64,000 nucleotides of DNA from contig JALCNR010000001.1 of assembly GCA_022649165.1 (NCBI GenBank), positions 124,001-188,000 of the forward strand, in the 5' to 3' direction. Of the stretch, positions 1 to 64,000 are shown piece after piece. The notes under the pieces are model-generated. The model was given only the letters and a program-made list of their open reading frames with translations. It was not told the DNA's origin and searched no databases. The number at the start of each line of letters is the position of its first letter. Positions within the stretch are counted from its first letter, which is position 1. Position numbers and translations under genes: made by a program. This DNA comes from Actinomyces sp. (GTDB taxonomy: Bacteria > Actinomycetota > Actinomycetes > Actinomycetales > Actinomycetaceae).

Positions 1-285
1 GGACAGGGCCAGCTGGTTGCGCGAGCTCGCCTGGTACTCATGGGGATCCTGGCCGGGGTCGGAGATGATGCTCGTGACCTCGACCTGATCCCCGCCGATC
101 GTGGAGGCGATGTCGCCCCAGACGTTCGTGGAGGCGACCACCTCGATGGCCGCGGAGGAGCCGGAGGCGCTGGCGCCGTCGGACTCCCCGCTCGCCGACT
201 GGGCGTCGGGAGAGTCGGAGCAGGCGGATAGGCCGAGGGCCAGTGCGCCGACGGCAGCCAGGGCGGGAAGGAAACGTGTGTTCAT
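1..285 (-). CDS. znuA: Zinc/manganese ABC transporter substrate-binding lipoprotein (ZnuA/AdcA type), partial
   Basis: The 3' part of the gene lies outside the window; 95 codons are visible. The protein starts MNTRFLPALAAVGALALG and reaches a lipobox-like LSAC, so it should be exported and lipid-anchored. A Ser/Gly-rich linker follows, then VVASTNVWGDIASTIGG and the segment DPGQDPHEYQ, typical of the metal-binding cluster 9 (ZnuA/TroA) family. The His of DPHEY is normally a metal ligand. It is divergent from zur, and a Zur-like box lies in its promoter, so zinc is the likely substrate. Manganese cannot be excluded without the remaining ligands. Confidence 0.85.
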   Translation of the reverse strand, partial: MNTRFLPALAAVGALALGLSACSDSPDAQSASGESDGASASGSSAAIEVVASTNVWGDIASTIGGDQVEVTSIISDPGQDPHEYQASSRNQLALS

Positions 286-337
286 CGATACCTCTTCCGA
301 TGGATCGGGCCGCCAATCGGCGCCCGAGACGCTCGGC

Positions 338-366
338 AGCCTATTCATAATGAGAAGCATTGTCAA
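338..366 (-). promoter_or_regulatory. znuA promoter with overlapping Zur-like box
   Basis: On the minus strand TTGACA (361-366) is followed after 17 nt by TAGGCT (338-343), a good -35/-10 pair for the ZnuA-type gene. The 17-nt stretch TGACAATGCTTCTCATT (complement of 349-365) fills the spacer. It closely resembles TGAAAATGATTTTCA-type actinobacterial Zur boxes and a second copy before the COG0523 GTPase gene. Binding here would block the promoter when zinc is plentiful. Binding by the neighbouring Zur is inferred. Confidence 0.65.
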
Positions 367-574
367 AAGTCTCGCGCTCCCCGCCCCGGACCCGGACGCC
401 CCGCCCCGCCCCGCGTGCCTCTACTCACACGGACGACGAAGGATGGCCTGTGTAGACTGGTGGCCGGCCGCCCGCAGTGACGCGGCTCTCACGCCCGCGG
501 GCCAGTCGCGGGAGGCCCCGAACGGGGCGGCCCGGCCCGGCGGCCGCAAGGGCCCGCCGGGGAGGGGAGGAACC

Positions 575-1018
575 GTGCAGCGCATGACGCGCCAGCGCCA
601 GTCCGTGTTCGAGGAGCTCGAACGCCTCGACGACTTCCGCTCGGCCCAGCAGATCTTCGACGACCTCCAGCGCCAGGGGCACCGCGTGGGCCTCGCCACC
701 GTCTACCGCAATCTCCAGTCCCTCAGCGAGTCCGGCGACGTCGACGTGCTGCGCTCGGGCGACGGCGAGTCCCTGTACCGCCTGTGCACCGGCCGCGGCC
801 ACCATCACCACCTCGTGTGCCGCAACTGCGGGCACACGGAGGAGATCTCCATGGACGCGATCGAGTCCTGGGTCGCCGAGGTCGCCCGCAGCCACCGCTA
901 CACGGCCGTCGAGCACTCCATGGAGCTGTTCGGGCTGTGCGAGGCCTGCACCGCCGAGCTGGGCGACGAGGGGCCGGCCAGCCCCGGTCCGGCGCGGCCG
1001 TTTCCTGACACCCTGTGA
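575..1018 (+). CDS. zur: Zinc uptake regulator, Fur family
   Basis: 147-residue Fur-family repressor. The N-terminal winged helix begins MTRQRQSVFEELERLDDF and contains the family recognition segment GLATVYRNLQ. The C-terminal half carries HHHHLVCRNCG and a second pair in GLCEAC, the metal and structural zinc ligands of the family. GTG at 575 follows GGAGG repeats at 561-570; ATG at 584 is a possible alternative. It is divergent from the ZnuA-type gene, and two Zur-like boxes in the window precede zinc-handling genes, so Zur is preferred over Fur. In Mycobacterium the zur (furB) gene also sits near uppS and recO. Confidence 0.88.
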   Translation: MQRMTRQRQSVFEELERLDDFRSAQQIFDDLQRQGHRVGLATVYRNLQSLSESGDVDVLRSGDGESLYRLCTGRGHHHHLVCRNCGHTEEISMDAIESWVAEVARSHRYTAVEHSMELFGLCEACTAELGDEGPASPGPARPFPDTL

Positions 1019-1080
1019 CGCGGGCGCCCCCGCCCCGACTCCTACGCTGTCCGGAGACGCGACATCAGAAAGGACCTCCC

Positions 1081-1608
1081 GTGCCGACTCCGGATTGGGC
1101 TTCCTCCGGCCCGCCATTGTTCATCTTCCTCTTCTGCGTCGTCCTCTCCCGGGCACAGGGCACGTACTGGCTTGGTCGCGCCGCAGCCGCCGGCGCCCTC
1201 GCCGGCAGTGGGAGCGACGGCTGGCGAGGAGGGCTGGCCCGGTGGTTCGCCGGGCCCGTTCCCCGCAAGGGAGCGGCTCTGCTGGAGCACTGGGGGCTGA
1301 TCCTCATCCCCCTGTGCTTCCTCACCGTGGGCATCCAGACCGCCGTCAACGCCGGCGCCGGACTGGTCCGCCTGCGCTGGCGGACGTACACCCTGGCGAT
1401 GATTCCGGGATGCGTGGCCTGGGCGCTGCTCTACGGAGCCGGGATGCTCGCCATCTGGATGGCCGTGCTGCAGGCGGCCGCCGGCAATCCCTGGGCGTGG
1501 CTCGTCCTGGCCGCCGTGGTGGCGGGCGTGGTCTTCACGGTGCGCCGCCGCCGGCGTCACTCCCCCGCCGACGGGTCGCCCGACGGCTCGGAGGCGGTGC
1601 AGGCCTGA
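1081..1608 (+). CDS. DedA-family (VTT domain) membrane protein
   Basis: 175-residue integral membrane protein with about four hydrophobic segments. It opens with a strongly hydrophobic helix ending in SRAQGTYWLGR, followed by a basic-Gly loop and the membrane re-entry segment LLEHWGLILIPLCFLTVG, in line with short DedA/VTT proteins linked to membrane lipid scrambling or homeostasis. GTG at 1081 has AGAAAGGAC upstream. The Arg-rich tail RRRRR marks the cytoplasmic end. The last 52 bp overlap the 3' end of the convergent BCCT gene. The specific substrate cannot be told from the sequence. Confidence 0.65.
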   Translation: MPTPDWASSGPPLFIFLFCVVLSRAQGTYWLGRAAAAGALAGSGSDGWRGGLARWFAGPVPRKGAALLEHWGLILIPLCFLTVGIQTAVNAGAGLVRLRWRTYTLAMIPGCVAWALLYGAGMLAIWMAVLQAAAGNPWAWLVLAAVVAGVVFTVRRRRRHSPADGSPDGSEAVQA

Positions 1609-3395
1609 CCGCCCGCCCGGCTCTCCGAGTCCTCCCGTCCGGTCCCGTCCCCCTGGGCGGGACCGGTCCTCAGTTCGAAGGGGCCGTCGTGGCGTTCCAT
1701 GCCGGAGGCCACGCTCTTCTCCAGGACCTCGCGGGCGAGCCGGTTCTGGATGACCAGCGGATCGCGTGAGAGGTCCCGCCAGATCGACACGCACAGCGCC
1801 AGCATGACGACGACGAAGGGGAGGGCCGTCACGATCGTGACGTTCTTCAGCCCGTTGAGCGCCGTGTCGGGATGGTCCCCGCCGGCCAGCAGCATGATCG
1901 CGGCGACGCCTCCCGTCGCCGCGCCCCAGAACACGACGTTCCATCGCGAGGGCTCCCCGGCCCCGTCCTCGGCCAGGCCCGCCATGACGATGGAGGCGGA
2001 GTCGGCGCCGGTGACGAAGAAGATCGCCACCAGGACGACGCACAGGCCCACGAGGGCCAGGGACAGCCAGGCGGGCACCGGGAGGGATCCCAGGTACTGG
2101 AACAGCACGGTGTCGAAGTCCACGGCGACGGATCCGTCGGGCTGGTCGACGACCAGGCCGGCCGCGCCGCCGCCCGCGGAGCGGGCGCGCTCGAGAACGC
2201 CGATCGCCCCGCCGCCGAAGATGCCGAACCACAGGACGGAGACCATCGACGGCACCAGGAGCACGCCGGTGACGAACTGGCGGATCGTCCGCCCGCGGGA
2301 GATGCGCCCGATGAACATGCCGACGAAGGGGCTCCACGACACCCACCAGGCCCAGTAGAAGATCGTCCACGAGGACATCCACTCAGCCATGGAGTCGTCG
2401 CCCGCGGCCGCGGTGCGCGAGGCCATCTCGGGCAGATCCGCGATGAACGTTCCGATCGACGTCGGGATGATGTTGAGGATGAACAGCGTGGGCCCGGCCG
2501 CGAAGACGACGAGGGCCAGCAGCACGGCCAGCACCATGTTGATGTTCGACAGCCATTGGATGCCGCGTTCGATGCCGGAGATCGCCGAGGCGATGAAACA
2601 GCAGGTCAGCACCGCGATGATGCCGATGAGCAGGGGCGAGCCCACCTGGCCGATGACGCCGCTGTGCTCCAGGCCGCCGCCGATCTGCAGGGCGCCCAGT
2701 CCCAGGGAGCAGGCGGAGCCGAACAGGGTGGCGACGATCGCGAGGACGTTGATGAGGCGTCCGCCGACTCCTCGGACCGCCCGTTGTCCCAGCAGTCCGG
2801 CGAACATCGAGGAGAACAACTGGGTGCGTCCCAGCCGGTAGGTCCCGTAGGCCATGCCGAGCCCGACGATCGCGTACATCGCCCACGGATAGAGGGTCCA
2901 GTGGAACATCGCCGTGCCCATGGCGGTGCGCACCGCCGTGGCGGACTCCGGGGTCGCTGTGCCCGGCGGCGGCGAGACGTAGAAGAACAGCGGCTCGGCG
3001 ACGCCGTAGAACATCAGCCCGATGCCCATCCCAGCGGCGAACATCATCGACACCCACGACCACGTCGAGTACCGCGGGACGTCGTCGTCCGATCCCAGAG
3101 GGATGCGTCCGAACCTGCTGAAGGCGACGACCAGCACGAAGACGACGAAGACGGTGGCGGCGATGACGAAGAGCCAGCCGAAGTCCGTGATGACGACGTC
3201 CAACGCGGCCGCGGCGAAGGCGCCGAGCCCCTCGGCGTCGGCGATTCCCCAGGCCAGGAAGGCGACCACGACGGCTCCTGCGACGCCGAACACCCATCGG
3301 TCCAGCCCGGTTCCCTGTTCACCTCCCCTCGCGTCGGGCGTCGACGTCGACGCATCGGTGCGGGTGGCTTCGGGGGTCCCGTGTGGTCCAGTCAT
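1557..3395 (-). CDS. BCCT-family betaine/carnitine/choline transporter
   Basis: 612-residue secondary transporter with the multi-helix layout of the BCCT family. Family hallmarks are GMGIGLMFYGVAEPLFFY in the third helix region and FYWAWWVSWSPFVGMFIGRI, the conserved Trp-rich substrate site. It probably imports glycine betaine or a related trimethylammonium solute with Na+ or H+. The N-terminus is a Thr/Ser/Asp-rich cytosolic tail and the C-terminus a charged tail that may be an osmosensor. A short palindrome GATACGTATC (3397-3406) sits directly before the start codon. It converges on the DedA gene with a 52-bp overlap. Confidence 0.9.
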   Translation of the reverse strand: MTGPHGTPEATRTDASTSTPDARGGEQGTGLDRWVFGVAGAVVVAFLAWGIADAEGLGAFAAAALDVVITDFGWLFVIAATVFVVFVLVVAFSRFGRIPLGSDDDVPRYSTWSWVSMMFAAGMGIGLMFYGVAEPLFFYVSPPPGTATPESATAVRTAMGTAMFHWTLYPWAMYAIVGLGMAYGTYRLGRTQLFSSMFAGLLGQRAVRGVGGRLINVLAIVATLFGSACSLGLGALQIGGGLEHSGVIGQVGSPLLIGIIAVLTCCFIASAISGIERGIQWLSNINMVLAVLLALVVFAAGPTLFILNIIPTSIGTFIADLPEMASRTAAAGDDSMAEWMSSWTIFYWAWWVSWSPFVGMFIGRISRGRTIRQFVTGVLLVPSMVSVLWFGIFGGGAIGVLERARSAGGGAAGLVVDQPDGSVAVDFDTVLFQYLGSLPVPAWLSLALVGLCVVLVAIFFVTGADSASIVMAGLAEDGAGEPSRWNVVFWGAATGGVAAIMLLAGGDHPDTALNGLKNVTIVTALPFVVVMLALCVSIWRDLSRDPLVIQNRLAREVLEKSVASGMERHDGPFELRTGPAQGDGTGREDSESRAGGQACTASEPSGDPSAGE

Positions 3396-3539
3396 GGATA
3401 CGTATCAGATCCAGGCCCATGGACGGCGTCCGTGCGCGTCCAGCGGTCCGGGATTCCTTCTCCTCAATGTCAAAGACGGGCAAATACCTGGCCACCCTAC
3501 CGCCCTCGGAGGTCCCCGTCCACCGATGAAAATCTCTGC

Positions 3540-4391
3540 TCAGGAACCTTTGACCTCGTCCCGCACCCCGCCGAAGCGCCGCTCCCTGCCCGCGAACTCC
3601 AGCAGGCAGTCCCACAGTTCCTCGCGGTCGAATGCCGGCCACGGCGTGTCGACGAACATGAGTTCGGCGTAGGCCAACTCCCACAGGAGATAATTCGACA
3701 GCCGCTTCTCCCCGGAGGTCCTCACCATGAGGTCCACGTCGGGGACATCGGGCAGGTAGAGGTGGCGGGCGAAGGTCCGCTCGGTGACGCCCTCCGGCGA
3801 GATCCGCCCCTCCGCGGCGTCGCGGGCGATCCGGCGCGCGGCGTCGGCGATCTCCGCGCGCCCGCCGTAGTTCACGCACATCACGAGATCGAGCGTGTCG
3901 TTGTCCTGCGTGCGTTCCTCGGCGCGCTCGAGCGCGTGGATCACGGACTTCCACAGGCGGGGCCGGCGGCCGGACCAGCGCACCCGGACGCCCCAGTCGT
4001 CCAGCTGCGGGGTCCGCCGCCCCAGCACACCCGAGGCGTACCCCATGATGAAGCGGACCTCCGCTGGCGAGCGCCGCCAGTTCTCCGTGGAGAACGTGTA
4101 CACGGAGAGGTAGCGCACCCCAGCGTCGATGGCGCCCGCGATGGTGTCCATCAGCGCATACTCGCCGGCGCGGTGGCCCTCCGTACGGGGCAGGCCGCGC
4201 GCGTTCGCCCACCTCCCGTTCCCGTCCATGACCAGGGCCACGTGGGCGGGCACGTCCCCCTTCCCGAACGAGGGCGGCGTCCATCGCGGGTCGCCGGGCC
4301 CGGGCAGCGGGGCGCGGGGATCGGCCGGGGCCCGGTCAAGCGGGGCCGTCCGTCCCCGCGCGCCCGACGAGGGCGTCCCCGGCCCGCTCAC
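3540..4391 (-). CDS. uppS: Isoprenyl (undecaprenyl-type) diphosphate synthase
   Basis: 283-residue cis-prenyltransferase that extends farnesyl-PP to the long-chain lipid carrier used for peptidoglycan and polysaccharide export. The catalytic P-loop HVALVMDGNGRWANARGL holds the Mg-binding Asp, followed by GHRAG, and YLSVYTFSTENWRR is the next conserved box. The C-terminus has DLMVRTSGEKRLSNYLLW. The usual family serine-rich RTSGExRLSNF pattern is intact. The start is GTG at 4391 because it overlaps the recO stop as GTGA, which suggests translational coupling. The first ~40 residues are a Pro/Gly-rich extension. Confidence 0.93.
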   Translation of the reverse strand: MSGPGTPSSGARGRTAPLDRAPADPRAPLPGPGDPRWTPPSFGKGDVPAHVALVMDGNGRWANARGLPRTEGHRAGEYALMDTIAGAIDAGVRYLSVYTFSTENWRRSPAEVRFIMGYASGVLGRRTPQLDDWGVRVRWSGRRPRLWKSVIHALERAEERTQDNDTLDLVMCVNYGGRAEIADAARRIARDAAEGRISPEGVTERTFARHLYLPDVPDVDLMVRTSGEKRLSNYLLWELAYAELMFVDTPWPAFDREELWDCLLEFAGRERRFGGVRDEVKGS

Positions 4392-5143
4392 CGAGCGGCC
4401 CCCGCCGCGAGCGCGTCCTCCAGGACGCCCAGCGAGCGCAGGCGGCGCTCCAGATGCCACTGCGTGTACGCGGACACGAGGCCCGCGGCCTCCCCCCGGC
4501 AGTAGCCCTCCGACGCGTCGGCGGCCTCCCAGTCCCCCGACAGCAGGTCGCCCATGAGGGCCAGGGCGCCCGGCGCGGGAGCGGCGGAGCCCGCCGGCCG
4601 GCAGGCCTCGCACACGGCCCCGCCCTCGGGGATGGAGAAGGCCCGGTGGGGGCCCGGGGCCCCGCACACCGCGCAGTCGAAGCACGACGGCGCCCAGCCC
4701 GCGATCGCCAGGGCCCTCAGCAGGTAGGAGTCGAGGACCAGCATCGGATCGTGGCGCCGGTGGGACATCGCGAACAGGGCGCCGACCAACAGCAGGTACT
4801 GGGCGTGCGCGCCCTCAGGGGAGTCCGCCGTCAGCCTCTCCGCGGTCTCCGCCATGACGGTCGCCGGGGTGAAGAGGTCGTAGTCGCGAGCGAGATCCCG
4901 GCCGTGGGAGGCGATCGTCTCCGCCTGAGTGATGACGTCCAGCGTGCGTCCCCGGTGGAGCTGGACGTCGACCACGCTGAACGGCTCGACGCGGGCCCCC
5001 AGCTTCGACGAGGTTCGCCGAACTCCCTTGGCGACCGCCCGAACCTGCCCGTTCCCGCTGGTCAGCAGCGTGATGATGCGGTCGGCCTCACCCAGTTTGT
5101 GGGTGCGCAGCACGACCGCCTCGTCCCGGTAGGTCCTCAGCAT
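4388..5143 (-). CDS. recO: DNA repair protein RecO
   Basis: 251 residues. RecO helps RecR load RecA onto SSB-coated single-stranded DNA in the RecF pathway. The N-terminal OB fold begins YRDEAVVLRTHKLGEADRI with the typical LxTxxxGxxxxVAKGVRR region. The C-terminal part has a zinc-binding CAVCG plus CEAC pair. The segment GACAAT lies 6 nt upstream of ATG 5143, so the mRNA may be leaderless. It overlaps uppS by 4 bp (GTGA). recO-uppS is a conserved actinobacterial pair normally close to era. Confidence 0.92.
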   Translation of the reverse strand: MLRTYRDEAVVLRTHKLGEADRIITLLTSGNGQVRAVAKGVRRTSSKLGARVEPFSVVDVQLHRGRTLDVITQAETIASHGRDLARDYDLFTPATVMAETAERLTADSPEGAHAQYLLLVGALFAMSHRRHDPMLVLDSYLLRALAIAGWAPSCFDCAVCGAPGPHRAFSIPEGGAVCEACRPAGSAAPAPGALALMGDLLSGDWEAADASEGYCRGEAAGLVSAYTQWHLERRLRSLGVLEDALAAGAAR

Positions 5144-5182
5144 GAAGTCATTGTCCCACCGAGCGGCCCCGCTGCCCGGAGG

Positions 5183-5214
5183 GGCCCGCCCGGCGCCGCG
5201 GCGCCGGGCGGGCC
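5183..5214 (-). terminator. Perfect 32-nt GC palindrome after leuA
   Basis: Positions 5183-5198 and 5199-5214 are exact inverted complements (arms GGCCCGCCCGGCGCCG). The palindrome starts one base after the leuA stop codon and 40 bp before the recO start. It has no T-run. In high-GC actinobacteria such T-less hairpins often act as terminators, so it probably insulates recO from leuA transcription. Confidence 0.6.
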
Positions 5215-5215
5215 G

Positions 5216-6976
5216 TCAGCGCGCGCGGAGCGCGCGGTTCACGGCGGAGATCACCGCCTTGTAGGTGGCACGCGCGATCGAGGGGTCGATGCCCACCCCC
5301 CACACGATCTGGCCGTCGACGGCGGCCTCGACGTAGGAGGCCGCCAGGGCGTCGCGCCCCTGGCTCATCGCATGCTCGGAGTAGTCCAGGACGCGCACGT
5401 CGACCCCGAACTGGCCGAGCGCCCCGACGAAAGCGTCGATAGGGCCCGAGCCCTCCGCGTCGATCTCGACGGGCTCCCCGTGGTCGCGCAGGACCGCGTG
5501 GAGGTCGACATGCTCGTCGTCCCCGTGGCTGGAGACCTTCGTCGCCCCCAGCTCGAAGCGGCCCCACGGGGTGAGTCCCTCGGCGGCGGATGTGGGGAGG
5601 TACTCGTCGGCGAAGATCGTCCACAGCTTGTCCGCGTCGATCTCCCCGCCGAAGGAGTCGGTGTGGCGCTGGACGATGCGCGAGAACTCGATCTGGAGGC
5701 GCCTGGGCAGCTCGAGGTGGTGGACGGTCGACATGAGGTAGGCCACGCCGCCCTTGCCCGACTGGGAGTTCACGCGCACGACCGCCTCATAGGACCGCCC
5801 GACGTCGTGCGGGTCGATGGGCAGGTACGGGAGCTCCCAGATGACGTCGCCCTCGGAGCCGGCCTCGGCGACCGCCTTCTTCCGGGCGGAGAACCCCTTC
5901 TTGATCGCATCCTGGTGGGAGCCGGAGAAGGAGGTGAAGACGAGGTCCCCGACATAGGGCGTGCGCGGAGGCGTCGGCATCGAGGTGCAGTGCTCCACGG
6001 TGCGGCGCACGGCGTCGATGTCGGAGAAGTCGATCCCCGGGTCCACGCCCTGGCTGAACAGGTTGAGGCCCAGCGTGACGAGGTCGACGTTGCCGGTGCG
6101 CTCCCCCTGGCCCAGGAGGCAGCCCTCGACGCGGTCGGCGCCCGCGAGCACGGCGAGCTCTGCGGTGGCGACCCCGGTGCCCCGGTCGTTGTGGGGGTGG
6201 ACGGACAGGGCGATGTACTCCCTGCGCGAGAGGTGCCGCGACATCCACTCGATCTGATCGGCGTAGACGTTCGGGGTGGCGCGTTCGACGGTGGCCGGCA
6301 GGTTGAGAACGATCTCCCGGTCCTCCCCCGGCTCCCAGACGTCCATGACGGACTCGCAGACCTCCAGGGCGAAGTCGAGCTCGGTGTCGACGAAGATCTC
6401 CGGGGAGTACTCCAGGCCGAAGACCGTGTCGTCGTCGAGGATCTTCTCCGCCTGCGCGATGACCTCGCGGGTGCCGGAGACGGCCAGGTCCACGGTCTGC
6501 GCCCGATCCGCGCGGAAGACCAGGCGCCGGAACAGGGGGGAGGTCGCGTTGTACAGGTGGACCGTGGCGCGCGGGAACCCGACGACGGACTCGACCGTGC
6601 GCTGGATGAGGTCGGCGCGCGACTGGGTGAGCACGGAGACGGTGACGTCCTGCGGCACCGCGTCCGTCTCGACCAGGGAGCGGACGAAGTCGAAGTCGGT
6701 CTGGGAGGCCGCGGGGAAGCCGATCTCGATCTCCTTGTAGCCCATGCGCACCAGCAGGTCGAACATCGCGCGCTTCCGGGCGGGGTCCATGGGCTCGATA
6801 AGGGCCTGGTTGCCGTCGCGGAGGTCCGTGGACAGCCATCTGGGGGCACGTGTGATGCGCCGGTCCGGCCACCGGCGGTCGGGCAGGGAGATCGGGTTCG
6901 TGTCGAGGAAGGCCCGGTACTTGTGGGCCGGCATCGGGCTCGTCGCGGGTGTGGGGACGTGTGCGGTGGTCTTCAT
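5216..6976 (-). CDS. leuA: 2-isopropylmalate synthase
   Basis: 586-residue long-form LeuA catalysing acetyl-CoA plus 2-ketoisovalerate to 2-isopropylmalate, the first committed step of leucine synthesis. The HMGL-like TIM barrel starts at RWLSTDLRDGNQALIEPM, where the DGNQ motif binds the metal, and contains SVHPHNDRGTGVATAEL with the catalytic HxH. The C-terminal third (from about residue 430) is the LeuA dimer/allosteric domain for leucine feedback. ATG 6976 (MKTTAHVPTP) is chosen because the longer frame overlaps the leader peptide region. A leucine leader peptide and hairpin upstream indicate attenuation. Confidence 0.95.
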   Translation of the reverse strand: MKTTAHVPTPATSPMPAHKYRAFLDTNPISLPDRRWPDRRITRAPRWLSTDLRDGNQALIEPMDPARKRAMFDLLVRMGYKEIEIGFPAASQTDFDFVRSLVETDAVPQDVTVSVLTQSRADLIQRTVESVVGFPRATVHLYNATSPLFRRLVFRADRAQTVDLAVSGTREVIAQAEKILDDDTVFGLEYSPEIFVDTELDFALEVCESVMDVWEPGEDREIVLNLPATVERATPNVYADQIEWMSRHLSRREYIALSVHPHNDRGTGVATAELAVLAGADRVEGCLLGQGERTGNVDLVTLGLNLFSQGVDPGIDFSDIDAVRRTVEHCTSMPTPPRTPYVGDLVFTSFSGSHQDAIKKGFSARKKAVAEAGSEGDVIWELPYLPIDPHDVGRSYEAVVRVNSQSGKGGVAYLMSTVHHLELPRRLQIEFSRIVQRHTDSFGGEIDADKLWTIFADEYLPTSAAEGLTPWGRFELGATKVSSHGDDEHVDLHAVLRDHGEPVEIDAEGSGPIDAFVGALGQFGVDVRVLDYSEHAMSQGRDALAASYVEAAVDGQIVWGVGIDPSIARATYKAVISAVNRALRAR

Positions 6977-7030
6977 GGTCTCGTCTCTGGTTCCTGTGCG
7001 TCTGGCCTGCATCGGCCGGGCATGACGAGC

Positions 7031-7069
7031 GCCGCGACGAGGATCCGGCCTGTCAGGCCCCGTCGCGGC
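7031..7069 (-). promoter_or_regulatory. leuA leader hairpin (attenuator candidate)
   Basis: The arms GCCGCGACG (complement of 7061-7069) and CGTCGCGGC (complement of 7031-7039) pair perfectly over 9 bp. They enclose a smaller GGCCTG/CAGGCC hairpin. The 5' arm overlaps the codons just after the Leu run of the leader peptide, so ribosome stalling there would change pairing. This is the layout of a leucine attenuator. Alternative terminator and antiterminator folds were not computed. Confidence 0.5.
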
Positions 7070-7097
7070 ACAGAAGCAGCAGGCGCTCCGTCCACAT
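7053..7097 (-). CDS. leuL: Leucine leader peptide LeuL
   Basis: A 14-codon ORF, MWTERLLLLCRDGA, has four consecutive leucine codons (CTG CTG CTT CTG) and ends 76 nt before the leuA start. Its ATG is preceded at 6 nt by TAGGTT (complement of 7104-7109), so it is probably translated from a leaderless transcript. Such Leu-rich leaders before leuA are known to sense charged tRNA-Leu by attenuation in other bacteria, including corynebacteria. It is too short for normal gene callers. Confidence 0.75.
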   Translation of the reverse strand: MWTERLLLLCRDGA

Positions 7098-7188
7098 GGG
7101 GCCAACCTAGACCACGGCGCCGGATCCTGTCACCGCGGCCACGTAGTGGACGCCTCGTCCGGCCGGGACTCCGACGCCGCGCGGGGAC

Positions 7189-8283
7189 TCACACCCTCAC
7201 CGGGACGGAGCGGGCGCCGAAGGTGCCGGCCTGAGCGTCGAACCGCCCTGGCACGCCCTGCCCGCACTGCGGGCAGGTGCCGCGCGGAGTGATCCGATAG
7301 TCGAGGATGCGGTACCAGTCGCGGCGGATGAGCGCCGCTCCGCACCCCGGGCACGAGGTCGTCTCCCCCGCCGGATCGCGGATGTTCCCCGTGTAGGCGA
7401 AGTGGAGGCCCTCCTCCAGGGCGATCTCTCGGGCTCGGCGCAGAGTCTCCGGCGGCGTCGGAGGCACGTCGGGCATCTTGAAGGCGGGGTGGAAGGCGGA
7501 GAGGTGGAGTGGCACGTCGGGCCCCAGTTCCCGCCGGATCCACCGGCATTCGCGGCGGATGTCACGCTCCGCGTCGTTTCGTTCCGGGATCAGCAGGGTC
7601 GTCAGCTCCACCCAGGTCGATCCCTCGGCGACGGCCCAGGCGATCGTGTCCAGCACGTCGGCCAGGTGCGCGCCGGTGGTGTGCCAGTAGAAGTCCTCCG
7701 TGAACCCCTTGAGATCGATGTTGACCGCATCCATCGGGGCGAAGAAGTCGGCGCGCGCGGCAGGCGCCACGTAGCCGGCCGTCACGGCCACGGCGCGCAC
7801 GCCCGCGTCGTGGCAGGCGCGCGCCGTGTCGATGGCGTACTCCGCGTAGACCACGGGATCGTTGTAGGTGAAGGCGACCTGGGGGACGCCCCAGCGCTGC
7901 GCCGTCCGCGCGATGCGCTCGGGCGTGGCGGCGGCGCCCAGGCGGTCCCACTCGCGCGCAGCCGAGATGTCCCAGTTCTGGCAGAAACGGCACCCCAGGT
8001 TGCATCCTGCCGTGCCGAAGGACAGCGCGGGCGTGCCGGGGTGGAAGTGGTGGAGCGGTTTCTTCTCGATGGGGTCCAGGCAGAACCCCGAGCTTCTTCC
8101 CCAGGTGGTGGACACGATCGAGTCCCCTCGGCGCTCCCGCACGAAGCAGAAGCCCCGCTGGCCCTCGCGCAGGCGGCAGGCCCGGGGGCACAGATCGCAT
8201 TGGAGGCGCCCGTCGGCGAGCAGGTGCTGCCACCGGCCCGTGCACGCGCGCGCCGCGCGCCTGGGGGACGCCGTCGCGCTCAT
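7189..8283 (-). CDS. amrS: AmmeMemoRadiSam system radical SAM protein
   Basis: 364-residue radical SAM enzyme. The [4Fe-4S] cluster motif is GCNLGCRFCQNWD (about residues 93-105), and an N-terminal CDLCPRAC cluster and a C-terminal rubredoxin-like CPGC...CPQC pair are also present. AmrS proteins co-occur with AmrA (AMMECR1) and AmrB (Memo) across bacteria and archaea; the reaction is not established. It is last in the operon amrB-amrA-amrS, overlapping amrA by 4 bp. Similarity to pyruvate formate-lyase activases is general, but no glycyl-radical partner is present here. Confidence 0.9.
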   Translation of the reverse strand: MSATASPRRAARACTGRWQHLLADGRLQCDLCPRACRLREGQRGFCFVRERRGDSIVSTTWGRSSGFCLDPIEKKPLHHFHPGTPALSFGTAGCNLGCRFCQNWDISAAREWDRLGAAATPERIARTAQRWGVPQVAFTYNDPVVYAEYAIDTARACHDAGVRAVAVTAGYVAPAARADFFAPMDAVNIDLKGFTEDFYWHTTGAHLADVLDTIAWAVAEGSTWVELTTLLIPERNDAERDIRRECRWIRRELGPDVPLHLSAFHPAFKMPDVPPTPPETLRRAREIALEEGLHFAYTGNIRDPAGETTSCPGCGAALIRRDWYRILDYRITPRGTCPQCGQGVPGRFDAQAGTFGARSVPVRV

Positions 8284-8876
8284 CGCCGATCGGGCCCCTC
8301 CCGCCAGGACTCGACGGTGTAGGTCTCGAACCGGGCGTCATCGGACCACCAGCCGTCCGGCAGGCCGGCCTTGCGCTTGAGGTGGAGCAGGAAGTCGGCG
8401 GGGTCCGGCAGCTCGTCCCACACCTGCGGGAGGAACGTCGCCCGGTTGAACGGTCCCGCCTCCAGGACCACTCCGTCGATCCCCGGTCGCAGCGCGTCGC
8501 TCACGGACCGCTCCGAGGAGTACGGCAGGGGCGTCCTCTCGGAGAGCACCGACACCTCGATGAGGACGCCGTCGAACTCCGCCTCGGTGAGGGGATCGAA
8601 GCGGGGGTCGTGGAAGGCGGCGGCGATCGCGTTGTGCGCGACGTCCTCGCCCAGAGGGCGGTGCGGGGTCAGCGTTCCGATGCATCCGCGCAGGCGCCCG
8701 AGCGCCTCCAGGGTGACGAAGCTGGCTCCGGGGCCGGCCAGCCAGTCCGGACGCGACCCGCGCGCCGCGAGGTCGGCGACGGGGATCTGCCCCGTGCGCG
8801 TCCCCGCCAGACGCGCTTCGACGGCGCTCCGGGCGATCGGCAGCAGCAGGTCACCGGCATCGGTGGGAAGTGTCAT
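8280..8876 (-). CDS. amrA: AmmeMemoRadiSam system protein A (AMMECR1 domain)
   Basis: 198 residues forming a single AMMECR1 domain. The signature LRGCIGTLTPHRPLGEDVAHNA is complete apart from minor changes (LRGCIG is the near-invariant core), followed by AAFHDPRFDPLTEAEFDGV. The Cys of LRGCIG is the conserved candidate reactive residue. It overlaps amrB upstream by 4 bp and amrS downstream by 4 bp, so the three proteins are expected in fixed ratio. The biochemical role of the family is unknown. Confidence 0.9.
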   Translation of the reverse strand: MTLPTDAGDLLLPIARSAVEARLAGTRTGQIPVADLAARGSRPDWLAGPGASFVTLEALGRLRGCIGTLTPHRPLGEDVAHNAIAAAFHDPRFDPLTEAEFDGVLIEVSVLSERTPLPYSSERSVSDALRPGIDGVVLEAGPFNRATFLPQVWDELPDPADFLLHLKRKAGLPDGWWSDDARFETYTVESWREGPDRR

Positions 8877-9694
8877 GAGCGGGTCTCCTCGACAGTCAGC
8901 GCCGCGTACCCGACGACGCGGTCATGGTCACCGGCGACGTCGCCGGAGTTGTGGGCGCCGAGCAGCCTGGGGCGCAGGCCCCGGCGCGCGCAGCAGGCGA
9001 GCAGGCCGTTCAGGGGGCTGGCCCCGCAGGCGCGGTCCGCGGGGATGGGTCCGTCGAGGTCGACGATCTGCCGGATCGTGGCCTGGTCCACCTCCCGCGC
9101 CCGCTCCGACGTGTGGTAGTGCGAGAGGTCGGAGGAGACCGCGACGACGGTGCCGGGCCCGTCCCATAGGGCGTCGATGATGTCGGCGACCTCGTCGGGA
9201 CGCGTCAGCCCGACATTGAGGGGGACCAGGTCGACATCGCCGAGGACCCTCTGGATGAAAGGCACCTGGACCTCCAGGGCGTGCTCCTCGGCATGGGTGA
9301 GCGGGTCGACGCTCACCGGGCGGGCGAGCGACGCCGTCGCCTTCAGGACCTCGTCCGCCGGGATGCGCAGCGCTCCCGCTGGGGTGGCGAAGAGGTCGAC
9401 CCCGGGCAGGGCGGCGCCTCGGATCGCGACCCGGTGGGTCGGGCCCAGCAGGACGACGCGGCCGATGCCGCCGGCCCGCGGGGCCAGGGTCTGCCAGCCG
9501 AGCGCCGCGAGGTCTCCCGACCACATCCATCCCGCGTGGGGGACGATCAGCGCCTTGGGGTGGGGCCGGTCGGGCATGTCCGCAAGCCTGCGCTCGGCGG
9601 CCTCAAGAAGGCGGTCCGCCTCCGCCACGATCTGCGGGGCGCGCGCCGGATAGAACATTCCCGCGACCGCGGGCGGCCGCACCGACAGCGTCAC
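8873..9694 (-). CDS. amrB: AmmeMemoRadiSam system protein B (Memo-like)
   Basis: 273-residue Memo-family protein, related to class III extradiol dioxygenases. It opens SVRPPAVAGMFYPA, followed by PHAGWMWSG with the first conserved His and SSDLSHYHT with the second His pair; the family Cys lies in CGASPLNGLL. These are the metal-site residues of Memo. GTG 9694 has GGGGGGAGG just upstream, and a TAGGCT -10 lies at 9732-9737. It is the first gene of the amrBAS operon. Confidence 0.9.
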   Translation of the reverse strand: MTLSVRPPAVAGMFYPARAPQIVAEADRLLEAAERRLADMPDRPHPKALIVPHAGWMWSGDLAALGWQTLAPRAGGIGRVVLLGPTHRVAIRGAALPGVDLFATPAGALRIPADEVLKATASLARPVSVDPLTHAEEHALEVQVPFIQRVLGDVDLVPLNVGLTRPDEVADIIDALWDGPGTVVAVSSDLSHYHTSERAREVDQATIRQIVDLDGPIPADRACGASPLNGLLACCARRGLRPRLLGAHNSGDVAGDHDRVVGYAALTVEETRS

Positions 9695-9734
9695 GGCGTC
9701 CTCCCCCCGGTCGGTGGATCAGTCGGTCCCGAGC

Positions 9735-10796
9735 CTAGTCCTCCCTGTGCGCCAGCTCACTGGAAACCGGCCGCCCGCTGCCCGAGCTGAGCCGGACGTG
9801 GCGGCGCAGCCGCCCCATCCCGGCCGGGTCGGCCCGGTCCGGGGCGGCACGCGCCACGTGCAGCAGGCGGCGCCGTACCTCTGCGCGGTCGAGATGGGCG
9901 CCGACCGCGACGAGTTCGCCGGCCGGCGGCGGCGCCGGCAACGCGGCAACGTGAATCTGAGGACCGACGGTGTCCACGAGCCAGCCGTGCTGCGCCCTCG
10001 GGCCGCGCGTCCGGACCCTGCCCTTGAGACGGTAGACGCCCTCGGGGGGATCCTCGAGCAGATCGACCAGCGGGCCCGGTGCCACCGGGGCGCCCAGGGG
10101 GAGGCTGACGGACTGGGCGTGCTCGTGGCGGTCGCCGTGCTCCTCTCGCATCAGGCGCGCGATCGGCAACTCGTCGGCGGGGTCCTCCGCGGCCGCGATG
10201 TCGAAGATCAGGGCGGGATCGACCCCGCCGCGCCGGGCGATGAGGACCGGGACCCGCGGGTTGCGCCGCGCCACGCGCGCGCGGATGCGCACCGCCGTCT
10301 CCTCCCGCTCCTGTGGGGCCAGGAGGTCTGTCTTCCCGATGACGACGAGAGTCGCGGCGGCGAAGCGGGCGGGGGGCTGCGGCCACCGGTCCACCGTCGC
10401 GAAATACTCGAGGGCGTCGATGACCTCGATGAGCCCGCCGGGCCGGACGCGCCGCGCCCGGCTCGCGCGGATCAGCCGGGCGACGGTCAGGGGGTCGGCC
10501 ACCCCGGAGGCCTCGACGAGGATCGCGTCGAGCCGAAGCCGGGGACGGGCGAGGCGCGCCAGGGCATCGTCGAGGCCGCCGGCGTCGGGGAGGCAGCACA
10601 AACACCCGCCGGTGATCGCCGCCGCCTGCTCGACCTGCCCGCCCACGAGCGCCGCGTCGACGTTGATCGCCCCGAAGTCGTTGACGACGACGCCCAGCCG
10701 CGCGCCGGGGCGACGCAGGAGGTGGTTGAGCAGGCTTGTCTTGCCCGCTCCGAGGAAACCCGTCACCGCGACCACCGGTACCCGCCGATCGCTCAT
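9735..10796 (-). CDS. COG0523-family GTP-binding zinc metallochaperone
   Basis: 353-residue CobW/ZigA-type G3E GTPase. It has a Walker A TGFLGAGKTS near the N-terminus, the metal-binding GGCLCC (CxCC) motif at about residue 70, an EASGVADP switch and the guanine motif GKTDLL. The C-terminal half is the CobW_C domain, with a His/Glu-rich REEHGDRHEHA stretch that could bind metal. A Zur-like box at 10824-10840 places it in the zinc-starvation response, like ZigA/ZagA metallochaperones that deliver zinc to client enzymes. ATG 10796 is chosen; a start 18 nt upstream is possible. Confidence 0.85.
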   Translation of the reverse strand: MSDRRVPVVAVTGFLGAGKTSLLNHLLRRPGARLGVVVNDFGAINVDAALVGGQVEQAAAITGGCLCCLPDAGGLDDALARLARPRLRLDAILVEASGVADPLTVARLIRASRARRVRPGGLIEVIDALEYFATVDRWPQPPARFAAATLVVIGKTDLLAPQEREETAVRIRARVARRNPRVPVLIARRGGVDPALIFDIAAAEDPADELPIARLMREEHGDRHEHAQSVSLPLGAPVAPGPLVDLLEDPPEGVYRLKGRVRTRGPRAQHGWLVDTVGPQIHVAALPAPPPAGELVAVGAHLDRAEVRRRLLHVARAAPDRADPAGMGRLRRHVRLSSGSGRPVSSELAHRED

Positions 10797-10823
10797 CGCC
10801 TCGCTCCGTCCCATCCGCCCACT

Positions 10824-10840
10824 ATTGAGAAACATTATCA
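10824..10840 (-). promoter_or_regulatory. Zur-like box before COG0523 GTPase
   Basis: The complement of 10824-10840 reads TGATAATGTTTCTCAAT. It agrees with the znuA-promoter box TGACAATGCTTCTCATT at 14 of 17 positions and lies 28 bp before the GTPase start. Zinc-responsive repression by the Zur encoded at 575-1018 is the simplest reading. Confidence 0.65.
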
Positions 10841-10897
10841 TCAGCCAGGTCGGGGCGCCCGCCCCGCCCGACCTGGCGGAACCGCGAGCCCGCCGTC

Positions 10898-10921
10898 TAG
10901 GGTGGCCTCATGCGGAAGTGA
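10898..10921 (+). promoter_or_regulatory. Orphan leaderless start: TAGGGT, ATG, early stop
   Basis: TAGGGT (10898-10903) lies 6 nt before ATG 10910, the same spacing used by many genes in this window. The frame reads Met-Arg-Lys-stop. This looks like the promoter and first codons of a gene whose body was deleted, probably the ABC-F gene whose remnant begins 110 bp downstream. Which gene it served is inference. Confidence 0.45.
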
Positions 10922-11018
10922 CAGATCTCCAGCGCGTGAGCGGCATAGCCGGCCCCGGGGGACGACCCCGTCCGCCGAAGCCCTGCGCGATCCTTCCAAC
11001 CCCTCAGGTGCCATGACT

Positions 11019-11031
11019 CCCCCCCCCCCCC
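11019..11031 (+). repeat. Poly-C tract, 13 C
   Basis: A homopolymer of 13 C follows ATG ACT (11013-11018). With 13 C the ATG is out of frame with the ABC-F remnant; with 12 or 15 C it would be in frame. Such tracts mutate by slippage and also attract sequencing errors. Confidence 0.6.
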
Positions 11032-11313
11032 GTTCCTCGCCCACGCACACGGGTCGAACGGGCCGGGGACGCCCTCGCCCTGGACCCGGATGACCCCGAG
11101 CGGATCCGGGAGCTCGCCGCGGCCGAACGCACCGGCGCATGGACGGCCGAGTCCCGGGCCGAGGCCGCCGTCGCCGGACTCGGCCTGGCCTCCGTGGACC
11201 CCTGCCGGGCCCTGGAGACGCTCTCCGGAGGCCAGCGTGCCCGCCTCATGCTGGCCGGGCTCCTCCTGGCCCGCCCCGACATTCTTCTGCTCGACGAGCC
11301 GAGTTCGCGAACG
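11032..11313 (+). pseudogene. ABC-F ATPase remnant cut after Walker B
   Basis: One frame encodes VERAGDALALDPDDPERI, a helical region, then the ABC signature ETLSGGQRARLMLAGLL and the Walker B ILLLDEP. That is the middle of an ABC-F (ribosome-protecting or EttA-like) ATPase. The usual continuation TNHLD is missing; after DEP the sequence changes to SSRTERR and runs into a serine recombinase gene. The N-terminal ATPase half is also absent. Integration of the neighbouring element at this point is the likely cause. No downstream half of the gene was found in the window. Confidence 0.75.
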
Positions 11314-11340
11314 GAACGGAGGGTAGGGAGGACCTACCTG

Positions 11341-12800
11341 ATGTCTGTGGAACTCACGGCAACCAGCACCGCCGCCGCGCCCGTGGAGGCATTGCTCTAC
11401 GGGCGCGCGTCCCAAAGACCGCCACAAGCCCATGCGGTCCATCGGCGACCAGGTCGAGAAGCGCAAGAACTGGTGCGAGTCTATCAACTGGCGCGTCGGC
11501 AGGATCATCACCGACGCTGACCGGTCTGCCTCCCAGTGGCGCCGCCGGGAGCGGGAGGGCTGGGAGGAAGCGATCGAGCTGATCCGCTCGGGCCGCTACG
11601 GGGGCTTCGCCACCTGGGAGCCATCGCGCGCGGGCCGCGACATGGCGATCTACGTCCAGCTCCGCGCGGCCTGCCAGCAGGCAGGCGCGCTCTATCTGAC
11701 GCACGGTCGGGTCTACGACTTCGCCCGGTCGGACAACTCGTTCATCCTGGGCTTCGAGTTCCTGCGTGCGGAGGCGGACGCGAACACGATGCGGGAACGG
11801 CAGCTGCACACGGCAAGGCTGAACGCCGAGCGCAGCCGGCCCCACGGACGACTGCCGTTCGGGTACCGACGGGTCTACGACGAACGCACCGGGGTGCTGC
11901 TGGGCCAGGAGCCCGACCCGCACACGGGCGAGCCGGTGCGGATGATGGCGCGCGAGGGGCTTGCCGGGACCTCTCCCTCCCAGATCGCGAGCATGCTGCA
12001 GGATGCGGGCGAGCCGACCCCGCAGGGATCGCGCAACGGCAACCTGTCGACGGGCTGGCGGGAGCCGACGGTCAAGCAGATCCTGGACAACCCGACGATG
12101 GCCAGCAAGCGGGTGTACCGGAGCGAGGTCATAGGCGACGCCGATTGGGAGCCGTTGATCTCCGAGGAAGACTTCGAGCGGATCCAGCGGATCATCTACG
12201 ACCCGGCGCGCCGGGTGCACGTCTCCGACGGGGTGCACCCGAAGGCCCTACTCTCCCACATCGCCCGGTGCCACTGCTGCGGGCGGCCGTTGGTCCGCAC
12301 GATCGGGGCCAAGTGCAAGAATCCCACCCAACCGCGCGCCCCGAAGTACCACTGCCAGTTCCGCGGCTGCGACAAAGTCGTCGTCGCCGCGGAGTGCCTC
12401 GATGAGTTCGCCAGCTCGGCCGCCATCGAGTGGTTGAGCCAGCCGGCCAACATCTCCCTGCTCACAACCGACAACATCGACTGGAGTACCCGGATGCGGG
12501 ACGTAGATGCCCGCGTCCGTAAACTGCAGGCCCGCCTGGACGAGGCGGCCGACCAGTACGCAAGCGGCGCGATCACCCTGCAGACTCTGTCGCAGGTGGA
12601 GACCAGCCTGCGCCCGCAGATCGAAGAGGCACAGCGGGCCGGGGTGCCCCCGATCGCCGACGACGGAGTCCGCGCGCTCGCCGCAGCCGACGACGTGCGG
12701 GCTGCATGGGAAGCGACAACCTTCGAGGAGCGCCGCCGGATCATCAAGGCCGTGTTCGAGGTCCGCGGCAAGCAGGTCTCGGTGAGACGAAAACAGGCTT
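11341..12800 (+). pseudogene. Large serine recombinase/integrase, frameshifted and C-terminally truncated
   Basis: The N-terminus MSVELTATSTAAAPVEALLYGRAS contains the catalytic Ser of the resolvase YxRxS motif. An extra C at 11411-11413 then shifts the frame. The following frame resumes KDRHKPMRSIGDQVEKRKNW, then GRYGGFATWEPSRAGRD, the recombinase domain, and a zinc ribbon CHCCG...C...C near residue 280. A coiled-coil-rich part (VRKLQARLDEAAD) follows. Homology fades after IIKAVFEVRGKQV at about 12,780, so the end is only approximate. The frame stays open to 14,146, so the TetR gene could wrongly be called as its tail. Probably inactive unless the shift is a sequencing error. Confidence 0.8.
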
Positions 12801-13011
12801 TCCAGCCCGCACGAGGGCGGCCATCGACCGCGCTGCCAGGGCGTCGGCCCTGGGCTGAGGATCGGCGCCGTTCCAGGCTCTGCGGAAGTCAGCCGGTGCA
12901 CCAGGGGCCACCTCCCCGACGTTCGAGCCGGGACGCATCGGTGAGACATCCGGCTGAGAGCTCATCGGGCGGACAACAGATCGCCTCGAAGGAAGGACAG
13001 CCCGCGCGCGC

Positions 13012-13395
13012 TCATTGTCGGCTCGGCAGATCCAGTACGCCCAACAGCACGATGACGGCAACGTTGACGATCGTGCTACCGAACAGCGAACTCAGCGGCA
13101 ATGCATGGGGGAAGACAGCAGCCGCGATCAGGGAAGTCACGGCTGAGACGACGGCCACGACGCGCAGCCAGGGCAGGTCAGCACACAGCCCCACCGCGCA
13201 CGCAAGGAATCCGAGGGTCGGAAAGCCGAACAGAAGCACCGCCACCGTACGTGCGACGGTGCCCTCGACCAGCCAGGACTCGGGACTTTCCGCCGAGGAG
13301 GTCCAGGAAAGGCCGAGTGGCGGGCCCCATCCGAGCACGTGGCCAATCCCATGGGCACCGATGACGACAGCTGCAACGACGAGACTCCAAGACAT
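13012..13395 (-). CDS. Small four-helix membrane protein, unknown function
   Basis: 127 residues with about four hydrophobic segments. The first, LVVAAVVIGAHGIGHVLGWG, carries a His-Gly-x-Gly-His pattern inside the membrane. Proteins of this kind occur widely in actinobacteria next to TetR regulators, without a known activity. ATG 13395 has an excellent AAGGAGG site. It is divergent from the TetR gene, with tandem operators between them, so it is the likely target of that repressor. Confidence 0.7.
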   Translation of the reverse strand: MSWSLVVAAVVIGAHGIGHVLGWGPPLGLSWTSSAESPESWLVEGTVARTVAVLLFGFPTLGFLACAVGLCADLPWLRVVAVVSAVTSLIAAAVFPHALPLSSLFGSTIVNVAVIVLLGVLDLPSRQ

Positions 13396-13432
13396 GCGTC
13401 CTCCTTCTGGTCGCGCGCGAACAACACGAGAT

Positions 13433-13470
13433 GCGTACATTGTACGCACCGGGTTGCATACAGCGTACGC
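13433..13470. promoter_or_regulatory. Tandem TetR operators
   Basis: Two 15-bp palindromic boxes lie between the divergent genes: GCGTACATTGTACGC (13433-13447, perfect 6-3-6 inverted repeat) and GCATACAGCGTACGC (13456-13470, one mismatch). Their centres are 23 bp apart, about two helical turns, so two dimers could bind the same face. The adjacent TetR protein is the obvious ligand. Confidence 0.65.
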
Positions 13471-13483
13471 TACTGTGGATCAC

Positions 13484-14146
13484 GTGTCAGCACCGAGGCC
13501 TCGAGAGCCACTCACCCGTGGGAGGATCGTCGACGCGGCAGCCGTGATCGTCGACGAGAAGGGACCCGATGCACTGAGCATGCGGAGGGTCGCCGACAAG
13601 CTGGGAGCCGGAACGATGTCGCTGTACCGGCACGTTGCCGACCGCGAGGAGCTCTTGGACTTGGTATTGGCGCAGATGACCTCGGAGATCTCACTGCCCG
13701 ACCTCACCGGACGCTGGCGGGAGGACCTGGCCGACATCGCCCGCACCTTCCGTTCCGCACTGTCGGCTCGCCCAGGGCTGACGGCGCTGCTGAGCAGGCG
13801 CGGTGGACAGAACAGAGTCAGCCTCGTCCTGATCGACGCCAGCCTTGCCGTCCTTCGCGCGGCCGGCCTCCACCCGCGAGAGGCCGTGCTCGCCGGCAAC
13901 ACCCTCGGCGGTTTCGTGGCCGGTGCTGCGCTCCGGGAGATGGGGCAAAGCACAGCCAAGGGGACGGGCACCACCGCCACGGCGCGCGTCTTCGACGCAG
14001 GCGAGGAACCGCGACTCGATCAGATCGCGTGGGCGGGCCCAGCGTTGGTCTCGACATCGTCGGATGAGCTGTTCGAAGCCGGACTCCTGATCGTCCTCAC
14101 CGGGATCGAGTCGCTGGTCCATCCGGGAGAGGACCCCGCCACCTGA
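13484..14146 (+). CDS. TetR-family transcriptional regulator
   Basis: 220 residues. The N-terminal helix-turn-helix is LTRGRIVDAAAVIVDEKG followed by MRRVADKLGAGTMSLYRHV, a classical TetR recognition helix. The C-terminal ligand domain resembles the tetracycline-repressor type. The start is GTG 13484, or GTG 13475 with three more residues. It probably represses itself and the divergent membrane protein through the tandem operators. The reading frame is continuous with the upstream recombinase remnant, but they are unrelated domains. Confidence 0.82.
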   Translation: MSAPRPREPLTRGRIVDAAAVIVDEKGPDALSMRRVADKLGAGTMSLYRHVADREELLDLVLAQMTSEISLPDLTGRWREDLADIARTFRSALSARPGLTALLSRRGGQNRVSLVLIDASLAVLRAAGLHPREAVLAGNTLGGFVAGAALREMGQSTAKGTGTTATARVFDAGEEPRLDQIAWAGPALVSTSSDELFEAGLLIVLTGIESLVHPGEDPAT

Positions 14147-14360
14147 CCGACCCGACGTGTCCCACCGAGCGCCTTCCGTTCACGTGCACGATGCCTGAGC
14201 GATCGCGCGGTCCTGCCGGATCGAGCGGGGCCGCCCGGTCCACGGGGCGGAGAGTGTGTCCCACCCTCGACGTCCATACCCCGCTCTCCGCAGTGAACAC
14301 CACAGGGCAGAATGACAGGAGAGGGGTATCCATCTTGGTGCCAGCGTCGTGCGGTAGTGG
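14147..14360. other. Region between TetR gene and transposase remnant; no gene seen
   Basis: I recognise no gene, RNA or repeat family here. Two short GTGTCCCAC strings (near 14157 and 14253) suggest shuffled mobile DNA, but this is weak. Confidence 0.3.
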
Positions 14361-15023
14361 TCATGTGGGGCGTTCGCGTCGCCAGGGCTGATCGGCCGGG
14401 GTGGCCTCGAGTGTTCTCGGCGTGCTGCGCGTGTGGCTGGCCACGCCGGTCGGGCTGGTCATCTTCGGGCGTGAGATGCGCACGAGGTCGCGGTAGGTGA
14501 CCGGGGGCGAGGCGATGGCTCGTTGCAGTAGCCGCATGAAGACCAGGCCACGGCTGCGGGTGCGGCGACGGTTGAACCGGAACACGTACTCGTCGAGGTA
14601 CTCCTGAAGGTGCTCGTGGGAGCCGCCTCCCTGGTAGGTGCCCTCCAGGAGGCGCTTGACGAGCGCGAAGACGCGGTGGATCGCGGGCAGCGACCCGCGT
14701 GCGGTTCGCCCGGACGCGGCGACGTTCACCGGCTCGTGGTGGTACCCGGTCAGCGCCGAGGGATAGCTCACCCAGGCGTCGGAGACGACCGTCGACCCGG
14801 GTGCGACGTTCGCCGTGACGAACCCGCGCAGCGACGTGGCCGACGCGCCAGGGATGACGGCCAGGCGCAGCCGGCCCCACCCGTGCGCGGTGGTCTCCAC
14901 CGCACCTGCGACCAGCACCTTCCCGGCCGCGCCGCGGCCGGGCTTGCCCGACTTGATGCCACCAACGAGCGTCTCGTCGACCTCGACGCGACCGGCCAAG
15001 GGCTCCCGGTCGGTGCTCGACAA
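14361..15023 (-). pseudogene. IS1595-like (ISXO2-type) transposase, 5' truncated
   Basis: About 220 residues of a DDE transposase. VEVDETLVGGIKSGKPGRGA holds the first catalytic Asp, STVVSDAWVSYP the second, and the Asn/Glu region is followed by YLDEYVFRFNRR. Full-length members have an additional N-terminal zinc-ribbon region of roughly 100 residues, which is missing here. The sequence upstream abuts the fur gene (3' end at 15141). The first Met shown may not be a real start. No clear terminal inverted repeat was recognised, so the insertion looks old and immobile. Confidence 0.75.
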
Positions 15024-15140
15024 GGTCGCCCGCCTCTCGGCCGCCGTGGCATCCGTGGTGGCGAGCCGAGGCCGGCGGCTGCGTCGGCGGTGGAGGGGTC
15101 GGGCCGTCCGGCTCGGCAGAGCGGCCCTCGCGGTGCGGGG

Positions 15141-15539
15141 TCAGCGCGACGAGCACTCGGCGCAGCGGCCGAAGACCTCCAGGATGTGGCGGGTGACCGT
15201 GAAGCCGTGGAGGTCGGCGGAGGCGCTAATCCACTCCTCGTCCGGCGGGTCGATGTCCACCGCTCTGCCGCACGCTTCGCACACCAGGTGGTGGTGGTGC
15301 CCATCCGGCTCGCAGGCGCGGAACAGCTGGCCGCCGGGGCCGGAGATCGTGTCCGCGTACCCAGACTCCGCCAAGGCGTTGAGCTGGCGGTACACCGTGG
15401 CGAGCCCCACGGGGCTGCCTTCCTCGTTCAGGCGCCGGTGCAGCCGGCCAGCGGAGATGAACCCGGCGGCCTCCTCCAGCGCGGTGCGCACGGCCTCCTT
15501 CTGGACGGTGTTGCGGCGCTCGCGGATCGCGGCGGACAC
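15141..15539 (-). CDS. Second Fur-family metal regulator
   Basis: 132 residues. Winged helix with VGLATVYRQLNALAE and the metal region GHHHHLVCEACGRAVDID, ending in GRCAEC. It is clearly a paralogue of the zur product at 575-1018. GTG 15539 has GAAGGGAG upstream. An ATG at 15617 overlaps the methyltransferase stop (ATGA) and would add 26 low-complexity residues, so the two genes are probably cotranscribed. A Fur-type palindrome lies before the operon. Whether it senses iron, zinc, manganese or peroxide cannot be decided here. Confidence 0.82.
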   Translation of the reverse strand: MSAAIRERRNTVQKEAVRTALEEAAGFISAGRLHRRLNEEGSPVGLATVYRQLNALAESGYADTISGPGGQLFRACEPDGHHHHLVCEACGRAVDIDPPDEEWISASADLHGFTVTRHILEVFGRCAECSSR

Positions 15540-15613
15540 GGTCTGCTCCCTTCGATCGGACGGGGGGCTCCCCCCGCGTCCCCTGGGCGGGGCGGGGCCC
15601 ACGACTCGCAACG

Positions 15614-16273
15614 TCATCGTCTCCGGATCCGGCGGGCGTGGAGGACATGGTCCTCCCGGGAACCGGTCTGTCCATCGGGTCCGGTGAGCGCGACGGGGAC
15701 GACGGCGTCGCGCAGCACCTCCCACGCTCCGTCCTCAAGGTGGAGCGCCTCCCGATTCTCCCGGGGAGTGGGAATCGCGAGGTCGGCGCGGCGCTCGCTC
15801 CCCGGCATCCCCCGGTACCACGGTGGCATGCCCCAGTGCGAGACCACGAGGAGGCGCCCGTCCGGAGCGACCGCCCGCGCGGCGCGGCGCAGAATCTCCT
15901 CGCGTTCCCCCGGGGCGGCGACGGGAGAGTGCAGGAACTGCGCGGAGACCAGATCGAACTCCCCCGACGGGAAATCGGAGGAGAGATCGTGCTGTTCGAA
16001 GAGGATCCGGTCGGCCAGTCCGAGTCGTCGGGCATGGTCGCGGGCCCGCTCCAGCGCCGTGGCCGAGACGTCCGCCCCGGTGACCGTCCACCCGCGCTCG
16101 GCGAGCCAGATCGCGTCGGGACCCTCGCCGCATCCCAGATCCAGGGCGGTTCCGGGAGACAGGCCTCCGGCCTCCGAGACGAGGTGCCGGTTCACGGGCC
16201 CGTGCTCGCCCCACGTGTGATCTCCATAGAATCCGTCCCAGAACTCCTCGGCGGTGGGCAGGGCATCGGCCAT
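15614..16273 (-). CDS. SAM-dependent class I methyltransferase
   Basis: 219 residues. It opens with FWDGFYGDHTWGEHGPVN, followed by the SAM-binding motif ALDLGCGEGPDAIWLAERG, motif II region WTVTGADVSATALERA, and motif FDLVSAQFLHSP. It resembles small-molecule methyltransferases of the UbiE/TehB type. ATG 16273 has AGAGGA upstream. It is the first gene of a pair with the second fur, and the palindrome TGAGAACTGTTCTCA sits 75 bp upstream, so expression is probably metal-controlled. The substrate is unknown; a role in metal or metalloid handling is only a guess. Confidence 0.72.
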   Translation of the reverse strand: MADALPTAEEFWDGFYGDHTWGEHGPVNRHLVSEAGGLSPGTALDLGCGEGPDAIWLAERGWTVTGADVSATALERARDHARRLGLADRILFEQHDLSSDFPSGEFDLVSAQFLHSPVAAPGEREEILRRAARAVAPDGRLLVVSHWGMPPWYRGMPGSERRADLAIPTPRENREALHLEDGAWEVLRDAVVPVALTGPDGQTGSREDHVLHARRIRRR

Positions 16274-16347
16274 GGGGGCTGTCCTCTCGATCCGCGTGTC
16301 GGCCACGGCCGCCGCATCCCGCGGGCGGCGGCGCCCGCCCCAACACG

Positions 16348-16362
16348 TGAGAACTGTTCTCA
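16348..16362. promoter_or_regulatory. Fur-type palindrome before methyltransferase-fur pair
   Basis: TGAGAACTGTTCTCA is a perfect 7-1-7 inverted repeat, the architecture of Fur/Zur/Nur boxes. With two more bases it matches the GTPase Zur-like box at 13 of 17 positions. It lies between era (ends 16423) and the methyltransferase start. Autoregulation by the second Fur-family protein or cross-control by Zur are both possible. Confidence 0.6.
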
Positions 16363-16422
16363 ATATCGGGAGTCAATCTACACGAGGACCGAGCCTTCGC
16401 AACCGGTGCCGCCCAGGCGGGC

Positions 16423-17559
16423 TCAGAACCCCAGCCGCCCCAGCATCTTCGGGTCGGACTGCCAGTCCTTGGCGGTGCGCACGTGCAGATCCAGGAAAAC
16501 CCTCCGACCCAGCAGCCGCTCGATCTGCGCGCGCGAGCGCGTGCCGATCTCCTTCAAGCGGGCGCCCCGCCGACCGATGACGATCGCCTTCTGGGAGTCG
16601 CGCTCGACGAAGATGTTGACGCGCACGTCGAGCAGCGGAGGCTCGCTGCGCCCCGGGTGCGGCTCGCGCTCAGCGATCTCCTCGACCTGGACGGCAAGGG
16701 AGTGGGGCAGCTCGTCGCGCACCCCCTCCAGGGCGGCCTCGCGCACGTACTCCGCGATGAGGGTGTCGCGCGACTCGTCGGTGACGTCCCCCGCGGGATA
16801 CAGCGGCGGAGAGGGCGGCATGAGGTCGGCGAGCACGTCGGCCAGCTCGCCGACCTGCTCGCCGGCGAGCGCCGAGACCGGGACGATCGCCGCCCACTCC
16901 CCCAGCCGGTCGATCTCCAGGAGATGCCGGACCAGCCGCTCCCGGCCCACGAGGTCCGTCTTCGTGGCCACGGCCACCTTCGGGGCGCGCACATCGCGCA
17001 GCTCCCGGGCGATGAAGCGGTCGCCGGGGCCGATGCGCTGATCGGCCGGAAGGCAGAAGACCACGGCGTCCACCTCGGCGAGGGCCTCGCGGACCATGTC
17101 ATTGAGCCGCCGGCCCAGCAGGGTGCGCGGGCGGTGGTAGCCGGGCGTGTCCACGACAACGATCTGGCTGTCCGGACGGTGCACGATCCCGCGGATGTTG
17201 TGGCGCGTCGTCTCGGGACGCCCCGAGGTGATCGCGATCTTCTGGCCGACCAGGGCGTTGGTGAGCGTCGACTTGCCGACGTTCGGGCGGCCGACCACGG
17301 AGACGAATCCGGCGCGGAAGCCCTCCGGATACTCCGGCGCGACCAGTCCGGCACCCGCGTCCGCGCGAAGGCGACGCAGATCGGCCAGCTCGGCCTCCGC
17401 GGACTCGGCGACGGCGCTGTCCGCGTCCTCCAACCCCTCGCCCTCCAGGGCAGCATCGTCGTCGACCAGCGTGCCCCCTTCCCGCGGCCCCTCGCCCTCC
17501 AGGGCCCCGTCGAGGGCGTTCGGTCCGGCCATCAGCTCATCGTCGCTGGGGAATCTCAT
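16423..17559 (-). CDS. era: GTPase Era
   Basis: 378 residues. Era binds the 3' end of 16S rRNA and assists 30S subunit assembly. The G domain begins FVSVVGRPNVGKSTLTNAL, with switch TTRHNIRG, VDTPGYH (G3) and TKTDLVG (G4). The C-terminal KH domain has KAIVIGRRGARLKEIG. An acidic extension of about 75 residues precedes the G domain, more than most Era proteins carry. ATG 17559 overlaps the stop of the CorC-like gene (ATGA). It belongs to the phoH-ybeY-corC-era run. Confidence 0.93.
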   Translation of the reverse strand: MRFPSDDELMAGPNALDGALEGEGPREGGTLVDDDAALEGEGLEDADSAVAESAEAELADLRRLRADAGAGLVAPEYPEGFRAGFVSVVGRPNVGKSTLTNALVGQKIAITSGRPETTRHNIRGIVHRPDSQIVVVDTPGYHRPRTLLGRRLNDMVREALAEVDAVVFCLPADQRIGPGDRFIARELRDVRAPKVAVATKTDLVGRERLVRHLLEIDRLGEWAAIVPVSALAGEQVGELADVLADLMPPSPPLYPAGDVTDESRDTLIAEYVREAALEGVRDELPHSLAVQVEEIAEREPHPGRSEPPLLDVRVNIFVERDSQKAIVIGRRGARLKEIGTRSRAQIERLLGRRVFLDLHVRTAKDWQSDPKMLGRLGF

Positions 17560-18896
17560 CGTGTCTCGTCCTCGTCCTCGTCCTCGGTCGCCGGACCGGC
17601 GCCGCCCTCGCTGGTCGCCCTGGAGCACAGGATCGTGCCCACCTGGCGGCGCCTGCCCCGTCCCTCCTCGGCCACCATGTGGATGCCCAGCAGGTCTCCC
17701 CGGCTCCCCGGCAGCGGCACCTTGCCGATCGCCTTGCCCAGGAGTCCGCCCACCGAGTCGACGTCCTCGTCCTCGACCTCCAGGCCCAGCAGCTCGCCCA
17801 GCTCATCGACCGGGAAACGGGCGGGGACCCGCCACACGCCGGGGGAGACCTCCTCGGGCTCGACGACATTGCGGTCATGCTCGTCGGTGAGTTCGCCGAC
17901 GACCTCCTCAAGGAGGTCCTCCAGGGTGACCAGGCCGGAGATCCCGCCATACTCGTCGACGACGAGAGCCAGGTGGAAGTGCTCCGACTGCATCTGGCGG
18001 AGCAGGTCGTCCGCGGGCTTCATCTCGACGGTGTACTCAGCTGGGCGCATCATCTGCTCGGCCGTCAGTCCCGCGGCATCGCCCCCCCGCGTCTCCAGAC
18101 GCTGGACGACGTCCTTGAAGTAGAGGACGCCGCGCACGTCGTCGACGTCCTCGCCGACGACGGGGATCCGGGAGAATCCGGAGCGCACGAACAGTCCGAG
18201 CGCGTCCCGGGCGGAGGTCTCCGCGTCCACCGTCACCATCTCCGTGCGGGGGACCATCACCTCGCGCACGAGCGTGTGGCCCAGCTCGAAGACGGAGCGC
18301 AGCATCTCGCGGTCCTCCTCCTCGAAGCCCTCCGTCTCCCCGACCTGGTCGACCATCTCGCGCAGGTCGTCGGCCATCTCCTGGCGGGCCTCCGCCTCCG
18401 TCTGGGACGGCTGCGGCATCCATCCGCGGACGGCGCGGACCAGGGGATCCGCCACGTGGGTCGCGCGCACCACGCGGACGGCCGCCCCGGCGCCCAGCAG
18501 CGCGACCCCCTCCGGGTTGCGCGTGGACACGCGGAAGGGAATGACGCTGACCAGCGCGAACTGGACGGCTCCCACCACGACGACCGCGATGAGGGCGATC
18601 ACCCACCACTCCAGGGGAAGGCCCACCAGCGCCAGCGTGCCGGCGACGGCGCCGACGACCTGGAGGAACGTTCGGGTCCCCCGCAACGTCATCCGAGTCC
18701 GCTCGCGGTGGGCCAGGAGCTCGCCCAGCAGCTCCGCGTGCCGGCGCCCCTCCTCGGCTAGATCCTCCGCCGCCGCCCGCGACAGCTTCTGCAGCGCCGT
18801 CTCCACGGCGGAGACGACGCCCGCCATCACCAGGGCCGCCACTCCGATGACGATCAGGGCCGCCACCGGCGCCGAACCGAAGGCGCCGCCGGTCAT
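17556..18896 (-). CDS. CorC/CNNM-family membrane protein with CBS domains
   Basis: 446 residues. The N-terminus is a DUF21 (CNNM) membrane domain with about four helices, including the Ser/Thr-Glu helix [18 protein letters not shown] tandem CBS domain follows ([14 protein letters not shown]...[19 protein letters not shown] and [23 protein letters not shown]), then a CorC_HlyC domain. Such proteins mediate or regulate Mg2+ transport; the old name hemolysin C is misleading. It overlaps ybeY and era by 4 bp each. Confidence 0.88.
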
Positions 18897-19339
18897 CGCG
18901 TGGCCAGGAACGTGAGCAGGAGCCGGCGCTGGAGGGAGAACATCTCCTCGCGCTCCTCCGGCTCCGCGTGGTCGTAGCCCAGCAGGTGCAGCATGCCGTG
19001 CGTCGCGAGCATCAGCATCTCCTCCGCGGCGGAATGCCCGGCCTCCTGGGCCTGGGCCTGGGCGACTTGGGGGCAGATGCAGATGTCGCCCAGGACGCCC
19101 TCGGCGGGGTCGTCCTCGGTGCCGGGACGCAGCTCGTCCATGGGGAAGCTCATGACGTCGGTCGGGCCCTCGAGATCAAGCCATCTCTTGTGGAGCTCAG
19201 CCATGGGCTCCGGGTCGATGAAGAGGATGTTGAGCTCGGCCCCGCTGGAGACGTGCATCTGCGTGAGCACGAAGTCGGCGAGGGCCGCGAACTCCGCCCC
19301 GTCGACCTCGGTCTCCGTCTCGTTGAGGATCTCCGTCAC
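18893..19339 (-). CDS. ybeY: Endoribonuclease YbeY (rRNA maturation factor)
   Basis: 148 residues. The zinc motif is complete: [17 protein letters not shown] (HGxLHLxGYDH). YbeY processes the 3' end of 16S rRNA and takes part in ribosome quality control. The preceding DVMSFPMDE strand is also typical. GTG 19339 overlaps the phoH stop as GTGA, and the stop overlaps the CorC-like gene. It lies in the conserved phoH-ybeY-corC-era order. Confidence 0.93.
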
Positions 19340-20352
19340 CGGTCGTCTCCCTTCAGATGCGCCCCTTCCAGGCGGGCGCGGTGTTCGTCCCATCGGGCGT
19401 AGGCGTCGATGATCTCCCCGACCAGCTGGTGGCGGACCACGTCGGCGCTAGTGAGGTGGGAGAACTCGACGCCGTCGATGCCGGCGAGGATGTCCTGGAC
19501 CACTTGGAGCCCCGAGCGCTGATGATCGGGGAGGTCGATCTGGGTGGTGTCCCCGGTGACGACCATCCGCGAGTGGAAGCCGAGCCGGGTGAGGAACATC
19601 TTCATCTGAGACGCCGTCGTGTTCTGGGCCTCGTCGAGGATGATGAAGGAGTCGTTGAGGGTCCGCCCGCGCATGTAGGCCAACGGGGCGACCTCCACGG
19701 TGCCGGCCGCCATGAGCTTGGGCAGCGCCTCCGCGTCGAGCATGTCGCGCAGCGCGTCGTAGAGGGGACGCAGGTAGGGGTCGATCTTGTCGGTGAGCGT
19801 GCCGGGGAGGAACCCGAGGCTCTCCCCCGCCTCCACCGCCGGACGGGTGAGCACGATGCGCCTGACCTCGCCCGACAGCAGGCGGGAGACGGCCTCAGCC
19901 ATGGCCAGGTAGGTCTTCCCCGTGCCTGCGGGGCCGATCCCGAAGACGATCGTGGCGCGCCCGATCGCCTCCGTGTATGCCTTCTGGCCCGGGGTCTTGG
20001 GGCGGATCGAGCGTCCCCGCACGCTGAGGATCTCCTCCGGCGGTCCCTGCGGGGACACGGCGGCGGCCAGGAGCGAGATCGCGTGCTCGACGGAGGGGAC
20101 GTCCAGGGTCGAGCCCGATCGCGCCAGGACGAGGAGTTCGTCGAGGAGTTGCGCCGCGAGATCGACGTCGGTGGGGGGACCGGACAGCGAGATGTCGCGT
20201 CCGGTGACGAGGATGCGCACCGCCGGGAATCCCCTTTCCACCGCGCGCAGCACCTGGTCGGAGGTCCCCAGCACGGCGATGGGCTCCACGTTCGGGGGGA
20301 TGACGAGGCGGCGCGAGGCCGCCTGGGGGCTCGATACGGTCGGGTCACTCAT
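19336..20352 (-). CDS. phoH: PhoH-like ATPase (PhoH1/YbeZ)
   Basis: 338 residues. The Walker A is [15 protein letters not shown] and the Walker B is [11 protein letters not shown], followed by [15 protein letters not shown]. The N-terminal ~100 residues form the KH-like region of PhoH1 proteins. It works with YbeY, encoded next, in RNA metabolism. ATG 20352 is used; an ATG 45 nt upstream (20397) is equally open, and GGAGG lies between them, so the start is not settled. Confidence 0.9.
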
Positions 20353-20404
20353 GCGATGCGCCCACACACTCCTCCGGTCGGCCAGTCGAGCGGTCACGAC
20401 GAGT

Positions 20405-20752
20405 CTAGCCGGGCAGCTCCCCGGTCATGTACCGCTGGATCGTCGGAGCGGCCAGGGCGGCGAGGTCGTCGGCCGCCATCGAGGCGATCGGCTCGATCCG
20501 GGCGACCTTGCGCGCAAGGATCAGCCCGACCGTCTAGGAGGCGACCAGCGACAGGCGCAGCCGGGCCGACCCCGATCCGTCGTCCACCGCGGGCTCGAGG
20601 GCCCGCAGGGCGACCTCGAGGACGAAGCTTCCGATGACCGCCTGCCCGTCGGGGGAGGAGACGAGCGTGCGCAGCGTCGAGACGAGCGCTGGCTCCGCCT
20701 CGGAATCCCACAGCCCGAGGACGGCACGGAGGTAGGCCTCTCCCATCTGCTC
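20405..20752 (-). pseudogene. TetR regulator C-terminal remnant with in-frame stop
   Basis: The frame reads QMGEAYLRAVLGLWDSE, then ALVSTLRTLVSSPDGQAV and VLEVALRALEPAVDD. After LSLVAS there is a TAG (20534-20536), and the same frame continues TVGLILARKVARIEPIASM to a second stop at 20405. This is the C-terminal ligand domain of a TetR protein, with a premature stop and no DNA-binding half. Confidence 0.7.
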
Positions 20753-20771
20753 CCGCGGCGCCGCGAGGACG

Positions 20772-21084
20772 CCGCTCCGGCCTCGTCGCGGATCGTCGTC
20801 AGCGCGTCCACGGCGTCGCTCATGGGCAGCGCGTCGGAGACCCACCGCAGCGCCTCCGGCATCGCCTCGCGGGCCACGAGCAAACCGCACAGGAAGATCT
20901 GGGGGCCGACGACCAGGGGCATGAGCTGGACCGACTGGAACTCGCTGCGCGCGAAGGCGCTCGCGGCGAGCCCCAGCGCGACGCCGACGACCGAGTCGAG
21001 GGCGGCGACGACGAGTACCCAGGCCGGCGACCCCACGGTCTCCACGCCGAGGACCAGGCCGACGGTACGCTTGTCCTCCCTGAG
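20772..21084 (-). pseudogene. ABC-2 type permease C-terminal remnant
   Basis: The fragment TVGLVLGVETVGSPAWVLVV continues into ALDSVVGVALGLAASAFA and VGPQIFLCGLLVAREAMP, the last helices of an ABC-2 drug/lipid exporter permease. The N-terminal two-thirds is missing, and the frame breaks after TTIRDEAGA into the TetR remnant. It forms one decayed exporter locus with the flanking ATPase and TetR pieces. Confidence 0.7.
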
Positions 21085-21548
21085 CTAACGCAGGACGCGC
21101 AGGGCCTCGTCCATGACATGCGAGGAGATCAACAGCGCGCGGACCGCGTCGGACAGGGCGCCCACGCGACGCCGGACAACGCGGCGAAGTAGGAGACGTT
21201 GTCGCGCACGGAGAGGTCCGGGCAGACGGACAGCCGCTGGGTGACGTCGCCGATGCGGCCGCGCAGGCTCCGGTCCCCCGCCGGCCGGTCGAGCACGGTG
21301 ACCGATCCGGAGGCGATCGCCTGGGCACCGACGATGGCGCGCATCAGAGTCGTCTTGCCGCATCCCGAGGGGCCGAGCAGCCCGACGACCGCTCCGCGCG
21401 GGACCGTCATCGACGCGTCGCGGAGCACGGGTGTTCCGCCATGCGAGACGTCGAGTCCGGCGACCCGGATCGTCGCTCCGCCGCAGGGCCCGGCGGCAGG
21501 TTCCGCCCGGCGGGGAACCCCGGTCGGCGAGATGTCATCACGCGCCAT
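21085..21548 (-). pseudogene. ABC exporter ATPase with internal deletion
   Basis: The start MARDDISPTGVPRRAEP is followed by a normal ATPase N-terminus with Walker A LLGPSGCGKTTLMRAI and the Q-loop region GDVTQRLSVCPDLS. After LSGVAW the frame changes, and only the end ALLISSHVMDEALRVLR remains. The ABC signature, Walker B and D-loop are gone, so the protein cannot hydrolyse ATP. The ATG overlaps the 3' end of rsmE by 11 bp, showing the exporter was once the distal part of the hrcA-dnaJ-rsmE run. Confidence 0.75.
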
Positions 21549-22344
21549 TCTCCCGAGCTCTCGACCAGCGTCCGGTCGCCGCGCTGACGAGGACTGCGGC
21601 CGCCGGACCCGCGCTCGCCGAGCGCAGGACATGGGGACCCAGCAGCACGGGGACGGCTCCCGCCGCGCGCAGCGCCTCAAGCTCGGCGGCATCGACGCCG
21701 CCCTCCGGTCCGACGATCACCGCGATACCGGCCGTCCGGCCCAGGTCGGCCCCCAGCTCCTCCAGATGAGCGGTCAGTGCCCGACCGGCCTCCTCGTGGC
21801 AGACCAGGCAGAGGCCGCCCTCGTCAGTGAATCCGCGCACCCACGCGGCGAGCCGCCTCGAGTCCAGGACGGGAAGGACCTCGGGGATCCGAGCCCGGCG
21901 CGACTGCTTGGACGCCGCCCGGACGAGCGCCTGCCACTTCGCCTGCCCGCGCTGCGCCTTCGCGCCCTGCCACCGGACGACGGACCGGTTCGCCTGCCAG
22001 GGCACCATGCGGTCGACGCCGATCTCGGTCGCCGTCTCGACGGCCTGCTCGTCACGTCCGCCTTTAGCCAGGGCCTGGACCAGGACGAGAGAGGGACGCG
22101 GCTCCGGCTCCTCGCGGCGGGCGCGCACGAGGAGCTCGGCGCCCGCCGAGGACACGGCCGTCGCCTCGCAGGTCAGGCGCAGCCCCGCCCCGTCGACGAC
22201 GTCGAGGAGCTCGCCGACCGCCAGACGGCGGGCGAGGGCGGCGTGACGCCCCTCGGCGCCCTCCAGGCGCGCCGCGTCACCGGGACGCAGCGCCGCCGCC
22301 GACGGGACCAGCAGGTCGTCGGCCAGGAACACCGGCAGGGTCAT
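21538..22344 (-). CDS. rsmE: 16S rRNA m3U1498 methyltransferase RsmE
   Basis: 268-residue SPOUT methyltransferase. A PUA-like N-terminal domain is followed by the knotted SAM site VIVGPEGGVDAAELEAL and VLLGPHVLRSASAG. Most homologues have LRTETA at the last site, so LRSASA is a mild deviation. The central KGGRDEQAVETATEIGVDR is characteristic. It lies 15 bp downstream of dnaJ. Confidence 0.9.
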   Translation of the reverse strand: MTLPVFLADDLLVPSAAALRPGDAARLEGAEGRHAALARRLAVGELLDVVDGAGLRLTCEATAVSSAGAELLVRARREEPEPRPSLVLVQALAKGGRDEQAVETATEIGVDRMVPWQANRSVVRWQGAKAQRGQAKWQALVRAASKQSRRARIPEVLPVLDSRRLAAWVRGFTDEGGLCLVCHEEAGRALTAHLEELGADLGRTAGIAVIVGPEGGVDAAELEALRAAGAVPVLLGPHVLRSASAGPAAAVLVSAATGRWSRARENGA

Positions 22345-22359
22345 GGCGCGGCCCGTCCG

Positions 22360-23484
22360 TCACTGTCCGGAGAGCTTGTCGCGCAGACGGTCGAACATCG
22401 ATTGGTCCCCCCGGTGCGGCTCGACCCGGCTCTCCCTGCGCAGATCGGCCAGTTGCTCAAGCAGCTCGCGCGCGCGGTCGTCCAGACGGCGGGGGATCTC
22501 GACGTCGACGTGGACGCGCAGGTCTCCGCGTCCCGAGCGCTGGAGGCGCCCGACGCCCAGTCCCTTGAGGACGATCTCCTCCTGGGGCTGGGTGCCGGCG
22601 CCGATGGTCACCTCGCGCGGGCCGTCCAGGGTCTGCAGCTGGAAAACGGTGCCCAGCGAGGCGGTGGTCATCGGGACCGTGATCCACGTATGTAGGTCGT
22701 CGCCGCGCCGGGTGAAGATCGGGTGCTTCTTCTCGCGGACCTCCAGATAGAGGTCGCCGGCCGGACCGCCGGCGGGACCGACCTCACCCCGGCCGGACAG
22801 GCGGATTCGGGTGCCGTTGTCGACCCCCACTGGGATGTCGACGCTCATCCTGCGGCGCGTGCGCACGCGGCCCTCCCCGGAGCACTCATGGCAGGGAGAG
22901 GGGATCGTGGATCCATGGCCCTGGCACGCCGAGCACGGCGTCTGGGTCCGGATGTTGCCCAGAAGCGAACGCTGGACGCGGGTCACCGACCCGGTCCCGC
23001 GGCACACGGGGCAGGTCTGGGGGCGCGTGCCGGGCTCGCAGCACGTGCCCTCGCACCGCGGACAGCGGATGTAGGTGTCGAGGGAGATGTCCTTCGTCGC
23101 GCCGAAGGTCTCCTCCTCCAGGGTCACCTCGACGGCGAGCAGCTGGTCCTGCCCGCGACGCGCCCGGGGGATCGGCCCCGACGAGGACGCGAACGACGAC
23201 CCTCCGAACATCGACTCGAAGATGTCGGCGAACCCGAATCCATCGCCGCCCATGCCGCCCGCGCCGCCGCCGTGGACGGCCTCAGGGCCGCCGAGGTCGT
23301 ACATCTGGCGTTTCTGGGGGTCCGAGAGCGTCTCATAGGCGACCGAGAGATCCTTGAACGCCTCCTCGGACTCCGGCCCCGCATAGTCGGGATGGAGCTG
23401 GCGGGCCTTCTTGCGGTAGGCCTTCTTGATCTGGTCCTGGCTGGCGTCCCGGGGCACGCCCAGGATCTCGTAGTAGTCGTTCAC
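22360..23484 (-). CDS. dnaJ: Chaperone DnaJ (DnaJ2 type)
   Basis: 374 residues. The J domain is DYYEILGVPRDASQDQIKKA with the HPD triad in LHPDY. A Gly/Phe-rich linker (GGGAGGMGGDGFGFADIF) follows, then four zinc CxxCxGxG repeats (CPRCEGTCC, CPVCRGTG, CSACQGHG, CHECSGEG; the first is slightly altered) and the substrate-binding C-terminal domains. GTG 23484 is the start. It is cotranscribed with hrcA, as in most actinobacteria, and thus under CIRCE control. Confidence 0.93.
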   Translation of the reverse strand: MNDYYEILGVPRDASQDQIKKAYRKKARQLHPDYAGPESEEAFKDLSVAYETLSDPQKRQMYDLGGPEAVHGGGAGGMGGDGFGFADIFESMFGGSSFASSSGPIPRARRGQDQLLAVEVTLEEETFGATKDISLDTYIRCPRCEGTCCEPGTRPQTCPVCRGTGSVTRVQRSLLGNIRTQTPCSACQGHGSTIPSPCHECSGEGRVRTRRRMSVDIPVGVDNGTRIRLSGRGEVGPAGGPAGDLYLEVREKKHPIFTRRGDDLHTWITVPMTTASLGTVFQLQTLDGPREVTIGAGTQPQEEIVLKGLGVGRLQRSGRGDLRVHVDVEIPRRLDDRARELLEQLADLRRESRVEPHRGDQSMFDRLRDKLSGQ

Positions 23485-23530
23485 TCGCTGTGGTCCTCGT
23501 CGATGGATGGACAGGTGCGCATGCCCGGCC

Positions 23531-24550
23531 TCAGCCGGCCAGGAAGCGCGAGAGGTAGGCGGCGACGGCCCGGACCGCCGACATCGTGCGCGGGTAGTCC
23601 ATCCGGGTGGGGCCGACGACGCCCAGGTGGGCGTCGTGCCGGTCGCGTCCGCCATAGGTTCCCGAGACCACGGACGCCTCCGCGAAGGCGTCGTGCGGGT
23701 TCTCCGCCCCGATCGTGACATGCACCTGGTCATCGTCGGGGTCGACCTCGGAGAAGAGCCGCAGCAAGGCCATCTGCTCCTCCAGGGCGTCGAGGACGGG
23801 CACGACGTCGCGGAAGTCGAGGCCGCCAGCGCGCGCGAGATTGGAGATGCCGGCCATGACGAAACGCGCCTCGGAGCTGGGGCGCAGCATCTCCACGAGG
23901 GCGTCGCAGACGGCCTCGACGACCTCGGCCCGCTCGGGGGGCGTCGTCTCGCGGATCCGCTCGAGCACGGACCGGACCTGGTCGGCGGCCTGGTCCTCGA
24001 ACTCGGCGTTGAGGCGGGCGCGCAGATCGCGCACGACCGCGCCGTCCACCTCGCCGCGGACCTCGAGCATGCGCTCCTCGACCCGGCCCTCGTTCGTGAT
24101 GACGACGATGAGCACGCGATGCTCGCCCATGCCGACGAGCTCCAGACGGCGCAGGGTCGAGGTGCTCAGGGATGGATACTGGACGACGGCCACCTGCCGG
24201 GTCACCTGGGCGAGGAGGCGCACCGTCCGGTTGACCACGTCGTCCAGGTCGACGCTCTGGGAGAGGAACGCCTCCACCGCGCGCCGCTCAGGGGGGCTCA
24301 TCGGCTTGAGCGTGGCCAGGCGGTCGACGAACAGCCGGTACCCACTGTCGGTCGGCACCCGGCCCGCTGAGGTATGGGGCTGGTAGATGAGGCCCTGGTC
24401 CTCCAGCACCGCCATGTCGTTGCGGATCGTGGCCGGGGAGACGCCCAGGTCCCGGGTGCTGGCGATCGCTTTCGACCCCACCGGCTCGCGCGTGCGCACG
24501 TACTCGGAGACGATGGCCCGCAGCACGTCGAGACGCCGATCATCGCTCAT
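23531..24550 (-). CDS. hrcA: Heat-inducible repressor HrcA
   Basis: 339 residues. N-terminal winged helix: RTREPVGSKAIASTRDLGVS followed by PATIRNDMAVLEDQGLIYQP, the near-invariant HrcA sequence, then HTSAGRVPTDSGYR. The C-terminal GAF-like domain has the usual NPHDAF. It represses its own hrcA-dnaJ operon through CIRCE when GroEL is free. The CIRCE element lies 77 bp upstream. Confidence 0.95.
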   Translation of the reverse strand: MSDDRRLDVLRAIVSEYVRTREPVGSKAIASTRDLGVSPATIRNDMAVLEDQGLIYQPHTSAGRVPTDSGYRLFVDRLATLKPMSPPERRAVEAFLSQSVDLDDVVNRTVRLLAQVTRQVAVVQYPSLSTSTLRRLELVGMGEHRVLIVVITNEGRVEERMLEVRGEVDGAVVRDLRARLNAEFEDQAADQVRSVLERIRETTPPERAEVVEAVCDALVEMLRPSSEARFVMAGISNLARAGGLDFRDVVPVLDALEEQMALLRLFSEVDPDDDQVHVTIGAENPHDAFAEASVVSGTYGGRDRHDAHLGVVGPTRMDYPRTMSAVRAVAAYLSRFLAG

Positions 24551-24626
24551 CCTGCGCCGCCTCCCATCCTCACGATCCCGCCGCCCCGGGCTGTCCCCGC
24601 CGATGCGGCGCGCGCCGCCCGGGCCA

Positions 24627-24658
24627 CTGGCACTCCCGCAATCCGAGTGCCAAGTCTA
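24627..24658 (-). promoter_or_regulatory. CIRCE operator and -10 box of hrcA
   Basis: TGGCACTC, nine bases, then GAGTGCCA (24628-24652) matches the CIRCE consensus TTAGCACTC-N9-GAGTGCTAA. On the minus strand TAGACT (24653-24658) directly precedes it, so CIRCE covers the transcription start. Confidence 0.9.
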
Positions 24659-24663
24659 CCCCG

Positions 24664-25623
24664 TCACCTGGCCCCCGGCTCGGTGACGAAGTCGATGAGT
24701 TCCTCCACGCGCCCCAGCAGGGCCGGTTCCAGATCGCGGTAGTCGCGCACCCGCGCGAGGATGCGCCGCCATCCCTGCGCGATGTCGGCCTGCGAGGCAT
24801 GGGGCCACCCCAGCGCCTCCAACGTGCCATGCTTGATGTCGGTGCCGCGCGGCACCTCCGGCCAGGAGGGGAGCCCCACGCGGGCGGGCCGCACGGCCTG
24901 CCAGACGTCGACGAAGGGGTGCCCCACGACCAGCACCGCGCCCGCCCAACGGTCCTGGACCCGCCCGGCGATACGCGATTCCTTCGAGCCCTCGATGAGG
25001 TGGTCCACCAGCACGCCCGCCCGGACGTCCGGAGTGGGGCCCATCACCTCCAGGACCTCCTCCAGGTTGTCGACGCCCTCGAGCAGCTGCACGACGATCC
25101 CCGCCTCGGCCAGGTCGTCGCCCCACACGTGCTCGACCAGGTCCGCGTCGTGGCGCCCCTCCACCCAGATCCGGCTCGCGCGCGCCACACGGGCGCGCCG
25201 CTGCGGGACGGCCACGGAGCCGGAGTTCGTCAGGCGGCGCCCCCCCGGTCCGGTGAGCCCGTCCCGGGGAGCCGCGACCGCCGGGCCGGGCAGCGGGGGC
25301 AGGGCGACGATCGGGCGCCCCTCCAACCAGAACCCTCCCCCCAGGGGGAAGGAACGGCGACGCCCCCTGCGGTCCTCCAGCTCGACGATGCGCATGCCGC
25401 CGGACGTCTCCACCCGGATCACCGCGCCGACGAACCCCGTCTGGACATCCTCGAGGACCATGCCCGTTTCCAGTCGGACCTCCCGCGAGCGCGGGCGCCG
25501 GGCGCCGGGCCCGTCGCGATGCGGATCGAGGCGAAGGACATCGGTGCCGTAGGGGTCGGCGGGGCCGGGTCCCGGCGCGCGGCGGGAGGCACCGGCCCGA
25601 GGGGTGTCGAAGGGGAAAGCCAC
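24664..25623 (-). CDS. DUF3097 family protein
   Basis: 319 residues. Actinobacteria-specific family of unknown function. Recognisable segments are YGTDVLRLD near the N-terminus, VLEDVQTGFVGAVIRVE, IWVEGRHDADLVEHVWGDDL and LVVGHPFVDVWQAVRP; the middle resembles a Toprim-like nucleotidyl fold (EGRHDADL...GVLVDHL), which is an inference. GTG 25623 lies 7 nt after TAGGCT (25631-25636), suggesting a leaderless mRNA. It is divergent from the glycosyltransferase at 25692. Confidence 0.8.
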   Translation of the reverse strand: MAFPFDTPRAGASRRAPGPGPADPYGTDVLRLDPHRDGPGARRPRSREVRLETGMVLEDVQTGFVGAVIRVETSGGMRIVELEDRRGRRRSFPLGGGFWLEGRPIVALPPLPGPAVAAPRDGLTGPGGRRLTNSGSVAVPQRRARVARASRIWVEGRHDADLVEHVWGDDLAEAGIVVQLLEGVDNLEEVLEVMGPTPDVRAGVLVDHLIEGSKESRIAGRVQDRWAGAVLVVGHPFVDVWQAVRPARVGLPSWPEVPRGTDIKHGTLEALGWPHASQADIAQGWRRILARVRDYRDLEPALLGRVEELIDFVTEPGAR

Positions 25624-25630
25624 GGACCCC

Positions 25631-25685
25631 AGCCTAGGGCCTCGCCCTTCCGGGGGAATCCCCACTGCCCGCAGGCCCCTACGAT
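25631..25685. promoter_or_regulatory. Divergent leaderless promoters
   Basis: On the minus strand TAGGCT (25631-25636) lies 7 nt from GTG 25623. On the plus strand TACGAT (25680-25685) lies 6 nt from ATG 25692. With the normal -10 to start distance, transcription would begin at or next to each start codon. Confidence 0.6.
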
Positions 25686-25691
25686 GTCCCC

Positions 25692-26879
25692 ATGGGCTCC
25701 CGCGCGCGCATCCTCGACCTCTCCTTCTCCCAGCTCCGACGCGATGCGCGGGTCCTGCGCCAGCTCAGCATCGTCGCCGGCTACGGAGCGGTGACGACGC
25801 TGGGTTACGGGCCTGCCACCCCGTACTCGGACGAGCACCTCGAGATCCCCGCCGGCGCCCCCTCCCTGCCCCAGACACCGGCCGGGGTGGCGAACCTCGC
25901 CCTGCACCGCCATCGGGCCGCCGACCTGCAGGCCCCGGGCGTGCGTGCCGCCCTCTCGGCGCTGCGGGGCCGATCCTTCGACGCCGTCGTGGCCAATGAC
26001 GCGAGATCCCTGCCCCTGGCGCTGGCCGTTGCGGACGGCGCGCCGGTCTGGGCGGATCTGCACGAGTGGGCGCCCGAGGAACGCACCCAGGTGCGGTCAT
26101 GGCGCTTGCTGGTCGCCCCCTGGATCGATCACGTCTGCCGCGATGGCCTGCCGCGGGTCGCGGCCTCGACGACGGTGGGCGCGCGCATCGCCGAGCTCTA
26201 CGCCGAGCGATACGGGATCCGCCCCCGCGTGATGCGCAACGCCGCCCCGTTCGCGGACCTCTCCCCCAGCCCGGTCGCGCCCGACGGCCCGATCCGGCTC
26301 GCGCACTCCGGCGGCGCCGTGCCCGGGCGCGCCCTGGAGACCATCATCGATGCGACACTGGCGGCGGGCGGTCGCTTCACCCTGGACCTGTACCTGGTGC
26401 CCGCAGGCGACGGCGGCCGCTACCTGCGGGCCCTGCGGCGCCGCGCCGCCGGAAGTCCCGCGATCACCTTCCACGACCCCGTTCCCCCCGCCGACCTGCC
26501 GGCCGCGCTCAACGCCTACGACGTCGGCGTGTACTGGATTCCCCCCTACTCGACGAATGCGCGCCTCGCCCTGCCCAACAAGCTCTTCGACTTCGTCCAG
26601 GCGCGGCTCGCCCTGGCGGTGGGCCCGGCCGTCGAGATGGCGGAGGTCGTCGACGCCCATGGTCTGGGCGTGGTCTCCTCCGGCTTCGAGCTCCCCCAGA
26701 TCCTCGAGTCACTGCGGACACTCACCCCTGAGCGCGTCGCGACGTTCAAGGCCGCCTCCCACGCAGCGGCTCGCGGCCTCAGCTTCGAGTCCGAGGCGCG
26801 CGTCGCCCGGGACATCCTCGAGGGTCCGCTGGGACTGGGGCCGGAGCACGGTGCGGACGGGCAGGAGGCCCGCGCATGA
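25692..26879 (+). CDS. Glycosyltransferase, GT-B fold
   Basis: 395 residues. Two Rossmann halves are visible: N-terminal LDLSFSQLRRDARVLRQL with VVANDARSLPLALAVAD, and C-terminal AHSGGAVPGRALETII, FTLDLYLVPAG and LPNKLFDFVQARLALAVGPA, the nucleotide-sugar binding end. It probably adds a sugar to a lipid-linked surface glycan at the inner membrane face. ATG overlap (ATGA) joins it to the UDP-GlcNAc 2-epimerase gene. The donor sugar is unknown. Confidence 0.8.
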   Translation: MGSRARILDLSFSQLRRDARVLRQLSIVAGYGAVTTLGYGPATPYSDEHLEIPAGAPSLPQTPAGVANLALHRHRAADLQAPGVRAALSALRGRSFDAVVANDARSLPLALAVADGAPVWADLHEWAPEERTQVRSWRLLVAPWIDHVCRDGLPRVAASTTVGARIAELYAERYGIRPRVMRNAAPFADLSPSPVAPDGPIRLAHSGGAVPGRALETIIDATLAAGGRFTLDLYLVPAGDGGRYLRALRRRAAGSPAITFHDPVPPADLPAALNAYDVGVYWIPPYSTNARLALPNKLFDFVQARLALAVGPAVEMAEVVDAHGLGVVSSGFELPQILESLRTLTPERVATFKAASHAAARGLSFESEARVARDILEGPLGLGPEHGADGQEARA

Positions 26880-27991
26880 GGGTCGCCTCCGTGGTCGGCG
26901 CCCGCCCGCAGTTCGTCAAGCTGGCGCCCGTCGCCCACGCCTTCTCCCGCGCCGGCGTCGACCACGCGATCATCCACACGGGCCAGCACTACGACCCGAT
27001 GCTCTCCGAGGTCTTCTTCGAGGAGCTCGGCATCCCGGCCCCCGATGTGCACCTGGGGATCGGCTCCGGGTCCCACGGGCACCAGACGGGCCGGATGCTG
27101 GAGGCGCTCGACGACGCGCTCCCCGGGCTCGCCCCCGACTGGGTGCTGGTCTACGGCGACACGAACTCCACGCTGGCGGCGGCGCTGTGCGCGGTGAAGG
27201 CCCATCTGCCCGTCGCCCATCTGGAGGCGGGGCTACGCTCCTTCGACCGAGCCATGCCCGAGGAGATCAACCGCGTCCTCACCGACCACGCCGCCGACCT
27301 CCTCCTCGCTCCGACCTCGGTGGCGGCCGAACACCTGACCGACGAGGGCCTGGGCGCGCGCACGATGGTCGTCGGGGACGTCATGACCGATGTCCTGCTG
27401 GACACGCGCGACGCGGTGGCCGGCGCGCCTTCGCCGCTCGCCCGGGAACTCGGCGTGGAACCCGGCGCCTATTCCGTCGCCACCATCCACCGTCCCCAGA
27501 ACACCGACGATCCCGCCCGGCTGCGCCGCGTCCTGGGATCGCTGGCCGCTGTCGGGCACCCCGTCGTGTTGCTCGCCCACCCCCGTCTGGTGGCCCGGTG
27601 CGCCGAGTTCGGCATCCCGCTGCTCCCCTCCCCGGAGGATCCCGGGGTCTGCGGGCCGTCGCCCCTCGACGGAGGCGGCTGTCTCCTGATCCATCGCCCC
27701 CTCGGCTACCGCGAACTCGTGGCGTCCGTGCTGGCCGCCCGCGGCGTCATCACCGACTCCGGCGGGCTGCAGAAGGAGGCCTTCCTGCTGCGCGTCCCCG
27801 CCACCACGGTGCGGCCGACCACCGAATGGGTCGAGACCGTGGATCTCGGGTGGAACGTCCTGGTCGGGCCCGGTCCGGACCTTGTGGCCGCCGCGACCCG
27901 CCCCCGCCCCGAGGACACCGGCGCCGCTCCGTACGGCGACGGGCACACCGCCGACCGCGTCGCGAGGGTGCTGGCCGAGCGCGCCGGTTGA
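26876..27991 (+). CDS. UDP-GlcNAc 2-epimerase family (WecB/WbpI-like)
   Basis: 371 residues. Family hallmarks: SVVGARPQFVKLAPV, HTGQHYDPMLSEVFFEELGI, YGDTNSTLAAALCAVK, HLEAGLRSFDRAMPEEINR, ATIHRPQNTDDP and ITDSGGLQKEAFLLRVPATT. The enzyme inverts C2 of UDP-GlcNAc or of UDP-diacetamido-glucuronic acid. RPTTEWVETVDLGWNVLVG is close to the WbpI/WlbD branch, and a dehydrogenase, aminotransferase and acetyltransferase set lies 5 kb away, so UDP-ManNAc3NAcA synthesis is favoured. Translationally coupled to the upstream glycosyltransferase. Confidence 0.88.
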   Translation: MRVASVVGARPQFVKLAPVAHAFSRAGVDHAIIHTGQHYDPMLSEVFFEELGIPAPDVHLGIGSGSHGHQTGRMLEALDDALPGLAPDWVLVYGDTNSTLAAALCAVKAHLPVAHLEAGLRSFDRAMPEEINRVLTDHAADLLLAPTSVAAEHLTDEGLGARTMVVGDVMTDVLLDTRDAVAGAPSPLARELGVEPGAYSVATIHRPQNTDDPARLRRVLGSLAAVGHPVVLLAHPRLVARCAEFGIPLLPSPEDPGVCGPSPLDGGGCLLIHRPLGYRELVASVLAARGVITDSGGLQKEAFLLRVPATTVRPTTEWVETVDLGWNVLVGPGPDLVAAATRPRPEDTGAAPYGDGHTADRVARVLAERAG

Positions 27992-28061
27992 GACCGGTCT
28001 CCGCCGCGGTCTCCCCGCGGGATCGGCTCCAGGCCCACGGGGACGGCCTCGCCGGCGCCCG

Positions 28062-29297
28062 TCAGCTTTGGGGCCGGCGCGCAACGGCGAGGACGACCTC
28101 GGCGGCGTCCCTCCCGGTGACTGCCAGCGAGCGGTGAGCGGCCACCCACGAGCGCAGGCGGGCCCCTTCGCGTGGACGCGCCAGGACGTCGCGGACGGCG
28201 TCGGCGACGGCCCCCGCATCGAAGGACGCTGCGACAGCCCCCAGGCCGGCCCCGGCCACGTCCTCTGCGACGGGGCCGGTGCCCGCGTAGACCACCGGCG
28301 TCCCGCAGGACAGCGCCGCCAGCACCTTCGTCGGATACGCGAAGTCGTAGCCCCGCCCCGGGACGATCGACACGAGGGCGGCCCGGGCCCGCGCCTGCCA
28401 CGCGGCGGCTTCCTCGGGCGGACGCCGGCCGAGGACGTGGACGCGGGGATCGCCCTCGGCGCGCCGAGCGATCGCCTCCATGTCGGAGCCCTGGCCCAAG
28501 TACACGAGATGGAGGTCGGGGAACTCCTCGCGCACCCGAGCGAAGGCGTCGAGGAAGATGCCGGCGCCCTGCCACTGCGAGGCCGTGCCGGCGTAGACCA
28601 GGTACGGGGCGTCGCGGAGGTCCCCTGGTTCCGCGCCGCCCGACGAGGACGGCCCGGCCGGGTTGAACAGGGAGATGTCGATCCCGTTGAGGACCACCTC
28701 GATGTCGCGCGCGCCGAGCTCGCGGACGCGCTCGGCGACGCCCTGGTTGACCGCGATGACCCGCGTCGCCCCGCGCAGCGCGAAGCGCTCGACGACGCGC
28801 AGGGCCCTCACGACGGCACGCGGCGCCCCCATCGACTCCGAGGCGTCCGACCACACGTCGGCCGCGTAATAGACGTAGGGGACGCCCAGCAGGGAGGAGG
28901 CGACGCGCACGACGGCGCCCGTGGTCGGCGGCGGCTCGGCCACGATGACGTCCGGGCGCGGGCGGGTGGCCAGCAGGCGCGCCGCCAGGGGCGCGTCGAA
29001 GGAGAGGTACTGGAGATAGCCCTTGAGGTAGCCGGACCGGTCGCGCAGCGTCCGGGCACGGCGGATGCTGACGCCCTCGGGATCCCGGGAGGTGTCGAGG
29101 TCCGGGGGCCTCGAGGTGAGCACCCGCACCCGTGCTCCGGCGTCGCGCAGCGCCCGGGAGAGCGCGTCGAGGCGGAAGGCCGCGGCCGCCGCCTCGGGCG
29201 TGAAGATCCGGGTCGCCACGAGGATGCGCGGGGGGTTCCGGCGCGCGGAGCCCGGGTGGGGAGAAGGGGATCTCGGGGATCGACGAGGACGGATCAC
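28062..29297 (-). CDS. Glycosyltransferase family 4
   Basis: 411 residues. The N-terminal domain ILVATRIFTPEAAAAAFRLD resembles WbuB/fucosaminyl-type transferases. The C-terminal domain has APYLVYAGTASQWQGAGIFL, DLHLVYLGQGSDME, and the EX7E-like region VSIVPGRGYDFAYPTKVLAAL. It is likely part of the same surface glycan pathway. It converges on the epimerase gene and is divergent from the flippase, with a dispersed palindrome between. Confidence 0.82.
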   Translation of the reverse strand: MIRPRRSPRSPSPHPGSARRNPPRILVATRIFTPEAAAAAFRLDALSRALRDAGARVRVLTSRPPDLDTSRDPEGVSIRRARTLRDRSGYLKGYLQYLSFDAPLAARLLATRPRPDVIVAEPPPTTGAVVRVASSLLGVPYVYYAADVWSDASESMGAPRAVVRALRVVERFALRGATRVIAVNQGVAERVRELGARDIEVVLNGIDISLFNPAGPSSSGGAEPGDLRDAPYLVYAGTASQWQGAGIFLDAFARVREEFPDLHLVYLGQGSDMEAIARRAEGDPRVHVLGRRPPEEAAAWQARARAALVSIVPGRGYDFAYPTKVLAALSCGTPVVYAGTGPVAEDVAGAGLGAVAASFDAGAVADAVRDVLARPREGARLRSWVAAHRSLAVTGRDAAEVVLAVARRPQS

Positions 29298-29408
29298 GGA
29301 TGGCTTTCCGATCGACGGACGGGACGACAGACGAGGCGGCGCGGACCGCCACGCTCCAAGTGTGCCTCACCGCCAGGCGCGCCCGACTGCGCGCCGCTCC
29401 CCCGGACT

Positions 29409-29442
29409 CGCCGAGTGGTCGCGCGCATGCGACCACTCGGCG
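29409..29442. repeat. 34-bp dispersed palindrome, copy 1
   Basis: Arms CGCCGAGTGGTCGC and GCGACCACTCGGCG pair perfectly around GCGCAT. It lies in the divergent intergenic region, 112 bp from the GT4 start and 55 bp before the flippase start. Confidence 0.9.
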
Positions 29443-29496
29443 GGGCCGTGGTCCCCGCGCCCGGTCCAGCTTCCACCCGGGTGCCACAATGGGCGG

Positions 29497-30876
29497 GTGA
29501 GATCCGGCCCCTGGCAGCGTGCGCGCGCCCTCCTCGCACGCTCACCCACCGCGGTCAATGTGGGCACGTTGATGTCGGGCACCGTGCTCTCCCAGGTCAT
29601 CATGCTGCTCACCCAGGCAGTCGTCTCCCGCTACTTCGGCCCGCAGGAATACGGCTCTTTCGCCGCTTTCATGGCGATTCCCCAGACCGTGGCCGTCATC
29701 GCCGGACTCCGCTACGACATGGCCGTCGTCCTGCCGAAGCGCGACGCCGACGCGCGGAAGCTGGTTCGCGCCGTCCTCGTCATCGCCACGATCGCCTCCA
29801 TCGTGACGTCGGCGCTCACCTGGGCAGCCGCCCCCACGATCGCGAGCTGGATGAACCGGCCGGAACTGGCGCCGTGGCTGGGCTGGTCCGGCGTCATCGT
29901 CTGGGCGACCGCCACGGTCAACCTCATGGGGTACTGGTTCACACGCACAATCAACTACTCAGCAATCTCAGCCAATCGACTCCAGCAGTCCGCCACGGTC
30001 GAGGGCGCCCGTATCCTGGCCGGAGCCACGGGACACGCCGGTGGGATCGGCGGGCAGATGTTCGGGCAGGTCCTCGGACAGGTCCTCGCGGCATTGACGA
30101 TGCTGTGGCGGGGGCGCGACGCATGGCGTCAAGATCCTTCGACCGTCGCGAGTGGTCGCAAGCAGGCGACCACTCGACGAACAGAAGACGAGGAAGCGCC
30201 AGCCGCGTCCACGCGCGCGCTCCTCCGCCGCTACCGGCGCATGCCCCTGTTCAATGCTCCGAACGCCTTGGTCGACGCCGTGAGGACAAACGGGATCGTC
30301 CTGCTCATCGGCCTCGACTACACGGTCGCCGTCCAGGGCCAGTTCGGCAAGGCCTGGCTTCTCATGCAAGCCCCCCTGGCACTGATCAACGGAGCGGTCT
30401 CCCAGGTCTTCTTCCAGCGGTTCGCTACCACGCCGCGCGGACAGATGCGGGCGCTCGTCGACAAATCGGTGCGGATGTCGCTCCTTGCCGGACTCATCCC
30501 CTTCGCCCTGCTGGGCGTGATCTCCCCGTGGCTCTTTCCCTGGTACCTCGGTGACCAATGGGAGCTTGCCGGCCAGATCGCCCGGGCCCTGGTGCCGTGG
30601 CTTTACCTCAACCTGGCGACGTCGCCGATCTCAACCGTTTTTGTCGTCGCCGACCGTCAAGGCGCAATGTTGACGTTCGCCTGCGCATATGCCGCGGCAC
30701 CGCTGGCAACCATCGCGCTGCTCGGTGCGCATGGCACAGGGATCGTCACCCTGGTGTGGATCGTCTCGACGATGATGGCCGTTCTATTGGCAGGACTGGT
30801 GCTCCTCACCCGGCGGGTGGCGACGCAATGGGACGCCGCAGTCCCTCCGACTGCGGGCCGGGACACTCCGGCATGA
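29497..30876 (+). CDS. Polysaccharide flippase (Wzx/MATE-like, MVF superfamily)
   Basis: 459-residue membrane protein with 10 or more helices; the first is SQVIMLLTQAVVSRYFGPQEYGSF, typical of oligosaccharide flippases (PST family). It should move undecaprenyl-linked sugar units across the membrane. GTG 29497 lies 6 nt after CACAAT (29485-29490). A dispersed palindrome is inserted in the cytosolic loop near residue 220 and is translated as SGRKQATTRR without breaking the frame. The stop overlaps the next glycosyltransferase start (ATGA). Confidence 0.85.
   Translation: MRSGPWQRARALLARSPTAVNVGTLMSGTVLSQVIMLLTQAVVSRYFGPQEYGSFAAFMAIPQTVAVIAGLRYDMAVVLPKRDADARKLVRAVLVIATIASIVTSALTWAAAPTIASWMNRPELAPWLGWSGVIVWATATVNLMGYWFTRTINYSAISANRLQQSATVEGARILAGATGHAGGIGGQMFGQVLGQVLAALTMLWRGRDAWRQDPSTVASGRKQATTRRTEDEEAPAASTRALLRRYRRMPLFNAPNALVDAVRTNGIVLLIGLDYTVAVQGQFGKAWLLMQAPLALINGAVSQVFFQRFATTPRGQMRALVDKSVRMSLLAGLIPFALLGVISPWLFPWYLGDQWELAGQIARALVPWLYLNLATSPISTVFVVADRQGAMLTFACAYAAAPLATIALLGAHGTGIVTLVWIVSTMMAVLLAGLVLLTRRVATQWDAAVPPTAGRDTPA
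30146..30179. repeat. 34-bp dispersed palindrome, copy 2, inside flippase gene
   Basis: Core GAGTGGTCGC, centre AAGCAG, GCGACCACTCGACG; the outer left arm is altered (TCGC). It is translated in frame as part of a hydrophilic loop. Confidence 0.85.
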
Positions 30877-32069
30877 GACTCGCACTCGCCAAGGCGACAT
30901 GGCAGATCCCGCCGACGTACTTCGCGGTCCAACACGCGCTGGCCCTCCAGGAGGAAACCCCCGACATCGACGTCCACGCCTTCACCTTCGCCTCCGACGT
31001 GCGCGACCCGGCCGTGCGCGAACGCATCCCCGTGACCGACGCGGTCCCGGCGCGACTGGGCCCCTTCCCGCTATCCCCCGCCTCCCGATCACGGCTCGCG
31101 TGGCTCTTCCAGTCCCGGATGGGGCACGAGATCCGCGCTTGGTCCCCCGACGTCGTCCACCAGCACGCCGCGACGTGGTCCCTGCCCGCCGTCCATGCCG
31201 CTCGAGCCCTGGGAGTCCCGCTCGTCACCACGCTCCACGGGGCCGACGCCTTCGGAGGCTCCCTCACGAGGGCGTCCCGCGCCTCTGCGAGCCGGATCGC
31301 CGGACGTTGGATGCAGCGCAACCTGGACGCCGCCTCCCAGGAGTCTGCGGTCGTCCTGGCCGTGTCCCGCTACCTGGCGGATACGGCCGTGAGGAACGGC
31401 GTCCCCGCGCACCGCCTGCGGGTCCATTACCAGGGAGTCGACACCGACTGGTTCACGCCCGCACCCATACCCGCCGAGTGGTCGCATGCACGTGACCACT
31501 CGCGGGAGTTGCTGTTCGTCGGGGCACTCACTCCCCTCAAGGGGGTCATGGATCTGCTGGCCGTCTCCGAGTCCCTGGCCCTGATTCACCCTCATCGGCT
31601 TACCATCGTCGGGGACGGCCCCCTGGCTCCGCAGATCCGCCGGGCGGCCGCCCTCGACCCCGGGCGCGTGAGGTGGGTGGGCGCGCTGGATCGCGCCGCT
31701 GTGCGCGAGCGGATGCGGGCGGCCGACGCCCTGGTCCTCCCGACCCGCACCATGGCCGGCGGGCGCGCCGAGGCCGCGGGCCTGGTGCTGCTGGAGGCCC
31801 AGGCGTGCGCGACCCCGGTCGTCGTCAACGCGGTCGGAGGGACACCCGAGATGATGGTCGACGGCTCCACTGGCTTCGCCACCCGCGAGCGCGACCCAGG
31901 CTCGCTGGCGGACGCGCTCACCCGCATCCTCGCGATGCCCGACGACGAACTCGCCGAGATGGGCTGCCAGGCACGCCGCTGGGTGGTCGCCGAACGGTCC
32001 CTCGCCGCATCGACGCGCGAGCTGCTGGGAATCTACCGGGATCTCACAGAGGCGACCCCGCGGATCTGA
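30873..32069 (+). CDS. Glycosyltransferase family 4
   Basis: 398 residues. N-terminal acceptor domain: LALAKATWQIPPTYFAV, then VVHQHAATWSLPAVHAARAL and VTTLHGADAFGG. C-terminal donor domain: LLFVGALTPLKGVMDLLAV, HRLTIVGDGPLAPQIRRA, and GLVLLEAQACATPVVVNAVG (EX7E). The dispersed palindrome encodes AEWSHARDHS exactly at the junction of the two domains (about residues 201-211). Translationally coupled to the flippase. A degraded copy of its first 90 bp lies at 43330-43419. Confidence 0.88.
   Translation: MRLALAKATWQIPPTYFAVQHALALQEETPDIDVHAFTFASDVRDPAVRERIPVTDAVPARLGPFPLSPASRSRLAWLFQSRMGHEIRAWSPDVVHQHAATWSLPAVHAARALGVPLVTTLHGADAFGGSLTRASRASASRIAGRWMQRNLDAASQESAVVLAVSRYLADTAVRNGVPAHRLRVHYQGVDTDWFTPAPIPAEWSHARDHSRELLFVGALTPLKGVMDLLAVSESLALIHPHRLTIVGDGPLAPQIRRAAALDPGRVRWVGALDRAAVRERMRAADALVLPTRTMAGGRAEAAGLVLLEAQACATPVVVNAVGGTPEMMVDGSTGFATRERDPGSLADALTRILAMPDDELAEMGCQARRWVVAERSLAASTRELLGIYRDLTEATPRI
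31472..31505. repeat. 34-bp dispersed palindrome, copy 3, inside glycosyltransferase gene
   Basis: Left arm CGCCGAGTGGTCGC, centre ATGCAC, right arm GTGACCACTCGCGG. It is translated AEWSHARDHS and lies in the linker between the two Rossmann domains, a place likely to tolerate insertion. Confidence 0.88.
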
Positions 32070-32093
32070 GCAGCCTCCCCGACAGCGGCCCCG

Positions 32094-32127
32094 CGCCGAG
32101 TGGTCGCATGCGGGCGACCACTCGGCG
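32094..32127. repeat. 34-bp dispersed palindrome, copy 4
   Basis: Perfect arms around ATGCGG. It lies between the convergent glycosyltransferase and oxidoreductase genes (24 bp and 15 bp from their stop codons), where it could also end transcription from both sides. Confidence 0.9.
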
Positions 32128-32142
32128 AAAAAGCACGGACGA

Positions 32143-33186
32143 TCAGGACAGGCGGACGGATTCCCCGGTGCGGGCGGACTCCAGCACAGCCTCCACGACG
32201 CGCAGGGTCTCGACGCCCTCGGCCATCGTGACATGGTCCGACCCCACCCCCCGGACCGCATCGCGGAAGTGCTCGATCTCGACAGCGAGCGGCTCGCGCT
32301 TGACGAGCGCGTACCGCGTGACGGTGCCCTCGGAGACCCCGCGGAACGCGGCGATCTGATCCCACTCGAGGGGGATCGAGCCGTTCTCGTAATAGGTGAG
32401 ATCGCTCATCGCGGTGTCGGCGACCAGAGCCCCGCGCTCGCCGGTGACGATCGTCGTCCGGTCCTTGTACGGGGACAGCCAGTTCACCAGGTGGTTGACG
32501 AGGACGCCGCCCTCGAGGCGACCGGAAGCGACGACCATGTCCTCGAACTCGCGCCCCGAACGATAGGCGGTCTGCGCGTACACGGACTCATAGCGCGCGC
32601 CGGCCACCCATGCCGTGAGATCGATGTCGTGGGTGGCGAGGTCCTTGACCACGCCGACATCCGAGATACGGGCCGGGAAGGGAGACTGGCGCCGGGTCGC
32701 GATCTGGTGGATGGCGCCCAGCTGGCCCTCCGCGATGCGCCGGCGCATGTCGAGGAGGGCCGGGTTACACCGTTCGACGTAGCCGACCGCACCGACCAGT
32801 CCCGCCCGGTCGAACGCGTCGGCGACCCGCCGGCCCGCGGCGACGTCGACGGCCAGCGGCTTCTCGACGAGGGTGTGGACACCCGCCTCCGCGAGTGCGA
32901 GCGCCGCGTCCTCGTGGAAGACCGTGGGCACGGCGATGATCGCCGCATCGAGGCCGACGTCGATGAGCTCCTGGACCCCGCCGAGCAGCGGCAGGCCGCC
33001 GGCGACGCCGAAACGGTCGCCTGCCGGATCCGCGACCGCCACCAGGTCCAGACCCGGTGTCGCCCGCACATTGCGGACATGGTGGCGGCCCATCGAGCCG
33101 ATCCCCAACACGCCGACGCGCAGCGGGGCGGCGCCGCCCTCGTTCTGATGTCCCCCGGACCGTCCGCCCGTCCCCCCCGCGGTCAT
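32143..33186 (-). CDS. Gfo/Idh/MocA oxidoreductase, WbpB/WlbA-like sugar dehydrogenase
   Basis: 347 residues. Rossmann motif RVGVLGIGSMGRHHVRNV, then HTLVEKPLAVDVAAG with the EKP signature, and KDLATHDIDLTAWVAG with the catalytic His/Asp. In the WbpB/WlbA pathway such enzymes oxidise C3 of UDP-GlcNAc uronic acid. The next genes encode an aminotransferase and an acetyltransferase, the exact partners for making a 3-acetamido sugar. A 4-bp overlap (ATGA) joins it to the aminotransferase. Confidence 0.82.
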   Translation of the reverse strand: MTAGGTGGRSGGHQNEGGAAPLRVGVLGIGSMGRHHVRNVRATPGLDLVAVADPAGDRFGVAGGLPLLGGVQELIDVGLDAAIIAVPTVFHEDAALALAEAGVHTLVEKPLAVDVAAGRRVADAFDRAGLVGAVGYVERCNPALLDMRRRIAEGQLGAIHQIATRRQSPFPARISDVGVVKDLATHDIDLTAWVAGARYESVYAQTAYRSGREFEDMVVASGRLEGGVLVNHLVNWLSPYKDRTTIVTGERGALVADTAMSDLTYYENGSIPLEWDQIAAFRGVSEGTVTRYALVKREPLAVEIEHFRDAVRGVGSDHVTMAEGVETLRVVEAVLESARTGESVRLS

Positions 33187-34352
33187 GCGCGCCCCTCAGC
33201 GCGGTCACGGGCGCACGCCGTGACGGCGCGGGCCACCCGCTCGAGGTCGTCCCGCGAGAGCGCGGGATGGACGGGCAGTGAGACGACCTCACGGGCTGCG
33301 CGCTCCGTCTCAGGCAGGTCCAGGCCCGGGGCGAAGGACGCCAGGGAGGGCAGGCGATGGTTCGGGATCGGGTAGAACACGCCGGATCCGACCTGCCACT
33401 GCTCGCGCAGCGCCTCGGCGAAGCGGTCACGCTGCTCCCCCGACGCCCCGTTCACGCGGATCGTGTACTGGTGATAGACGTGACCCGCTCCCGCGGCGAC
33501 CGGGGGCACCACGACGGCGGACTCCGGACCGGAGGCGGGCAAGCCGGACTGCGTCAGCCCCTCGCGGATCGCTCGGTCGAGGAACGCGGCGTTCGCGCGG
33601 CGCCGCTCGGTCCATGCCGGCAGCTTGGCCAGTTGCACGCGGCCGATCGCAGCATGGATGTCGGTCATCCGGTTGTTGAGGCCGACCAGCTCGTTCGCGT
33701 ACCTCCTCTCCATGCCTTGGTTGCGCAGGAGGCGGACACGGCGGGCGAGCCCCACGTCGGAGGTGGTCACCATGCCTCCCTCGCCGGCCGTCATGTTCTT
33801 CGTCGGGTACAGGCTGAACGCGCCGAACGCGCCGAACGTCCCCACGCGCCTCCCGCCGAGCGAGGCGCCGTGGGCCTGGGCCGCGTCCTCGAAGAGGGCG
33901 AGACCGTGACGCTGGGCGATCCGGGAGAATGCCGTCATATCGGCCGGATGACCGTATAGGTGCACAGGCATGATAGCGGCCGTCCGCGGCGTGATCGCCG
34001 CCTCGGCCGCCTGGGGCGATAGGCAGAAGGTCTCGGGGTCGATGTCGGCGAACACCGGCGCAGCACCCGTGATCGCCACCGCGTTCGCCGTGGCGGCGAA
34101 CGTGAAGGAGGGGACGATGACCTCGTCCCCCGGTCCGATCCCGGCGGCGAGGAGCCCCAGGTGCAGGGCCGACGTCCCCGAGTTCACCGCCACGGCCTCC
34201 GCTCCGGGGGTGAGCGCGGCCGCGAACTCCTCCTCGAAGGCCGCCACCTGGGGGCCCTGCGCGAGCATGCCCGAGCGGAGCACGGAGCCGACGGCCTCGA
34301 CCTCCTCATCCCCGATGATCGGGTGGGCTGCGGGAATCATCTGTTCAGTCAT
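33183..34352 (-). CDS. DegT/DnrJ/EryC1 aminotransferase, WbpE/WlbC-like
   Basis: 389-residue PLP enzyme. Motifs: GPQVAAFEEEFAAAL, NSGTSALHLGLLAAGIGPGD, VIVPSFTFAATANAV, LFEDAAQAHGASLGG (PLP Asp/Gln), and FSLYPTKNMTAGEGGM with the PLP-binding Lys in PTKN. It transfers an amino group to a 3-keto nucleotide sugar. It overlaps the acetyltransferase gene by 8 bp and the dehydrogenase by 4 bp. Confidence 0.9.
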   Translation of the reverse strand: MTEQMIPAAHPIIGDEEVEAVGSVLRSGMLAQGPQVAAFEEEFAAALTPGAEAVAVNSGTSALHLGLLAAGIGPGDEVIVPSFTFAATANAVAITGAAPVFADIDPETFCLSPQAAEAAITPRTAAIMPVHLYGHPADMTAFSRIAQRHGLALFEDAAQAHGASLGGRRVGTFGAFGAFSLYPTKNMTAGEGGMVTTSDVGLARRVRLLRNQGMERRYANELVGLNNRMTDIHAAIGRVQLAKLPAWTERRRANAAFLDRAIREGLTQSGLPASGPESAVVVPPVAAGAGHVYHQYTIRVNGASGEQRDRFAEALREQWQVGSGVFYPIPNHRLPSLASFAPGLDLPETERAAREVVSLPVHPALSRDDLERVARAVTACARDRAEGRA

Positions 34353-35064
34353 TGCGGTCGGCTTCCTCGAGGGTGTCCGGTGCGGTCTGGCGGTACAAGG
34401 CGCCCGTGGCCGGACAGCGCCACAGGTCGCCCGCATCGGCGAGGGCGTCCCGCGCCCCGGACGCCGAGTGGTCACGCGCGTGCGACCACTCGGCGCGGCC
34501 GTCGCCGGGTCCTGCCGGGACCAGGGGGACGCCTGCGCGACCCACCCACCCGACGCGGCGGGCCGGGACGCCGGCGACCAGGGCGAACGCAGGGACATCA
34601 TGAGTGACCACAGCACCGGCCGCGACGGTCGCCCACTGGCCGATGGACACGGGCGCGACGCACACGGCACGCGCCCCGATCGACGCGCCCCGCCCGATCG
34701 CGACCCCGACGGGATCCCAGTCCGCGGCGGACTTCAGGGAGCCATCGGGGTTGACGGCCCGCGGGGTGTGGTCATTCGTGAGGACTGCGGCCGGACCGAT
34801 GAACACGCCGTCGGCCAGTTCGGCCGGCTCATAGACCAGGGCCTGGTTCTGCACCTTGCAGCGGGCGCCCATACGGACCCCGGTGCCGATGTAGGCGCCC
34901 CGGCCGATGATGCAGTCAGAGCCGATGACGGCGCCCTCGCGCACCTGCGCAAGGTGCCACACACGGGTCCCGGCGCCGATGCGGGCGCGCGGGTCCACGT
35001 CAGCGCTCGCGGCGATGGCGACGCCGTCACCCGGCGCGGCGGCGGTTACGGGATCCTGCGGCAT
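34345..35064 (-). CDS. Left-handed beta-helix N-acetyltransferase, WbpD/WlbB-like
   Basis: 239 residues. Hexapeptide repeats run from ARIGAGTRVWHLAQVREGAV through IGRGAYIGTGVRMG and end in VAGVPARRVGWVG. LTNDHTPRA with a His is typical of UDP-3-amino-sugar acetyltransferases. The C-terminal tail contains the palindrome-encoded AEWSHARDHS, then a DLWRCPATGALYR segment that looks like a half zinc ribbon. It is the first gene of the acetyltransferase-aminotransferase-dehydrogenase set; RBS AGGGGAG before ATG 35064. Confidence 0.87.
   Translation of the reverse strand: MPQDPVTAAAPGDGVAIAASADVDPRARIGAGTRVWHLAQVREGAVIGSDCIIGRGAYIGTGVRMGARCKVQNQALVYEPAELADGVFIGPAAVLTNDHTPRAVNPDGSLKSAADWDPVGVAIGRGASIGARAVCVAPVSIGQWATVAAGAVVTHDVPAFALVAGVPARRVGWVGRAGVPLVPAGPGDGRAEWSHARDHSASGARDALADAGDLWRCPATGALYRQTAPDTLEEADRND
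34462..34495. repeat. 34-bp dispersed palindrome, copy 5, inside acetyltransferase gene
   Basis: CGCCGAGTGGTCAC, centre GCGCGT, GCGACCACTCGGCG. Read on the minus strand it gives AEWSHARDHS, the same peptide as copy 3 in the glycosyltransferase, between the beta-helix and the C-terminal tail. Confidence 0.88.
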
Positions 35065-35232
35065 CGTTCTCCCCTGGTCGGACTGCCCCCAATCCTACGT
35101 TCCCCGACGCGGAACGCCGTCCGTCCGCAGCCGTCCGGCCTGGTGCCATTCGCGGCGCCGGCGAGGGGAGCCCGCGACCGCGATGGGGCCGATGGCGCCA
35201 CGCCGTCGTTCGATGCAGGCACAATAGTGGTC

Positions 35233-35907
35233 GTGACCGACATGGACGACGTCTGGGTGGTGGTTCCCCTGTACAACGAGGCCGCCGTCATCGACGACGT
35301 CGTCTCCGGACTTCGGGCGGTGTTCCCCCATGTCCTCTGCGTCGACGACGGATCGGCCGACGGATCGGGCGACCGGGCGCTCGCCGCAGGCGCCCACGTG
35401 GCGACCCACCCCATCAATCTGGGGCAGGGGGCGGCCCTGCAGACGGGGTTCGACTACGTCCTGCGCCGCACGGATGCGCGTTTCGCCCTCACCTTCGACG
35501 CCGACGGTCAGCACCGCGTCGAGGACGCCGTCCGCATGGTCGACGCCGCCCGGAGCGATGACCTCGCCATCGTCCTGGGCTCGCGTTTCCTTGAGGGCCC
35601 TACCGAGACGGGACGCGCGCGCCGAGCCGTCCTCAAGGTGGCCGCGGCCGTCACGCGGTGGCGCACGCGCATGCGTCTCACTGACGCGCACAACGGGCTG
35701 AGGCTGATCCGCCGCGATGCACTGGGGGCCGTTCACCTCGATCAGAACCGGATGGCCCACGCCACCCAGATCGTCACCCAGCTGGCCCGCACCGGACTGC
35801 CCTGGCGCGAGGTCCCCGTCCGCATCCGCTACACCGACTACTCGCGATCGAAGGGGCAATCCCTACTGAACTCGGTCAATATCCTCGTCGAGCTGGTGAT
35901 GGGCTGA
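35233..35907 (+). CDS. Glycosyltransferase family 2
   Basis: 224 residues. GT-A fold: VWVVVPLYNEAAVIDDVV, LCVDDGSADGSGDRAL, NLGQGAALQTGFDYVL, and LTFDADGQHRVED with the DxD-like metal site; VPVRIRYTDYSRSKGQSLLN is typical of dolichyl-phosphate-mannose-synthase-like enzymes. It probably charges a polyprenyl phosphate with a sugar. CACAAT (35220-35225) lies 7 nt before GTG 35233; ATG 35242 is an alternative. It is paired with DUF2304 as in many genomes. Confidence 0.88.
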   Translation: MTDMDDVWVVVPLYNEAAVIDDVVSGLRAVFPHVLCVDDGSADGSGDRALAAGAHVATHPINLGQGAALQTGFDYVLRRTDARFALTFDADGQHRVEDAVRMVDAARSDDLAIVLGSRFLEGPTETGRARRAVLKVAAAVTRWRTRMRLTDAHNGLRLIRRDALGAVHLDQNRMAHATQIVTQLARTGLPWREVPVRIRYTDYSRSKGQSLLNSVNILVELVMG

Positions 35908-36353
35908 TGGACGACCCCCAGACCAGGTACTGGCTGATCAAGGCGATCCTACTGGTCGCCCTGTTGTTTATCGCGTGGGTGATCGTGCGTCCCGTCCGCT
36001 CCCAGGGGCATCTGGCCCTGCGCCGCGTCGTCATGGTGGGCACCATCGTCTTCGCTATGTTCGCCGTCATGTTCCCGGGCCTGCTCAATCGGGTGGCCTG
36101 GAGGCTCGGCGTCGACCGGGGGATCAACCTGCTCGTCTACGTCCTTGTGCTGGCCCTGTTCGCGCAGATCGCGACGGCCTACCGACGCGACTCCACCGCT
36201 GAGAAGCGTCTGACGGGGCTGGCGCGGGCCGTCGCCCTGGACACGGTGCGCGACCCCGGGCGAGAGGGCGGCCCCGACGCCGGGTCCGGCGAGGACACGG
36301 ACCCGGATCCCGGTGCGGGAGCCGGATCGGGCCAGCCCCCGGACCCGGTCTGA
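35907..36353 (+). CDS. DUF2304 membrane protein
   Basis: 148 residues with three hydrophobic helices (starting YWLIKAILLVALLFIAWVIV) and a Pro/Gly/Asp-rich C-terminal tail. DUF2304 proteins regularly follow GT2 polyprenyl-phosphate glycosyltransferases and probably anchor or assist them. The start codon shares one base with the GT2 stop (TGATG). It is the last polysaccharide gene before the mobile-looking island. Confidence 0.8.
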   Translation: MDDPQTRYWLIKAILLVALLFIAWVIVRPVRSQGHLALRRVVMVGTIVFAMFAVMFPGLLNRVAWRLGVDRGINLLVYVLVLALFAQIATAYRRDSTAEKRLTGLARAVALDTVRDPGREGGPDAGSGEDTDPDPGAGAGSGQPPDPV

Positions 36354-36402
36354 GCGCCCACCGTGGTCGGTCGTCACGGGCGGCGCGCGGCCTCATGTGA
36401 GA

Positions 36403-36500
36403 GGTTCTGTTGGGTTGTTCACGGGCGGCGCGCAGGGCCGGCGCCCTGGCTGTGGGCGGTCCGGGCGTGCTGGATGAGTTGGCGGGCGATGGCGCCGTTA
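36403..36500 (-). mobile_element. Left IS-end remnant with transposase-like C-terminus
   Basis: From 36403 the plus strand reads GGTTCTGTTGGGTTGTTC; 36403-36450 matches the complement of 44589-44636 at 42 of 48 positions. On the minus strand an open frame NGAIARQLIQHARTAHSQG ends at TGA 36419-36421, just inside this end, as transposases often do. The GGTTCTGTTG terminus resembles IS6-family ends, but the family cannot be fixed from so little. Confidence 0.55.
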
Positions 36501-37104
36501 TCGGCTGGGCAGATCGAACCCGATGCGCAGCCCCGTCCCCTCGGCCAGCCGGAAACGCATTCTGCCCTGTTTGCCCCGCCCTGCCGGCTCGACTGTCCGC
36601 GCCTCTCGAATAGGCCTGCCCGGATTCACGCGCCCCTCCCGCGCCGGATCGTCGCGGCTGAGCGCCCGGGGTCGACGCCGCCCTCGTTGAGGACTCCCCG
36701 CTTCAGAGACTTCACGAGTTTGCCGAAAACGATTCGGCCATCGACCCTGGGCAGTGACAGTCCAAGAGATGTAAGTGCCCACCGCGGATGGGGCCAGTGC
36801 TTCGAACTGCGTCCATGCCCACCTCGCATCCCACGGAGACGTCCCGCTGGCGGAGTCTCCAAAGAACGCTCCCAACGATCAGCCCGTCGATCGGGCGGGC
36901 CTCGCGCGCCTCGCGGAGTCCACCACCCCGATAAGCGGAAGATGCCCCCAGACGTGAAGGCGAGAGCCCGCGAGGCGGCGCCTGGCGCGGGGGAGATCGA
37001 GGTTCCCGTGCCGCTTTGTCCGGCTCGTCGGGAATGAGGACCGACCTGGCTCGCCGGAGCGTCCCCCCCTGTCGGCACCGTCGATTCGATCCGCATCCAC
37101 GTGC
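36501..37104. other. Non-coding scar at left edge of island
   Basis: No recognisable gene on either strand. Several open frames exist but none shows a known domain or a ribosome site. The sequence becomes visibly more A+T rich towards 37,100, where the island promoter region begins. Confidence 0.4.
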
Positions 37105-37183
37105 TGTTGTGATAGCAACATATTGATCGATTATCGTCATCTCCTTTGTGAATCCGTTTTTTACTGTTGCTTGTATAACAACA
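37105..37183. promoter_or_regulatory. Candidate IclR operators before the lyase operon
   Basis: Two inverted repeats lie here: TGTTGTGATAGCAACA (37105-37120) and TGTTG, nine bases, CAACA (37165-37183). Both contain TGTTGCT-like half sites, which recur at 44220-44227 and 44293-44300 before the iclR gene. The region is A+T rich and 175-250 bp before the first lyase start. Confidence 0.5.
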
Positions 37184-37357
37184 TGCGTCGACGACGAGGA
37201 CGCTCTGGCGATAGCTTCGATGTGTCCACAGACCTCACGAGTCCCCGCCGCGACAAGAGATGTCGACGGTGCGTCGGATGCGCCGGTTCTGTGGTCACCG
37301 CAAATCGACCCGCGTCGACGCGTCTGGCCGTATGCGCAAGCTCAGAGGGGGAAGACA

Positions 37358-38611
37358 GTGACGGGCCAACACCTGTATGGCAAGCAGACGGAACTTGGTG
37401 TCGAGAACTTCGGACCAGGTCGCCGCCGGGCCTCGGACGTCCCGATGCTCATCAAGAACTACGGGCTGGTCAAGGAGGCAGCCGCCGAAGCCAACCGGAA
37501 GCTCGGAGTGATCTCCGGTTCCCAGGCGCAGGCCATCGAGCAGGCCGCCCACGAGGTGGCGCAGGGACTGCACAACGAGCAGTTCCCGACAGCCCTCGTC
37601 GTGGGTGGCGGCGGAACGACCACCAACATGAATGTCAACGAGGTCATCGCCGCCCGGGCATCTGAGATCGCTGGCACGCTGATCCACCCGAACGATCACG
37701 TCAACGCGTCACAGTCCACGAATGACAGCTATCCCACCGCGATGGCTCTGACTGTCCTGGACCTCGCCGAAGCCCCGATCCGGGCGTTGGACGACCTGGC
37801 CCTCGCGTTCGACTCAAAGGCGGATGAGTACGACCAGACGATCCGGCTCGGACGGACCTGCCTTCAGGATGCCGTCACCCTGACCGTCGGAGAGACCCAC
37901 AGATCGCACTCCGCAGCGATCCGACGGACGACGAGCCAGTTGCGCACGGCGGTGTCTGCGCTCACCGAGATCCCCCTCGGCGCCACGGTTCTCGGGAGCG
38001 GCATCGGTGCCGCATCCGGTTACCGCCGGGAAGCCGTCGCTCAGCTCTCGAAGCTGACCGGACGCGAGTTAGCTCCTTCTCCGGACATGTTCGACGCTCT
38101 CGCAAACCTCGACCCGTACGCCCGCATCGCCCATGCCGGCGCTCGCACAGCCCTCACGATGGCGAAGATCGCACAAGACCTCCGGGTCCTCTCCTCGGGG
38201 CCCTTGGCCGGGATCGAGGAGGTGATGCTCCCCGCTACTCAGGCAGGGTCGTCCATTATGCCCGGCAAGATCAATCCGGTGATTCCCGAGTATGTCATGC
38301 AACTGAGCTATCGGATCCGCGGAACGTCCAGCACGGTGGAGATGGCCGCTGCGGCCGGCGAGCTCGAGTTGAACATCATGGAGCCCATCATCATCGACAG
38401 CCTCATCGACATCTTCGACGACCTCAAATCTGCCGCCACGATCTTCGCGGACAAGTGCATCAAGGGCCTCACCTGGGATGGCTCCCGTCTGCAGGCCAAT
38501 GCATCGGCTGCCTTCGACAGGTGGATCAAGAAGTCCTCCGAGGTCGGTTACGAGGAGACAACCCGTGAGGTCACGGAGTACTGGACGAACGCCAAGCACG
38601 ACATCCCATGA
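37358..38611 (+). CDS. Aspartase/fumarase-superfamily C-N or C-O lyase, first paralogue
   Basis: 417 residues, shorter than AspA (about 470). Conserved blocks: GGGGTTTNMNVNEVIA (83-98), NASQSTNDSYPTA (116-128), GRTCLQDAVTLTVGETH (165-181) and the superfamily signature GSSIMPGKINPVIPE (297-311) with the catalytic Ser loop. These enzymes add or remove an amine or water at fumarate. Cys 168 replaces the His of fumarase or Gln of AspA at the GRTxLQD site, so the substrate may differ from aspartate. GTG 37358 has GAGGGGGA upstream. It begins an operon with a second lyase, a C4-dicarboxylate transporter and an MmgE/PrpD protein. Confidence 0.85.
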   Translation: MTGQHLYGKQTELGVENFGPGRRRASDVPMLIKNYGLVKEAAAEANRKLGVISGSQAQAIEQAAHEVAQGLHNEQFPTALVVGGGGTTTNMNVNEVIAARASEIAGTLIHPNDHVNASQSTNDSYPTAMALTVLDLAEAPIRALDDLALAFDSKADEYDQTIRLGRTCLQDAVTLTVGETHRSHSAAIRRTTSQLRTAVSALTEIPLGATVLGSGIGAASGYRREAVAQLSKLTGRELAPSPDMFDALANLDPYARIAHAGARTALTMAKIAQDLRVLSSGPLAGIEEVMLPATQAGSSIMPGKINPVIPEYVMQLSYRIRGTSSTVEMAAAAGELELNIMEPIIIDSLIDIFDDLKSAATIFADKCIKGLTWDGSRLQANASAAFDRWIKKSSEVGYEETTREVTEYWTNAKHDIP

Positions 38612-38860
38612 CCTCGGACGCAGGAGCAGAGCCGCTCGGCCAACCGCGTCACAACAGAGCGCAGACGGCACATCCTTTGCATTCGCGACACCGCTCCCAC
38701 CGACGAGGACGCCGCACTGAACACGCGACCACCACCGCAAACGGCCCCATTCACCGCGGCGCGACCGATCCAAGAACCAAACCAGCACAGTCGCTGACCA
38801 CAGCCGAGCGATCTCCCGTGCTGCCGTCACACCCAGAAACCAGAAAGAAGACACATCTCG

Positions 38861-40138
38861 ATGACGCGAAACAATTCAGGAAAGACCTACTACGGCAGCT
38901 TCACCGCGAACGCCCTCTCGAATTCTCCAGACGGACCATCAATCTCAGAATACCCGGACTTCGTCGACGCCTACACGCAGGTGAAGCGGGCGTGCGCCCA
39001 GGCGGGTCGCGACACAGGGATCGTCGCTCCCGACATCTGCGAGGCGATCGTCCGTGCCTGCGACGCGATCCTCACGGGAGATTACAACGATCAGTTCATC
39101 TCAAAGCTCCAGGCTGGTGGCTCAGCGACCACGACGAACATGAACTTCAACGAGGTCATCGCCGCCCTCGCCTCGGAGATCCTCGGTGACGGCCGCGCAG
39201 TCGAGCCCATCGACGACGTGAACCATGCGCAGTCGAGCAACGACACCTATCCGACCGCCATGCACATCTGTCTGGTCGGCCGCCTCGACGCGGTCGTCGC
39301 CGAGCTCCGACAGCTCCTTTCCAGCCTCCTCGAGAAGGCGGAGGCGTACGGCGACGAGCGTCGGCTCGGTCGTACGTGCCTCATGGACGCAGTGACTCTC
39401 ACCATCGGCCAGACCCATCAGGGGCAGGCGACCTCTGTTGCTCGAATCATCAGAGAAGTCGAAGCCGCCCGCGACGCTCTGTACTCCGTCCCGTTGGGCG
39501 CAACCGCGATCGGCACTGGGATCGGCGCCCCGGATGGGTACGGCTGCAAGGCCACCGAGTACCTGGCCCAAACGATAGGTCGCCCCTATCGGCAGGCTGA
39601 GGACCTTTTCGATGCGATGGCCAATGTCGATGAGATCGTCGCGGCTGCACACGTCCTCCGGCGCGCCTCGATGATCCTCTACAAGCTGGCTGCCGATGTC
39701 CGTCTCCTCTCTTCGGGTCCTCAAGGCGGGTTCCGCGAGATCAAGCTGAAGAAGCTTCAGGCCGGATCCTCGATCATGCCCGGCAAGGTGAATCCCACGA
39801 TTCCCGAGGCGACCATGACCTGCATGATTCGCGTACGTGGGTGGGTCGACATGGTCGAGGAGGCCGCAGACGCCGGAGAGCTCGAGATCAACGTCTTCGA
39901 GCCCATCTTCCTTGAGGCCATGATCGGCGCGATGGACAACATCATCCAGGGGTCCCAACTGTTCCGTGAGCGTTGCTTCGACACCATGGAATGGGATCTC
40001 GACGTGATGGCGACGAAGAACGCCTACGGCACGGATCGCTTCGTGGAGGTCTCCGAGGCCCACGGATACGACCACGCGGCGAACCTGCGCGCCGAGACTG
40101 ACCCCGACTCCGTCCACATCGTGGGCGACACACATTGA
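38861..40138 (+). CDS. Aspartase/fumarase-superfamily lyase, second paralogue
   Basis: 425 residues. Same block order as its neighbour: ATTTNMNFNEVIAALASEI (89-107), NHAQSSNDTYPTAM (121-134), GRTCLMDAVTLTIGQTHQG (170-188) and GSSIMPGKVNPTIPE (302-316). It is clearly related to the first lyase over its whole length but far from identical, so the pair may be two enzymes of one path or two subunits. The unusual GRTC motif is shared. ATG 38861 has AGAAAGAAG upstream. The 249-bp gap between the two genes holds no recognisable feature. Confidence 0.85.
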   Translation: MTRNNSGKTYYGSFTANALSNSPDGPSISEYPDFVDAYTQVKRACAQAGRDTGIVAPDICEAIVRACDAILTGDYNDQFISKLQAGGSATTTNMNFNEVIAALASEILGDGRAVEPIDDVNHAQSSNDTYPTAMHICLVGRLDAVVAELRQLLSSLLEKAEAYGDERRLGRTCLMDAVTLTIGQTHQGQATSVARIIREVEAARDALYSVPLGATAIGTGIGAPDGYGCKATEYLAQTIGRPYRQAEDLFDAMANVDEIVAAAHVLRRASMILYKLAADVRLLSSGPQGGFREIKLKKLQAGSSIMPGKVNPTIPEATMTCMIRVRGWVDMVEEAADAGELEINVFEPIFLEAMIGAMDNIIQGSQLFRERCFDTMEWDLDVMATKNAYGTDRFVEVSEAHGYDHAANLRAETDPDSVHIVGDTH

Positions 40139-40151
40139 GAGGAGCGTTGAC

Positions 40152-41507
40152 ATGATCTGGATTCAACTGGTTGTCGTCCTCATCGCCATCGCGATCGGCG
40201 CGAGGCTGGGCGGTATCGCCATCGGATTCGCTGGAGGAATTGGCGTTCTGGCATTAGCTTGCCTCGGCGTGACTCCTGGTGACATGCCACTCGACGTCAT
40301 CGTCATCATGATGGCCGTCATCACGACGACGGCCGCCATGCAGGCGGCTGGCGGCATGGACTATCTCGTGTATCTCACCGGCACGCTGCTCAAGAGACAC
40401 CCCAAGCAACTGGCGTTCCTCGCCCCGGTCGTCACGTGGCTGCTCGTCGTGACAAGTGGCACCGGGATGTCCTCCTTCGCGCTGTTCCCCGTCATCACAG
40501 AGGTCGCGAAGGGCACCAATATGCGTCCTTCCCGTCCTCTCACACTGTCCGCAATCGCTTCAATGACCGCAATCGTCGCCTCACCTGTCTCCGCGGCCGT
40601 GGTCTACTTCTCCGGGGTACTCGACGAGAAAGATCCGAGCATCGGCTACCTCGGTCTATTGGGCACGACGATCCCCGCAACATTGATCGGCATCATCGCG
40701 ACTGCGGCCATCATGCTTGCCATCGACAAGGTCCGAGGAACATTGGCTCTGTCCTCCGTGGAGTCGCAGAAGATGTCCGCGGGGAACGCCTCCGGCGAGC
40801 CCCGTCCCGATGGCTTGTCCACCGAGGCCCTGGACCGCGAGCTCTCTCATCTCGGATCAAAGGTGACCGCGAACGCCAAGCGCTCCGTGTGGATCTTCGT
40901 GATCACGCTCATCCTCATCATCACGTACGCCATCCTGATCAGCCCCCAGGTCGGTATCGTCGAGACTCCCGTTCTGCCGCGCGACACCGCGATCATCTCG
41001 GCGATGCTCGCCGCGGGAGCTGCGATCGTCGCATTCTGCAAGGTCAGAGTCGAGGACGTTCTCAGCACCTCCACATTCAAGTCCGGTGGCAGCTCCTACG
41101 TCTGCTGCCTCGGCGTCGCATGGCTGGGGACGACCTTCGTGACGGCCAACCAGGACACCATCGTCAACGCCCTTGGCGGGGTGCTGGAATCCGCGCCTTG
41201 GCTGCTTGCGGTGGTCCTCGTGGTCGCCTCCTCCCTCCTGTACTCTCAGGCGGCCACCGCAAAGGCACTGATGCCTCTTGCCTTGAGCCTGGTCAGTCCC
41301 GCGGTCGCTGTTGCCAGTTTCCCCGCCGTCGCCGGGTTCTTCCTCCTTCCGACCTATCCGACTGTTGTCGGAACCGTCGCGATCGATGACACAGGAAGCA
41401 CGAAAATCGGAAAGTACGTCTTCAATCACTCATTCATCGTGCCAGGCGTCATCAACATGATCATCACCGTCGCTATCGGAACCGTGCTGATCTCGGTCAT
41501 CTCATAA
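40152..41507 (+). CDS. Dcu-family C4-dicarboxylate transporter (DcuA/DcuB-like)
   Basis: 451-residue membrane protein with at least ten helices. It starts WIQLVVVLIAIAIGARLGG and IGFAGGIGVLALACLGVTPGD, very close in pattern to DcuA/DcuB. Later blocks are LAPVVTWLLVVTSGTGMSSF, IVASPVSAAVVYFSG and PTYPTVVGTVAIDDTGSTKI. Dcu carriers exchange fumarate, malate or aspartate for succinate under anaerobiosis. Next to two fumarate-forming lyases it would handle their product or import an amino-dicarboxylate. RBS AGAGGAG before ATG 40152; 13 bp after lyase 2. Confidence 0.9.
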   Translation: MIWIQLVVVLIAIAIGARLGGIAIGFAGGIGVLALACLGVTPGDMPLDVIVIMMAVITTTAAMQAAGGMDYLVYLTGTLLKRHPKQLAFLAPVVTWLLVVTSGTGMSSFALFPVITEVAKGTNMRPSRPLTLSAIASMTAIVASPVSAAVVYFSGVLDEKDPSIGYLGLLGTTIPATLIGIIATAAIMLAIDKVRGTLALSSVESQKMSAGNASGEPRPDGLSTEALDRELSHLGSKVTANAKRSVWIFVITLILIITYAILISPQVGIVETPVLPRDTAIISAMLAAGAAIVAFCKVRVEDVLSTSTFKSGGSSYVCCLGVAWLGTTFVTANQDTIVNALGGVLESAPWLLAVVLVVASSLLYSQAATAKALMPLALSLVSPAVAVASFPAVAGFFLLPTYPTVVGTVAIDDTGSTKIGKYVFNHSFIVPGVINMIITVAIGTVLISVIS

Positions 41508-41604
41508 CCCGTTATGCCGACCAGCGCGAGGCGAATCTCGGCACGCTCGAACTGAGCATGAGCCACGAACTGCGTTCAACGCATCCATCATTCAAAGGAG
41601 AAAA

Positions 41605-42957
41605 ATGAGCTACGTAGAGGATCTGTTGGATGACATATGGCAGATCGATGTCGACACGACTCCGAAGGACGTGACGGACGAGACCAAACGCGCCATTTCC
41701 GACTTCTTCGGTGTCACTATCGCCGGATTTCAGAACCCAGCTGCCAAGCCAATTCTCAGGCATATCCAGATGCACTCGTCCTCAAGCGGCAGCTCCCTCC
41801 TCGGCACTTCTATGAAGGTAGAAGCGCAGATGGCCTGCCTGGGAAACGGCTATGCTGCACACGTCTACGACCTCGACGACTGTCTCCAATCAACGCTGGG
41901 GCACCCGACAGCGGCCCTGGCCCCTGCAATAGTCTGTGCCGCCGAAGAGGCCAATGCGACAGGCGCCGACGTGATTCGGGCATATCTGATCGCCCTGGAG
42001 GTCATCGGTCGAATCGGACGAGTCGCCAATCCGACGACCTCTGAGCGAGGATGGCATTGTTCGCCGGTCTTCGGTGTCATCGGCGCCGCCACGGCAGCTT
42101 CCGTGCTGCTCGGATGCGACAAGGCCACAACGGCCATGGCGATCGGGATCTCCTGCTCATACGCTTCCGGACTCCGGGCGAACTTCGGAACGCACGTGAA
42201 GGCCCTGCACATGGGAGCAGCAGCCGAACGGGGTCTGGAAGCCGCCGAACTGGCCAGGACAGGAACGACGTCATCTCTGACAGCGCTGGAGGGGACGGAC
42301 GGGTTCTTCCAGGTCTTCGCCGGCATTCCTCCAAATTCTGTGAGATATGAACCCAGCACGAATTGGGAGCTGCAAGACCCGGGTCTGATGTACAAACGTT
42401 TCTCTTGCTGCTCAGGGATGGCCCCTGCGATCGAGGCGATTCTCGAACATCCTCAGCTGAGAGAATCTGATCCGGCGGAGATCGAGTCCATACATGTCGG
42501 AACCAGCATTCTATCGCCGATGGAACTGGTCCACCCGCTTCCCCAGACAGCAATGCAATCCAAGTTCTCGATGCAATATGCAATCGCCTGCCCAATTGTT
42601 CATAGAAAGACGACCCTCGAAGTGTTCAACAACGACTCCTACGTTCAGGATGAGAGGGTCCAGGAATTGATGAAAAAGATCTATCTCGCCGTCGACCCTG
42701 AACTCGCTGAACGAGGGATGACAGCCGACGCTCCGGTGAAGATCCGTGTGGACTTTCGGGACGGGACTGCCGTCGAAACCAGGAGGGATTATGCGCGAGG
42801 AAACCCTCTGAACCGCCTGTCCGACCAGGAGATGCGCGAGAAGTTCATGGGCCTGTGTGCTCCGGTCTTGGGCACGAGCGGAGCCGCGGAGCTGTATTCA
42901 TCCCTCACGGCGCTGGAAAGCGCGGCAAATGTGCGGGACCTCACCGATCTCTGCTAG
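41605..42957 (+). CDS. MmgE/PrpD family protein (possible iminodisuccinate-type epimerase)
   Basis: 450 residues. Family blocks: DFFGVTIAGFQNPAAKPI, GNGYAAHVYDLDDCLQS, GHPTAALAPAIVCAAEE, GWHCSPVFGVIGAATAAS and FGTHVKALHMGAAAERGLEA. The family includes 2-methylcitrate dehydratase, cis-aconitate decarboxylase and the iminodisuccinate epimerase of Agrobacterium. No propionate or itaconate genes are nearby, whereas two aspartase-like lyases and a C4-dicarboxylate carrier are, so an epimerase of an aspartate-type substrate is favoured. Strong RBS AAAGGAG before ATG 41605. Confidence 0.82.
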   Translation: MSYVEDLLDDIWQIDVDTTPKDVTDETKRAISDFFGVTIAGFQNPAAKPILRHIQMHSSSSGSSLLGTSMKVEAQMACLGNGYAAHVYDLDDCLQSTLGHPTAALAPAIVCAAEEANATGADVIRAYLIALEVIGRIGRVANPTTSERGWHCSPVFGVIGAATAASVLLGCDKATTAMAIGISCSYASGLRANFGTHVKALHMGAAAERGLEAAELARTGTTSSLTALEGTDGFFQVFAGIPPNSVRYEPSTNWELQDPGLMYKRFSCCSGMAPAIEAILEHPQLRESDPAEIESIHVGTSILSPMELVHPLPQTAMQSKFSMQYAIACPIVHRKTTLEVFNNDSYVQDERVQELMKKIYLAVDPELAERGMTADAPVKIRVDFRDGTAVETRRDYARGNPLNRLSDQEMREKFMGLCAPVLGTSGAAELYSSLTALESAANVRDLTDLC

Positions 42958-43180
42958 AGCCTCGCTCCGCCGAGCCGTTCCAGTCGTCATCCGAGCGGGT
43001 CGGGGACACCCTCGGCGGCCTTGGCCCAGGTGAGCGGCTTGGGTTCCCGCTCCCGGCATCGGCCCAGCCGCGGAGGCCCTTCTCACGGACCCGAACGGAA
43101 CGGCGGTCAGTGCCGCAGCGGATCGCGATGACTTCGGCGAGCGGGCCGTTCGACTTGGCTGATCCACGACTGACGCGCCG
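42958..43180. other. Region after MmgE/PrpD gene; no gene recognised
   Basis: A short minus-strand frame (MRVVPLRRVSRGSAKSNG onward) has no family I recognise. The sequence is G+C rich again, unlike the island genes, and may be leftover host or IS DNA. Confidence 0.3.
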
Positions 43181-43203
43181 GAGTGGAACCACTCTCACTT
43201 TTT
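43181..43203 (+). terminator. Rho-independent-like terminator of lyase operon
   Basis: GAGTGG, two bases, CCACTC (43181-43194) form a 6-bp stem, followed by TCAC and five T (43199-43203). It is 224 bp after the MmgE/PrpD stop codon. Confidence 0.45.
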
Positions 43204-43329
43204 AGTGACGTTCCCGTGGAACCGTATACGTCTGTTGGGCCGGGCGGACACGATGCCGCCAGCCATGTTCACCGCCGCGAAGAGGCTGGTGGCGTCGGTC
43301 TTGACGGCTGCCCTCCTGGCGGCTCTGAT

Positions 43330-43419
43330 CGCACTCGCCAAGGCCGCATGCCAGATCCCGCCGACGTCCTTCGCAGTCCGACACGCGCTGGCCCCCCGAG
43401 AGGCGACACCCGACATCGA
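43330..43419 (+). pseudogene. Decayed copy of glycosyltransferase 5' end
   Basis: These 90 bp match 30881-30970, the first codons of the GT4 gene, with 12 mismatches by my alignment. The encoded peptide IALAKAACQIPPTSFAVRH parallels LALAKATWQIPPTYFAVQH. The rest of the gene is absent. It shows that polysaccharide-locus DNA has been duplicated and trapped at the right side of the island. Confidence 0.8.
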
Positions 43420-43439
43420 TGCGCCAGGCTCCCATCACG

Positions 43440-44201
43440 TCAGGATCCTCGGCGAGTGCCCAAGGCGCGCGTGGCCTGTCGGCTGGCCTCCATGACGATC
43501 TTTCCAATCGAATCGGTCTTGTCGCTGATGCGACTGGAGGGGCCCGAGACATTGAGAACTCCGAGAATGCGCCCCGACGCGTCACGCAGGGGCACGGCGA
43601 CAGCCGTGAGGCCGATCTCGACCTCCTCGCTGGCCACCGCATATCCTTGCTCACGCTCCCGCTCGAGCCGGGCGAACAGCGTGACGAGGTCGCGTGGGGC
43701 ATTGGGCCCGCACGACGAGATCCCAAGATCATCGGAGACGAGCGTCTTGACGTGCGCATTGTCGTAGTCGAACATGAGGGCCCGACCAACCGCCGTGTAG
43801 TGCAGCGGGGAGCGCCGCCCGACACGGCCGCCGGCTTGGAGGGAGTATCGGGATTCCTCGCGTGCGACAACCAAGCCCTCGTTGCCGATTTGCACTGATA
43901 AGAGGGCTGCTTCACCAGTCCGGGCGACCAGGAACTGCAAGTAGGGACGCACCGCGTCGACGAGTTCATCGTCTCCGGCGTGTGCGGTGAGCACCCGTAG
44001 CCTCCACCCAAGCCGGTAAGTGCGGCGGTCTTCGTCCTGCGTGACAAGGCCCGTGCGAGCCAGGGCTTTCATCATCCTGGAGACTTGGCTGCGTTCTCGC
44101 CCAATCATGCGCGCCAGTTCGCTGACACCCCGCTCGCCATGGGGCGCACCGTCAAAAGCAAGCAAAACCCGTCCCACGCGTTCAGCCATGGACTCTGTCA
44201 T
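43440..44201 (-). CDS. IclR-family transcriptional regulator
   Basis: 253 residues. N-terminal winged helix: AERVGRVLLAFDGAPHGERG, VSELARMIGRERSQVSRMMK and ALARTGLVTQDEDRRTYRLG. The C-terminal IclR effector domain has PLHYTAVGRALMFDY and VEIGLTAVAVPLRDASGRIL. It is transcribed opposite to the lyase operon and shares TGTTGCT motifs with that operon's promoter, so it should sense the substrate or a product. IclR regulators commonly control small-acid catabolism. Confidence 0.88.
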   Translation of the reverse strand: MTESMAERVGRVLLAFDGAPHGERGVSELARMIGRERSQVSRMMKALARTGLVTQDEDRRTYRLGWRLRVLTAHAGDDELVDAVRPYLQFLVARTGEAALLSVQIGNEGLVVAREESRYSLQAGGRVGRRSPLHYTAVGRALMFDYDNAHVKTLVSDDLGISSCGPNAPRDLVTLFARLEREREQGYAVASEEVEIGLTAVAVPLRDASGRILGVLNVSGPSSRISDKTDSIGKIVMEASRQATRALGTRRGS

Positions 44202-44219
44202 AGAGCACCCTTCACCACA

Positions 44220-44300
44220 TGTTGCTAGGCCGACATCACCGACTCTACCTTGAACAGGTCACCAACTGGCCCTACGAGATTTGACGTGAGAACAGCAACA
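44220..44300. promoter_or_regulatory. IclR autoregulatory region
   Basis: TGTTGCTA (44220-44227) and, on the other strand, TGTTGCTG (44293-44300) flank the presumed iclR promoter. The same heptamer occurs in the two operators at 37105-37183, 7 kb away. Confidence 0.45.
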
Positions 44301-44588
44301 TGCTCAGTTTGAGAAAAGCGAGCGAAGAGGGGATGGGCCCGCGGCATCGCGTCAGAGCCTTCCTGGTATGGGCTACGCGCGCATTCGGGTGGACGGGGTG
44401 TTGTTCGCACCGTCATATCGAATGGCGAACGCATGCTCCCTCCTCGTCGGGATCAGCGTCAGGTCTGATGAGAGATCCCGCCAGCAGAACGTCTCCGCGA
44501 ATCGGATTGGATTCCGCTCCGTTCTTGAAGCGGGGATGGAAGACGATGAATCAGAAGTATTCTCCCGGGATAGGCAAGGCGCCCGCCT

Positions 44589-44636
44589 GCCAGGGCACCC
44601 TCCCCGCGCGCCGACCGCGAACAACCCAACAGAACC
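44589..44636 (+). mobile_element. Right IS-end remnant, inverted relative to left end
   Basis: The complement of 44589-44636 reads GGTTCTGTTGGGTTGTTC and continues to match 36403-36450 at 42 of 48 positions. The plus-strand frame QGTLPARRPR corresponds to the left copy's QGAGPARRP followed by stop, with the stop changed to CGA. It ends 16 bp before the first LCP gene. No target-site duplication was found at the outer edges. Confidence 0.6.
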
Positions 44637-44652
44637 TCTTAGGATCACATCA

Positions 44653-45975
44653 ATGAGCAAGCACTCGGTGTCCCCCGGCCTCACCCCGATCCTGCACGCC
44701 GCCACGAATCCCGCGGCGTTCGGGGTGCTCAGGGGCGTCATGGCGAGCCTCCTGTCCGTGGTCCTCATGATCGGATCCACCGGATGGTTCGTCTACCGGG
44801 GATTCGCCTCCGATGTCCACAGCAACGCCCTCGACATCTCGGGGCTCGGAGCCCAGTCCGGCCAGCAGGACGACGAGGAGGATGCGCCCCCCGCTGATTC
44901 CTTCGCGGGACGGGCGATCAACATCCTGGTGGTGGGCATCGACTCCCGTCAGGGGCAGACCGTGGACGGCATCGGCACGACCGACGATGTCGAGGGGCTG
45001 CGCGGCGATACGACGATGCTCGTCCATGTCTCGGCCGACCGCTCCCGCGTCCAGGTCGTCTCGATCCCCCGCGACCTCATCGTCGACATCCCTTCCTGCA
45101 CCCGCACGGATGGCTCGGTCTCAGGGGCGACGACCGGCATGTTCAACTCGGCGATCACCATCGGCGCCAACTGGGGGTACGACGTCGCCTCCGGCATCGC
45201 CTGCACGAAGGCGACCGTCGAGCAGATGTCGGGCCTGAACGTCGACGGGTTCGCCGTCGTCGACTTCTCCGGCTTCTCCGACATGATCAACGCGCTGGGA
45301 GGCGTCTGGTACAACCTCGACGAGGCCGTCTCCGACACCGACGCGGGACTCCAGCTCGACGCCGGTTGTCAGAAACTCGACGGCACCCAGGCCCTCGCCT
45401 ACGCCCGGGCCCGCTACAACCTCGGGGACGGCTCCGACATCTCCCGCATCGGGCGCCAGCAGCAGCTGGTGGGCGCCATCTTCCGAGAGGTCCTGTCCAA
45501 GAACTTCATGACCGACCTCCCCTCCCTGCTCAGCTTCATCCAGGCCGCGCTGAACTCCCTCCAGACCTCGACGAACCTCTCTGACATCAACACCGACGCC
45601 GGGCTGCTGCTGTCCCTGACCGACATCGAGCGGGCGAACATCGAGTTCGTCACCCTGCCCTGGGGCAGCGCCTCCTGGGACATCGACCGCGTCGTCGCCT
45701 CCGAGCCGTTGGCCAGCGAGCTGTGGGAGGCCATCGCCTCCGACAGCCAGCTTCCGGTGGGCATCGAGTACACCGACGGGGTGGGCAACGTCAAGACCGT
45801 CACGGCACCGATCGCCTCCCAGAGCGGTCAGGAGGAGGCCGGCACCGCGACGGACGAGGGCGGCGCAACTCCCGCCCCCGCGGACCCCTCCTCCGGCGCC
45901 GCGGACGGCACCACGAGCTCGACCACCGACGAGGCCACGATCCAGGACCAGTGCCCGCCGACGGGAACGGACTGA
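44653..45975 (+). CDS. LytR-CpsA-Psr (LCP) family glycopolymer ligase, first copy
   Basis: 440 residues: a short cytosolic N-terminus, one membrane helix (SLLSVVLMIGSTGWFVYRGF) and an extracellular LCP domain. Catalytic Arg/Asp blocks are NILVVGIDSRQG, LRGDTTMLVHVSADRSRVQVV, SIPRDLIVDIPSC and YARARYNLGDGSD followed by IGRQQQLV. LCP enzymes transfer lipid-linked glycans to peptidoglycan, and here probably attach the polysaccharide made by the upstream genes. ATG 44653 is only 16 bp after the right island end, so the island insertion may have replaced its promoter. It is paralogous to the LCP gene at 48765. Confidence 0.9.
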   Translation: MSKHSVSPGLTPILHAATNPAAFGVLRGVMASLLSVVLMIGSTGWFVYRGFASDVHSNALDISGLGAQSGQQDDEEDAPPADSFAGRAINILVVGIDSRQGQTVDGIGTTDDVEGLRGDTTMLVHVSADRSRVQVVSIPRDLIVDIPSCTRTDGSVSGATTGMFNSAITIGANWGYDVASGIACTKATVEQMSGLNVDGFAVVDFSGFSDMINALGGVWYNLDEAVSDTDAGLQLDAGCQKLDGTQALAYARARYNLGDGSDISRIGRQQQLVGAIFREVLSKNFMTDLPSLLSFIQAALNSLQTSTNLSDINTDAGLLLSLTDIERANIEFVTLPWGSASWDIDRVVASEPLASELWEAIASDSQLPVGIEYTDGVGNVKTVTAPIASQSGQEEAGTATDEGGATPAPADPSSGAADGTTSSTTDEATIQDQCPPTGTD

Positions 45976-45977
45976 CG

Positions 45978-47246
45978 ATGCCCCCGACGCCGCCCTCCTT
46001 CGCCCCCCGGTCGCCTCGCAGGAGGCCCGACCCCCAGGACGCGCACGAGTCCGGCGGCCCCGTGCGCCGCCGGTCCGTCACCGGACGCCCCGACGCCGCG
46101 TCCGGGCCCGAGGGACGTGGAAGCACCCCGCCCCCCTCCTACGCGCCGCCCTCCGCCCGGACCCGCGGGGCCTCCGACGCCCCTCCGCCGTCCTTCCCGC
46201 CAGGCGGGGGCCGGCCGGCGCGGGAGGCGGCGCCGCCCTCGTCCCCGGGCACAGGCTCGCCCCGGTGGGCGAGTCCTCGTCCCCCGGCCGCGCCCCCCTC
46301 GGTCACCCGCCCCCGCCGACGGCGCCGGCACTGGCCGCGAGTGCTCGCCTTCCTGCTCGTGGCGGTCCTCGCCTGGATCGCCTTCCTGCTGTGGGACGCG
46401 AACCAACACCTGGGGCGCACGGGCGCGCTCCCCGCCACTGCGGACACCGCGGGAACCACCTACCTGCTCACCGGGTCCGACTCGCGTGCGGACGGCGCCG
46501 TCCAGGATGGCACCGAGGGCCAGCGCGCGGACTCGATCATGCTCGTCAACGTCGCGCCGAACGGGCAGACGGTGGCCGTCTCCCTGCCCCGCGACACCTA
46601 CGTCGAGATCCCCGGATACGGATGGGACAAGCTCAATGCCGCCTACTCCTACGGAGGGGAGGCACTGCTCGTCCAGACCGTCGAGGCGCTGTCCGGTCTG
46701 AGCGTCGACCACTACGTCGAGATCGGCATGGGCGGCGTGGGCGAGATCGTCGACGCGGTGGGCGGGGTGGAGCTGTGCTTCGATTCCGACGTCAACGACT
46801 CCTACTCGGGATTGATCTGGACCTCGGGATGCCATGTGGCCGACGGGACGACGGCCCTCGCCTTCTCGCGGATGCGCTACTCCGACCCGCTGGGCGACAT
46901 CGGGCGCGCCCAGCGCCAGCGCCAGGTCGTCACGAAGACGATCTCGACGGCGATGTCCCCCTCGACGCTGATCAACCCCGTCTCCGCGTTCCGGCTCGAA
47001 CGGGCGGGGGCGGGCGCGCTCACCGTCGACCAGGGCTCCTCGGTGGTGGACGTCGCCCGCCTCGTCCTTGCCTTCCGGAAGGCGGGAGACGCGGGGCTGA
47101 CCGGGACGCCGCCCATCGTCTCGCTCGGCTACGAGACGGACGCGGGGTCCGCCGTGCTCCTGGAGGACACGACAGCGCCGGACTTCTTCGCCTCCCTGCG
47201 CGCCGGCACGCTCACCGCGGAGGATCTGGCGAGACTGCCCGGCTAG
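45978..47246 (+). CDS. LytR-CpsA-Psr (LCP) family glycopolymer ligase, second copy
   Basis: 422 residues with a long Pro/Arg-rich cytosolic N-terminus (about 110 residues), one helix (RVLAFLLVAVLAWIAFLLW), then the LCP domain: TYLLTGSDSRAD, GQRADSIMLVNVAPNGQTVA, SLPRDTYVEIPGYGWDKLNA, FSRMRYSDPLGDIGRAQRQR. It is more distant from the other two LCP proteins. It starts 3 bp after the first LCP stop, so both are cotranscribed. Confidence 0.9.
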   Translation: MPPTPPSFAPRSPRRRPDPQDAHESGGPVRRRSVTGRPDAASGPEGRGSTPPPSYAPPSARTRGASDAPPPSFPPGGGRPAREAAPPSSPGTGSPRWASPRPPAAPPSVTRPRRRRRHWPRVLAFLLVAVLAWIAFLLWDANQHLGRTGALPATADTAGTTYLLTGSDSRADGAVQDGTEGQRADSIMLVNVAPNGQTVAVSLPRDTYVEIPGYGWDKLNAAYSYGGEALLVQTVEALSGLSVDHYVEIGMGGVGEIVDAVGGVELCFDSDVNDSYSGLIWTSGCHVADGTTALAFSRMRYSDPLGDIGRAQRQRQVVTKTISTAMSPSTLINPVSAFRLERAGAGALTVDQGSSVVDVARLVLAFRKAGDAGLTGTPPIVSLGYETDAGSAVLLEDTTAPDFFASLRAGTLTAEDLARLPG

Positions 47247-47318
47247 TTGAGGCTGGTCGGACGGTCGTCGACACGGCGTCACGGGTGGCACGTCGGGCGT
47301 TCGCGGCAGCGGGCTGGC

Positions 47319-47339
47319 TTGACTCTGCCGCTACGTCAA
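47319..47339. promoter_or_regulatory. Possible MerR-type operator
   Basis: TTGAC, eleven bases, GTCAA form an inverted repeat just before the VOC gene, and TTGACT could be a -35 box. MerR regulators bind dyads between -35 and -10. No convincing -10 at 19-20 bp spacing was found. Confidence 0.3.
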
Positions 47340-47356
47340 CCGGCAGGGTGATGTCC

Positions 47357-47845
47357 ATGACCGAAGAGAACAGGCCGGTCGCCGACCGGTCGATCTACGT
47401 GATGCCGATGTTCGTGAACGTTGTGGTGAGCGATCTCGCCGCCGCTGCCAGACTGTACGCCTCCGCCGGTTTCGTGACCCTGGCGTCCATCCCGGGGCCC
47501 GGTGGCGCGCCCTCGCTCGTGCATCTGCGACGCGAGAGGTACCAGGACATCCTGATGACCCAGGGCGTGGCGGTGCGCGGGACGGTATCGGCGTCGTTCG
47601 CCGCGGGAGCGGTTGACCTCGGCGGCGTGGCCGACCGGATCCGTTCTGCGGGAGGCCGCGCCACAGGGCCGTTCGACACGCCGTGGTTCACGACCGACGT
47701 CACGTTCACCGATGCGGATGGGAACACCATGACGCTGACCGCGCCGCGCCAGGCGGACCGCGAGGCGGCGCAGGAATGGGCAAGCGGGGGAATCATCGGC
47801 GATTTTGAACGTCCCGGGGGCTCCCGCGATCCGAGCGGGCTCTGA
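47357..47845 (+). CDS. VOC-superfamily protein (glyoxalase/bleomycin-resistance fold)
   Basis: 162 residues with one vicinal-oxygen-chelate beta-alpha-beta-beta-beta repeat pair: MFVNVVVSDLAAAARLYASA and WFTTDVTFTDADGNTMTLTA. The usual metal His/Glu ligands are not obvious, so it may bind rather than transform a ligand. ATG 47357 is chosen since AGGG lies 8 nt before it; ATG 47351 is open too. It is followed 14 bp later by a MerR/TipA-type regulator, a common pairing in drug sensing. Confidence 0.75.
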   Translation: MTEENRPVADRSIYVMPMFVNVVVSDLAAAARLYASAGFVTLASIPGPGGAPSLVHLRRERYQDILMTQGVAVRGTVSASFAAGAVDLGGVADRIRSAGGRATGPFDTPWFTTDVTFTDADGNTMTLTAPRQADREAAQEWASGGIIGDFERPGGSRDPSGL

Positions 47846-47859
47846 AAAGGACGAGACGC

Positions 47860-48618
47860 ATGGCGGAGTGGCCGATCAGGGATGTGGCTCGAGCGACCGG
47901 GCTGACCAGCCGCGCGCTTCGCCACTATGAGCAGATCGGACTGCTTCGCCCGTCGCGAGTCGCGAGCAACGGGTACCGGTTCTACGGGGACCAGGAGCTG
48001 TCCCGGCTCTACCGAATCTTGTCGCTCCGCGCGCTCGGACTCCCCCTCGCGGCCATTCAGATCGCACTCGACGATGGCGCTCCTCTCGCCGAGGTGATCG
48101 CTGCCCATCTCGCGCTCCTCGAGGAGCGGCGCGACCGCATCAGCCAGCAGATCTCCGTCGTCCGCAGCACTCTGGACGCGATCGCGAAAGGCCAGACCAT
48201 GACCATGCCAGAGATCTTCTCAGGTGTCGACCAGAGCCGGTACGAAAGCGAAGTGCGCGCGCGCTGGGGCGACGAGGCTTGGGAGCTCAGCTCCAGGCGC
48301 CGCGACCAGATGAGCAAGAAGCAGCGACGATCCGCTGACGACCGGAGTGCCGACGTCAACGCCGCGCTCCGCGACGCGGCGGCGGGCGGCCTCGACCCGG
48401 CGAGCGGCAATTTCCAGCGGCTGATCGCCGACCACCACCGCTGGGTGACCGAGTACTGGGGCGGGCGCGTCCCCGACCGCGACGCCTACGCCGGGCTGTC
48501 CGAGCTGTACGTCGCGGACGTGCGATTCGCGGCCGTCTACGGAGGACAGGGCAACGCCGAGATCATCCGCGAGGCGATGCGGATCTGGATCGCAGCCAAC
48601 CTCGAGCAACGCGGTTGA
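47860..48618 (+). CDS. MerR-family regulator with TipAS-type domain
   Basis: 252 residues. MerR helix-turn-helix: WPIRDVARATGLTSRALRHY followed by EQIGLLRPSRVASNGYRFY and the dimer coiled coil LALLEERRDRISQQ. The C-terminal part (MPEIFSGVDQSRYESEVRAR onward, with HHRWVTEYWGG) matches the TipAS antibiotic-binding fold known from thiostrepton-induced TipA. It likely activates the VOC-regulator pair in response to a xenobiotic. The ligand is unknown. Confidence 0.85.
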   Translation: MAEWPIRDVARATGLTSRALRHYEQIGLLRPSRVASNGYRFYGDQELSRLYRILSLRALGLPLAAIQIALDDGAPLAEVIAAHLALLEERRDRISQQISVVRSTLDAIAKGQTMTMPEIFSGVDQSRYESEVRARWGDEAWELSSRRRDQMSKKQRRSADDRSADVNAALRDAAAGGLDPASGNFQRLIADHHRWVTEYWGGRVPDRDAYAGLSELYVADVRFAAVYGGQGNAEIIREAMRIWIAANLEQRG

Positions 48619-48764
48619 CGCCTGACCGCGAGGCAGGCGAGAGCTCACCGGAACGGCCCGCCAACCGGTCAGGCGGATGCGGCAGGCACACACGCGGCCC
48701 ATCGCACGGATGGCCTGCGAGTCCGCACGATGGCTGTCACCGGCCTCGCAGAGGCCGCGGCGAC
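48619..48764. other. Convergent intergenic region, nothing recognised
   Basis: Separates the MerR gene from the inverted third LCP gene. I see no repeat copy or clear terminator. Confidence 0.3.
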
Positions 48765-50042
48765 TCAGCCGGCGTCCGCGGGCGGGCACTGGTCCTGTGT
48801 GGTCGGCTCGACTACCGTGGGCGTCCGGCTCTGGGCGTCGGACTGAGCCGATTCCTCGGAGGGCGTCGAGGTCCCGTCCCCGCTGGGCTGCGCGGGATCG
48901 GCGACGGTGAGCACGTTGCCGGAGCCGTCGGTGTACTGAGTGCCCGCAGGCAGTTCGGCGTCGTCGGCCAGGGCCGCCCAGACCTCGGAGGCCGCCGGCT
49001 CGGTGGCCTCGACGTAGTTCAGGTTCCACGAGGCCGGAGCGGAGGGCATCGTGAGGAACTGGATGTCCGCGCGATCGATGCCGGACAACGAGAGCAGCAG
49101 CCCGGCATCGGTGTTGATGTCCGCGAGGTCCGTCGAGGTCTGCACGGCGTTCAACGCCTGCTTGACGAAGCTGAGGACCGAGGGCAGATCGGTGACGAAG
49201 TTCTTCGACAGCAGCTCGCGCATCATCGCGGAGACCAGTTGCTGCTGGCGCCCGATGCGCTGCGTGTCCGAGCCGTCCCCCAGCGTCTTGCGCACGCGCG
49301 CGTACCCCAGGGCGGCGTGCCCGTCGAGCTTCTGGCATCCGGCATCCAGGGTGATCGCGGCGTCCGGGTCGTTGACGGGCTCCTCGACGTTGAACCAGAC
49401 CCCGCCCAGGGCGTCGACCATTTGCTGGAACCCGCTGAAGTCGATGACGGCGAATCCGTCGAGGTCCAGGCCGGTGATCTGCTTGACCGTGGCCATCGTG
49501 CAGGCGATGCCCGAGGCGACGTCGTATCCCCCGTTCGCCCCGATCGAGATCGCCGCGTTGAAACGGTCCTCGGTCTCCTCTGACACGGAGCCGTCGGAGC
49601 GTGTGCAGGCCGGGATGTCGGTCCACAGGTCTCGGGGGATCGAGACGACCTGGACGCGGGAGCGGTCCGCGGAGACATGGGCGATCATCGTCGTGTCGGA
49701 GCGGATCCCGCTGACATCGCTCGTGGTGCCGAACTCGTCCGTCCCCTGGTTCTCGCGCGAGTCGATGCCGACGAGCAGGAGGGTCAGCGGGCGGCCCTCG
49801 AAGGAGTCCGCCGGCTCGTCCTCGGCCGCGTCCCCGCTCTGCGCGCCCAGCCCGGTGATGTCGATCGAGTTGCCGCCGAGGTCGGAAGCGAGGTCCTCGT
49901 AGACGAACCACGCCGTGGAGGCCACGAAGAGGACGAGGGAGAGCACGACGGCCAGGACGACGCGCCCGGCGCCGAAAGAGGACAGGGCGCCCGCGGCATG
50001 GGAGGCGGCGGCGGGGCCCGCTCCGCCGCGTCTGGTGCTCAT
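48765..50042 (-). CDS. LytR-CpsA-Psr (LCP) family glycopolymer ligase, third copy
   Basis: 425 residues. One N-terminal helix (GRVVLAVVLSLVLFVASTAW), then LTLLLVGIDSRENQG, IRSDTTMIAHVSADRSRVQVV, SIPRDLWTDIPACTR, and YARVRKTLGDGSDTQRIGRQ. It is highly similar to the first LCP throughout, down to the C-terminal QDQCPP, but in opposite orientation. The tail is Ser/Thr-rich and probably extracellular. RBS GGAAGG before ATG 50042; a dispersed palindrome lies 98 bp upstream. Confidence 0.9.
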   Translation of the reverse strand: MSTRRGGAGPAAASHAAGALSSFGAGRVVLAVVLSLVLFVASTAWFVYEDLASDLGGNSIDITGLGAQSGDAAEDEPADSFEGRPLTLLLVGIDSRENQGTDEFGTTSDVSGIRSDTTMIAHVSADRSRVQVVSIPRDLWTDIPACTRSDGSVSEETEDRFNAAISIGANGGYDVASGIACTMATVKQITGLDLDGFAVIDFSGFQQMVDALGGVWFNVEEPVNDPDAAITLDAGCQKLDGHAALGYARVRKTLGDGSDTQRIGRQQQLVSAMMRELLSKNFVTDLPSVLSFVKQALNAVQTSTDLADINTDAGLLLSLSGIDRADIQFLTMPSAPASWNLNYVEATEPAASEVWAALADDAELPAGTQYTDGSGNVLTVADPAQPSGDGTSTPSEESAQSDAQSRTPTVVEPTTQDQCPPADAG

Positions 50043-50139
50043 GGTGGGGAGCCTTCCGCAGTCGGGAACAAGATGGTCACAACTATGTCACAGTTCAGAC
50101 ACGATGCCATCTCGTCGCTCGCGACCCACCCGCCGTTGA

Positions 50140-50173
50140 CGCCGAGTGGTCGCAAGCTGGCGACCACTCGGCG
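50140..50173. repeat. 34-bp dispersed palindrome, copy 6
   Basis: Perfect arms around AAGCTG, between galE (3' end) and the third LCP gene (5' end), both on the minus strand. Confidence 0.9.
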
Positions 50174-50271
50174 CTTTCGCGGGCGGTCCCGGCCTCGTCG
50201 GCGACTCCGATCCAGCGCGAGGGCGGCGCCGCCCCCACCCTGGTCGGGCACGCGGGTGCGGCTCCGGACGA

Positions 50272-51270
50272 TCAGTCGCCGTCCAGTGGGACGGCGATGC
50301 GACGCGGCCCCTGCTGCCAGGCGTCCCATGCGGACTGGAGGATGTCGCGAACGTCCCTCTGGGCGCTCCACCCCAGATCCTTCGTAATCCGGGAGGCATC
50401 GCCGATCAGTTGAGGCGGATCCCCGGCCCTGCGGGCCATCTCCTCGACCGGGAAGTCCCAGCCCGACACCTGGCGCAGGCCGTCGATGATCTCGCGCACC
50501 GAGGTACCCCTGCCCGTGCCGACATTGAACTGGCGGTGCGCCGGCGCCCCCGACTCGAGTGCGTCCAGGGCGGCGACGTGGGCCTCGGCCAGATCCAGCA
50601 CATGGATGTAGTCGCGGATACACGTGCCGTCCGGCGTCGGATAGTCCGTCCCGAAGATCTTCGCGGACTCGCCCTTCGCCAGACGGTCCAGCACCATCGG
50701 TACGAGGTTCAACGTCGCCGGATCCTCCAGGTCGGGCCAGCCTGCGCCCGCCACGTTGAAGTAGCGCAGGCCGATCCAGTTGAGTCCCCAGGCGCGCTCG
50801 CAGTCGGCCATCATCCACTCGCCGATCAGCTTCGTCTCGCCATAGGGATTGATCGGGGTCTTCTCGATGTCCTCGGGCACGACCTCCACGGGTGGCATCC
50901 CGTAAACGGCTGCCGAGGAGGAGAAGATCATCCGGTCGACACCCGTCTCCTCCATCGCGAGCAGCATGTTCGCCAGACCGCCGATGTTCTGCTGGTAGTA
51001 CCACGCGGGACGCTGGACGGACTCGCCGACCTGCTTGCGCGCGGCGAAGTGGATGACCGCCGTCACGTCCTCGTCCACCATGACATTGGAGAGGACCTCC
51101 CGGGCCCCGTCCGTGGAGACATCCACCTGGACCAGGCGCGCGTCCCCGATGCGGGAGGCCTTCCCGTAGGAGAGGTCATCCGCGACTATGACCTTCTCGC
51201 CCCGCTCGCGCAGGACCCGCACCACATGTGCGCCGATGTAGCCGGCGCCGCCACTGACCAGAATGCTCAT
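50272..51270 (-). CDS. galE: UDP-glucose 4-epimerase
   Basis: 332-residue extended SDR enzyme interconverting UDP-Glc and UDP-Gal (or the GlcNAc forms). NAD motif ILVSGGAGYIGAHVVRVL, SSSAAVYGMPP with catalytic Ser, NPYGETKLIGEWMM with the YxxxK pair, and LRYFNVAGAG. ATG 51270 lies 6 nt after TAGACT (51277-51282), indicating a leaderless mRNA. It supplies sugars for the surface polymers encoded on both sides. Confidence 0.93.
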   Translation of the reverse strand: MSILVSGGAGYIGAHVVRVLRERGEKVIVADDLSYGKASRIGDARLVQVDVSTDGAREVLSNVMVDEDVTAVIHFAARKQVGESVQRPAWYYQQNIGGLANMLLAMEETGVDRMIFSSSAAVYGMPPVEVVPEDIEKTPINPYGETKLIGEWMMADCERAWGLNWIGLRYFNVAGAGWPDLEDPATLNLVPMVLDRLAKGESAKIFGTDYPTPDGTCIRDYIHVLDLAEAHVAALDALESGAPAHRQFNVGTGRGTSVREIIDGLRQVSGWDFPVEEMARRAGDPPQLIGDASRITKDLGWSAQRDVRDILQSAWDAWQQGPRRIAVPLDGD

Positions 51271-51352
51271 GCGCCCAGTCTACGAGCCCCGGAGAGCGCG
51301 CCGATGGCACGCCTCGACCGGGGCCCCGCTCCGCCCCGTCGGCCGCCCGCCC

Positions 51353-51949
51353 TCACTCGGCCCCCGCCACGCGCCGCGCCAGCGCCGCCCCCTTGTCCAG
51401 AGCGGCGTCCCTCAGGTCGATCTGGAAGGACCGCATCCGTTCGCGCAGCCCAGCAGCGGCAGGCCCCTCCCCCGCCGCCAGGATCCGCACGGCTAGGAGC
51501 CCAGCGTTGCGGGCCCCGCCCACCGACACGGTCGCGACGGGCACACCAGCGGGCATCTGGACGATCGACAGCAGGGAGTCGACTCCGTCCAGGTGTTTGA
51601 GCGGCACGGGCACGCCGATGACGGGCAGTTCGGTGAGAGCCGCCAACATCCCGGGCAGATGCGCCGCCCCACCCGCGCCTGCCACGATGACCCGCAGCCC
51701 TCGCTGCGAGGCCCCGCGTCCGTAGGCGACCATGTCCTCGGGCATGCGGTGCGCGGAGACCACGCCGACCTCCGCGCCGATGCCGAACTCGGTCAGCGCC
51801 TCCACGACGGGTCTCATCGTGGGCCAGTCCGAGTCGGACCCCATCACGACACCCACCAGGGGATTCTCTCCTGTTCGCGTGAGCATGGGCCCGTCTCCCC
51901 TCTCCTGTTCGGCGTCGATGGACGAGGACGGGGCCGGGTGGTCCTTCAT
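51353..51949 (-). CDS. purE: N5-carboxyaminoimidazole ribonucleotide mutase
   Basis: 198 residues. PurE converts N5-CAIR to CAIR in purine synthesis. Motifs: [31 protein letters not shown] with the active His, [23 protein letters not shown] 51949 has AAGGAG at the proper distance; an internal Met 21 residues later gives the usual family length, so the N-terminal 21 residues may be dispensable. It follows purK with 190 bp between them, where a dispersed palindrome sits. Confidence 0.93.
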
Positions 51950-52082
51950 GGATACTCCTTCACGCGAGTCGGCCGGCGGTGCGCAATGGGCGAGAGCCGG
52001 ACGATGAGGCGGCGGGCCGGAGACGAATCACCCCGACGACTGGTCGCGCCGGTCTCCGAGCCCCGCAGCGCCCCCCATTCTC

Positions 52083-52116
52083 CGCCGAGTGGACGCACGC
52101 ACGCGACCACTCGACG
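52083..52116. repeat. 34-bp dispersed palindrome, copy 7
   Basis: CGCCGAGTGGACGC, centre ACGCAC, GCGACCACTCGACG, with one arm mismatch. It lies between purK and purE, which run in the same direction. Confidence 0.88.
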
Positions 52117-52139
52117 CAATTGGGGCGGATCGGATGGGA

Positions 52140-53312
52140 TCATCTGTCGGGGCTCTCTCCGCGCAGGGCCGCCACGGCCCCCTCGGCCAGCGCCCTCGCC
52201 TCCGTCAGGTCCCCTCCGCACACGGTGACATGCCCGAGCTTGCGTCCCGGCCGCACGGACTTCCCATACAAGTGGACCCGGACGTCGGGGGAGACGGCGA
52301 GAGCCCGGGCCAGTCCCTGTGAGGGATCCTCGAAGGAACTCCCCAGGAGATTCACCATCACCGACGACGCCGCCCGCGTGGCCGTGTCCCCCAGGGGCAG
52401 GTCCAGCACGGCGCGCAGGTGCTGCTCGAACTGGCTGGTCACCGACCCGTCGATCGTCCAGTGTCCTGAGTTGTGGGGCCGCATCGCCAGTTCGTTGACC
52501 AGGACGCGCTGACCGGCCCCGTCCTCGTCCTCGACGACGAACATCTCGACGGCCAGGACCCCGGTGACGCCGAGCTCCCGGGCGATGGCCTCGCCGATCT
52601 CGCGGGCCTGGCGCGCCGCGTCGGGCGCAAGCAGGGGGGCAGGCGCGATGACCGCCGAGCACACGCCTCCCGCCTGGATGGTCTGCGCCACCGGCCAGGA
52701 ACGGATCTCTCCCGACGGCCTGCGGGCGAGGAGAGCTGCGATCTCGCTGGAGAACGGGACCTTCTCCTCGGCGAGGAGCGGCCCGTCGCCCTCCCGGAAC
52801 CAGTCGTCGACGGCGCCGGGGCCTTGGGCCACGCGCACCCCATGGCCGTCGTAGCCGCCGACCGGAGTCTTGACGATCACCGGCCAGCCGACCTCCTCGC
52901 CGAAGCGCGTCAGGTCGCCGGGGCCCTCGAGCCGCGCCCACCTCGGGCAGGGCACTCCCAGCTCGCCCAGCCGTTCGCGCATGGCGAGCTTGTCCTGGGC
53001 GAAGCGCAGGGCGGCCGGCGGAGGATTGACCGACAGGGTCGGGGGCAGTCCGGCCAGCAAGGACTGAGGCACGTGCTCATGCTCGAAGGTGAGGACGTCG
53101 GCGCCGCGGACCAACGCCGCGACCGCTGCGGGATCGTCGGGCTCCCCCACCGGCGCCTCCACGACCGCCTGCCCTGTCGAGCCGTCTCGCGCCTCCACCA
53201 GCGCCCGCAGCTCGATGCCCAGCGCGATCGCGCTCTCCTGCATCATCCGCGCCAGCTGCCCGCCGCCGACAACGGCGACCACTGGCCTGGTCGATCGCTT
53301 GGTGTCCGACAC
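52140..53312 (-). CDS. purK: 5-(carboxyamino)imidazole ribonucleotide synthase
   Basis: 390-residue ATP-grasp enzyme that carboxylates AIR to N5-CAIR, the substrate of PurE. VVAVVGGGQLARMMQESAIA opens the pre-ATP-grasp domain. WPVIVKTPVGGYDGHGVRVA carries the ATP-binding Lys, and VFVVEDEDGAG, LVNELAMRPHNSGHWTIDGS the metal and substrate sites. GTG 53312 lies 6 nt after TAGGTT (53319-53324), so the transcript is likely leaderless. It precedes purE in the same direction. Confidence 0.94.
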   Translation of the reverse strand: MSDTKRSTRPVVAVVGGGQLARMMQESAIALGIELRALVEARDGSTGQAVVEAPVGEPDDPAAVAALVRGADVLTFEHEHVPQSLLAGLPPTLSVNPPPAALRFAQDKLAMRERLGELGVPCPRWARLEGPGDLTRFGEEVGWPVIVKTPVGGYDGHGVRVAQGPGAVDDWFREGDGPLLAEEKVPFSSEIAALLARRPSGEIRSWPVAQTIQAGGVCSAVIAPAPLLAPDAARQAREIGEAIARELGVTGVLAVEMFVVEDEDGAGQRVLVNELAMRPHNSGHWTIDGSVTSQFEQHLRAVLDLPLGDTATRAASSVMVNLLGSSFEDPSQGLARALAVSPDVRVHLYGKSVRPGRKLGHVTVCGGDLTEARALAEGAVAALRGESPDR

Positions 53313-53355
53313 GGGGCCAACCTACCCCGAGCGCCGCCGGCACCGCCCGCCCATT

Positions 53356-53389
53356 CGCCGAGTGGTCGCGTGCTGGCGACCACTCGGCG
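53356..53389. repeat. 34-bp dispersed palindrome, copy 8
   Basis: Perfect arms around GTGCTG, in the divergent region between purK and the GtrA-type gene. Confidence 0.9.
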
Positions 53390-53449
53390 CCGGAAAGCCA
53401 GCCAGCGACGACGTTTCCCGCCGAGCCGGCCACCGCCTACGATGCACAG

Positions 53450-53941
53450 GTGCCCATTGCCCACCGGCTCCTCGACCGACTGCCCGGCGTGCGCAGCCTC
53501 GCCGCCAGCCGTCGGGACCGGCTGATCGAGATCCTGTGCTTCCTCATCGTCGGCGCGATGAACTGGATCGTCGACCTGGCCGTGTTCAACGTGGTCAGGG
53601 CTCTCACGGGCGAGCACTGGGTGATGGCCGCGAAGGTGAGTGCCGTCGCCGTGGCGACGCTGTTCTCGTGGGTGGTCAACCGCCACTGGACCTTCGCGGC
53701 GCGCGCCACGGACACGCCCGGTCGCGAGTTCGGCGGCTTCGTTCTGATCAACGTCTTGGGGATGCTGCCCCCGCTTGCGTGTCTGGGCGTCTCCCACTAC
53801 CTGCTGGGGTTGACAGGGCCGCTCGCCGACAACATCTCAGCGAACGTCGTGGGCCTAGTCCTCGGCACGATCCTGCGCTATGCCGGCTACCGTCGACTCG
53901 TGTTCACCGGCGCCGGTCGGGAGTCGGGCACGGGGAGTTGA
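53450..53941 (+). CDS. GtrA-family membrane protein
   Basis: 163 residues with four helices; IEILCFLIVGAMNWIVDLAV and FSWVVNRHWTFAARA are the GtrA hallmarks. GtrA proteins help move polyprenyl-phosphate sugars or anchor glycan-modifying enzymes. GTG 53450 lies 6 nt after TACGAT (53438-53443), again leaderless. It is the only surface-glycan gene in this housekeeping stretch. Confidence 0.87.
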   Translation: MPIAHRLLDRLPGVRSLAASRRDRLIEILCFLIVGAMNWIVDLAVFNVVRALTGEHWVMAAKVSAVAVATLFSWVVNRHWTFAARATDTPGREFGGFVLINVLGMLPPLACLGVSHYLLGLTGPLADNISANVVGLVLGTILRYAGYRRLVFTGAGRESGTGS

Positions 53942-53952
53942 TCGGACGCCGC

Positions 53953-55293
53953 TCAGAACCGGCGCGATCGACGGCCCATCGACACCAGCGGCCCCTCCGG
54001 CATGACCCGGTCCGGATCGAGGGAGGCGGGGATGGCGGCCAGAGAGACGGTGAAGACCGGGGGGCGGCGCTGCGTGAGCTCCAGGCGTCCACCCATTCCC
54101 TGCATGAGGTCATGGGCGAGCGCCAGGCCGATGCCGGTGGACCCGTGCCCCGAGACGCCGTACTGGAAGATGTCGGGAGCCAGGTCATCTTCGATGCCGG
54201 GGCCCTCATCGGAGACCTCGATCATGACGCCGCGCTTGTTGGACGAGCGCCGGGCGACCACGCGCGTCACACCCGCGCCGTAGCGCAGGGCATTCTCGAT
54301 GAGGGTCGCCAGCACCTGGATGAGCTTCGCCTCGTCGGCGAGCACCGGCACCGCCGCCTCATCGGTGAACACGAGATCGCGGCCGGCCCGCTCGAAGGGG
54401 GCCTCCCATTCCTCGCGGAGGGCGTTGAAGACTTCGAGGATGTGGATCGCGGCCGTCTGCCCGCCAGCCCGGGCGTTGGCGTCGAGGAGTTCGGTGACCA
54501 CCTGGGTCATGCGCTCGACCTGTTCGAGGGAGCGCCGCGCCTCTTGGCGGACCTCCTCCTCCGTGGAGATCATCTCGATCTCCTCCAGCCGCATCGACAG
54601 AGCGGTCAGCGGGGTGCGCAGCTGGTGGGAGGCGTCGGCGGCGAACTGCCGCTCCGCGGCGAGGCGGCCGGCCATCCGCTCCCCGGTGCGGGCCAGTTCG
54701 TCCTGGACGAGGTCGATCTCCTCGATGCCTGACGGTCTCACCCGCGCGCGGACCTGCCCCGACCCGATCTGCTCGGCCTGGGCGGCGAGGTAGATGAGCG
54801 GGGCGGAGAGGCGTCTGGACAGCCGGTTCGCCAGCGCCCATCCCACGATGAGCGAGACGAGCATTCCTCCGCCGAACATCGCGACGACGGTCGCCGACTT
54901 GCGGATGGCGGGCCACGCCGAGACCTCCATGCGCACCGTCGTGCCCAGGGCGGAGGACTGCACCGATGTCATCTTCGGACGGTTCACGTCGTCACCGGCG
55001 ACGATGACGGCGCCCGCGCCGTCCTGCTCGCCGGGCGCGGCGACACGGGTCCAGGCGACGGGCTGGTCGGAGGCCAGGGGAACGGCCCAGGCCTCGACGA
55101 CGGACTGGGGGATGGCCTGACCCTCCGTGACACGACGATCGACCGCGCGCAGCAGCGACAGGGCCCTCGCGTCGAGGCTGCGCTGCTCGCTGTTCCACAC
55201 CATCGCCGAGCCCATGAAGGCGCCTGGCACGCCCATCAGCAGCGCCACCACGGCGACGGCCGTCAGGATCATCTGGATGGCGCGCCTGCGCAC
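53953..55293 (-). CDS. Sensor histidine kinase
   Basis: 446 residues. Two membrane helices (near residues 7-28 and 130-150) enclose an extracellular sensor of about 100 residues, followed by HAMP (RLSAPLIYLAAQAEQIGSG), HisKA with the phospho-acceptor in FAADASHQLRTPLTALSMRL, and HATPase_c with NALRYGAG and GPGIEDD. RBS GGAAGGAGG before GTG 55293. It is 27 bp downstream of the response regulator gene. The stimulus cannot be told. Confidence 0.92.
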   Translation of the reverse strand: MRRRAIQMILTAVAVVALLMGVPGAFMGSAMVWNSEQRSLDARALSLLRAVDRRVTEGQAIPQSVVEAWAVPLASDQPVAWTRVAAPGEQDGAGAVIVAGDDVNRPKMTSVQSSALGTTVRMEVSAWPAIRKSATVVAMFGGGMLVSLIVGWALANRLSRRLSAPLIYLAAQAEQIGSGQVRARVRPSGIEEIDLVQDELARTGERMAGRLAAERQFAADASHQLRTPLTALSMRLEEIEMISTEEEVRQEARRSLEQVERMTQVVTELLDANARAGGQTAAIHILEVFNALREEWEAPFERAGRDLVFTDEAAVPVLADEAKLIQVLATLIENALRYGAGVTRVVARRSSNKRGVMIEVSDEGPGIEDDLAPDIFQYGVSGHGSTGIGLALAHDLMQGMGGRLELTQRRPPVFTVSLAAIPASLDPDRVMPEGPLVSMGRRSRRF

Positions 55294-55320
55294 GACGTCC
55301 CTCCTTCCGGCCCTGCGGGG

Positions 55321-56001
55321 TCAGTCCCTCCCGGTCTCGAACCGGAATCCCATGCCGCGCACCGTCGTGATGTAGCGGGGGTCCGCGGCGTCGTCGCCGA
55401 GCTTGCGCCTCAGCCACGACACGTGCATGTCGAGGGTCTTCGTCGAGCCGGTCGGATCAGAGCCCCACACCTCGCGCATCAGCGCGTCGCGTTCCACGAC
55501 GTTGCCGGCCTCCCTTACGAGGACGCGGAGGAGGTCGAACTCCTTGGCCGTGAGCTGGAGTTCGCGCTCGCCGACGAAGGCACGGTGCGCCGCGACGTCC
55601 ACCCTGACGTCCTGGGCGGTGAGGTCGCCGTCGGAGGAATCGCCGAAGCTGCGGCGCAGCAGGGCGCGCACCCGCGCCAGCAGCTCTGCGAGGCGGAACG
55701 GCTTCGTCACGTAGTCGTCGGCTCCGGCGTCCAGACCGACGACCATGTCGACCTCGTCCGTGCGCGCGGTGAGGATGAGGATCGGCACGGACCGGCCCTG
55801 GGACCGGATCTCACGTGCGACGTCGAGCCCGTCCATGTCGGGCAGCCCGAGGTCCAGCACGACCAGGTCGGCGCCGTCGAGTTCGCCGAGCGCGCCTCGG
55901 CCAGTGCCGTGCGCCCGCACCTCGTACCCTTCACGGCCCAGGGCACGGGCGAGCGGTTCGGAGATCGCGGGATCGTCTTCGACGAGGAGCACTGTAGTCA
56001 C
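55321..56001 (-). CDS. OmpR-family response regulator
   Basis: 226 residues. The receiver has TVLLVEDDPAISEPLARAL, the phospho-Asp in VVLDLGLPDMDG, and GADDYVTKPF with the conserved Lys. The C-terminal winged helix has LTAKEFDLLRVLVREAG and DMHVSWLRRKLGDD. GTG 56001 lies 6 nt after TAGGAT (56008-56013). The upstream 140 bp is unusually A+T rich for this genome. Confidence 0.94.
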   Translation of the reverse strand: MTTVLLVEDDPAISEPLARALGREGYEVRAHGTGRGALGELDGADLVVLDLGLPDMDGLDVAREIRSQGRSVPILILTARTDEVDMVVGLDAGADDYVTKPFRLAELLARVRALLRRSFGDSSDGDLTAQDVRVDVAAHRAFVGERELQLTAKEFDLLRVLVREAGNVVERDALMREVWGSDPTGSTKTLDMHVSWLRRKLGDDAADPRYITTVRGMGFRFETGRD

Positions 56002-56147
56002 TGGGTCATCCTATCCCTTTGCACCCTTCTCTTTTTCATATTTCTTGACCGAGTAAAATCTAGTCCAAAATGTGAACCATGTGTGGCTGTCGTCCGTCCC
56101 CCCCCCGCTCAGGAATGACGAGGGCGGCGCCGCTGTCCGGTCGGCCA
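56002..56147 (-). promoter_or_regulatory. A+T-rich promoter region of the two-component operon
   Basis: TAGGAT (56008-56013) gives a leaderless start at GTG 56001. Further upstream there are runs such as AAATATGAAAAAGAGAA on the minus strand and, near the cyclase stop, a run of nine C (56098-56106). No clear operator was found. Confidence 0.45.
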
Positions 56148-57290
56148 TCATTCATCCGACCGCGAGAGCAGATACGGAGACACTGTCCCGAACCCTCGGA
56201 GCTCGGCGCTGGGGAACTCCTCGAGCTCGTAGCCCGATCCTCCCTTGCCCGCCGCGACGGCGGCGGCGGTGGCGGGATCCGTGAGGATCTGCCCGACCGG
56301 GGCCACATCGACCAGCCGCGATGCCAGGTTCACCGGCGGCCCGAAGACGTCGCCCGAGCGAGAGAACACGTCACCGCGGACGAACGAGGCGCGCACCGGG
56401 AGGATGTCCTCATCGGCCTGGAGGCGCTCGATGAGCGAGGTCACGACGCGCAGCCCGGTGGGCAGGTCGTCGGCGATGAAGAAGACGGCGTCCCCGATCA
56501 TCTTCACGACACGGCCCCCGGCCTCGGTGACGGCGTTGCGGCAGGCGTCCTCGAAACGCTCGACGAGGCCGACCAGGCGGCCCCCGAGGATCGTGGAGGA
56601 CGACGTGTAGGAGACCATGTCGACGAACCCCAGGGAACGGTTGAGGGGGAAACGCCTCCTCGCCGACTCTCTGCCGCGTCGGGAGACCTCGTGGTCCACC
56701 CGCTCGAGCAGCGCGTCAAGCTGGCGCTGCCACGAGTAGACCAGCGAACGACCGAGGAAGTCCACATGCGCGCGCATCTGGTCGAGCACCACCATCCGGG
56801 CGGAGGTGTCGTCGAGGTCCATGCGCCGCATCGCGTCCTCGACGAGCGCCTCGACCTGCCACAGCGCCAGCCGGTCGGCCATATGGGACTGTGCGCGCAG
56901 CAGGGATCGGCCCGTCGCCACGTCGACGGCCCCCGACCGCGTGAGCTCATTCCACTGCCGGTACGCCTCCAGGTCCCGCTCGGTGAAGGCGACCTCATCG
57001 GGTTCCACGGACGGGAAGCCCATGACGAGCCAGAAGTCCTCAATGTCCGAGACCTCCGTCTCCGCGCGCCTCGCGAGGTCGCGCGCGGTCAGGGTCGGCC
57101 CGCCCCCCAGCAGCAGATCCTCATAGGCCGAGATCGTCGAGGCCGATCGGCGCGCCGGCGGTTCTCCGCGGGAGCCCGGGTCGACGGCGGGAACGCCCTC
57201 GTCGATCGACGGACCGCCCCCGGACGCCCCGGCTCCGCCCACGGTCGACGGGTCGACGGGACGGGTCGCCGCGATATCGGTGGGGGTCAC
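56148..57290 (-). CDS. Class III adenylyl cyclase with regulatory domain (Rv1264-like)
   Basis: 380 residues. After a Pro/Gly/Asp-rich start, residues ~50-200 form the adenylate cyclase regulatory domain (LTARDLARRAETEVSDIEDF onward). The C-terminal class III catalytic domain has LGFVDMVSYTSSSTILGG with the first metal Asp, and GGRVVKMIGDAVFFIADD with the Lys and second Asp. Related mycobacterial Rv1264 is activated at low pH through such a domain. It should make cAMP in the cytosol. GTG 57290 has AGGAGG upstream. Confidence 0.85.
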   Translation of the reverse strand: MTPTDIAATRPVDPSTVGGAGASGGGPSIDEGVPAVDPGSRGEPPARRSASTISAYEDLLLGGGPTLTARDLARRAETEVSDIEDFWLVMGFPSVEPDEVAFTERDLEAYRQWNELTRSGAVDVATGRSLLRAQSHMADRLALWQVEALVEDAMRRMDLDDTSARMVVLDQMRAHVDFLGRSLVYSWQRQLDALLERVDHEVSRRGRESARRRFPLNRSLGFVDMVSYTSSSTILGGRLVGLVERFEDACRNAVTEAGGRVVKMIGDAVFFIADDLPTGLRVVTSLIERLQADEDILPVRASFVRGDVFSRSGDVFGPPVNLASRLVDVAPVGQILTDPATAAAVAAGKGGSGYELEEFPSAELRGFGTVSPYLLSRSDE

Positions 57291-57517
57291 GCTGCTTCGT
57301 CCTCCTGGTCCTGCGGTCCTGACGCGAACGACGCCCCAGCGCATGGACGCGGGGCGCGGCGGCAGAGGAGCACCCGGATGTGTCCCCTGTCACTCCCCCA
57401 AGGGTAGTGCTCGATCCGCTCCGGGGCGAGGCGTCGACGCCCGCGCCCTCCCACGACCAGCGTCCCGCGGCCTCCCGCCCTCCTGCCCCGCGGTCCGGCG
57501 CAACTAGGCTGGGCCGC

Positions 57518-59215
57518 GTGAACACGCAGAGCACCCGCGTCCCGTCGGCCCTCGACCACAGCGCCGACGACTACGTCCTCACCGTCGCCCGCATCAACCC
57601 GATCGCCGCCACCGACTGGGGCCTTCCCGGAACGCCCGGGGCGCTGCCGGACTACTCGCCGGACGGCTGGGCGCGTCAGCTCGACCTCGACCGCGCCCTC
57701 GTCGCCGACGCGCTCCGGGCCCAGGCCCGGCCCCGCGACGACGTCGACCGTGTCGCCGCGTCCGCCATCGTCGAGGGCCTGGGCGCCCAGATCGGCGTCT
57801 CCGAAGCCGGGGAGGACCTGGCCGCCGTCAACAACATCGCCTCCCCGATCCAGGAGGTCCGCGACAGCTTCGACCTGATGCCGAGGGAGACCGCCGAGGA
57901 TTGGCAGGCGGTGGCCGACCGCCTCCACGCCGTGCCCCACGCGCTGGCGGGATACGAGGAGTCGCTGCGGCTGGCCGCCTCGCGCGGCCTCGTCGCCGCT
58001 CGCCGCCAGATCCTCATCGGGATCGAGGAGTCGCGCGATCTCGCGGACCCCGCCGGTGCCCTGGCCTCCCTCGCGGAGGAGGGCACGGCCAACCCCGCGG
58101 TCCGGGACGTCCCGGGCCTGTCGAAGGCCCTGCGCGAGGGCGCCCGGGCGGCCGGCGCGGCCTACGGCCGACTGGCGGGAGCCCTGGAATCCGATCTGCT
58201 GGGCCGGGCGCCTGAGCAGGACGGGGTCGGACGCGAGCGTTACGAGCGCTTCTCCCGCCTCTTCACGGGCGCCGTCGTGGACCTGGACGAGACCTACGAG
58301 TGGGGCCTCGACCAGCTGGCGCGCATCGACTCCGAACAACGCGCCATCGCAGCCGAACTGTACGGCCCGGGAACCACGGTCCGGGAGGCGATGACCCGCC
58401 TCAACGACGAGCCCGAACTGCAGCTCCACGGCACCGCCGCCCTGCAGCAGTGGATGCAGAGGCTGGCGGACTCCGTCGTCGCCGACCTCGACGGGACCCA
58501 CTTCGACATCCCCGCCCCCGCCCACCGCATCGAGTGCCTGCTCGCCCCCTCCCACAACGGGGGCATCTACTACACGGCGCCCTCACAGGACTTCTCCCGC
58601 CCGGGCCGCATGTGGTGGTCCGTCCCCGAGGGCGAGACCGTCTTCCACACCTGGCAGGAGCGCACCACCGTCTTCCACGAGGGCGTTCCCGGCCACCACC
58701 TCCAGATCTCCCAGGCGCTCGCCGAGGCCGGCTCCCTCAATCTCTACCGCCGCATGGCCTCGTGGAACTCGGGACACGGCGAGGGATGGGCGCTGTACGC
58801 GGAGGGGCTGATGGCGGAGCTGGGCTACCAGGACGCGCCCGCCAACCGGATGGGGCTGCTGGACTCGATGCGGCTGCGTGCAGCCCGGGTGGCGCTCGAC
58901 ATCGGCGTCCACCTCGGCAAGGATCGCCCCGGGGGCGGCGGGATCTGGGACCGCGACTTCGCGTGGCGGTTCCTCAAGGAGAATGTCGCGATGGCCGACG
59001 GGTTCCTGTCCTTCGAGCTCAACCGGTATCTCGGGTGGCCGGGACAGGCGCCCTCGTACAAGGTGGGCCAACGTCTGTGGACCCAGATGCGCGAGGACTA
59101 CCTCGCCACCGCGAGTTCCCGAGGGGAGGAGGCCTCGCTCCGGGCGTTCCACTCCAAGGCGCTGCGCCTCGGCAGCCTCCCGATGGCCACCCTGCGCGAG
59201 GCCGTCCTGTCCTGA
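57518..59215 (+). CDS. DUF885 family protein (putative zinc carboxypeptidase-like)
   Basis: 565 residues. The family has the gluzincin-like motif, here TVFHEGVPGHHLQISQAL (HExxxHH at about residue 388), with GHGEGWALYAEGLM as the downstream Glu-containing block and FDMP-type helices before. It lacks a signal peptide, so it is cytosolic, and probably cleaves peptides. GTG 57518 lies 7 nt after TAGGCT (57505-57510), so a leaderless transcript is expected. The substrate is unknown. Confidence 0.82.
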   Translation: MNTQSTRVPSALDHSADDYVLTVARINPIAATDWGLPGTPGALPDYSPDGWARQLDLDRALVADALRAQARPRDDVDRVAASAIVEGLGAQIGVSEAGEDLAAVNNIASPIQEVRDSFDLMPRETAEDWQAVADRLHAVPHALAGYEESLRLAASRGLVAARRQILIGIEESRDLADPAGALASLAEEGTANPAVRDVPGLSKALREGARAAGAAYGRLAGALESDLLGRAPEQDGVGRERYERFSRLFTGAVVDLDETYEWGLDQLARIDSEQRAIAAELYGPGTTVREAMTRLNDEPELQLHGTAALQQWMQRLADSVVADLDGTHFDIPAPAHRIECLLAPSHNGGIYYTAPSQDFSRPGRMWWSVPEGETVFHTWQERTTVFHEGVPGHHLQISQALAEAGSLNLYRRMASWNSGHGEGWALYAEGLMAELGYQDAPANRMGLLDSMRLRAARVALDIGVHLGKDRPGGGGIWDRDFAWRFLKENVAMADGFLSFELNRYLGWPGQAPSYKVGQRLWTQMREDYLATASSRGEEASLRAFHSKALRLGSLPMATLREAVLS

Positions 59216-59274
59216 CCCGCCGGGCTCATCAATCGAATGGTCCTGTGAGAAAGATCCGCGCCGCTCCCCCGATT

Positions 59275-59308
59275 CGCCGAGTGGTCGCGAGCAAGCGACC
59301 ACTCGGCG
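59275..59308. repeat. 34-bp dispersed palindrome, copy 9
   Basis: Perfect arms around GAGCAA, between the DUF885 gene and maf, both on the plus strand; 37 bp before the maf start. Confidence 0.9.
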
Positions 59309-59345
59309 ACATCAACATGTCAGCACCCCCTGCGAAAGGATCTCC

Positions 59346-60119
59346 ATGATCCGCCTCGTCCTCGCGTCGCGGTCGCCAGCACGCCTGGCCACACTGCGCG
59401 CAGCCGGCATCACACCGATCGTCCGTGTTTCCCAGATCGACGAGGACGCCGTCCTGGCGGAGCTGCCGGGCGGCCGGGCATTCGACGGAGGCCCGACCAT
59501 GCCCGCCGACGAGGTTGCCGCGCTGGCTGCCGCCAAGTGCCGAGCCGTCGCCGCCTCCGTCGAGACGCTCGAGCCGGACGCCGGTCATGTACCCGACGCC
59601 GACCGACTGGTCGTCCTCGGATGCGACTCCATGCTTGAGATGGGTCAACGCATGCTGGGCAAGCCGCACAACCCCGACGTGGCGCGGCGTCGCATCCGCG
59701 AGATGCGCAACCGCAGCGCCGTCCTGTGGACCGGACACCACGCGATCGTGCTGGATCGCACGGTCGGACGGCAGAGCCTGTCCGGCCTCCCCGACTCACC
59801 GAGTGGTCACGTGCACGCGACCACTCGCGACGACCGGCTGGGCGCGCCGCGCTGGCATCGCACAGCGGAAGCCGGCGGCACAGCATCGACCGTCGTGCAT
59901 TTCGGGGACATCACCGACGCCGAGATCGACGCCTACGTCGACTCCGGCGAGCCGCTCGAGGTTGCCGGTTCCTTCACGGTCGACGGCTTGGGCGGGCCTT
60001 TCATCACCGGTATCGAAGGCGACTACCACTCCGTCGTCGGCCTGTCTCTGCCGCTGGTGCGCATCATGCTGCGCGACCTCGGGATCTTCTGGCCCGACCT
60101 GTGGGACCTGCGGCGCTGA
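59346..60119 (+). CDS. maf: Maf-like nucleotide pyrophosphatase
   Basis: 257 residues, longer than the usual ~200. It hydrolyses non-canonical or modified nucleoside triphosphates. Motifs: LASRSPARLATLRAAGI, VVLGCDSMLEMGQRMLGKP, and VHFGDITDAEIDAYVDSGEP followed by AGSFTVDGLGGPFI. Part of the extra length (around residues 148-180) is a loop holding the dispersed palindrome, translated PSGHVHATTR. RBS AAAGGA before ATG 59346. Confidence 0.9.
   Translation: MIRLVLASRSPARLATLRAAGITPIVRVSQIDEDAVLAELPGGRAFDGGPTMPADEVAALAAAKCRAVAASVETLEPDAGHVPDADRLVVLGCDSMLEMGQRMLGKPHNPDVARRRIREMRNRSAVLWTGHHAIVLDRTVGRQSLSGLPDSPSGHVHATTRDDRLGAPRWHRTAEAGGTASTVVHFGDITDAEIDAYVDSGEPLEVAGSFTVDGLGGPFITGIEGDYHSVVGLSLPLVRIMLRDLGIFWPDLWDLRR
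59797..59830. repeat. 34-bp dispersed palindrome, copy 10, inside maf
   Basis: CACCGAGTGGTCAC, centre GTGCAC, GCGACCACTCGCGA. It is in a different frame from copies 3 and 5 but the same as copy 2, giving SGHVHATTR here and SGRKQATTR in the flippase. Confidence 0.85.
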
Positions 60120-60209
60120 CGGCTCCGGTCCGATGGCCAGTGCGCGATCACTGGACTCCACTCGGCGGACCACCCCGCCGCTCGTGCCGTCGGGCTCTAC
60201 AGTGTGCTC

Positions 60210-61199
60210 ATGGACACCAGGAAGGCATGGGGCATCGGCCTCGCGACAGCGACGAAAAGCGGACAGACATTGGACGTCTGGTACCCGCGACCGCACCTCG
60301 GTGGGCGCACCGACACCTCGGAGGGAACCGACTCCGACCTGCTGGCCACGCTCGGCAGCCTGGAGCGCGAGGACACGGCCCGCGGGATCTACACGACGGT
60401 GGTGACCTGCCAGGCGGACCTCGACGACCAACCGCAATCGACAGCGGATTCCTATCTGCGCCTGCATCTGCTCTCACACCGTCTGGTCCTGCCGAACTCC
60501 ATCAACCTGGACGGCATCTTCTCCCGCCTGCCCAATGTCGTGTGGACGACAGCGGGCCCGTGCGCCACGGAGGACTTCGAGGAGACGCGGGTGCGTCTGC
60601 GCCTGCGCGACGGCCATCAGGTGACGGTCACGAGCGTCGACAAGTTCCCCCCGATGGTGAATTACGTCATCCCCTCAGGGGTGCGCATCGCGGACGGGGC
60701 GAAGGTCCGGCTCGGCGCGCACCTGGCCGAGGGAACGACCGTGATGCACGCCGGGTTCGTCAACTTCAACGCCGGCACGCTCGGGAAGTCCATGATCGAG
60801 GGACGCATTTCGCAGGGGGTTGTCATCGGAAACGGCTCGGACGTGGGCGGCGGCGCCTCGACGATGGGGCGCCTGTCGGGAGGCGGCCGCGAGCGCGTCA
60901 GCCTCGGGGAGCGTTGCCTGCTCGGCGCGAACTCAGGCCTGGGGATCGCGTTGGGCGACGATTGCGTCGTCGAGTCGGGCCTGTACCTCACGGCCGGAAC
61001 GAAGGTCGCGGTCCTCTCCAGCGGCGGAGTCGTCCCCGGCTCCGGGGGCGTCTTCATGGATCCCCGCACCGTGGCGGCCCGCGAGCTGTCGGGGGCGTCC
61101 AACGTCCTGTTCCGCCGCAATTCCGTGTCCGGACGCGTCGAGGCGCTTCCTCGAGGCGGTCACGGCATCGAGCTCAACGACGCCCTCCACAAGAACTGA
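60210..61199 (+). CDS. dapD: 2,3,4,5-tetrahydropyridine-2,6-dicarboxylate N-succinyltransferase
   Basis: 329 residues of the actinobacterial DapD type. It succinylates tetrahydrodipicolinate in the DAP/lysine pathway. The left-handed beta-helix starts near FPPMVNYVIPSGVRIADGAK and includes AHLAEGTTVMHAGFVNFNAG, then ISQGVVIGNGSDVGGGAST and LLGANSGLGIALGDDC. ATG 60210 lies 6 nt after TACAGT (60198-60203). The next enzyme gene, dapC, lies 1.6 kb further right across gltA. Confidence 0.94.
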   Translation: MDTRKAWGIGLATATKSGQTLDVWYPRPHLGGRTDTSEGTDSDLLATLGSLEREDTARGIYTTVVTCQADLDDQPQSTADSYLRLHLLSHRLVLPNSINLDGIFSRLPNVVWTTAGPCATEDFEETRVRLRLRDGHQVTVTSVDKFPPMVNYVIPSGVRIADGAKVRLGAHLAEGTTVMHAGFVNFNAGTLGKSMIEGRISQGVVIGNGSDVGGGASTMGRLSGGGRERVSLGERCLLGANSGLGIALGDDCVVESGLYLTAGTKVAVLSSGGVVPGSGGVFMDPRTVAARELSGASNVLFRRNSVSGRVEALPRGGHGIELNDALHKN

Positions 61200-61281
61200 C
61201 GACCGGCGCCGCGTCATCGGCGAGGGCGTCCCGCGTTGCCGGGCGCGCCGGCCCCGCCACCCCGCTTCACGACACTAGCCT

Positions 61282-61315
61282 CGCCGAGTGGTCGCGTGCA
61301 GACGACCACTCGGCG
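61282..61315. repeat. 34-bp dispersed palindrome, copy 11
   Basis: CGCCGAGTGGTCGC, centre GTGCAG, ACGACCACTCGGCG. It lies between the convergent dapD and gltA genes. Confidence 0.9.
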
Positions 61316-61375
61316 GAACTGCAGGTGACGTGGACGCTATGAGAGCGGCGTCGGCCGGCCCAAGCGGCTTCGCTG

Positions 61376-62764
61376 TCAGCCGTCCACGCGGGCTGAACGC
61401 TGGCGCAGAGGCACGTAGCTACGCTCCGCCTCCCCGATGTAGACCTGGCGGGGCCGGCCGATCTTCGTGGCCGGATCCTCGGCCATCTCCTTGTACTGGG
61501 CGATCCACCCGGGCAGGCGCCCCAGGGCGAACAACGGGGTGAACATCTTCGTCGGGAAACCCATCGCGGAGTAGATGAGGCCCGTGTAGAAATCGACGTT
61601 CGGGTAGAGCTTGCGCTCCTTGAAGTAGTCGTCCGCCAAGGCGATGCCTTCCAACTCCATCGCGATGTCCAGCAGGTCGTCCCTCTTGCCCAGGCGGGTG
61701 AGGACATCGTGGGCGGCGTCCTTGACGATCGCGGCCCGGGGGTCGTAGTTCTTGTAGACCCGATGCCCGAAGCCCATGAGGCGCACGCCCTCCGCCTTGT
61801 TCTTCACCTTGTCGACGAAGGACTGCACCGTATCGCCGGAGTCGCGGATCTGCGTGAGCATCCGCAGGACCGCCTCGTTGGCGCCGCCGTGCAGCGGGCC
61901 CGCGAGCGCCCCGACGCCCGAGGCGACGGACGCATAGAGGTTCGCCTGCGAGGATCCCACCAGGCGCACCGTGGATGTCGAGCAGTTCTGCTCGTGGTCG
62001 GCGTGGAGGATGAGGAGCATGTCCAGGGCGCGCACCAGCGCGGGGTCGATGTCATACGCCTGGTAGGGCATGCCGAACGTCATGCGGATGAAGTCCTCGG
62101 CATATCCGCGCTGGGAGTCCGGATAGAGCAGCGGCAGCCCGGCGGCCCGTTTCGCGATGTAGCTGATCATCGTCGGCATCTTCGCGATGAGCAGGACCGC
62201 CGCCTCGCTGAGCTGCTCCGGATCGCGCGGGTCCAGGGTGTCCTCGTAGTAGGTGGCGAGGCCCGCGACCCCCGCCTGGAGGATCGCCATCGGGTGGCCG
62301 TCGTGCGGGAACGCCGTGAAGAACGCCTTGAAGTCCTCATGCAGGAGACGGTGGCGCTGGATGCGGCGGATGAACTGCTCGAGCGTGGCGGCGTCGGGCA
62401 GCTCCCCATAGATGAGCAGGTAGGCGACCTCGAGGAAGCTTGAGTTCTTCGCGAGCTGCTCGATGGGGTATCCCCGGTAGCGCAGGATCCCCCGGTCCCC
62501 GTCGATGTAGGTGATCGAGGACTCGCATGAGCCGGTGTTGGTGAATCCGGGATCCAGGGTGACGACGCCCGCCTCCGAGAGGACCCGCCCGACCCTGAGG
62601 CCGTCGCTCCCCTGGGTCGCGCGGACGCGGGGAAGCTCGACACGACGTCCGTCGACGCTCAGGACGCCGTCCGGATACCCCTTCGCTCCTGGTACCGGGT
62701 TCTGGGACGGCGCGTCCTGTGTGGTCCCTGGGACGCTCTTATCGGGGCTGGTGGTGCTGACCAT
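61376..62764 (-). CDS. gltA: Citrate synthase
   Basis: 462 residues. Condenses oxaloacetate with acetyl-CoA. Motifs: CESSITYIDGDRGILRYRGY, the His region LHADHEQNCSTSTVRLVGS, GPLHGGANEAVLRML and MGFGHRVYKNYDPRAAIV, the family signature. RBS GAGGAGG before ATG 62764. A pair of 8-bp direct repeats lies about 60-80 bp upstream. It separates dapD from dapC. Confidence 0.96.
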   Translation of the reverse strand: MVSTTSPDKSVPGTTQDAPSQNPVPGAKGYPDGVLSVDGRRVELPRVRATQGSDGLRVGRVLSEAGVVTLDPGFTNTGSCESSITYIDGDRGILRYRGYPIEQLAKNSSFLEVAYLLIYGELPDAATLEQFIRRIQRHRLLHEDFKAFFTAFPHDGHPMAILQAGVAGLATYYEDTLDPRDPEQLSEAAVLLIAKMPTMISYIAKRAAGLPLLYPDSQRGYAEDFIRMTFGMPYQAYDIDPALVRALDMLLILHADHEQNCSTSTVRLVGSSQANLYASVASGVGALAGPLHGGANEAVLRMLTQIRDSGDTVQSFVDKVKNKAEGVRLMGFGHRVYKNYDPRAAIVKDAAHDVLTRLGKRDDLLDIAMELEGIALADDYFKERKLYPNVDFYTGLIYSAMGFPTKMFTPLFALGRLPGWIAQYKEMAEDPATKIGRPRQVYIGEAERSYVPLRQRSARVDG

Positions 62765-62824
62765 CAGGTGTCGGCCTCCTCATCGTGGTGCTCTGTTGTG
62801 GTCGTCGTCATTGACGAAGGTAGG

Positions 62825-62844
62825 ACTGTAGTCCCAACTGTAGT
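62825..62844 (-). promoter_or_regulatory. Direct repeats in gltA promoter
   Basis: ACTACAGT occurs twice on the minus strand (complement of 62837-62844 and 62825-62832), 12 bp apart. Each contains TACAGT, which could itself be a -10 box, so the repeats may be an operator or just two -10-like copies. Confidence 0.4.
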
Positions 62845-62849
62845 ACCCG

Positions 62850-64000
62850 TCACTCCCCTCCGCCCGAGGATTCCGGCGGTGCGGATGTCCCTCCGGCCGA
62901 CTGTTCCAGGCGCCGCGCGGCCTGGTCAATGCGCTCGTCCGTCGCCGTGAGCGCGATCCGGACGTAGCCGGTCCCCGCCGTCCCGTAGAAGTCTCCGGGA
63001 GCGGCCAGAATGCCCAGGCCGGCGAGACGGTCAACGAGCTCGCGCCCGCTGGCTCCGTCGCGGGCGTCCCTGACCCACAGGTACAGGCCGGCCACCGACT
63101 CCGGATCGTTCTCCAGGCCGGCCTCGGGCAGGGCCTGGAGGAGACGCTCCCTGCGCGCCCGGTATCGTTCCCGCTGGGCGTTGACATGCTCCACGTCGAC
63201 GAGGGCGGCTCCCATGGCGCGCTGGACGGGGGTGGGAACCATGAGACCGGCATGGCGCCGGACCTCCGTGACCGCCGCGATGAGGGTCGGGTCGCCGATG
63301 AGCAGCCCGGCGCGGTATCCGGCCAGGTTCGATTGTTTGGACAGCGAGTACAGAACAAGCAGGCCCCGCGGGTCGCCGTCGCAGACACGCTGGTCCAGCA
63401 GGGAGGGGACGCCCTCGTCGATGAAGGGCTGGGACCAGGGAAGCGCGGCGTAGCACTCGTCGGAGGCGATGACCGCGCCGTGTGCACGAGCCCAGGCGAC
63501 GGCCGAACGGAGCTGCGGGAGAGTGAGGACGTGCCCGTCGGGGTTTCCCGGTGAGTTCAGCCAGACCATGGCCGCGTCGGGCCACGATTCCGGATGAGTC
63601 GGATCGATGGGGACGGCGGTCGCGCCCGCGAGGCGGGCACCGACGTCATAGGTGGGGTAGGCCGCAGCGGGGACCAGCACAATGTCGCCTTGCGACACGC
63701 CCAGCAGAGCTGGAAGCCAGGCCACCGCTTCCTTCGAGCCGACCGTCGGGATCGTGCCCTGCCGGCCGACATCGACCATGTTCCGCCGCGCAGCCCAGGC
63801 GAGAATCGCGTCGCGGACCTCGCTGGTTCCCACGACCTGCGGGTAGCCCGGCGCGTCTGAGGCCTCGGCGAGGGCCTCGCGGATGAAGAGAGGGGTCGGA
63901 TCGACCGGCGTGCCTACGGAGAGGTCGCATATCCCGCCCGGATGCTGCTGCGCGGTGCGGCGGGCCGCCGCAAGGGTGTCCCAGGGGAAGTCAGGCAGCC
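62850..64000 (-). CDS. dapC: N-succinyldiaminopimelate aminotransferase, partial
   Basis: The start codon lies beyond the right edge; 383 codons are visible. Fold-type I PLP enzyme: LPDFPWDTLAAARRTAQQHP, SVGTPVDPTPLFIREAL, VVGTSEVRDAILAWAARR, VWLNSPGNPDGHVL, ASDECYAALPW, and LYSLSKQSNLAGYRAG with the PLP Lys in SLSKQSN. The actinobacterial DapC family matches best, and dapD is nearby, completing two consecutive steps of the succinylase DAP route. Confidence 0.9.
   Translation of the reverse strand, partial: LPDFPWDTLAAARRTAQQHPGGICDLSVGTPVDPTPLFIREALAEASDAPGYPQVVGTSEVRDAILAWAARRNMVDVGRQGTIPTVGSKEAVAWLPALLGVSQGDIVLVPAAAYPTYDVGARLAGATAVPIDPTHPESWPDAAMVWLNSPGNPDGHVLTLPQLRSAVAWARAHGAVIASDECYAALPWSQPFIDEGVPSLLDQRVCDGDPRGLLVLYSLSKQSNLAGYRAGLLIGDPTLIAAVTEVRRHAGLMVPTPVQRAMGAALVDVEHVNAQRERYRARRERLLQALPEAGLENDPESVAGLYLWVRDARDGASGRELVDRLAGLGILAAPGDFYGTAGTGYVRIALTATDERIDQAARRLEQSAGGTSAPPESSGGGE

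Follow-up and report, generated by a model that had tools for sequence, protein, structure and literature searches.

Palindromes of one family form an array in a single chromosomal region in some members of the genus Schaalia, and the array contains a gene of its own. Gene and palindromes are found in the same genomes and the same region, they vary in step across the wider family, and the palindrome arms are under constraint. Support for this link comes, within Schaalia, from co-occurrence and location and, across the order, from the flanks of the gene and from covariation. The encoded protein probably joins a Vsr-like nuclease part (EDxHD type), whose DNA cutting is putative, to an N-terminal part resembling AbiEi. 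We consider it reasonably probable that the palindromes and their own AbiEi/Vsr-like protein form one system, and our best reading is a REP-like palindrome family with a Vsr-like nuclease partner, regional and held in place in Schaalia.

A palindrome array in a conserved core region

The window, a stretch of 64,000 nucleotides on contig C1 of the genome G000, covers the left part of the array. A first-pass annotation had placed eleven palindromes in it, and our search recovered 11 of 11 in the same positions. Its exclusion of chance also stands, since the 26-nt core is expected 0.01 times per window at up to three mismatches. The palindromes are perfect or near-perfect inverted repeats, laid out in this species as 12+2+12 with a central GC, and lie as follows in window coordinates (open reading frames named from sequence):

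29409..29442, strand (.), copy 1: intergenic, between divergent genes
30146..30179, strand (.), copy 2: within a flippase-like ORF
31472..31505, strand (.), copy 3: within a glycosyltransferase-like ORF
32094..32127, strand (.), copy 4: intergenic, between convergent genes
34462..34495, strand (.), copy 5: within an ORF placed on the minus strand by one gene calling and on the plus strand by another
50140..50173, strand (.), copy 6: intergenic
52083..52116, strand (.), copy 7: intergenic
53356..53389, strand (.), copy 8: intergenic, between divergent genes
59275..59308, strand (.), copy 9: intergenic
59797..59830, strand (.), copy 10: within a maf-like gene, in a segment whose length differs among relatives
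61282..61315, strand (.), copy 11: intergenic, between convergent genes

As had been described, neither 1-29 kb nor the island at 36.4-44.6 kb contains a copy; the site-free gap is wider than the island and runs from 34.5 to 50.1 kb. A motif search of the whole genome, proposed at the time as a check, returned 27 sites with up to three mismatches and extended the family beyond the window, with 15 more copies on C1. Nearly all of them (26/27) fall within C1:153413-265246, and 25 of those occupy 64 kb (153.4-217.4 kb). Our gene calling puts 22 of the 26 C1 sites in intergenic DNA and the other 4 inside genes. The six-base centre, earlier given as RNGCNN, keeps its GC in 25 of 26 C1 sites (C1:212418 has GG), but its leading purine is not constant: the centre starts with C or T in 7 of the 15 C1 sites outside the window. 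A lone outlier far from the array, C2:299878 on the second contig, is a perfect palindrome with two mismatches to the arms.

The host region is conserved core chromosome, as judged from synteny, and carries galE, purE, purK, maf, gltA, typA, ychF, ispH, xseA, uppS and greA, among others (gene names read from sequences). Its position relative to origin and terminus, another of the proposed checks, could be read from G003, a complete chromosome. There the core of the array spans 1638-1715 kb, about two thirds of the path from dnaA (2403 kb) to a site at 1322 kb that we take, from its motif, to be dif-like. The array thus lies mid-arm, ~0.7 Mb from dnaA and away from both landmarks, and the dnaA and dif-like positions in this chromosome argue against an origin or terminus domain.

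The palindrome-free stretch has features of its own. The island (36363-44075) encodes, as read from the sequences, two aspartase/fumarase-like proteins, a transporter and a regulator-like protein. Its interpretation as a later arrival fits our comparison, in which one of the called island genes has a reciprocal best hit in the region of another carrier; that counterpart shares 36% identity and is displaced by ~80 kb from the corresponding position. Near the right end of the island there is a partial copy of the beginning of the glycosyltransferase-like ORF: a 91-nt piece (43329-43419) matches 30880-30970 at 87% identity. Farther on, at 44422-50042, three LytR-CpsA-Psr-like genes (named from sequence) lie close by each other.

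Array and partner gene share the same four genomes

We surveyed 35 genomes of the genus, which was named through S. canis. The arms are present in four of them: G000, G001 (Schaalia canis OH770), G002 (Schaalia sp. Marseille-Q2122) and G003. The same core region hosts the array in all four carriers, as established by synteny for G000, G001 and G003 and by reciprocal best hits for G002. Strays are few. G001 has one site on another contig, and G002 has one full copy on another contig and two 2-mismatch matches elsewhere; G003 has outlying sites but no far strays, whereas each of the other three carriers has at least one. Parts of the syntenic region from nine non-carriers contained no comparable palindrome family: the best 8-nt arm pairs numbered at most 3 in these stretches versus 15 to 33 in carriers, and the best 7-nt arm pairs at most 5, mostly with mixed spacings, versus 16 to 38.

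Three genes in a regional table of reciprocal best hits were common to the four carriers and missing from every non-carrier. Two (window 26876 and 28062) are marginal in position, where the non-carrier stretches no longer reach. The third, the one gene singled out inside the stretch that the non-carriers cover, is hereafter called the partner gene:

G000 C1:191829-193010, minus strand: partner gene, 393 aa, beginning 3.8 kb past window position 64000

It lies inside the array and adjoins typA in 4/4 carriers; typA is held by 5 of the 9 non-carrier stretches. We then applied a genome-wide presence test to this gene in the 35 genomes. A profile built from its four versions matched at full strength in the four array carriers (E about 1e-188 or better), and the remaining 31 genomes were without a close homologue, 9 having a best hit of 4e-5 to 9.2e-4 and 22 having none at 0.001. 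Palindromes also stand close to the gene. In G001 and G002 there is one on both sides within about 300 nt; in G000 they are 126 and 902 nt away; in G003 one lies 274 nt off on one side, and on the other there is just a 3-mismatch site ~900 nt away. The density of the array in G001 and G002 peaks away from the gene.

In a tree of 11 proteins from 13 genomes, non-carriers are nested among carriers: G014 groups with G000 (support 1.0), and G015 with G001 and G002 (support.94). This nesting implies a minimum of three joint changes of gene and array, whether gains or losses.

The partner protein is probably AbiEi-like and Vsr-like

The N-terminal part of the protein matches AbiEi models of PADLOC at E 3.9e-11 (G001 protein) and 4e-9 (window species). 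The Pfam AbiEi match is weak in the Schaalia proteins and exceeds the cut-off in 3 of 10 relatives from the order. The C-terminal part gives a weak match to MTES_1575 in two of the four carriers, G000 and G003, and MTES_1575 or DUF559 was matched in 10 of 10 order relatives scanned, all hits but one being under the cut-off. MTES_1575 is described as a Vsr-family nuclease domain (PMC3710099). All Pfam domain matches of the Schaalia proteins fall below their cut-offs, and NCBIfam gave no match to them. A profile of 14 proteins yielded marginal matches to Vsr structures and a mobile-intron protein (E 0.011 to 0.048; 0.013 for 1vsr), and a structure predicted from two sequences had a mean pLDDT of 40, too low to inform on the fold. 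In 14 of 14 aligned proteins E, D, ExxG, H and D are invariant (E271, D303, E316, H323 and D333 in the numbering of the G001 protein). We presume these to be nuclease-type residues, and they are retained in all four Schaalia carriers.

The domain reading draws on the weak profile matches taken with the shared residues. The C-terminal part and its invariant residues resemble Vsr/EDxHD nucleases, including the MTES_1575 endonuclease and DUF559 proteins, but the partner protein adds an AbiEi-like part and is tied to palindromes; conversely, its N-terminal part resembles the AbiEi antitoxin but is fused to a nuclease part. Between G001 and G002 the protein is 71% identical, against a regional median of 90% (sixth lowest of 67), with a dN/dS of.13 against a median of.05. 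It is therefore fast-evolving yet constrained. The protein was not found in phages, and plasmid records gave just two distant matches. A limited literature search returned no link of AbiEi, DUF559 or Vsr-like proteins to repeats, and a connection with palindromes would give a biological setting to a large uncharacterised family with AbiEi-like and DUF559/MTES_1575-like parts.

Palindromes stay in place and their arms are constrained

Comparison of G001 with G002 showed that 36 of 39 sites occupy the aligned place, one more being three bases shorter and two unalignable. Over 32 shared intergenic sites, each gap being scored as a difference, identity is.988 and.992 for the arms,.60-.63 for the flanks and.69 for the six central bases, of which two places (T and A) are invariant. 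The regional median dS for this pair is 1.12. Arms ~99% alike beside flanks ~60% alike, kept places and this depth of divergence together indicate that the sites are old, in place and constrained, with freer centres. One consensus is common within each genome and differs between species: S. canis and its sister G002 have T and A at fixed places of the centre, versus GC in the window species.

Between G001 and G002 nearly all sites fall in the same gene gaps; such sharing is weak between G000 and G003 (p.013) and is not significant for G000/G001, G000/G002, G001/G003 or G002/G003. Across deeper relatives, shared gaps are weakly enriched. Convergent, divergent and tandem gaps are used with no clear preference. 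In three of the four carriers, a degenerate palindrome sits at about the same codon of an mfd-like gene (G001 C13:84985, G002 C3:366491 and G003 C1:1680991). In G002 C3:350001-450000, neighbouring palindromes are more alike than chance (adjacent pairs, p.0004); likeness above chance was absent in the other three carriers, and local copying inferred from neighbour likeness holds for G002 alone of the four.

Relatives across the order are often flanked by inverted repeats

Of 396 genomes searched in the order, 248 have a match to the protein at E 1e-8 or better. From the top matches, twenty were examined in 20-kb windows, with short contigs and some second hits left out. Exact inverted repeats of at least 15 nt lay across the gene in 14 of 20 cases versus 2 of 117 other genes in the same windows when called gene ends were used, and in 17 of 20 when raw match ends were used. 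Among the short loci of this search, inverted repeats were present in 24/29, and in 21/24 of those not cut by contig ends; pairing the flanks of different loci as a control gave 35/812. The two samples overlap, with 18 genes in both. Units often run head to tail ahead of the gene and in the reverse direction behind it. Across 23 loci, protein and repeat similarity were correlated (r.62), also among pairs of different genera (r.44; both p.0002), a covariation that may partly reflect shared descent of whole loci. Ten weak hits within the genus showed no 15-nt inverted repeat; they make a poor control because the matches cover the gene only partly and two loci are cut.

Some genomes also hold dispersed copies. 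Searches of 16 genomes with one or both of two motifs revealed 28 to 242 copies per genome in seven of them. The first motif occurs 101 times in G100 and 92 times in G142, which belong to one genus; the second occurs 171 times in G041, 242 in G136, 88 in G150, 103 in G192 and 28 in G038, and just 2 to 15 times in the other 10 of 15 genomes. The pattern read backwards gave 0 in all. Outside Schaalia, the copies are dispersed with no regional limit. G156, of the same genus as G100, has 0 copies of the G100/G142 palindrome despite a weaker protein relative (E 1.8e-15).

G100 and G142 differ by a 1,084-bp gene segment inverted at the palindrome arms, with flanks that align at 93%. The G100 gene sits between two half palindromes, reminiscent of a homing endonuclease gene within its own target site, cutting by the protein being putative here. 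This pair also supplied the sole candidate for an empty site, which the first-pass annotation had suggested seeking in relatives; it is messy, and no clean empty site was found. Within the 20-kb windows, only L174 reached three copies of a repeated palindrome (7-nt arms, one spacing); L166, with two copies like several others, was retained for its kinship to L174. These two loci come from genomes of another family, and the segment with the nuclease gene is flipped between their palindrome arms (L174:9983-11065 and L166:9665-10808). Both L166 arms share one 70-nt sequence, versus 40 nt in L174, as if flanks change together.

A repeat family with a probable nuclease partner

To our knowledge, RAYTs are the partner enzymes of short palindromic repeats. 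In the REPtron, short palindromes occur in many copies and the enzyme gene is flanked by inverted copies; the end tags of REPs are GTAG or CGTC, and some repeat families, such as CGTC REPs, are without an assigned partner enzyme (PMC3733652). The Schaalia family is similar in having palindromes of 20-40 nt in many copies (the 27 matches in G000) and in the inverted copies around the gene, seen in Schaalia as in the uncut order loci (21/24). It differs in that its enzyme looks Vsr-like with an AbiEi-like part, that no Y1 (HUH) domain was found in nine genomes searched, and that its copies are regional, with position kept and few strays, rather than dispersed genome-wide. The REP tags are likewise not matched: the consensus ends CGCCGAG or CGCGAG, and CGTC stands at one end in 4 of 26 single copies. 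Each of the two earlier interpretations survives in part. 'REP/MITE-like' agrees with a gene between inverted repeats and with dispersed copies in relatives, but no RAYT turned up in the nine genomes searched, the enzyme looks Vsr-like, and the sites stay put between G001 and G002; a 'protein-binding site limited to one part' of the genome agrees with the single region and a constraint that looks, from sequence, like that of binding sites.

In the mechanism that we propose, the protein would bind the two arms as a dimer through its AbiEi-like part, with the target form GAGTGGTC-N10-GACCACTC, and the nuclease part would act on the variable centre or close to it. With neighbouring copies as templates, repair could then keep arms uniform while scrambling centres, and the same repair might flip the gene between two copies and seed new ones. 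The outcome in much of the order would be REP-like inverted repeats around the gene, with tens to hundreds of dispersed copies in some genomes. In the Schaalia carriers, where nearly all copies lie within some tens of kb of the gene and keep their places, either a scarce protein may act mostly near where it is made or the array may have gained a host use. Against this reading, an enzyme that cuts its own sites should drive their loss, yet the sites are strongly conserved. Cutting by itself would be expected to deplete the targets, and their survival suggests that the array is useful or that the copies restore one another by repair.

More broadly, and with somewhat less than even confidence, we propose that a RAYT-independent class of repeat and nuclease is widespread among Actinomycetales: an AbiEi/Vsr-like enzyme would maintain the palindromes of its own family, and in some Schaalia the system would have become a regional array, conserved in position, that marks a chromosomal domain. 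Such a class would name a different candidate partner for repeats in this order, and the Schaalia array offers a natural case of palindromes confined to one chromosomal region.

Competing explanations

Palindromic sites limited to one chromosomal region are familiar from matS/MatP and parS/ParB. By this analogy the array could be a domain mark with a host use. An AbiEi/Vsr-like protein, now tamed, would bridge the palindromes so that the stretch is folded or insulated, and its nuclease activity would be dispensable for the sites. An array that is region-limited, with sites in place and constrained and with no clear preference among gap types, is consistent with such a mark. Nonetheless, we regard it as doubtful: the array lies mid-arm, at neither ori nor dif, and so differs from matS in not being in the terminus region and from parS in not being near oriC; 31 of the 35 genus members manage without it; all four carriers keep the nuclease-type residues; and the relatives have repeats around the gene, some of them dispersed.

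A 12+2+12 layout with a central GC is that of crossover sites used by invertase-type recombinases, and the palindromes of the window species share it; the inverted gene cassette of G100/G142 also lies between arms. The central dinucleotide is not constant, however, either among relatives or within them, and the aligned parts of G001 and G002 are collinear; we consider crossover sites very improbable. We give equally little credence to bidirectional transcription terminators or operators of local genes. Perfect or near-perfect inverted repeats in gene gaps would suit that role, but all three gap classes are occupied without clear preference, 4 of 26 sites lie inside genes, the stem is followed by A-rich rather than T-rich sequence in G001 and G002, 29-62 kb of the window has no Rfam match, and nearly all sites fall in one chromosomal region. 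Least probable of all are classical REP elements or MITEs moved by a RAYT or another transposase, for despite short palindromes that lie between genes at 22 of 26 G000 sites, a search for the REP-associated tyrosine transposase, as once advised, found Y1_Tnp in 0 of 9 genomes with a positive control in E. coli, the consensus is without a GTAG end, and the sites are not genome-wide in G000 and keep their places between G001 and G002.
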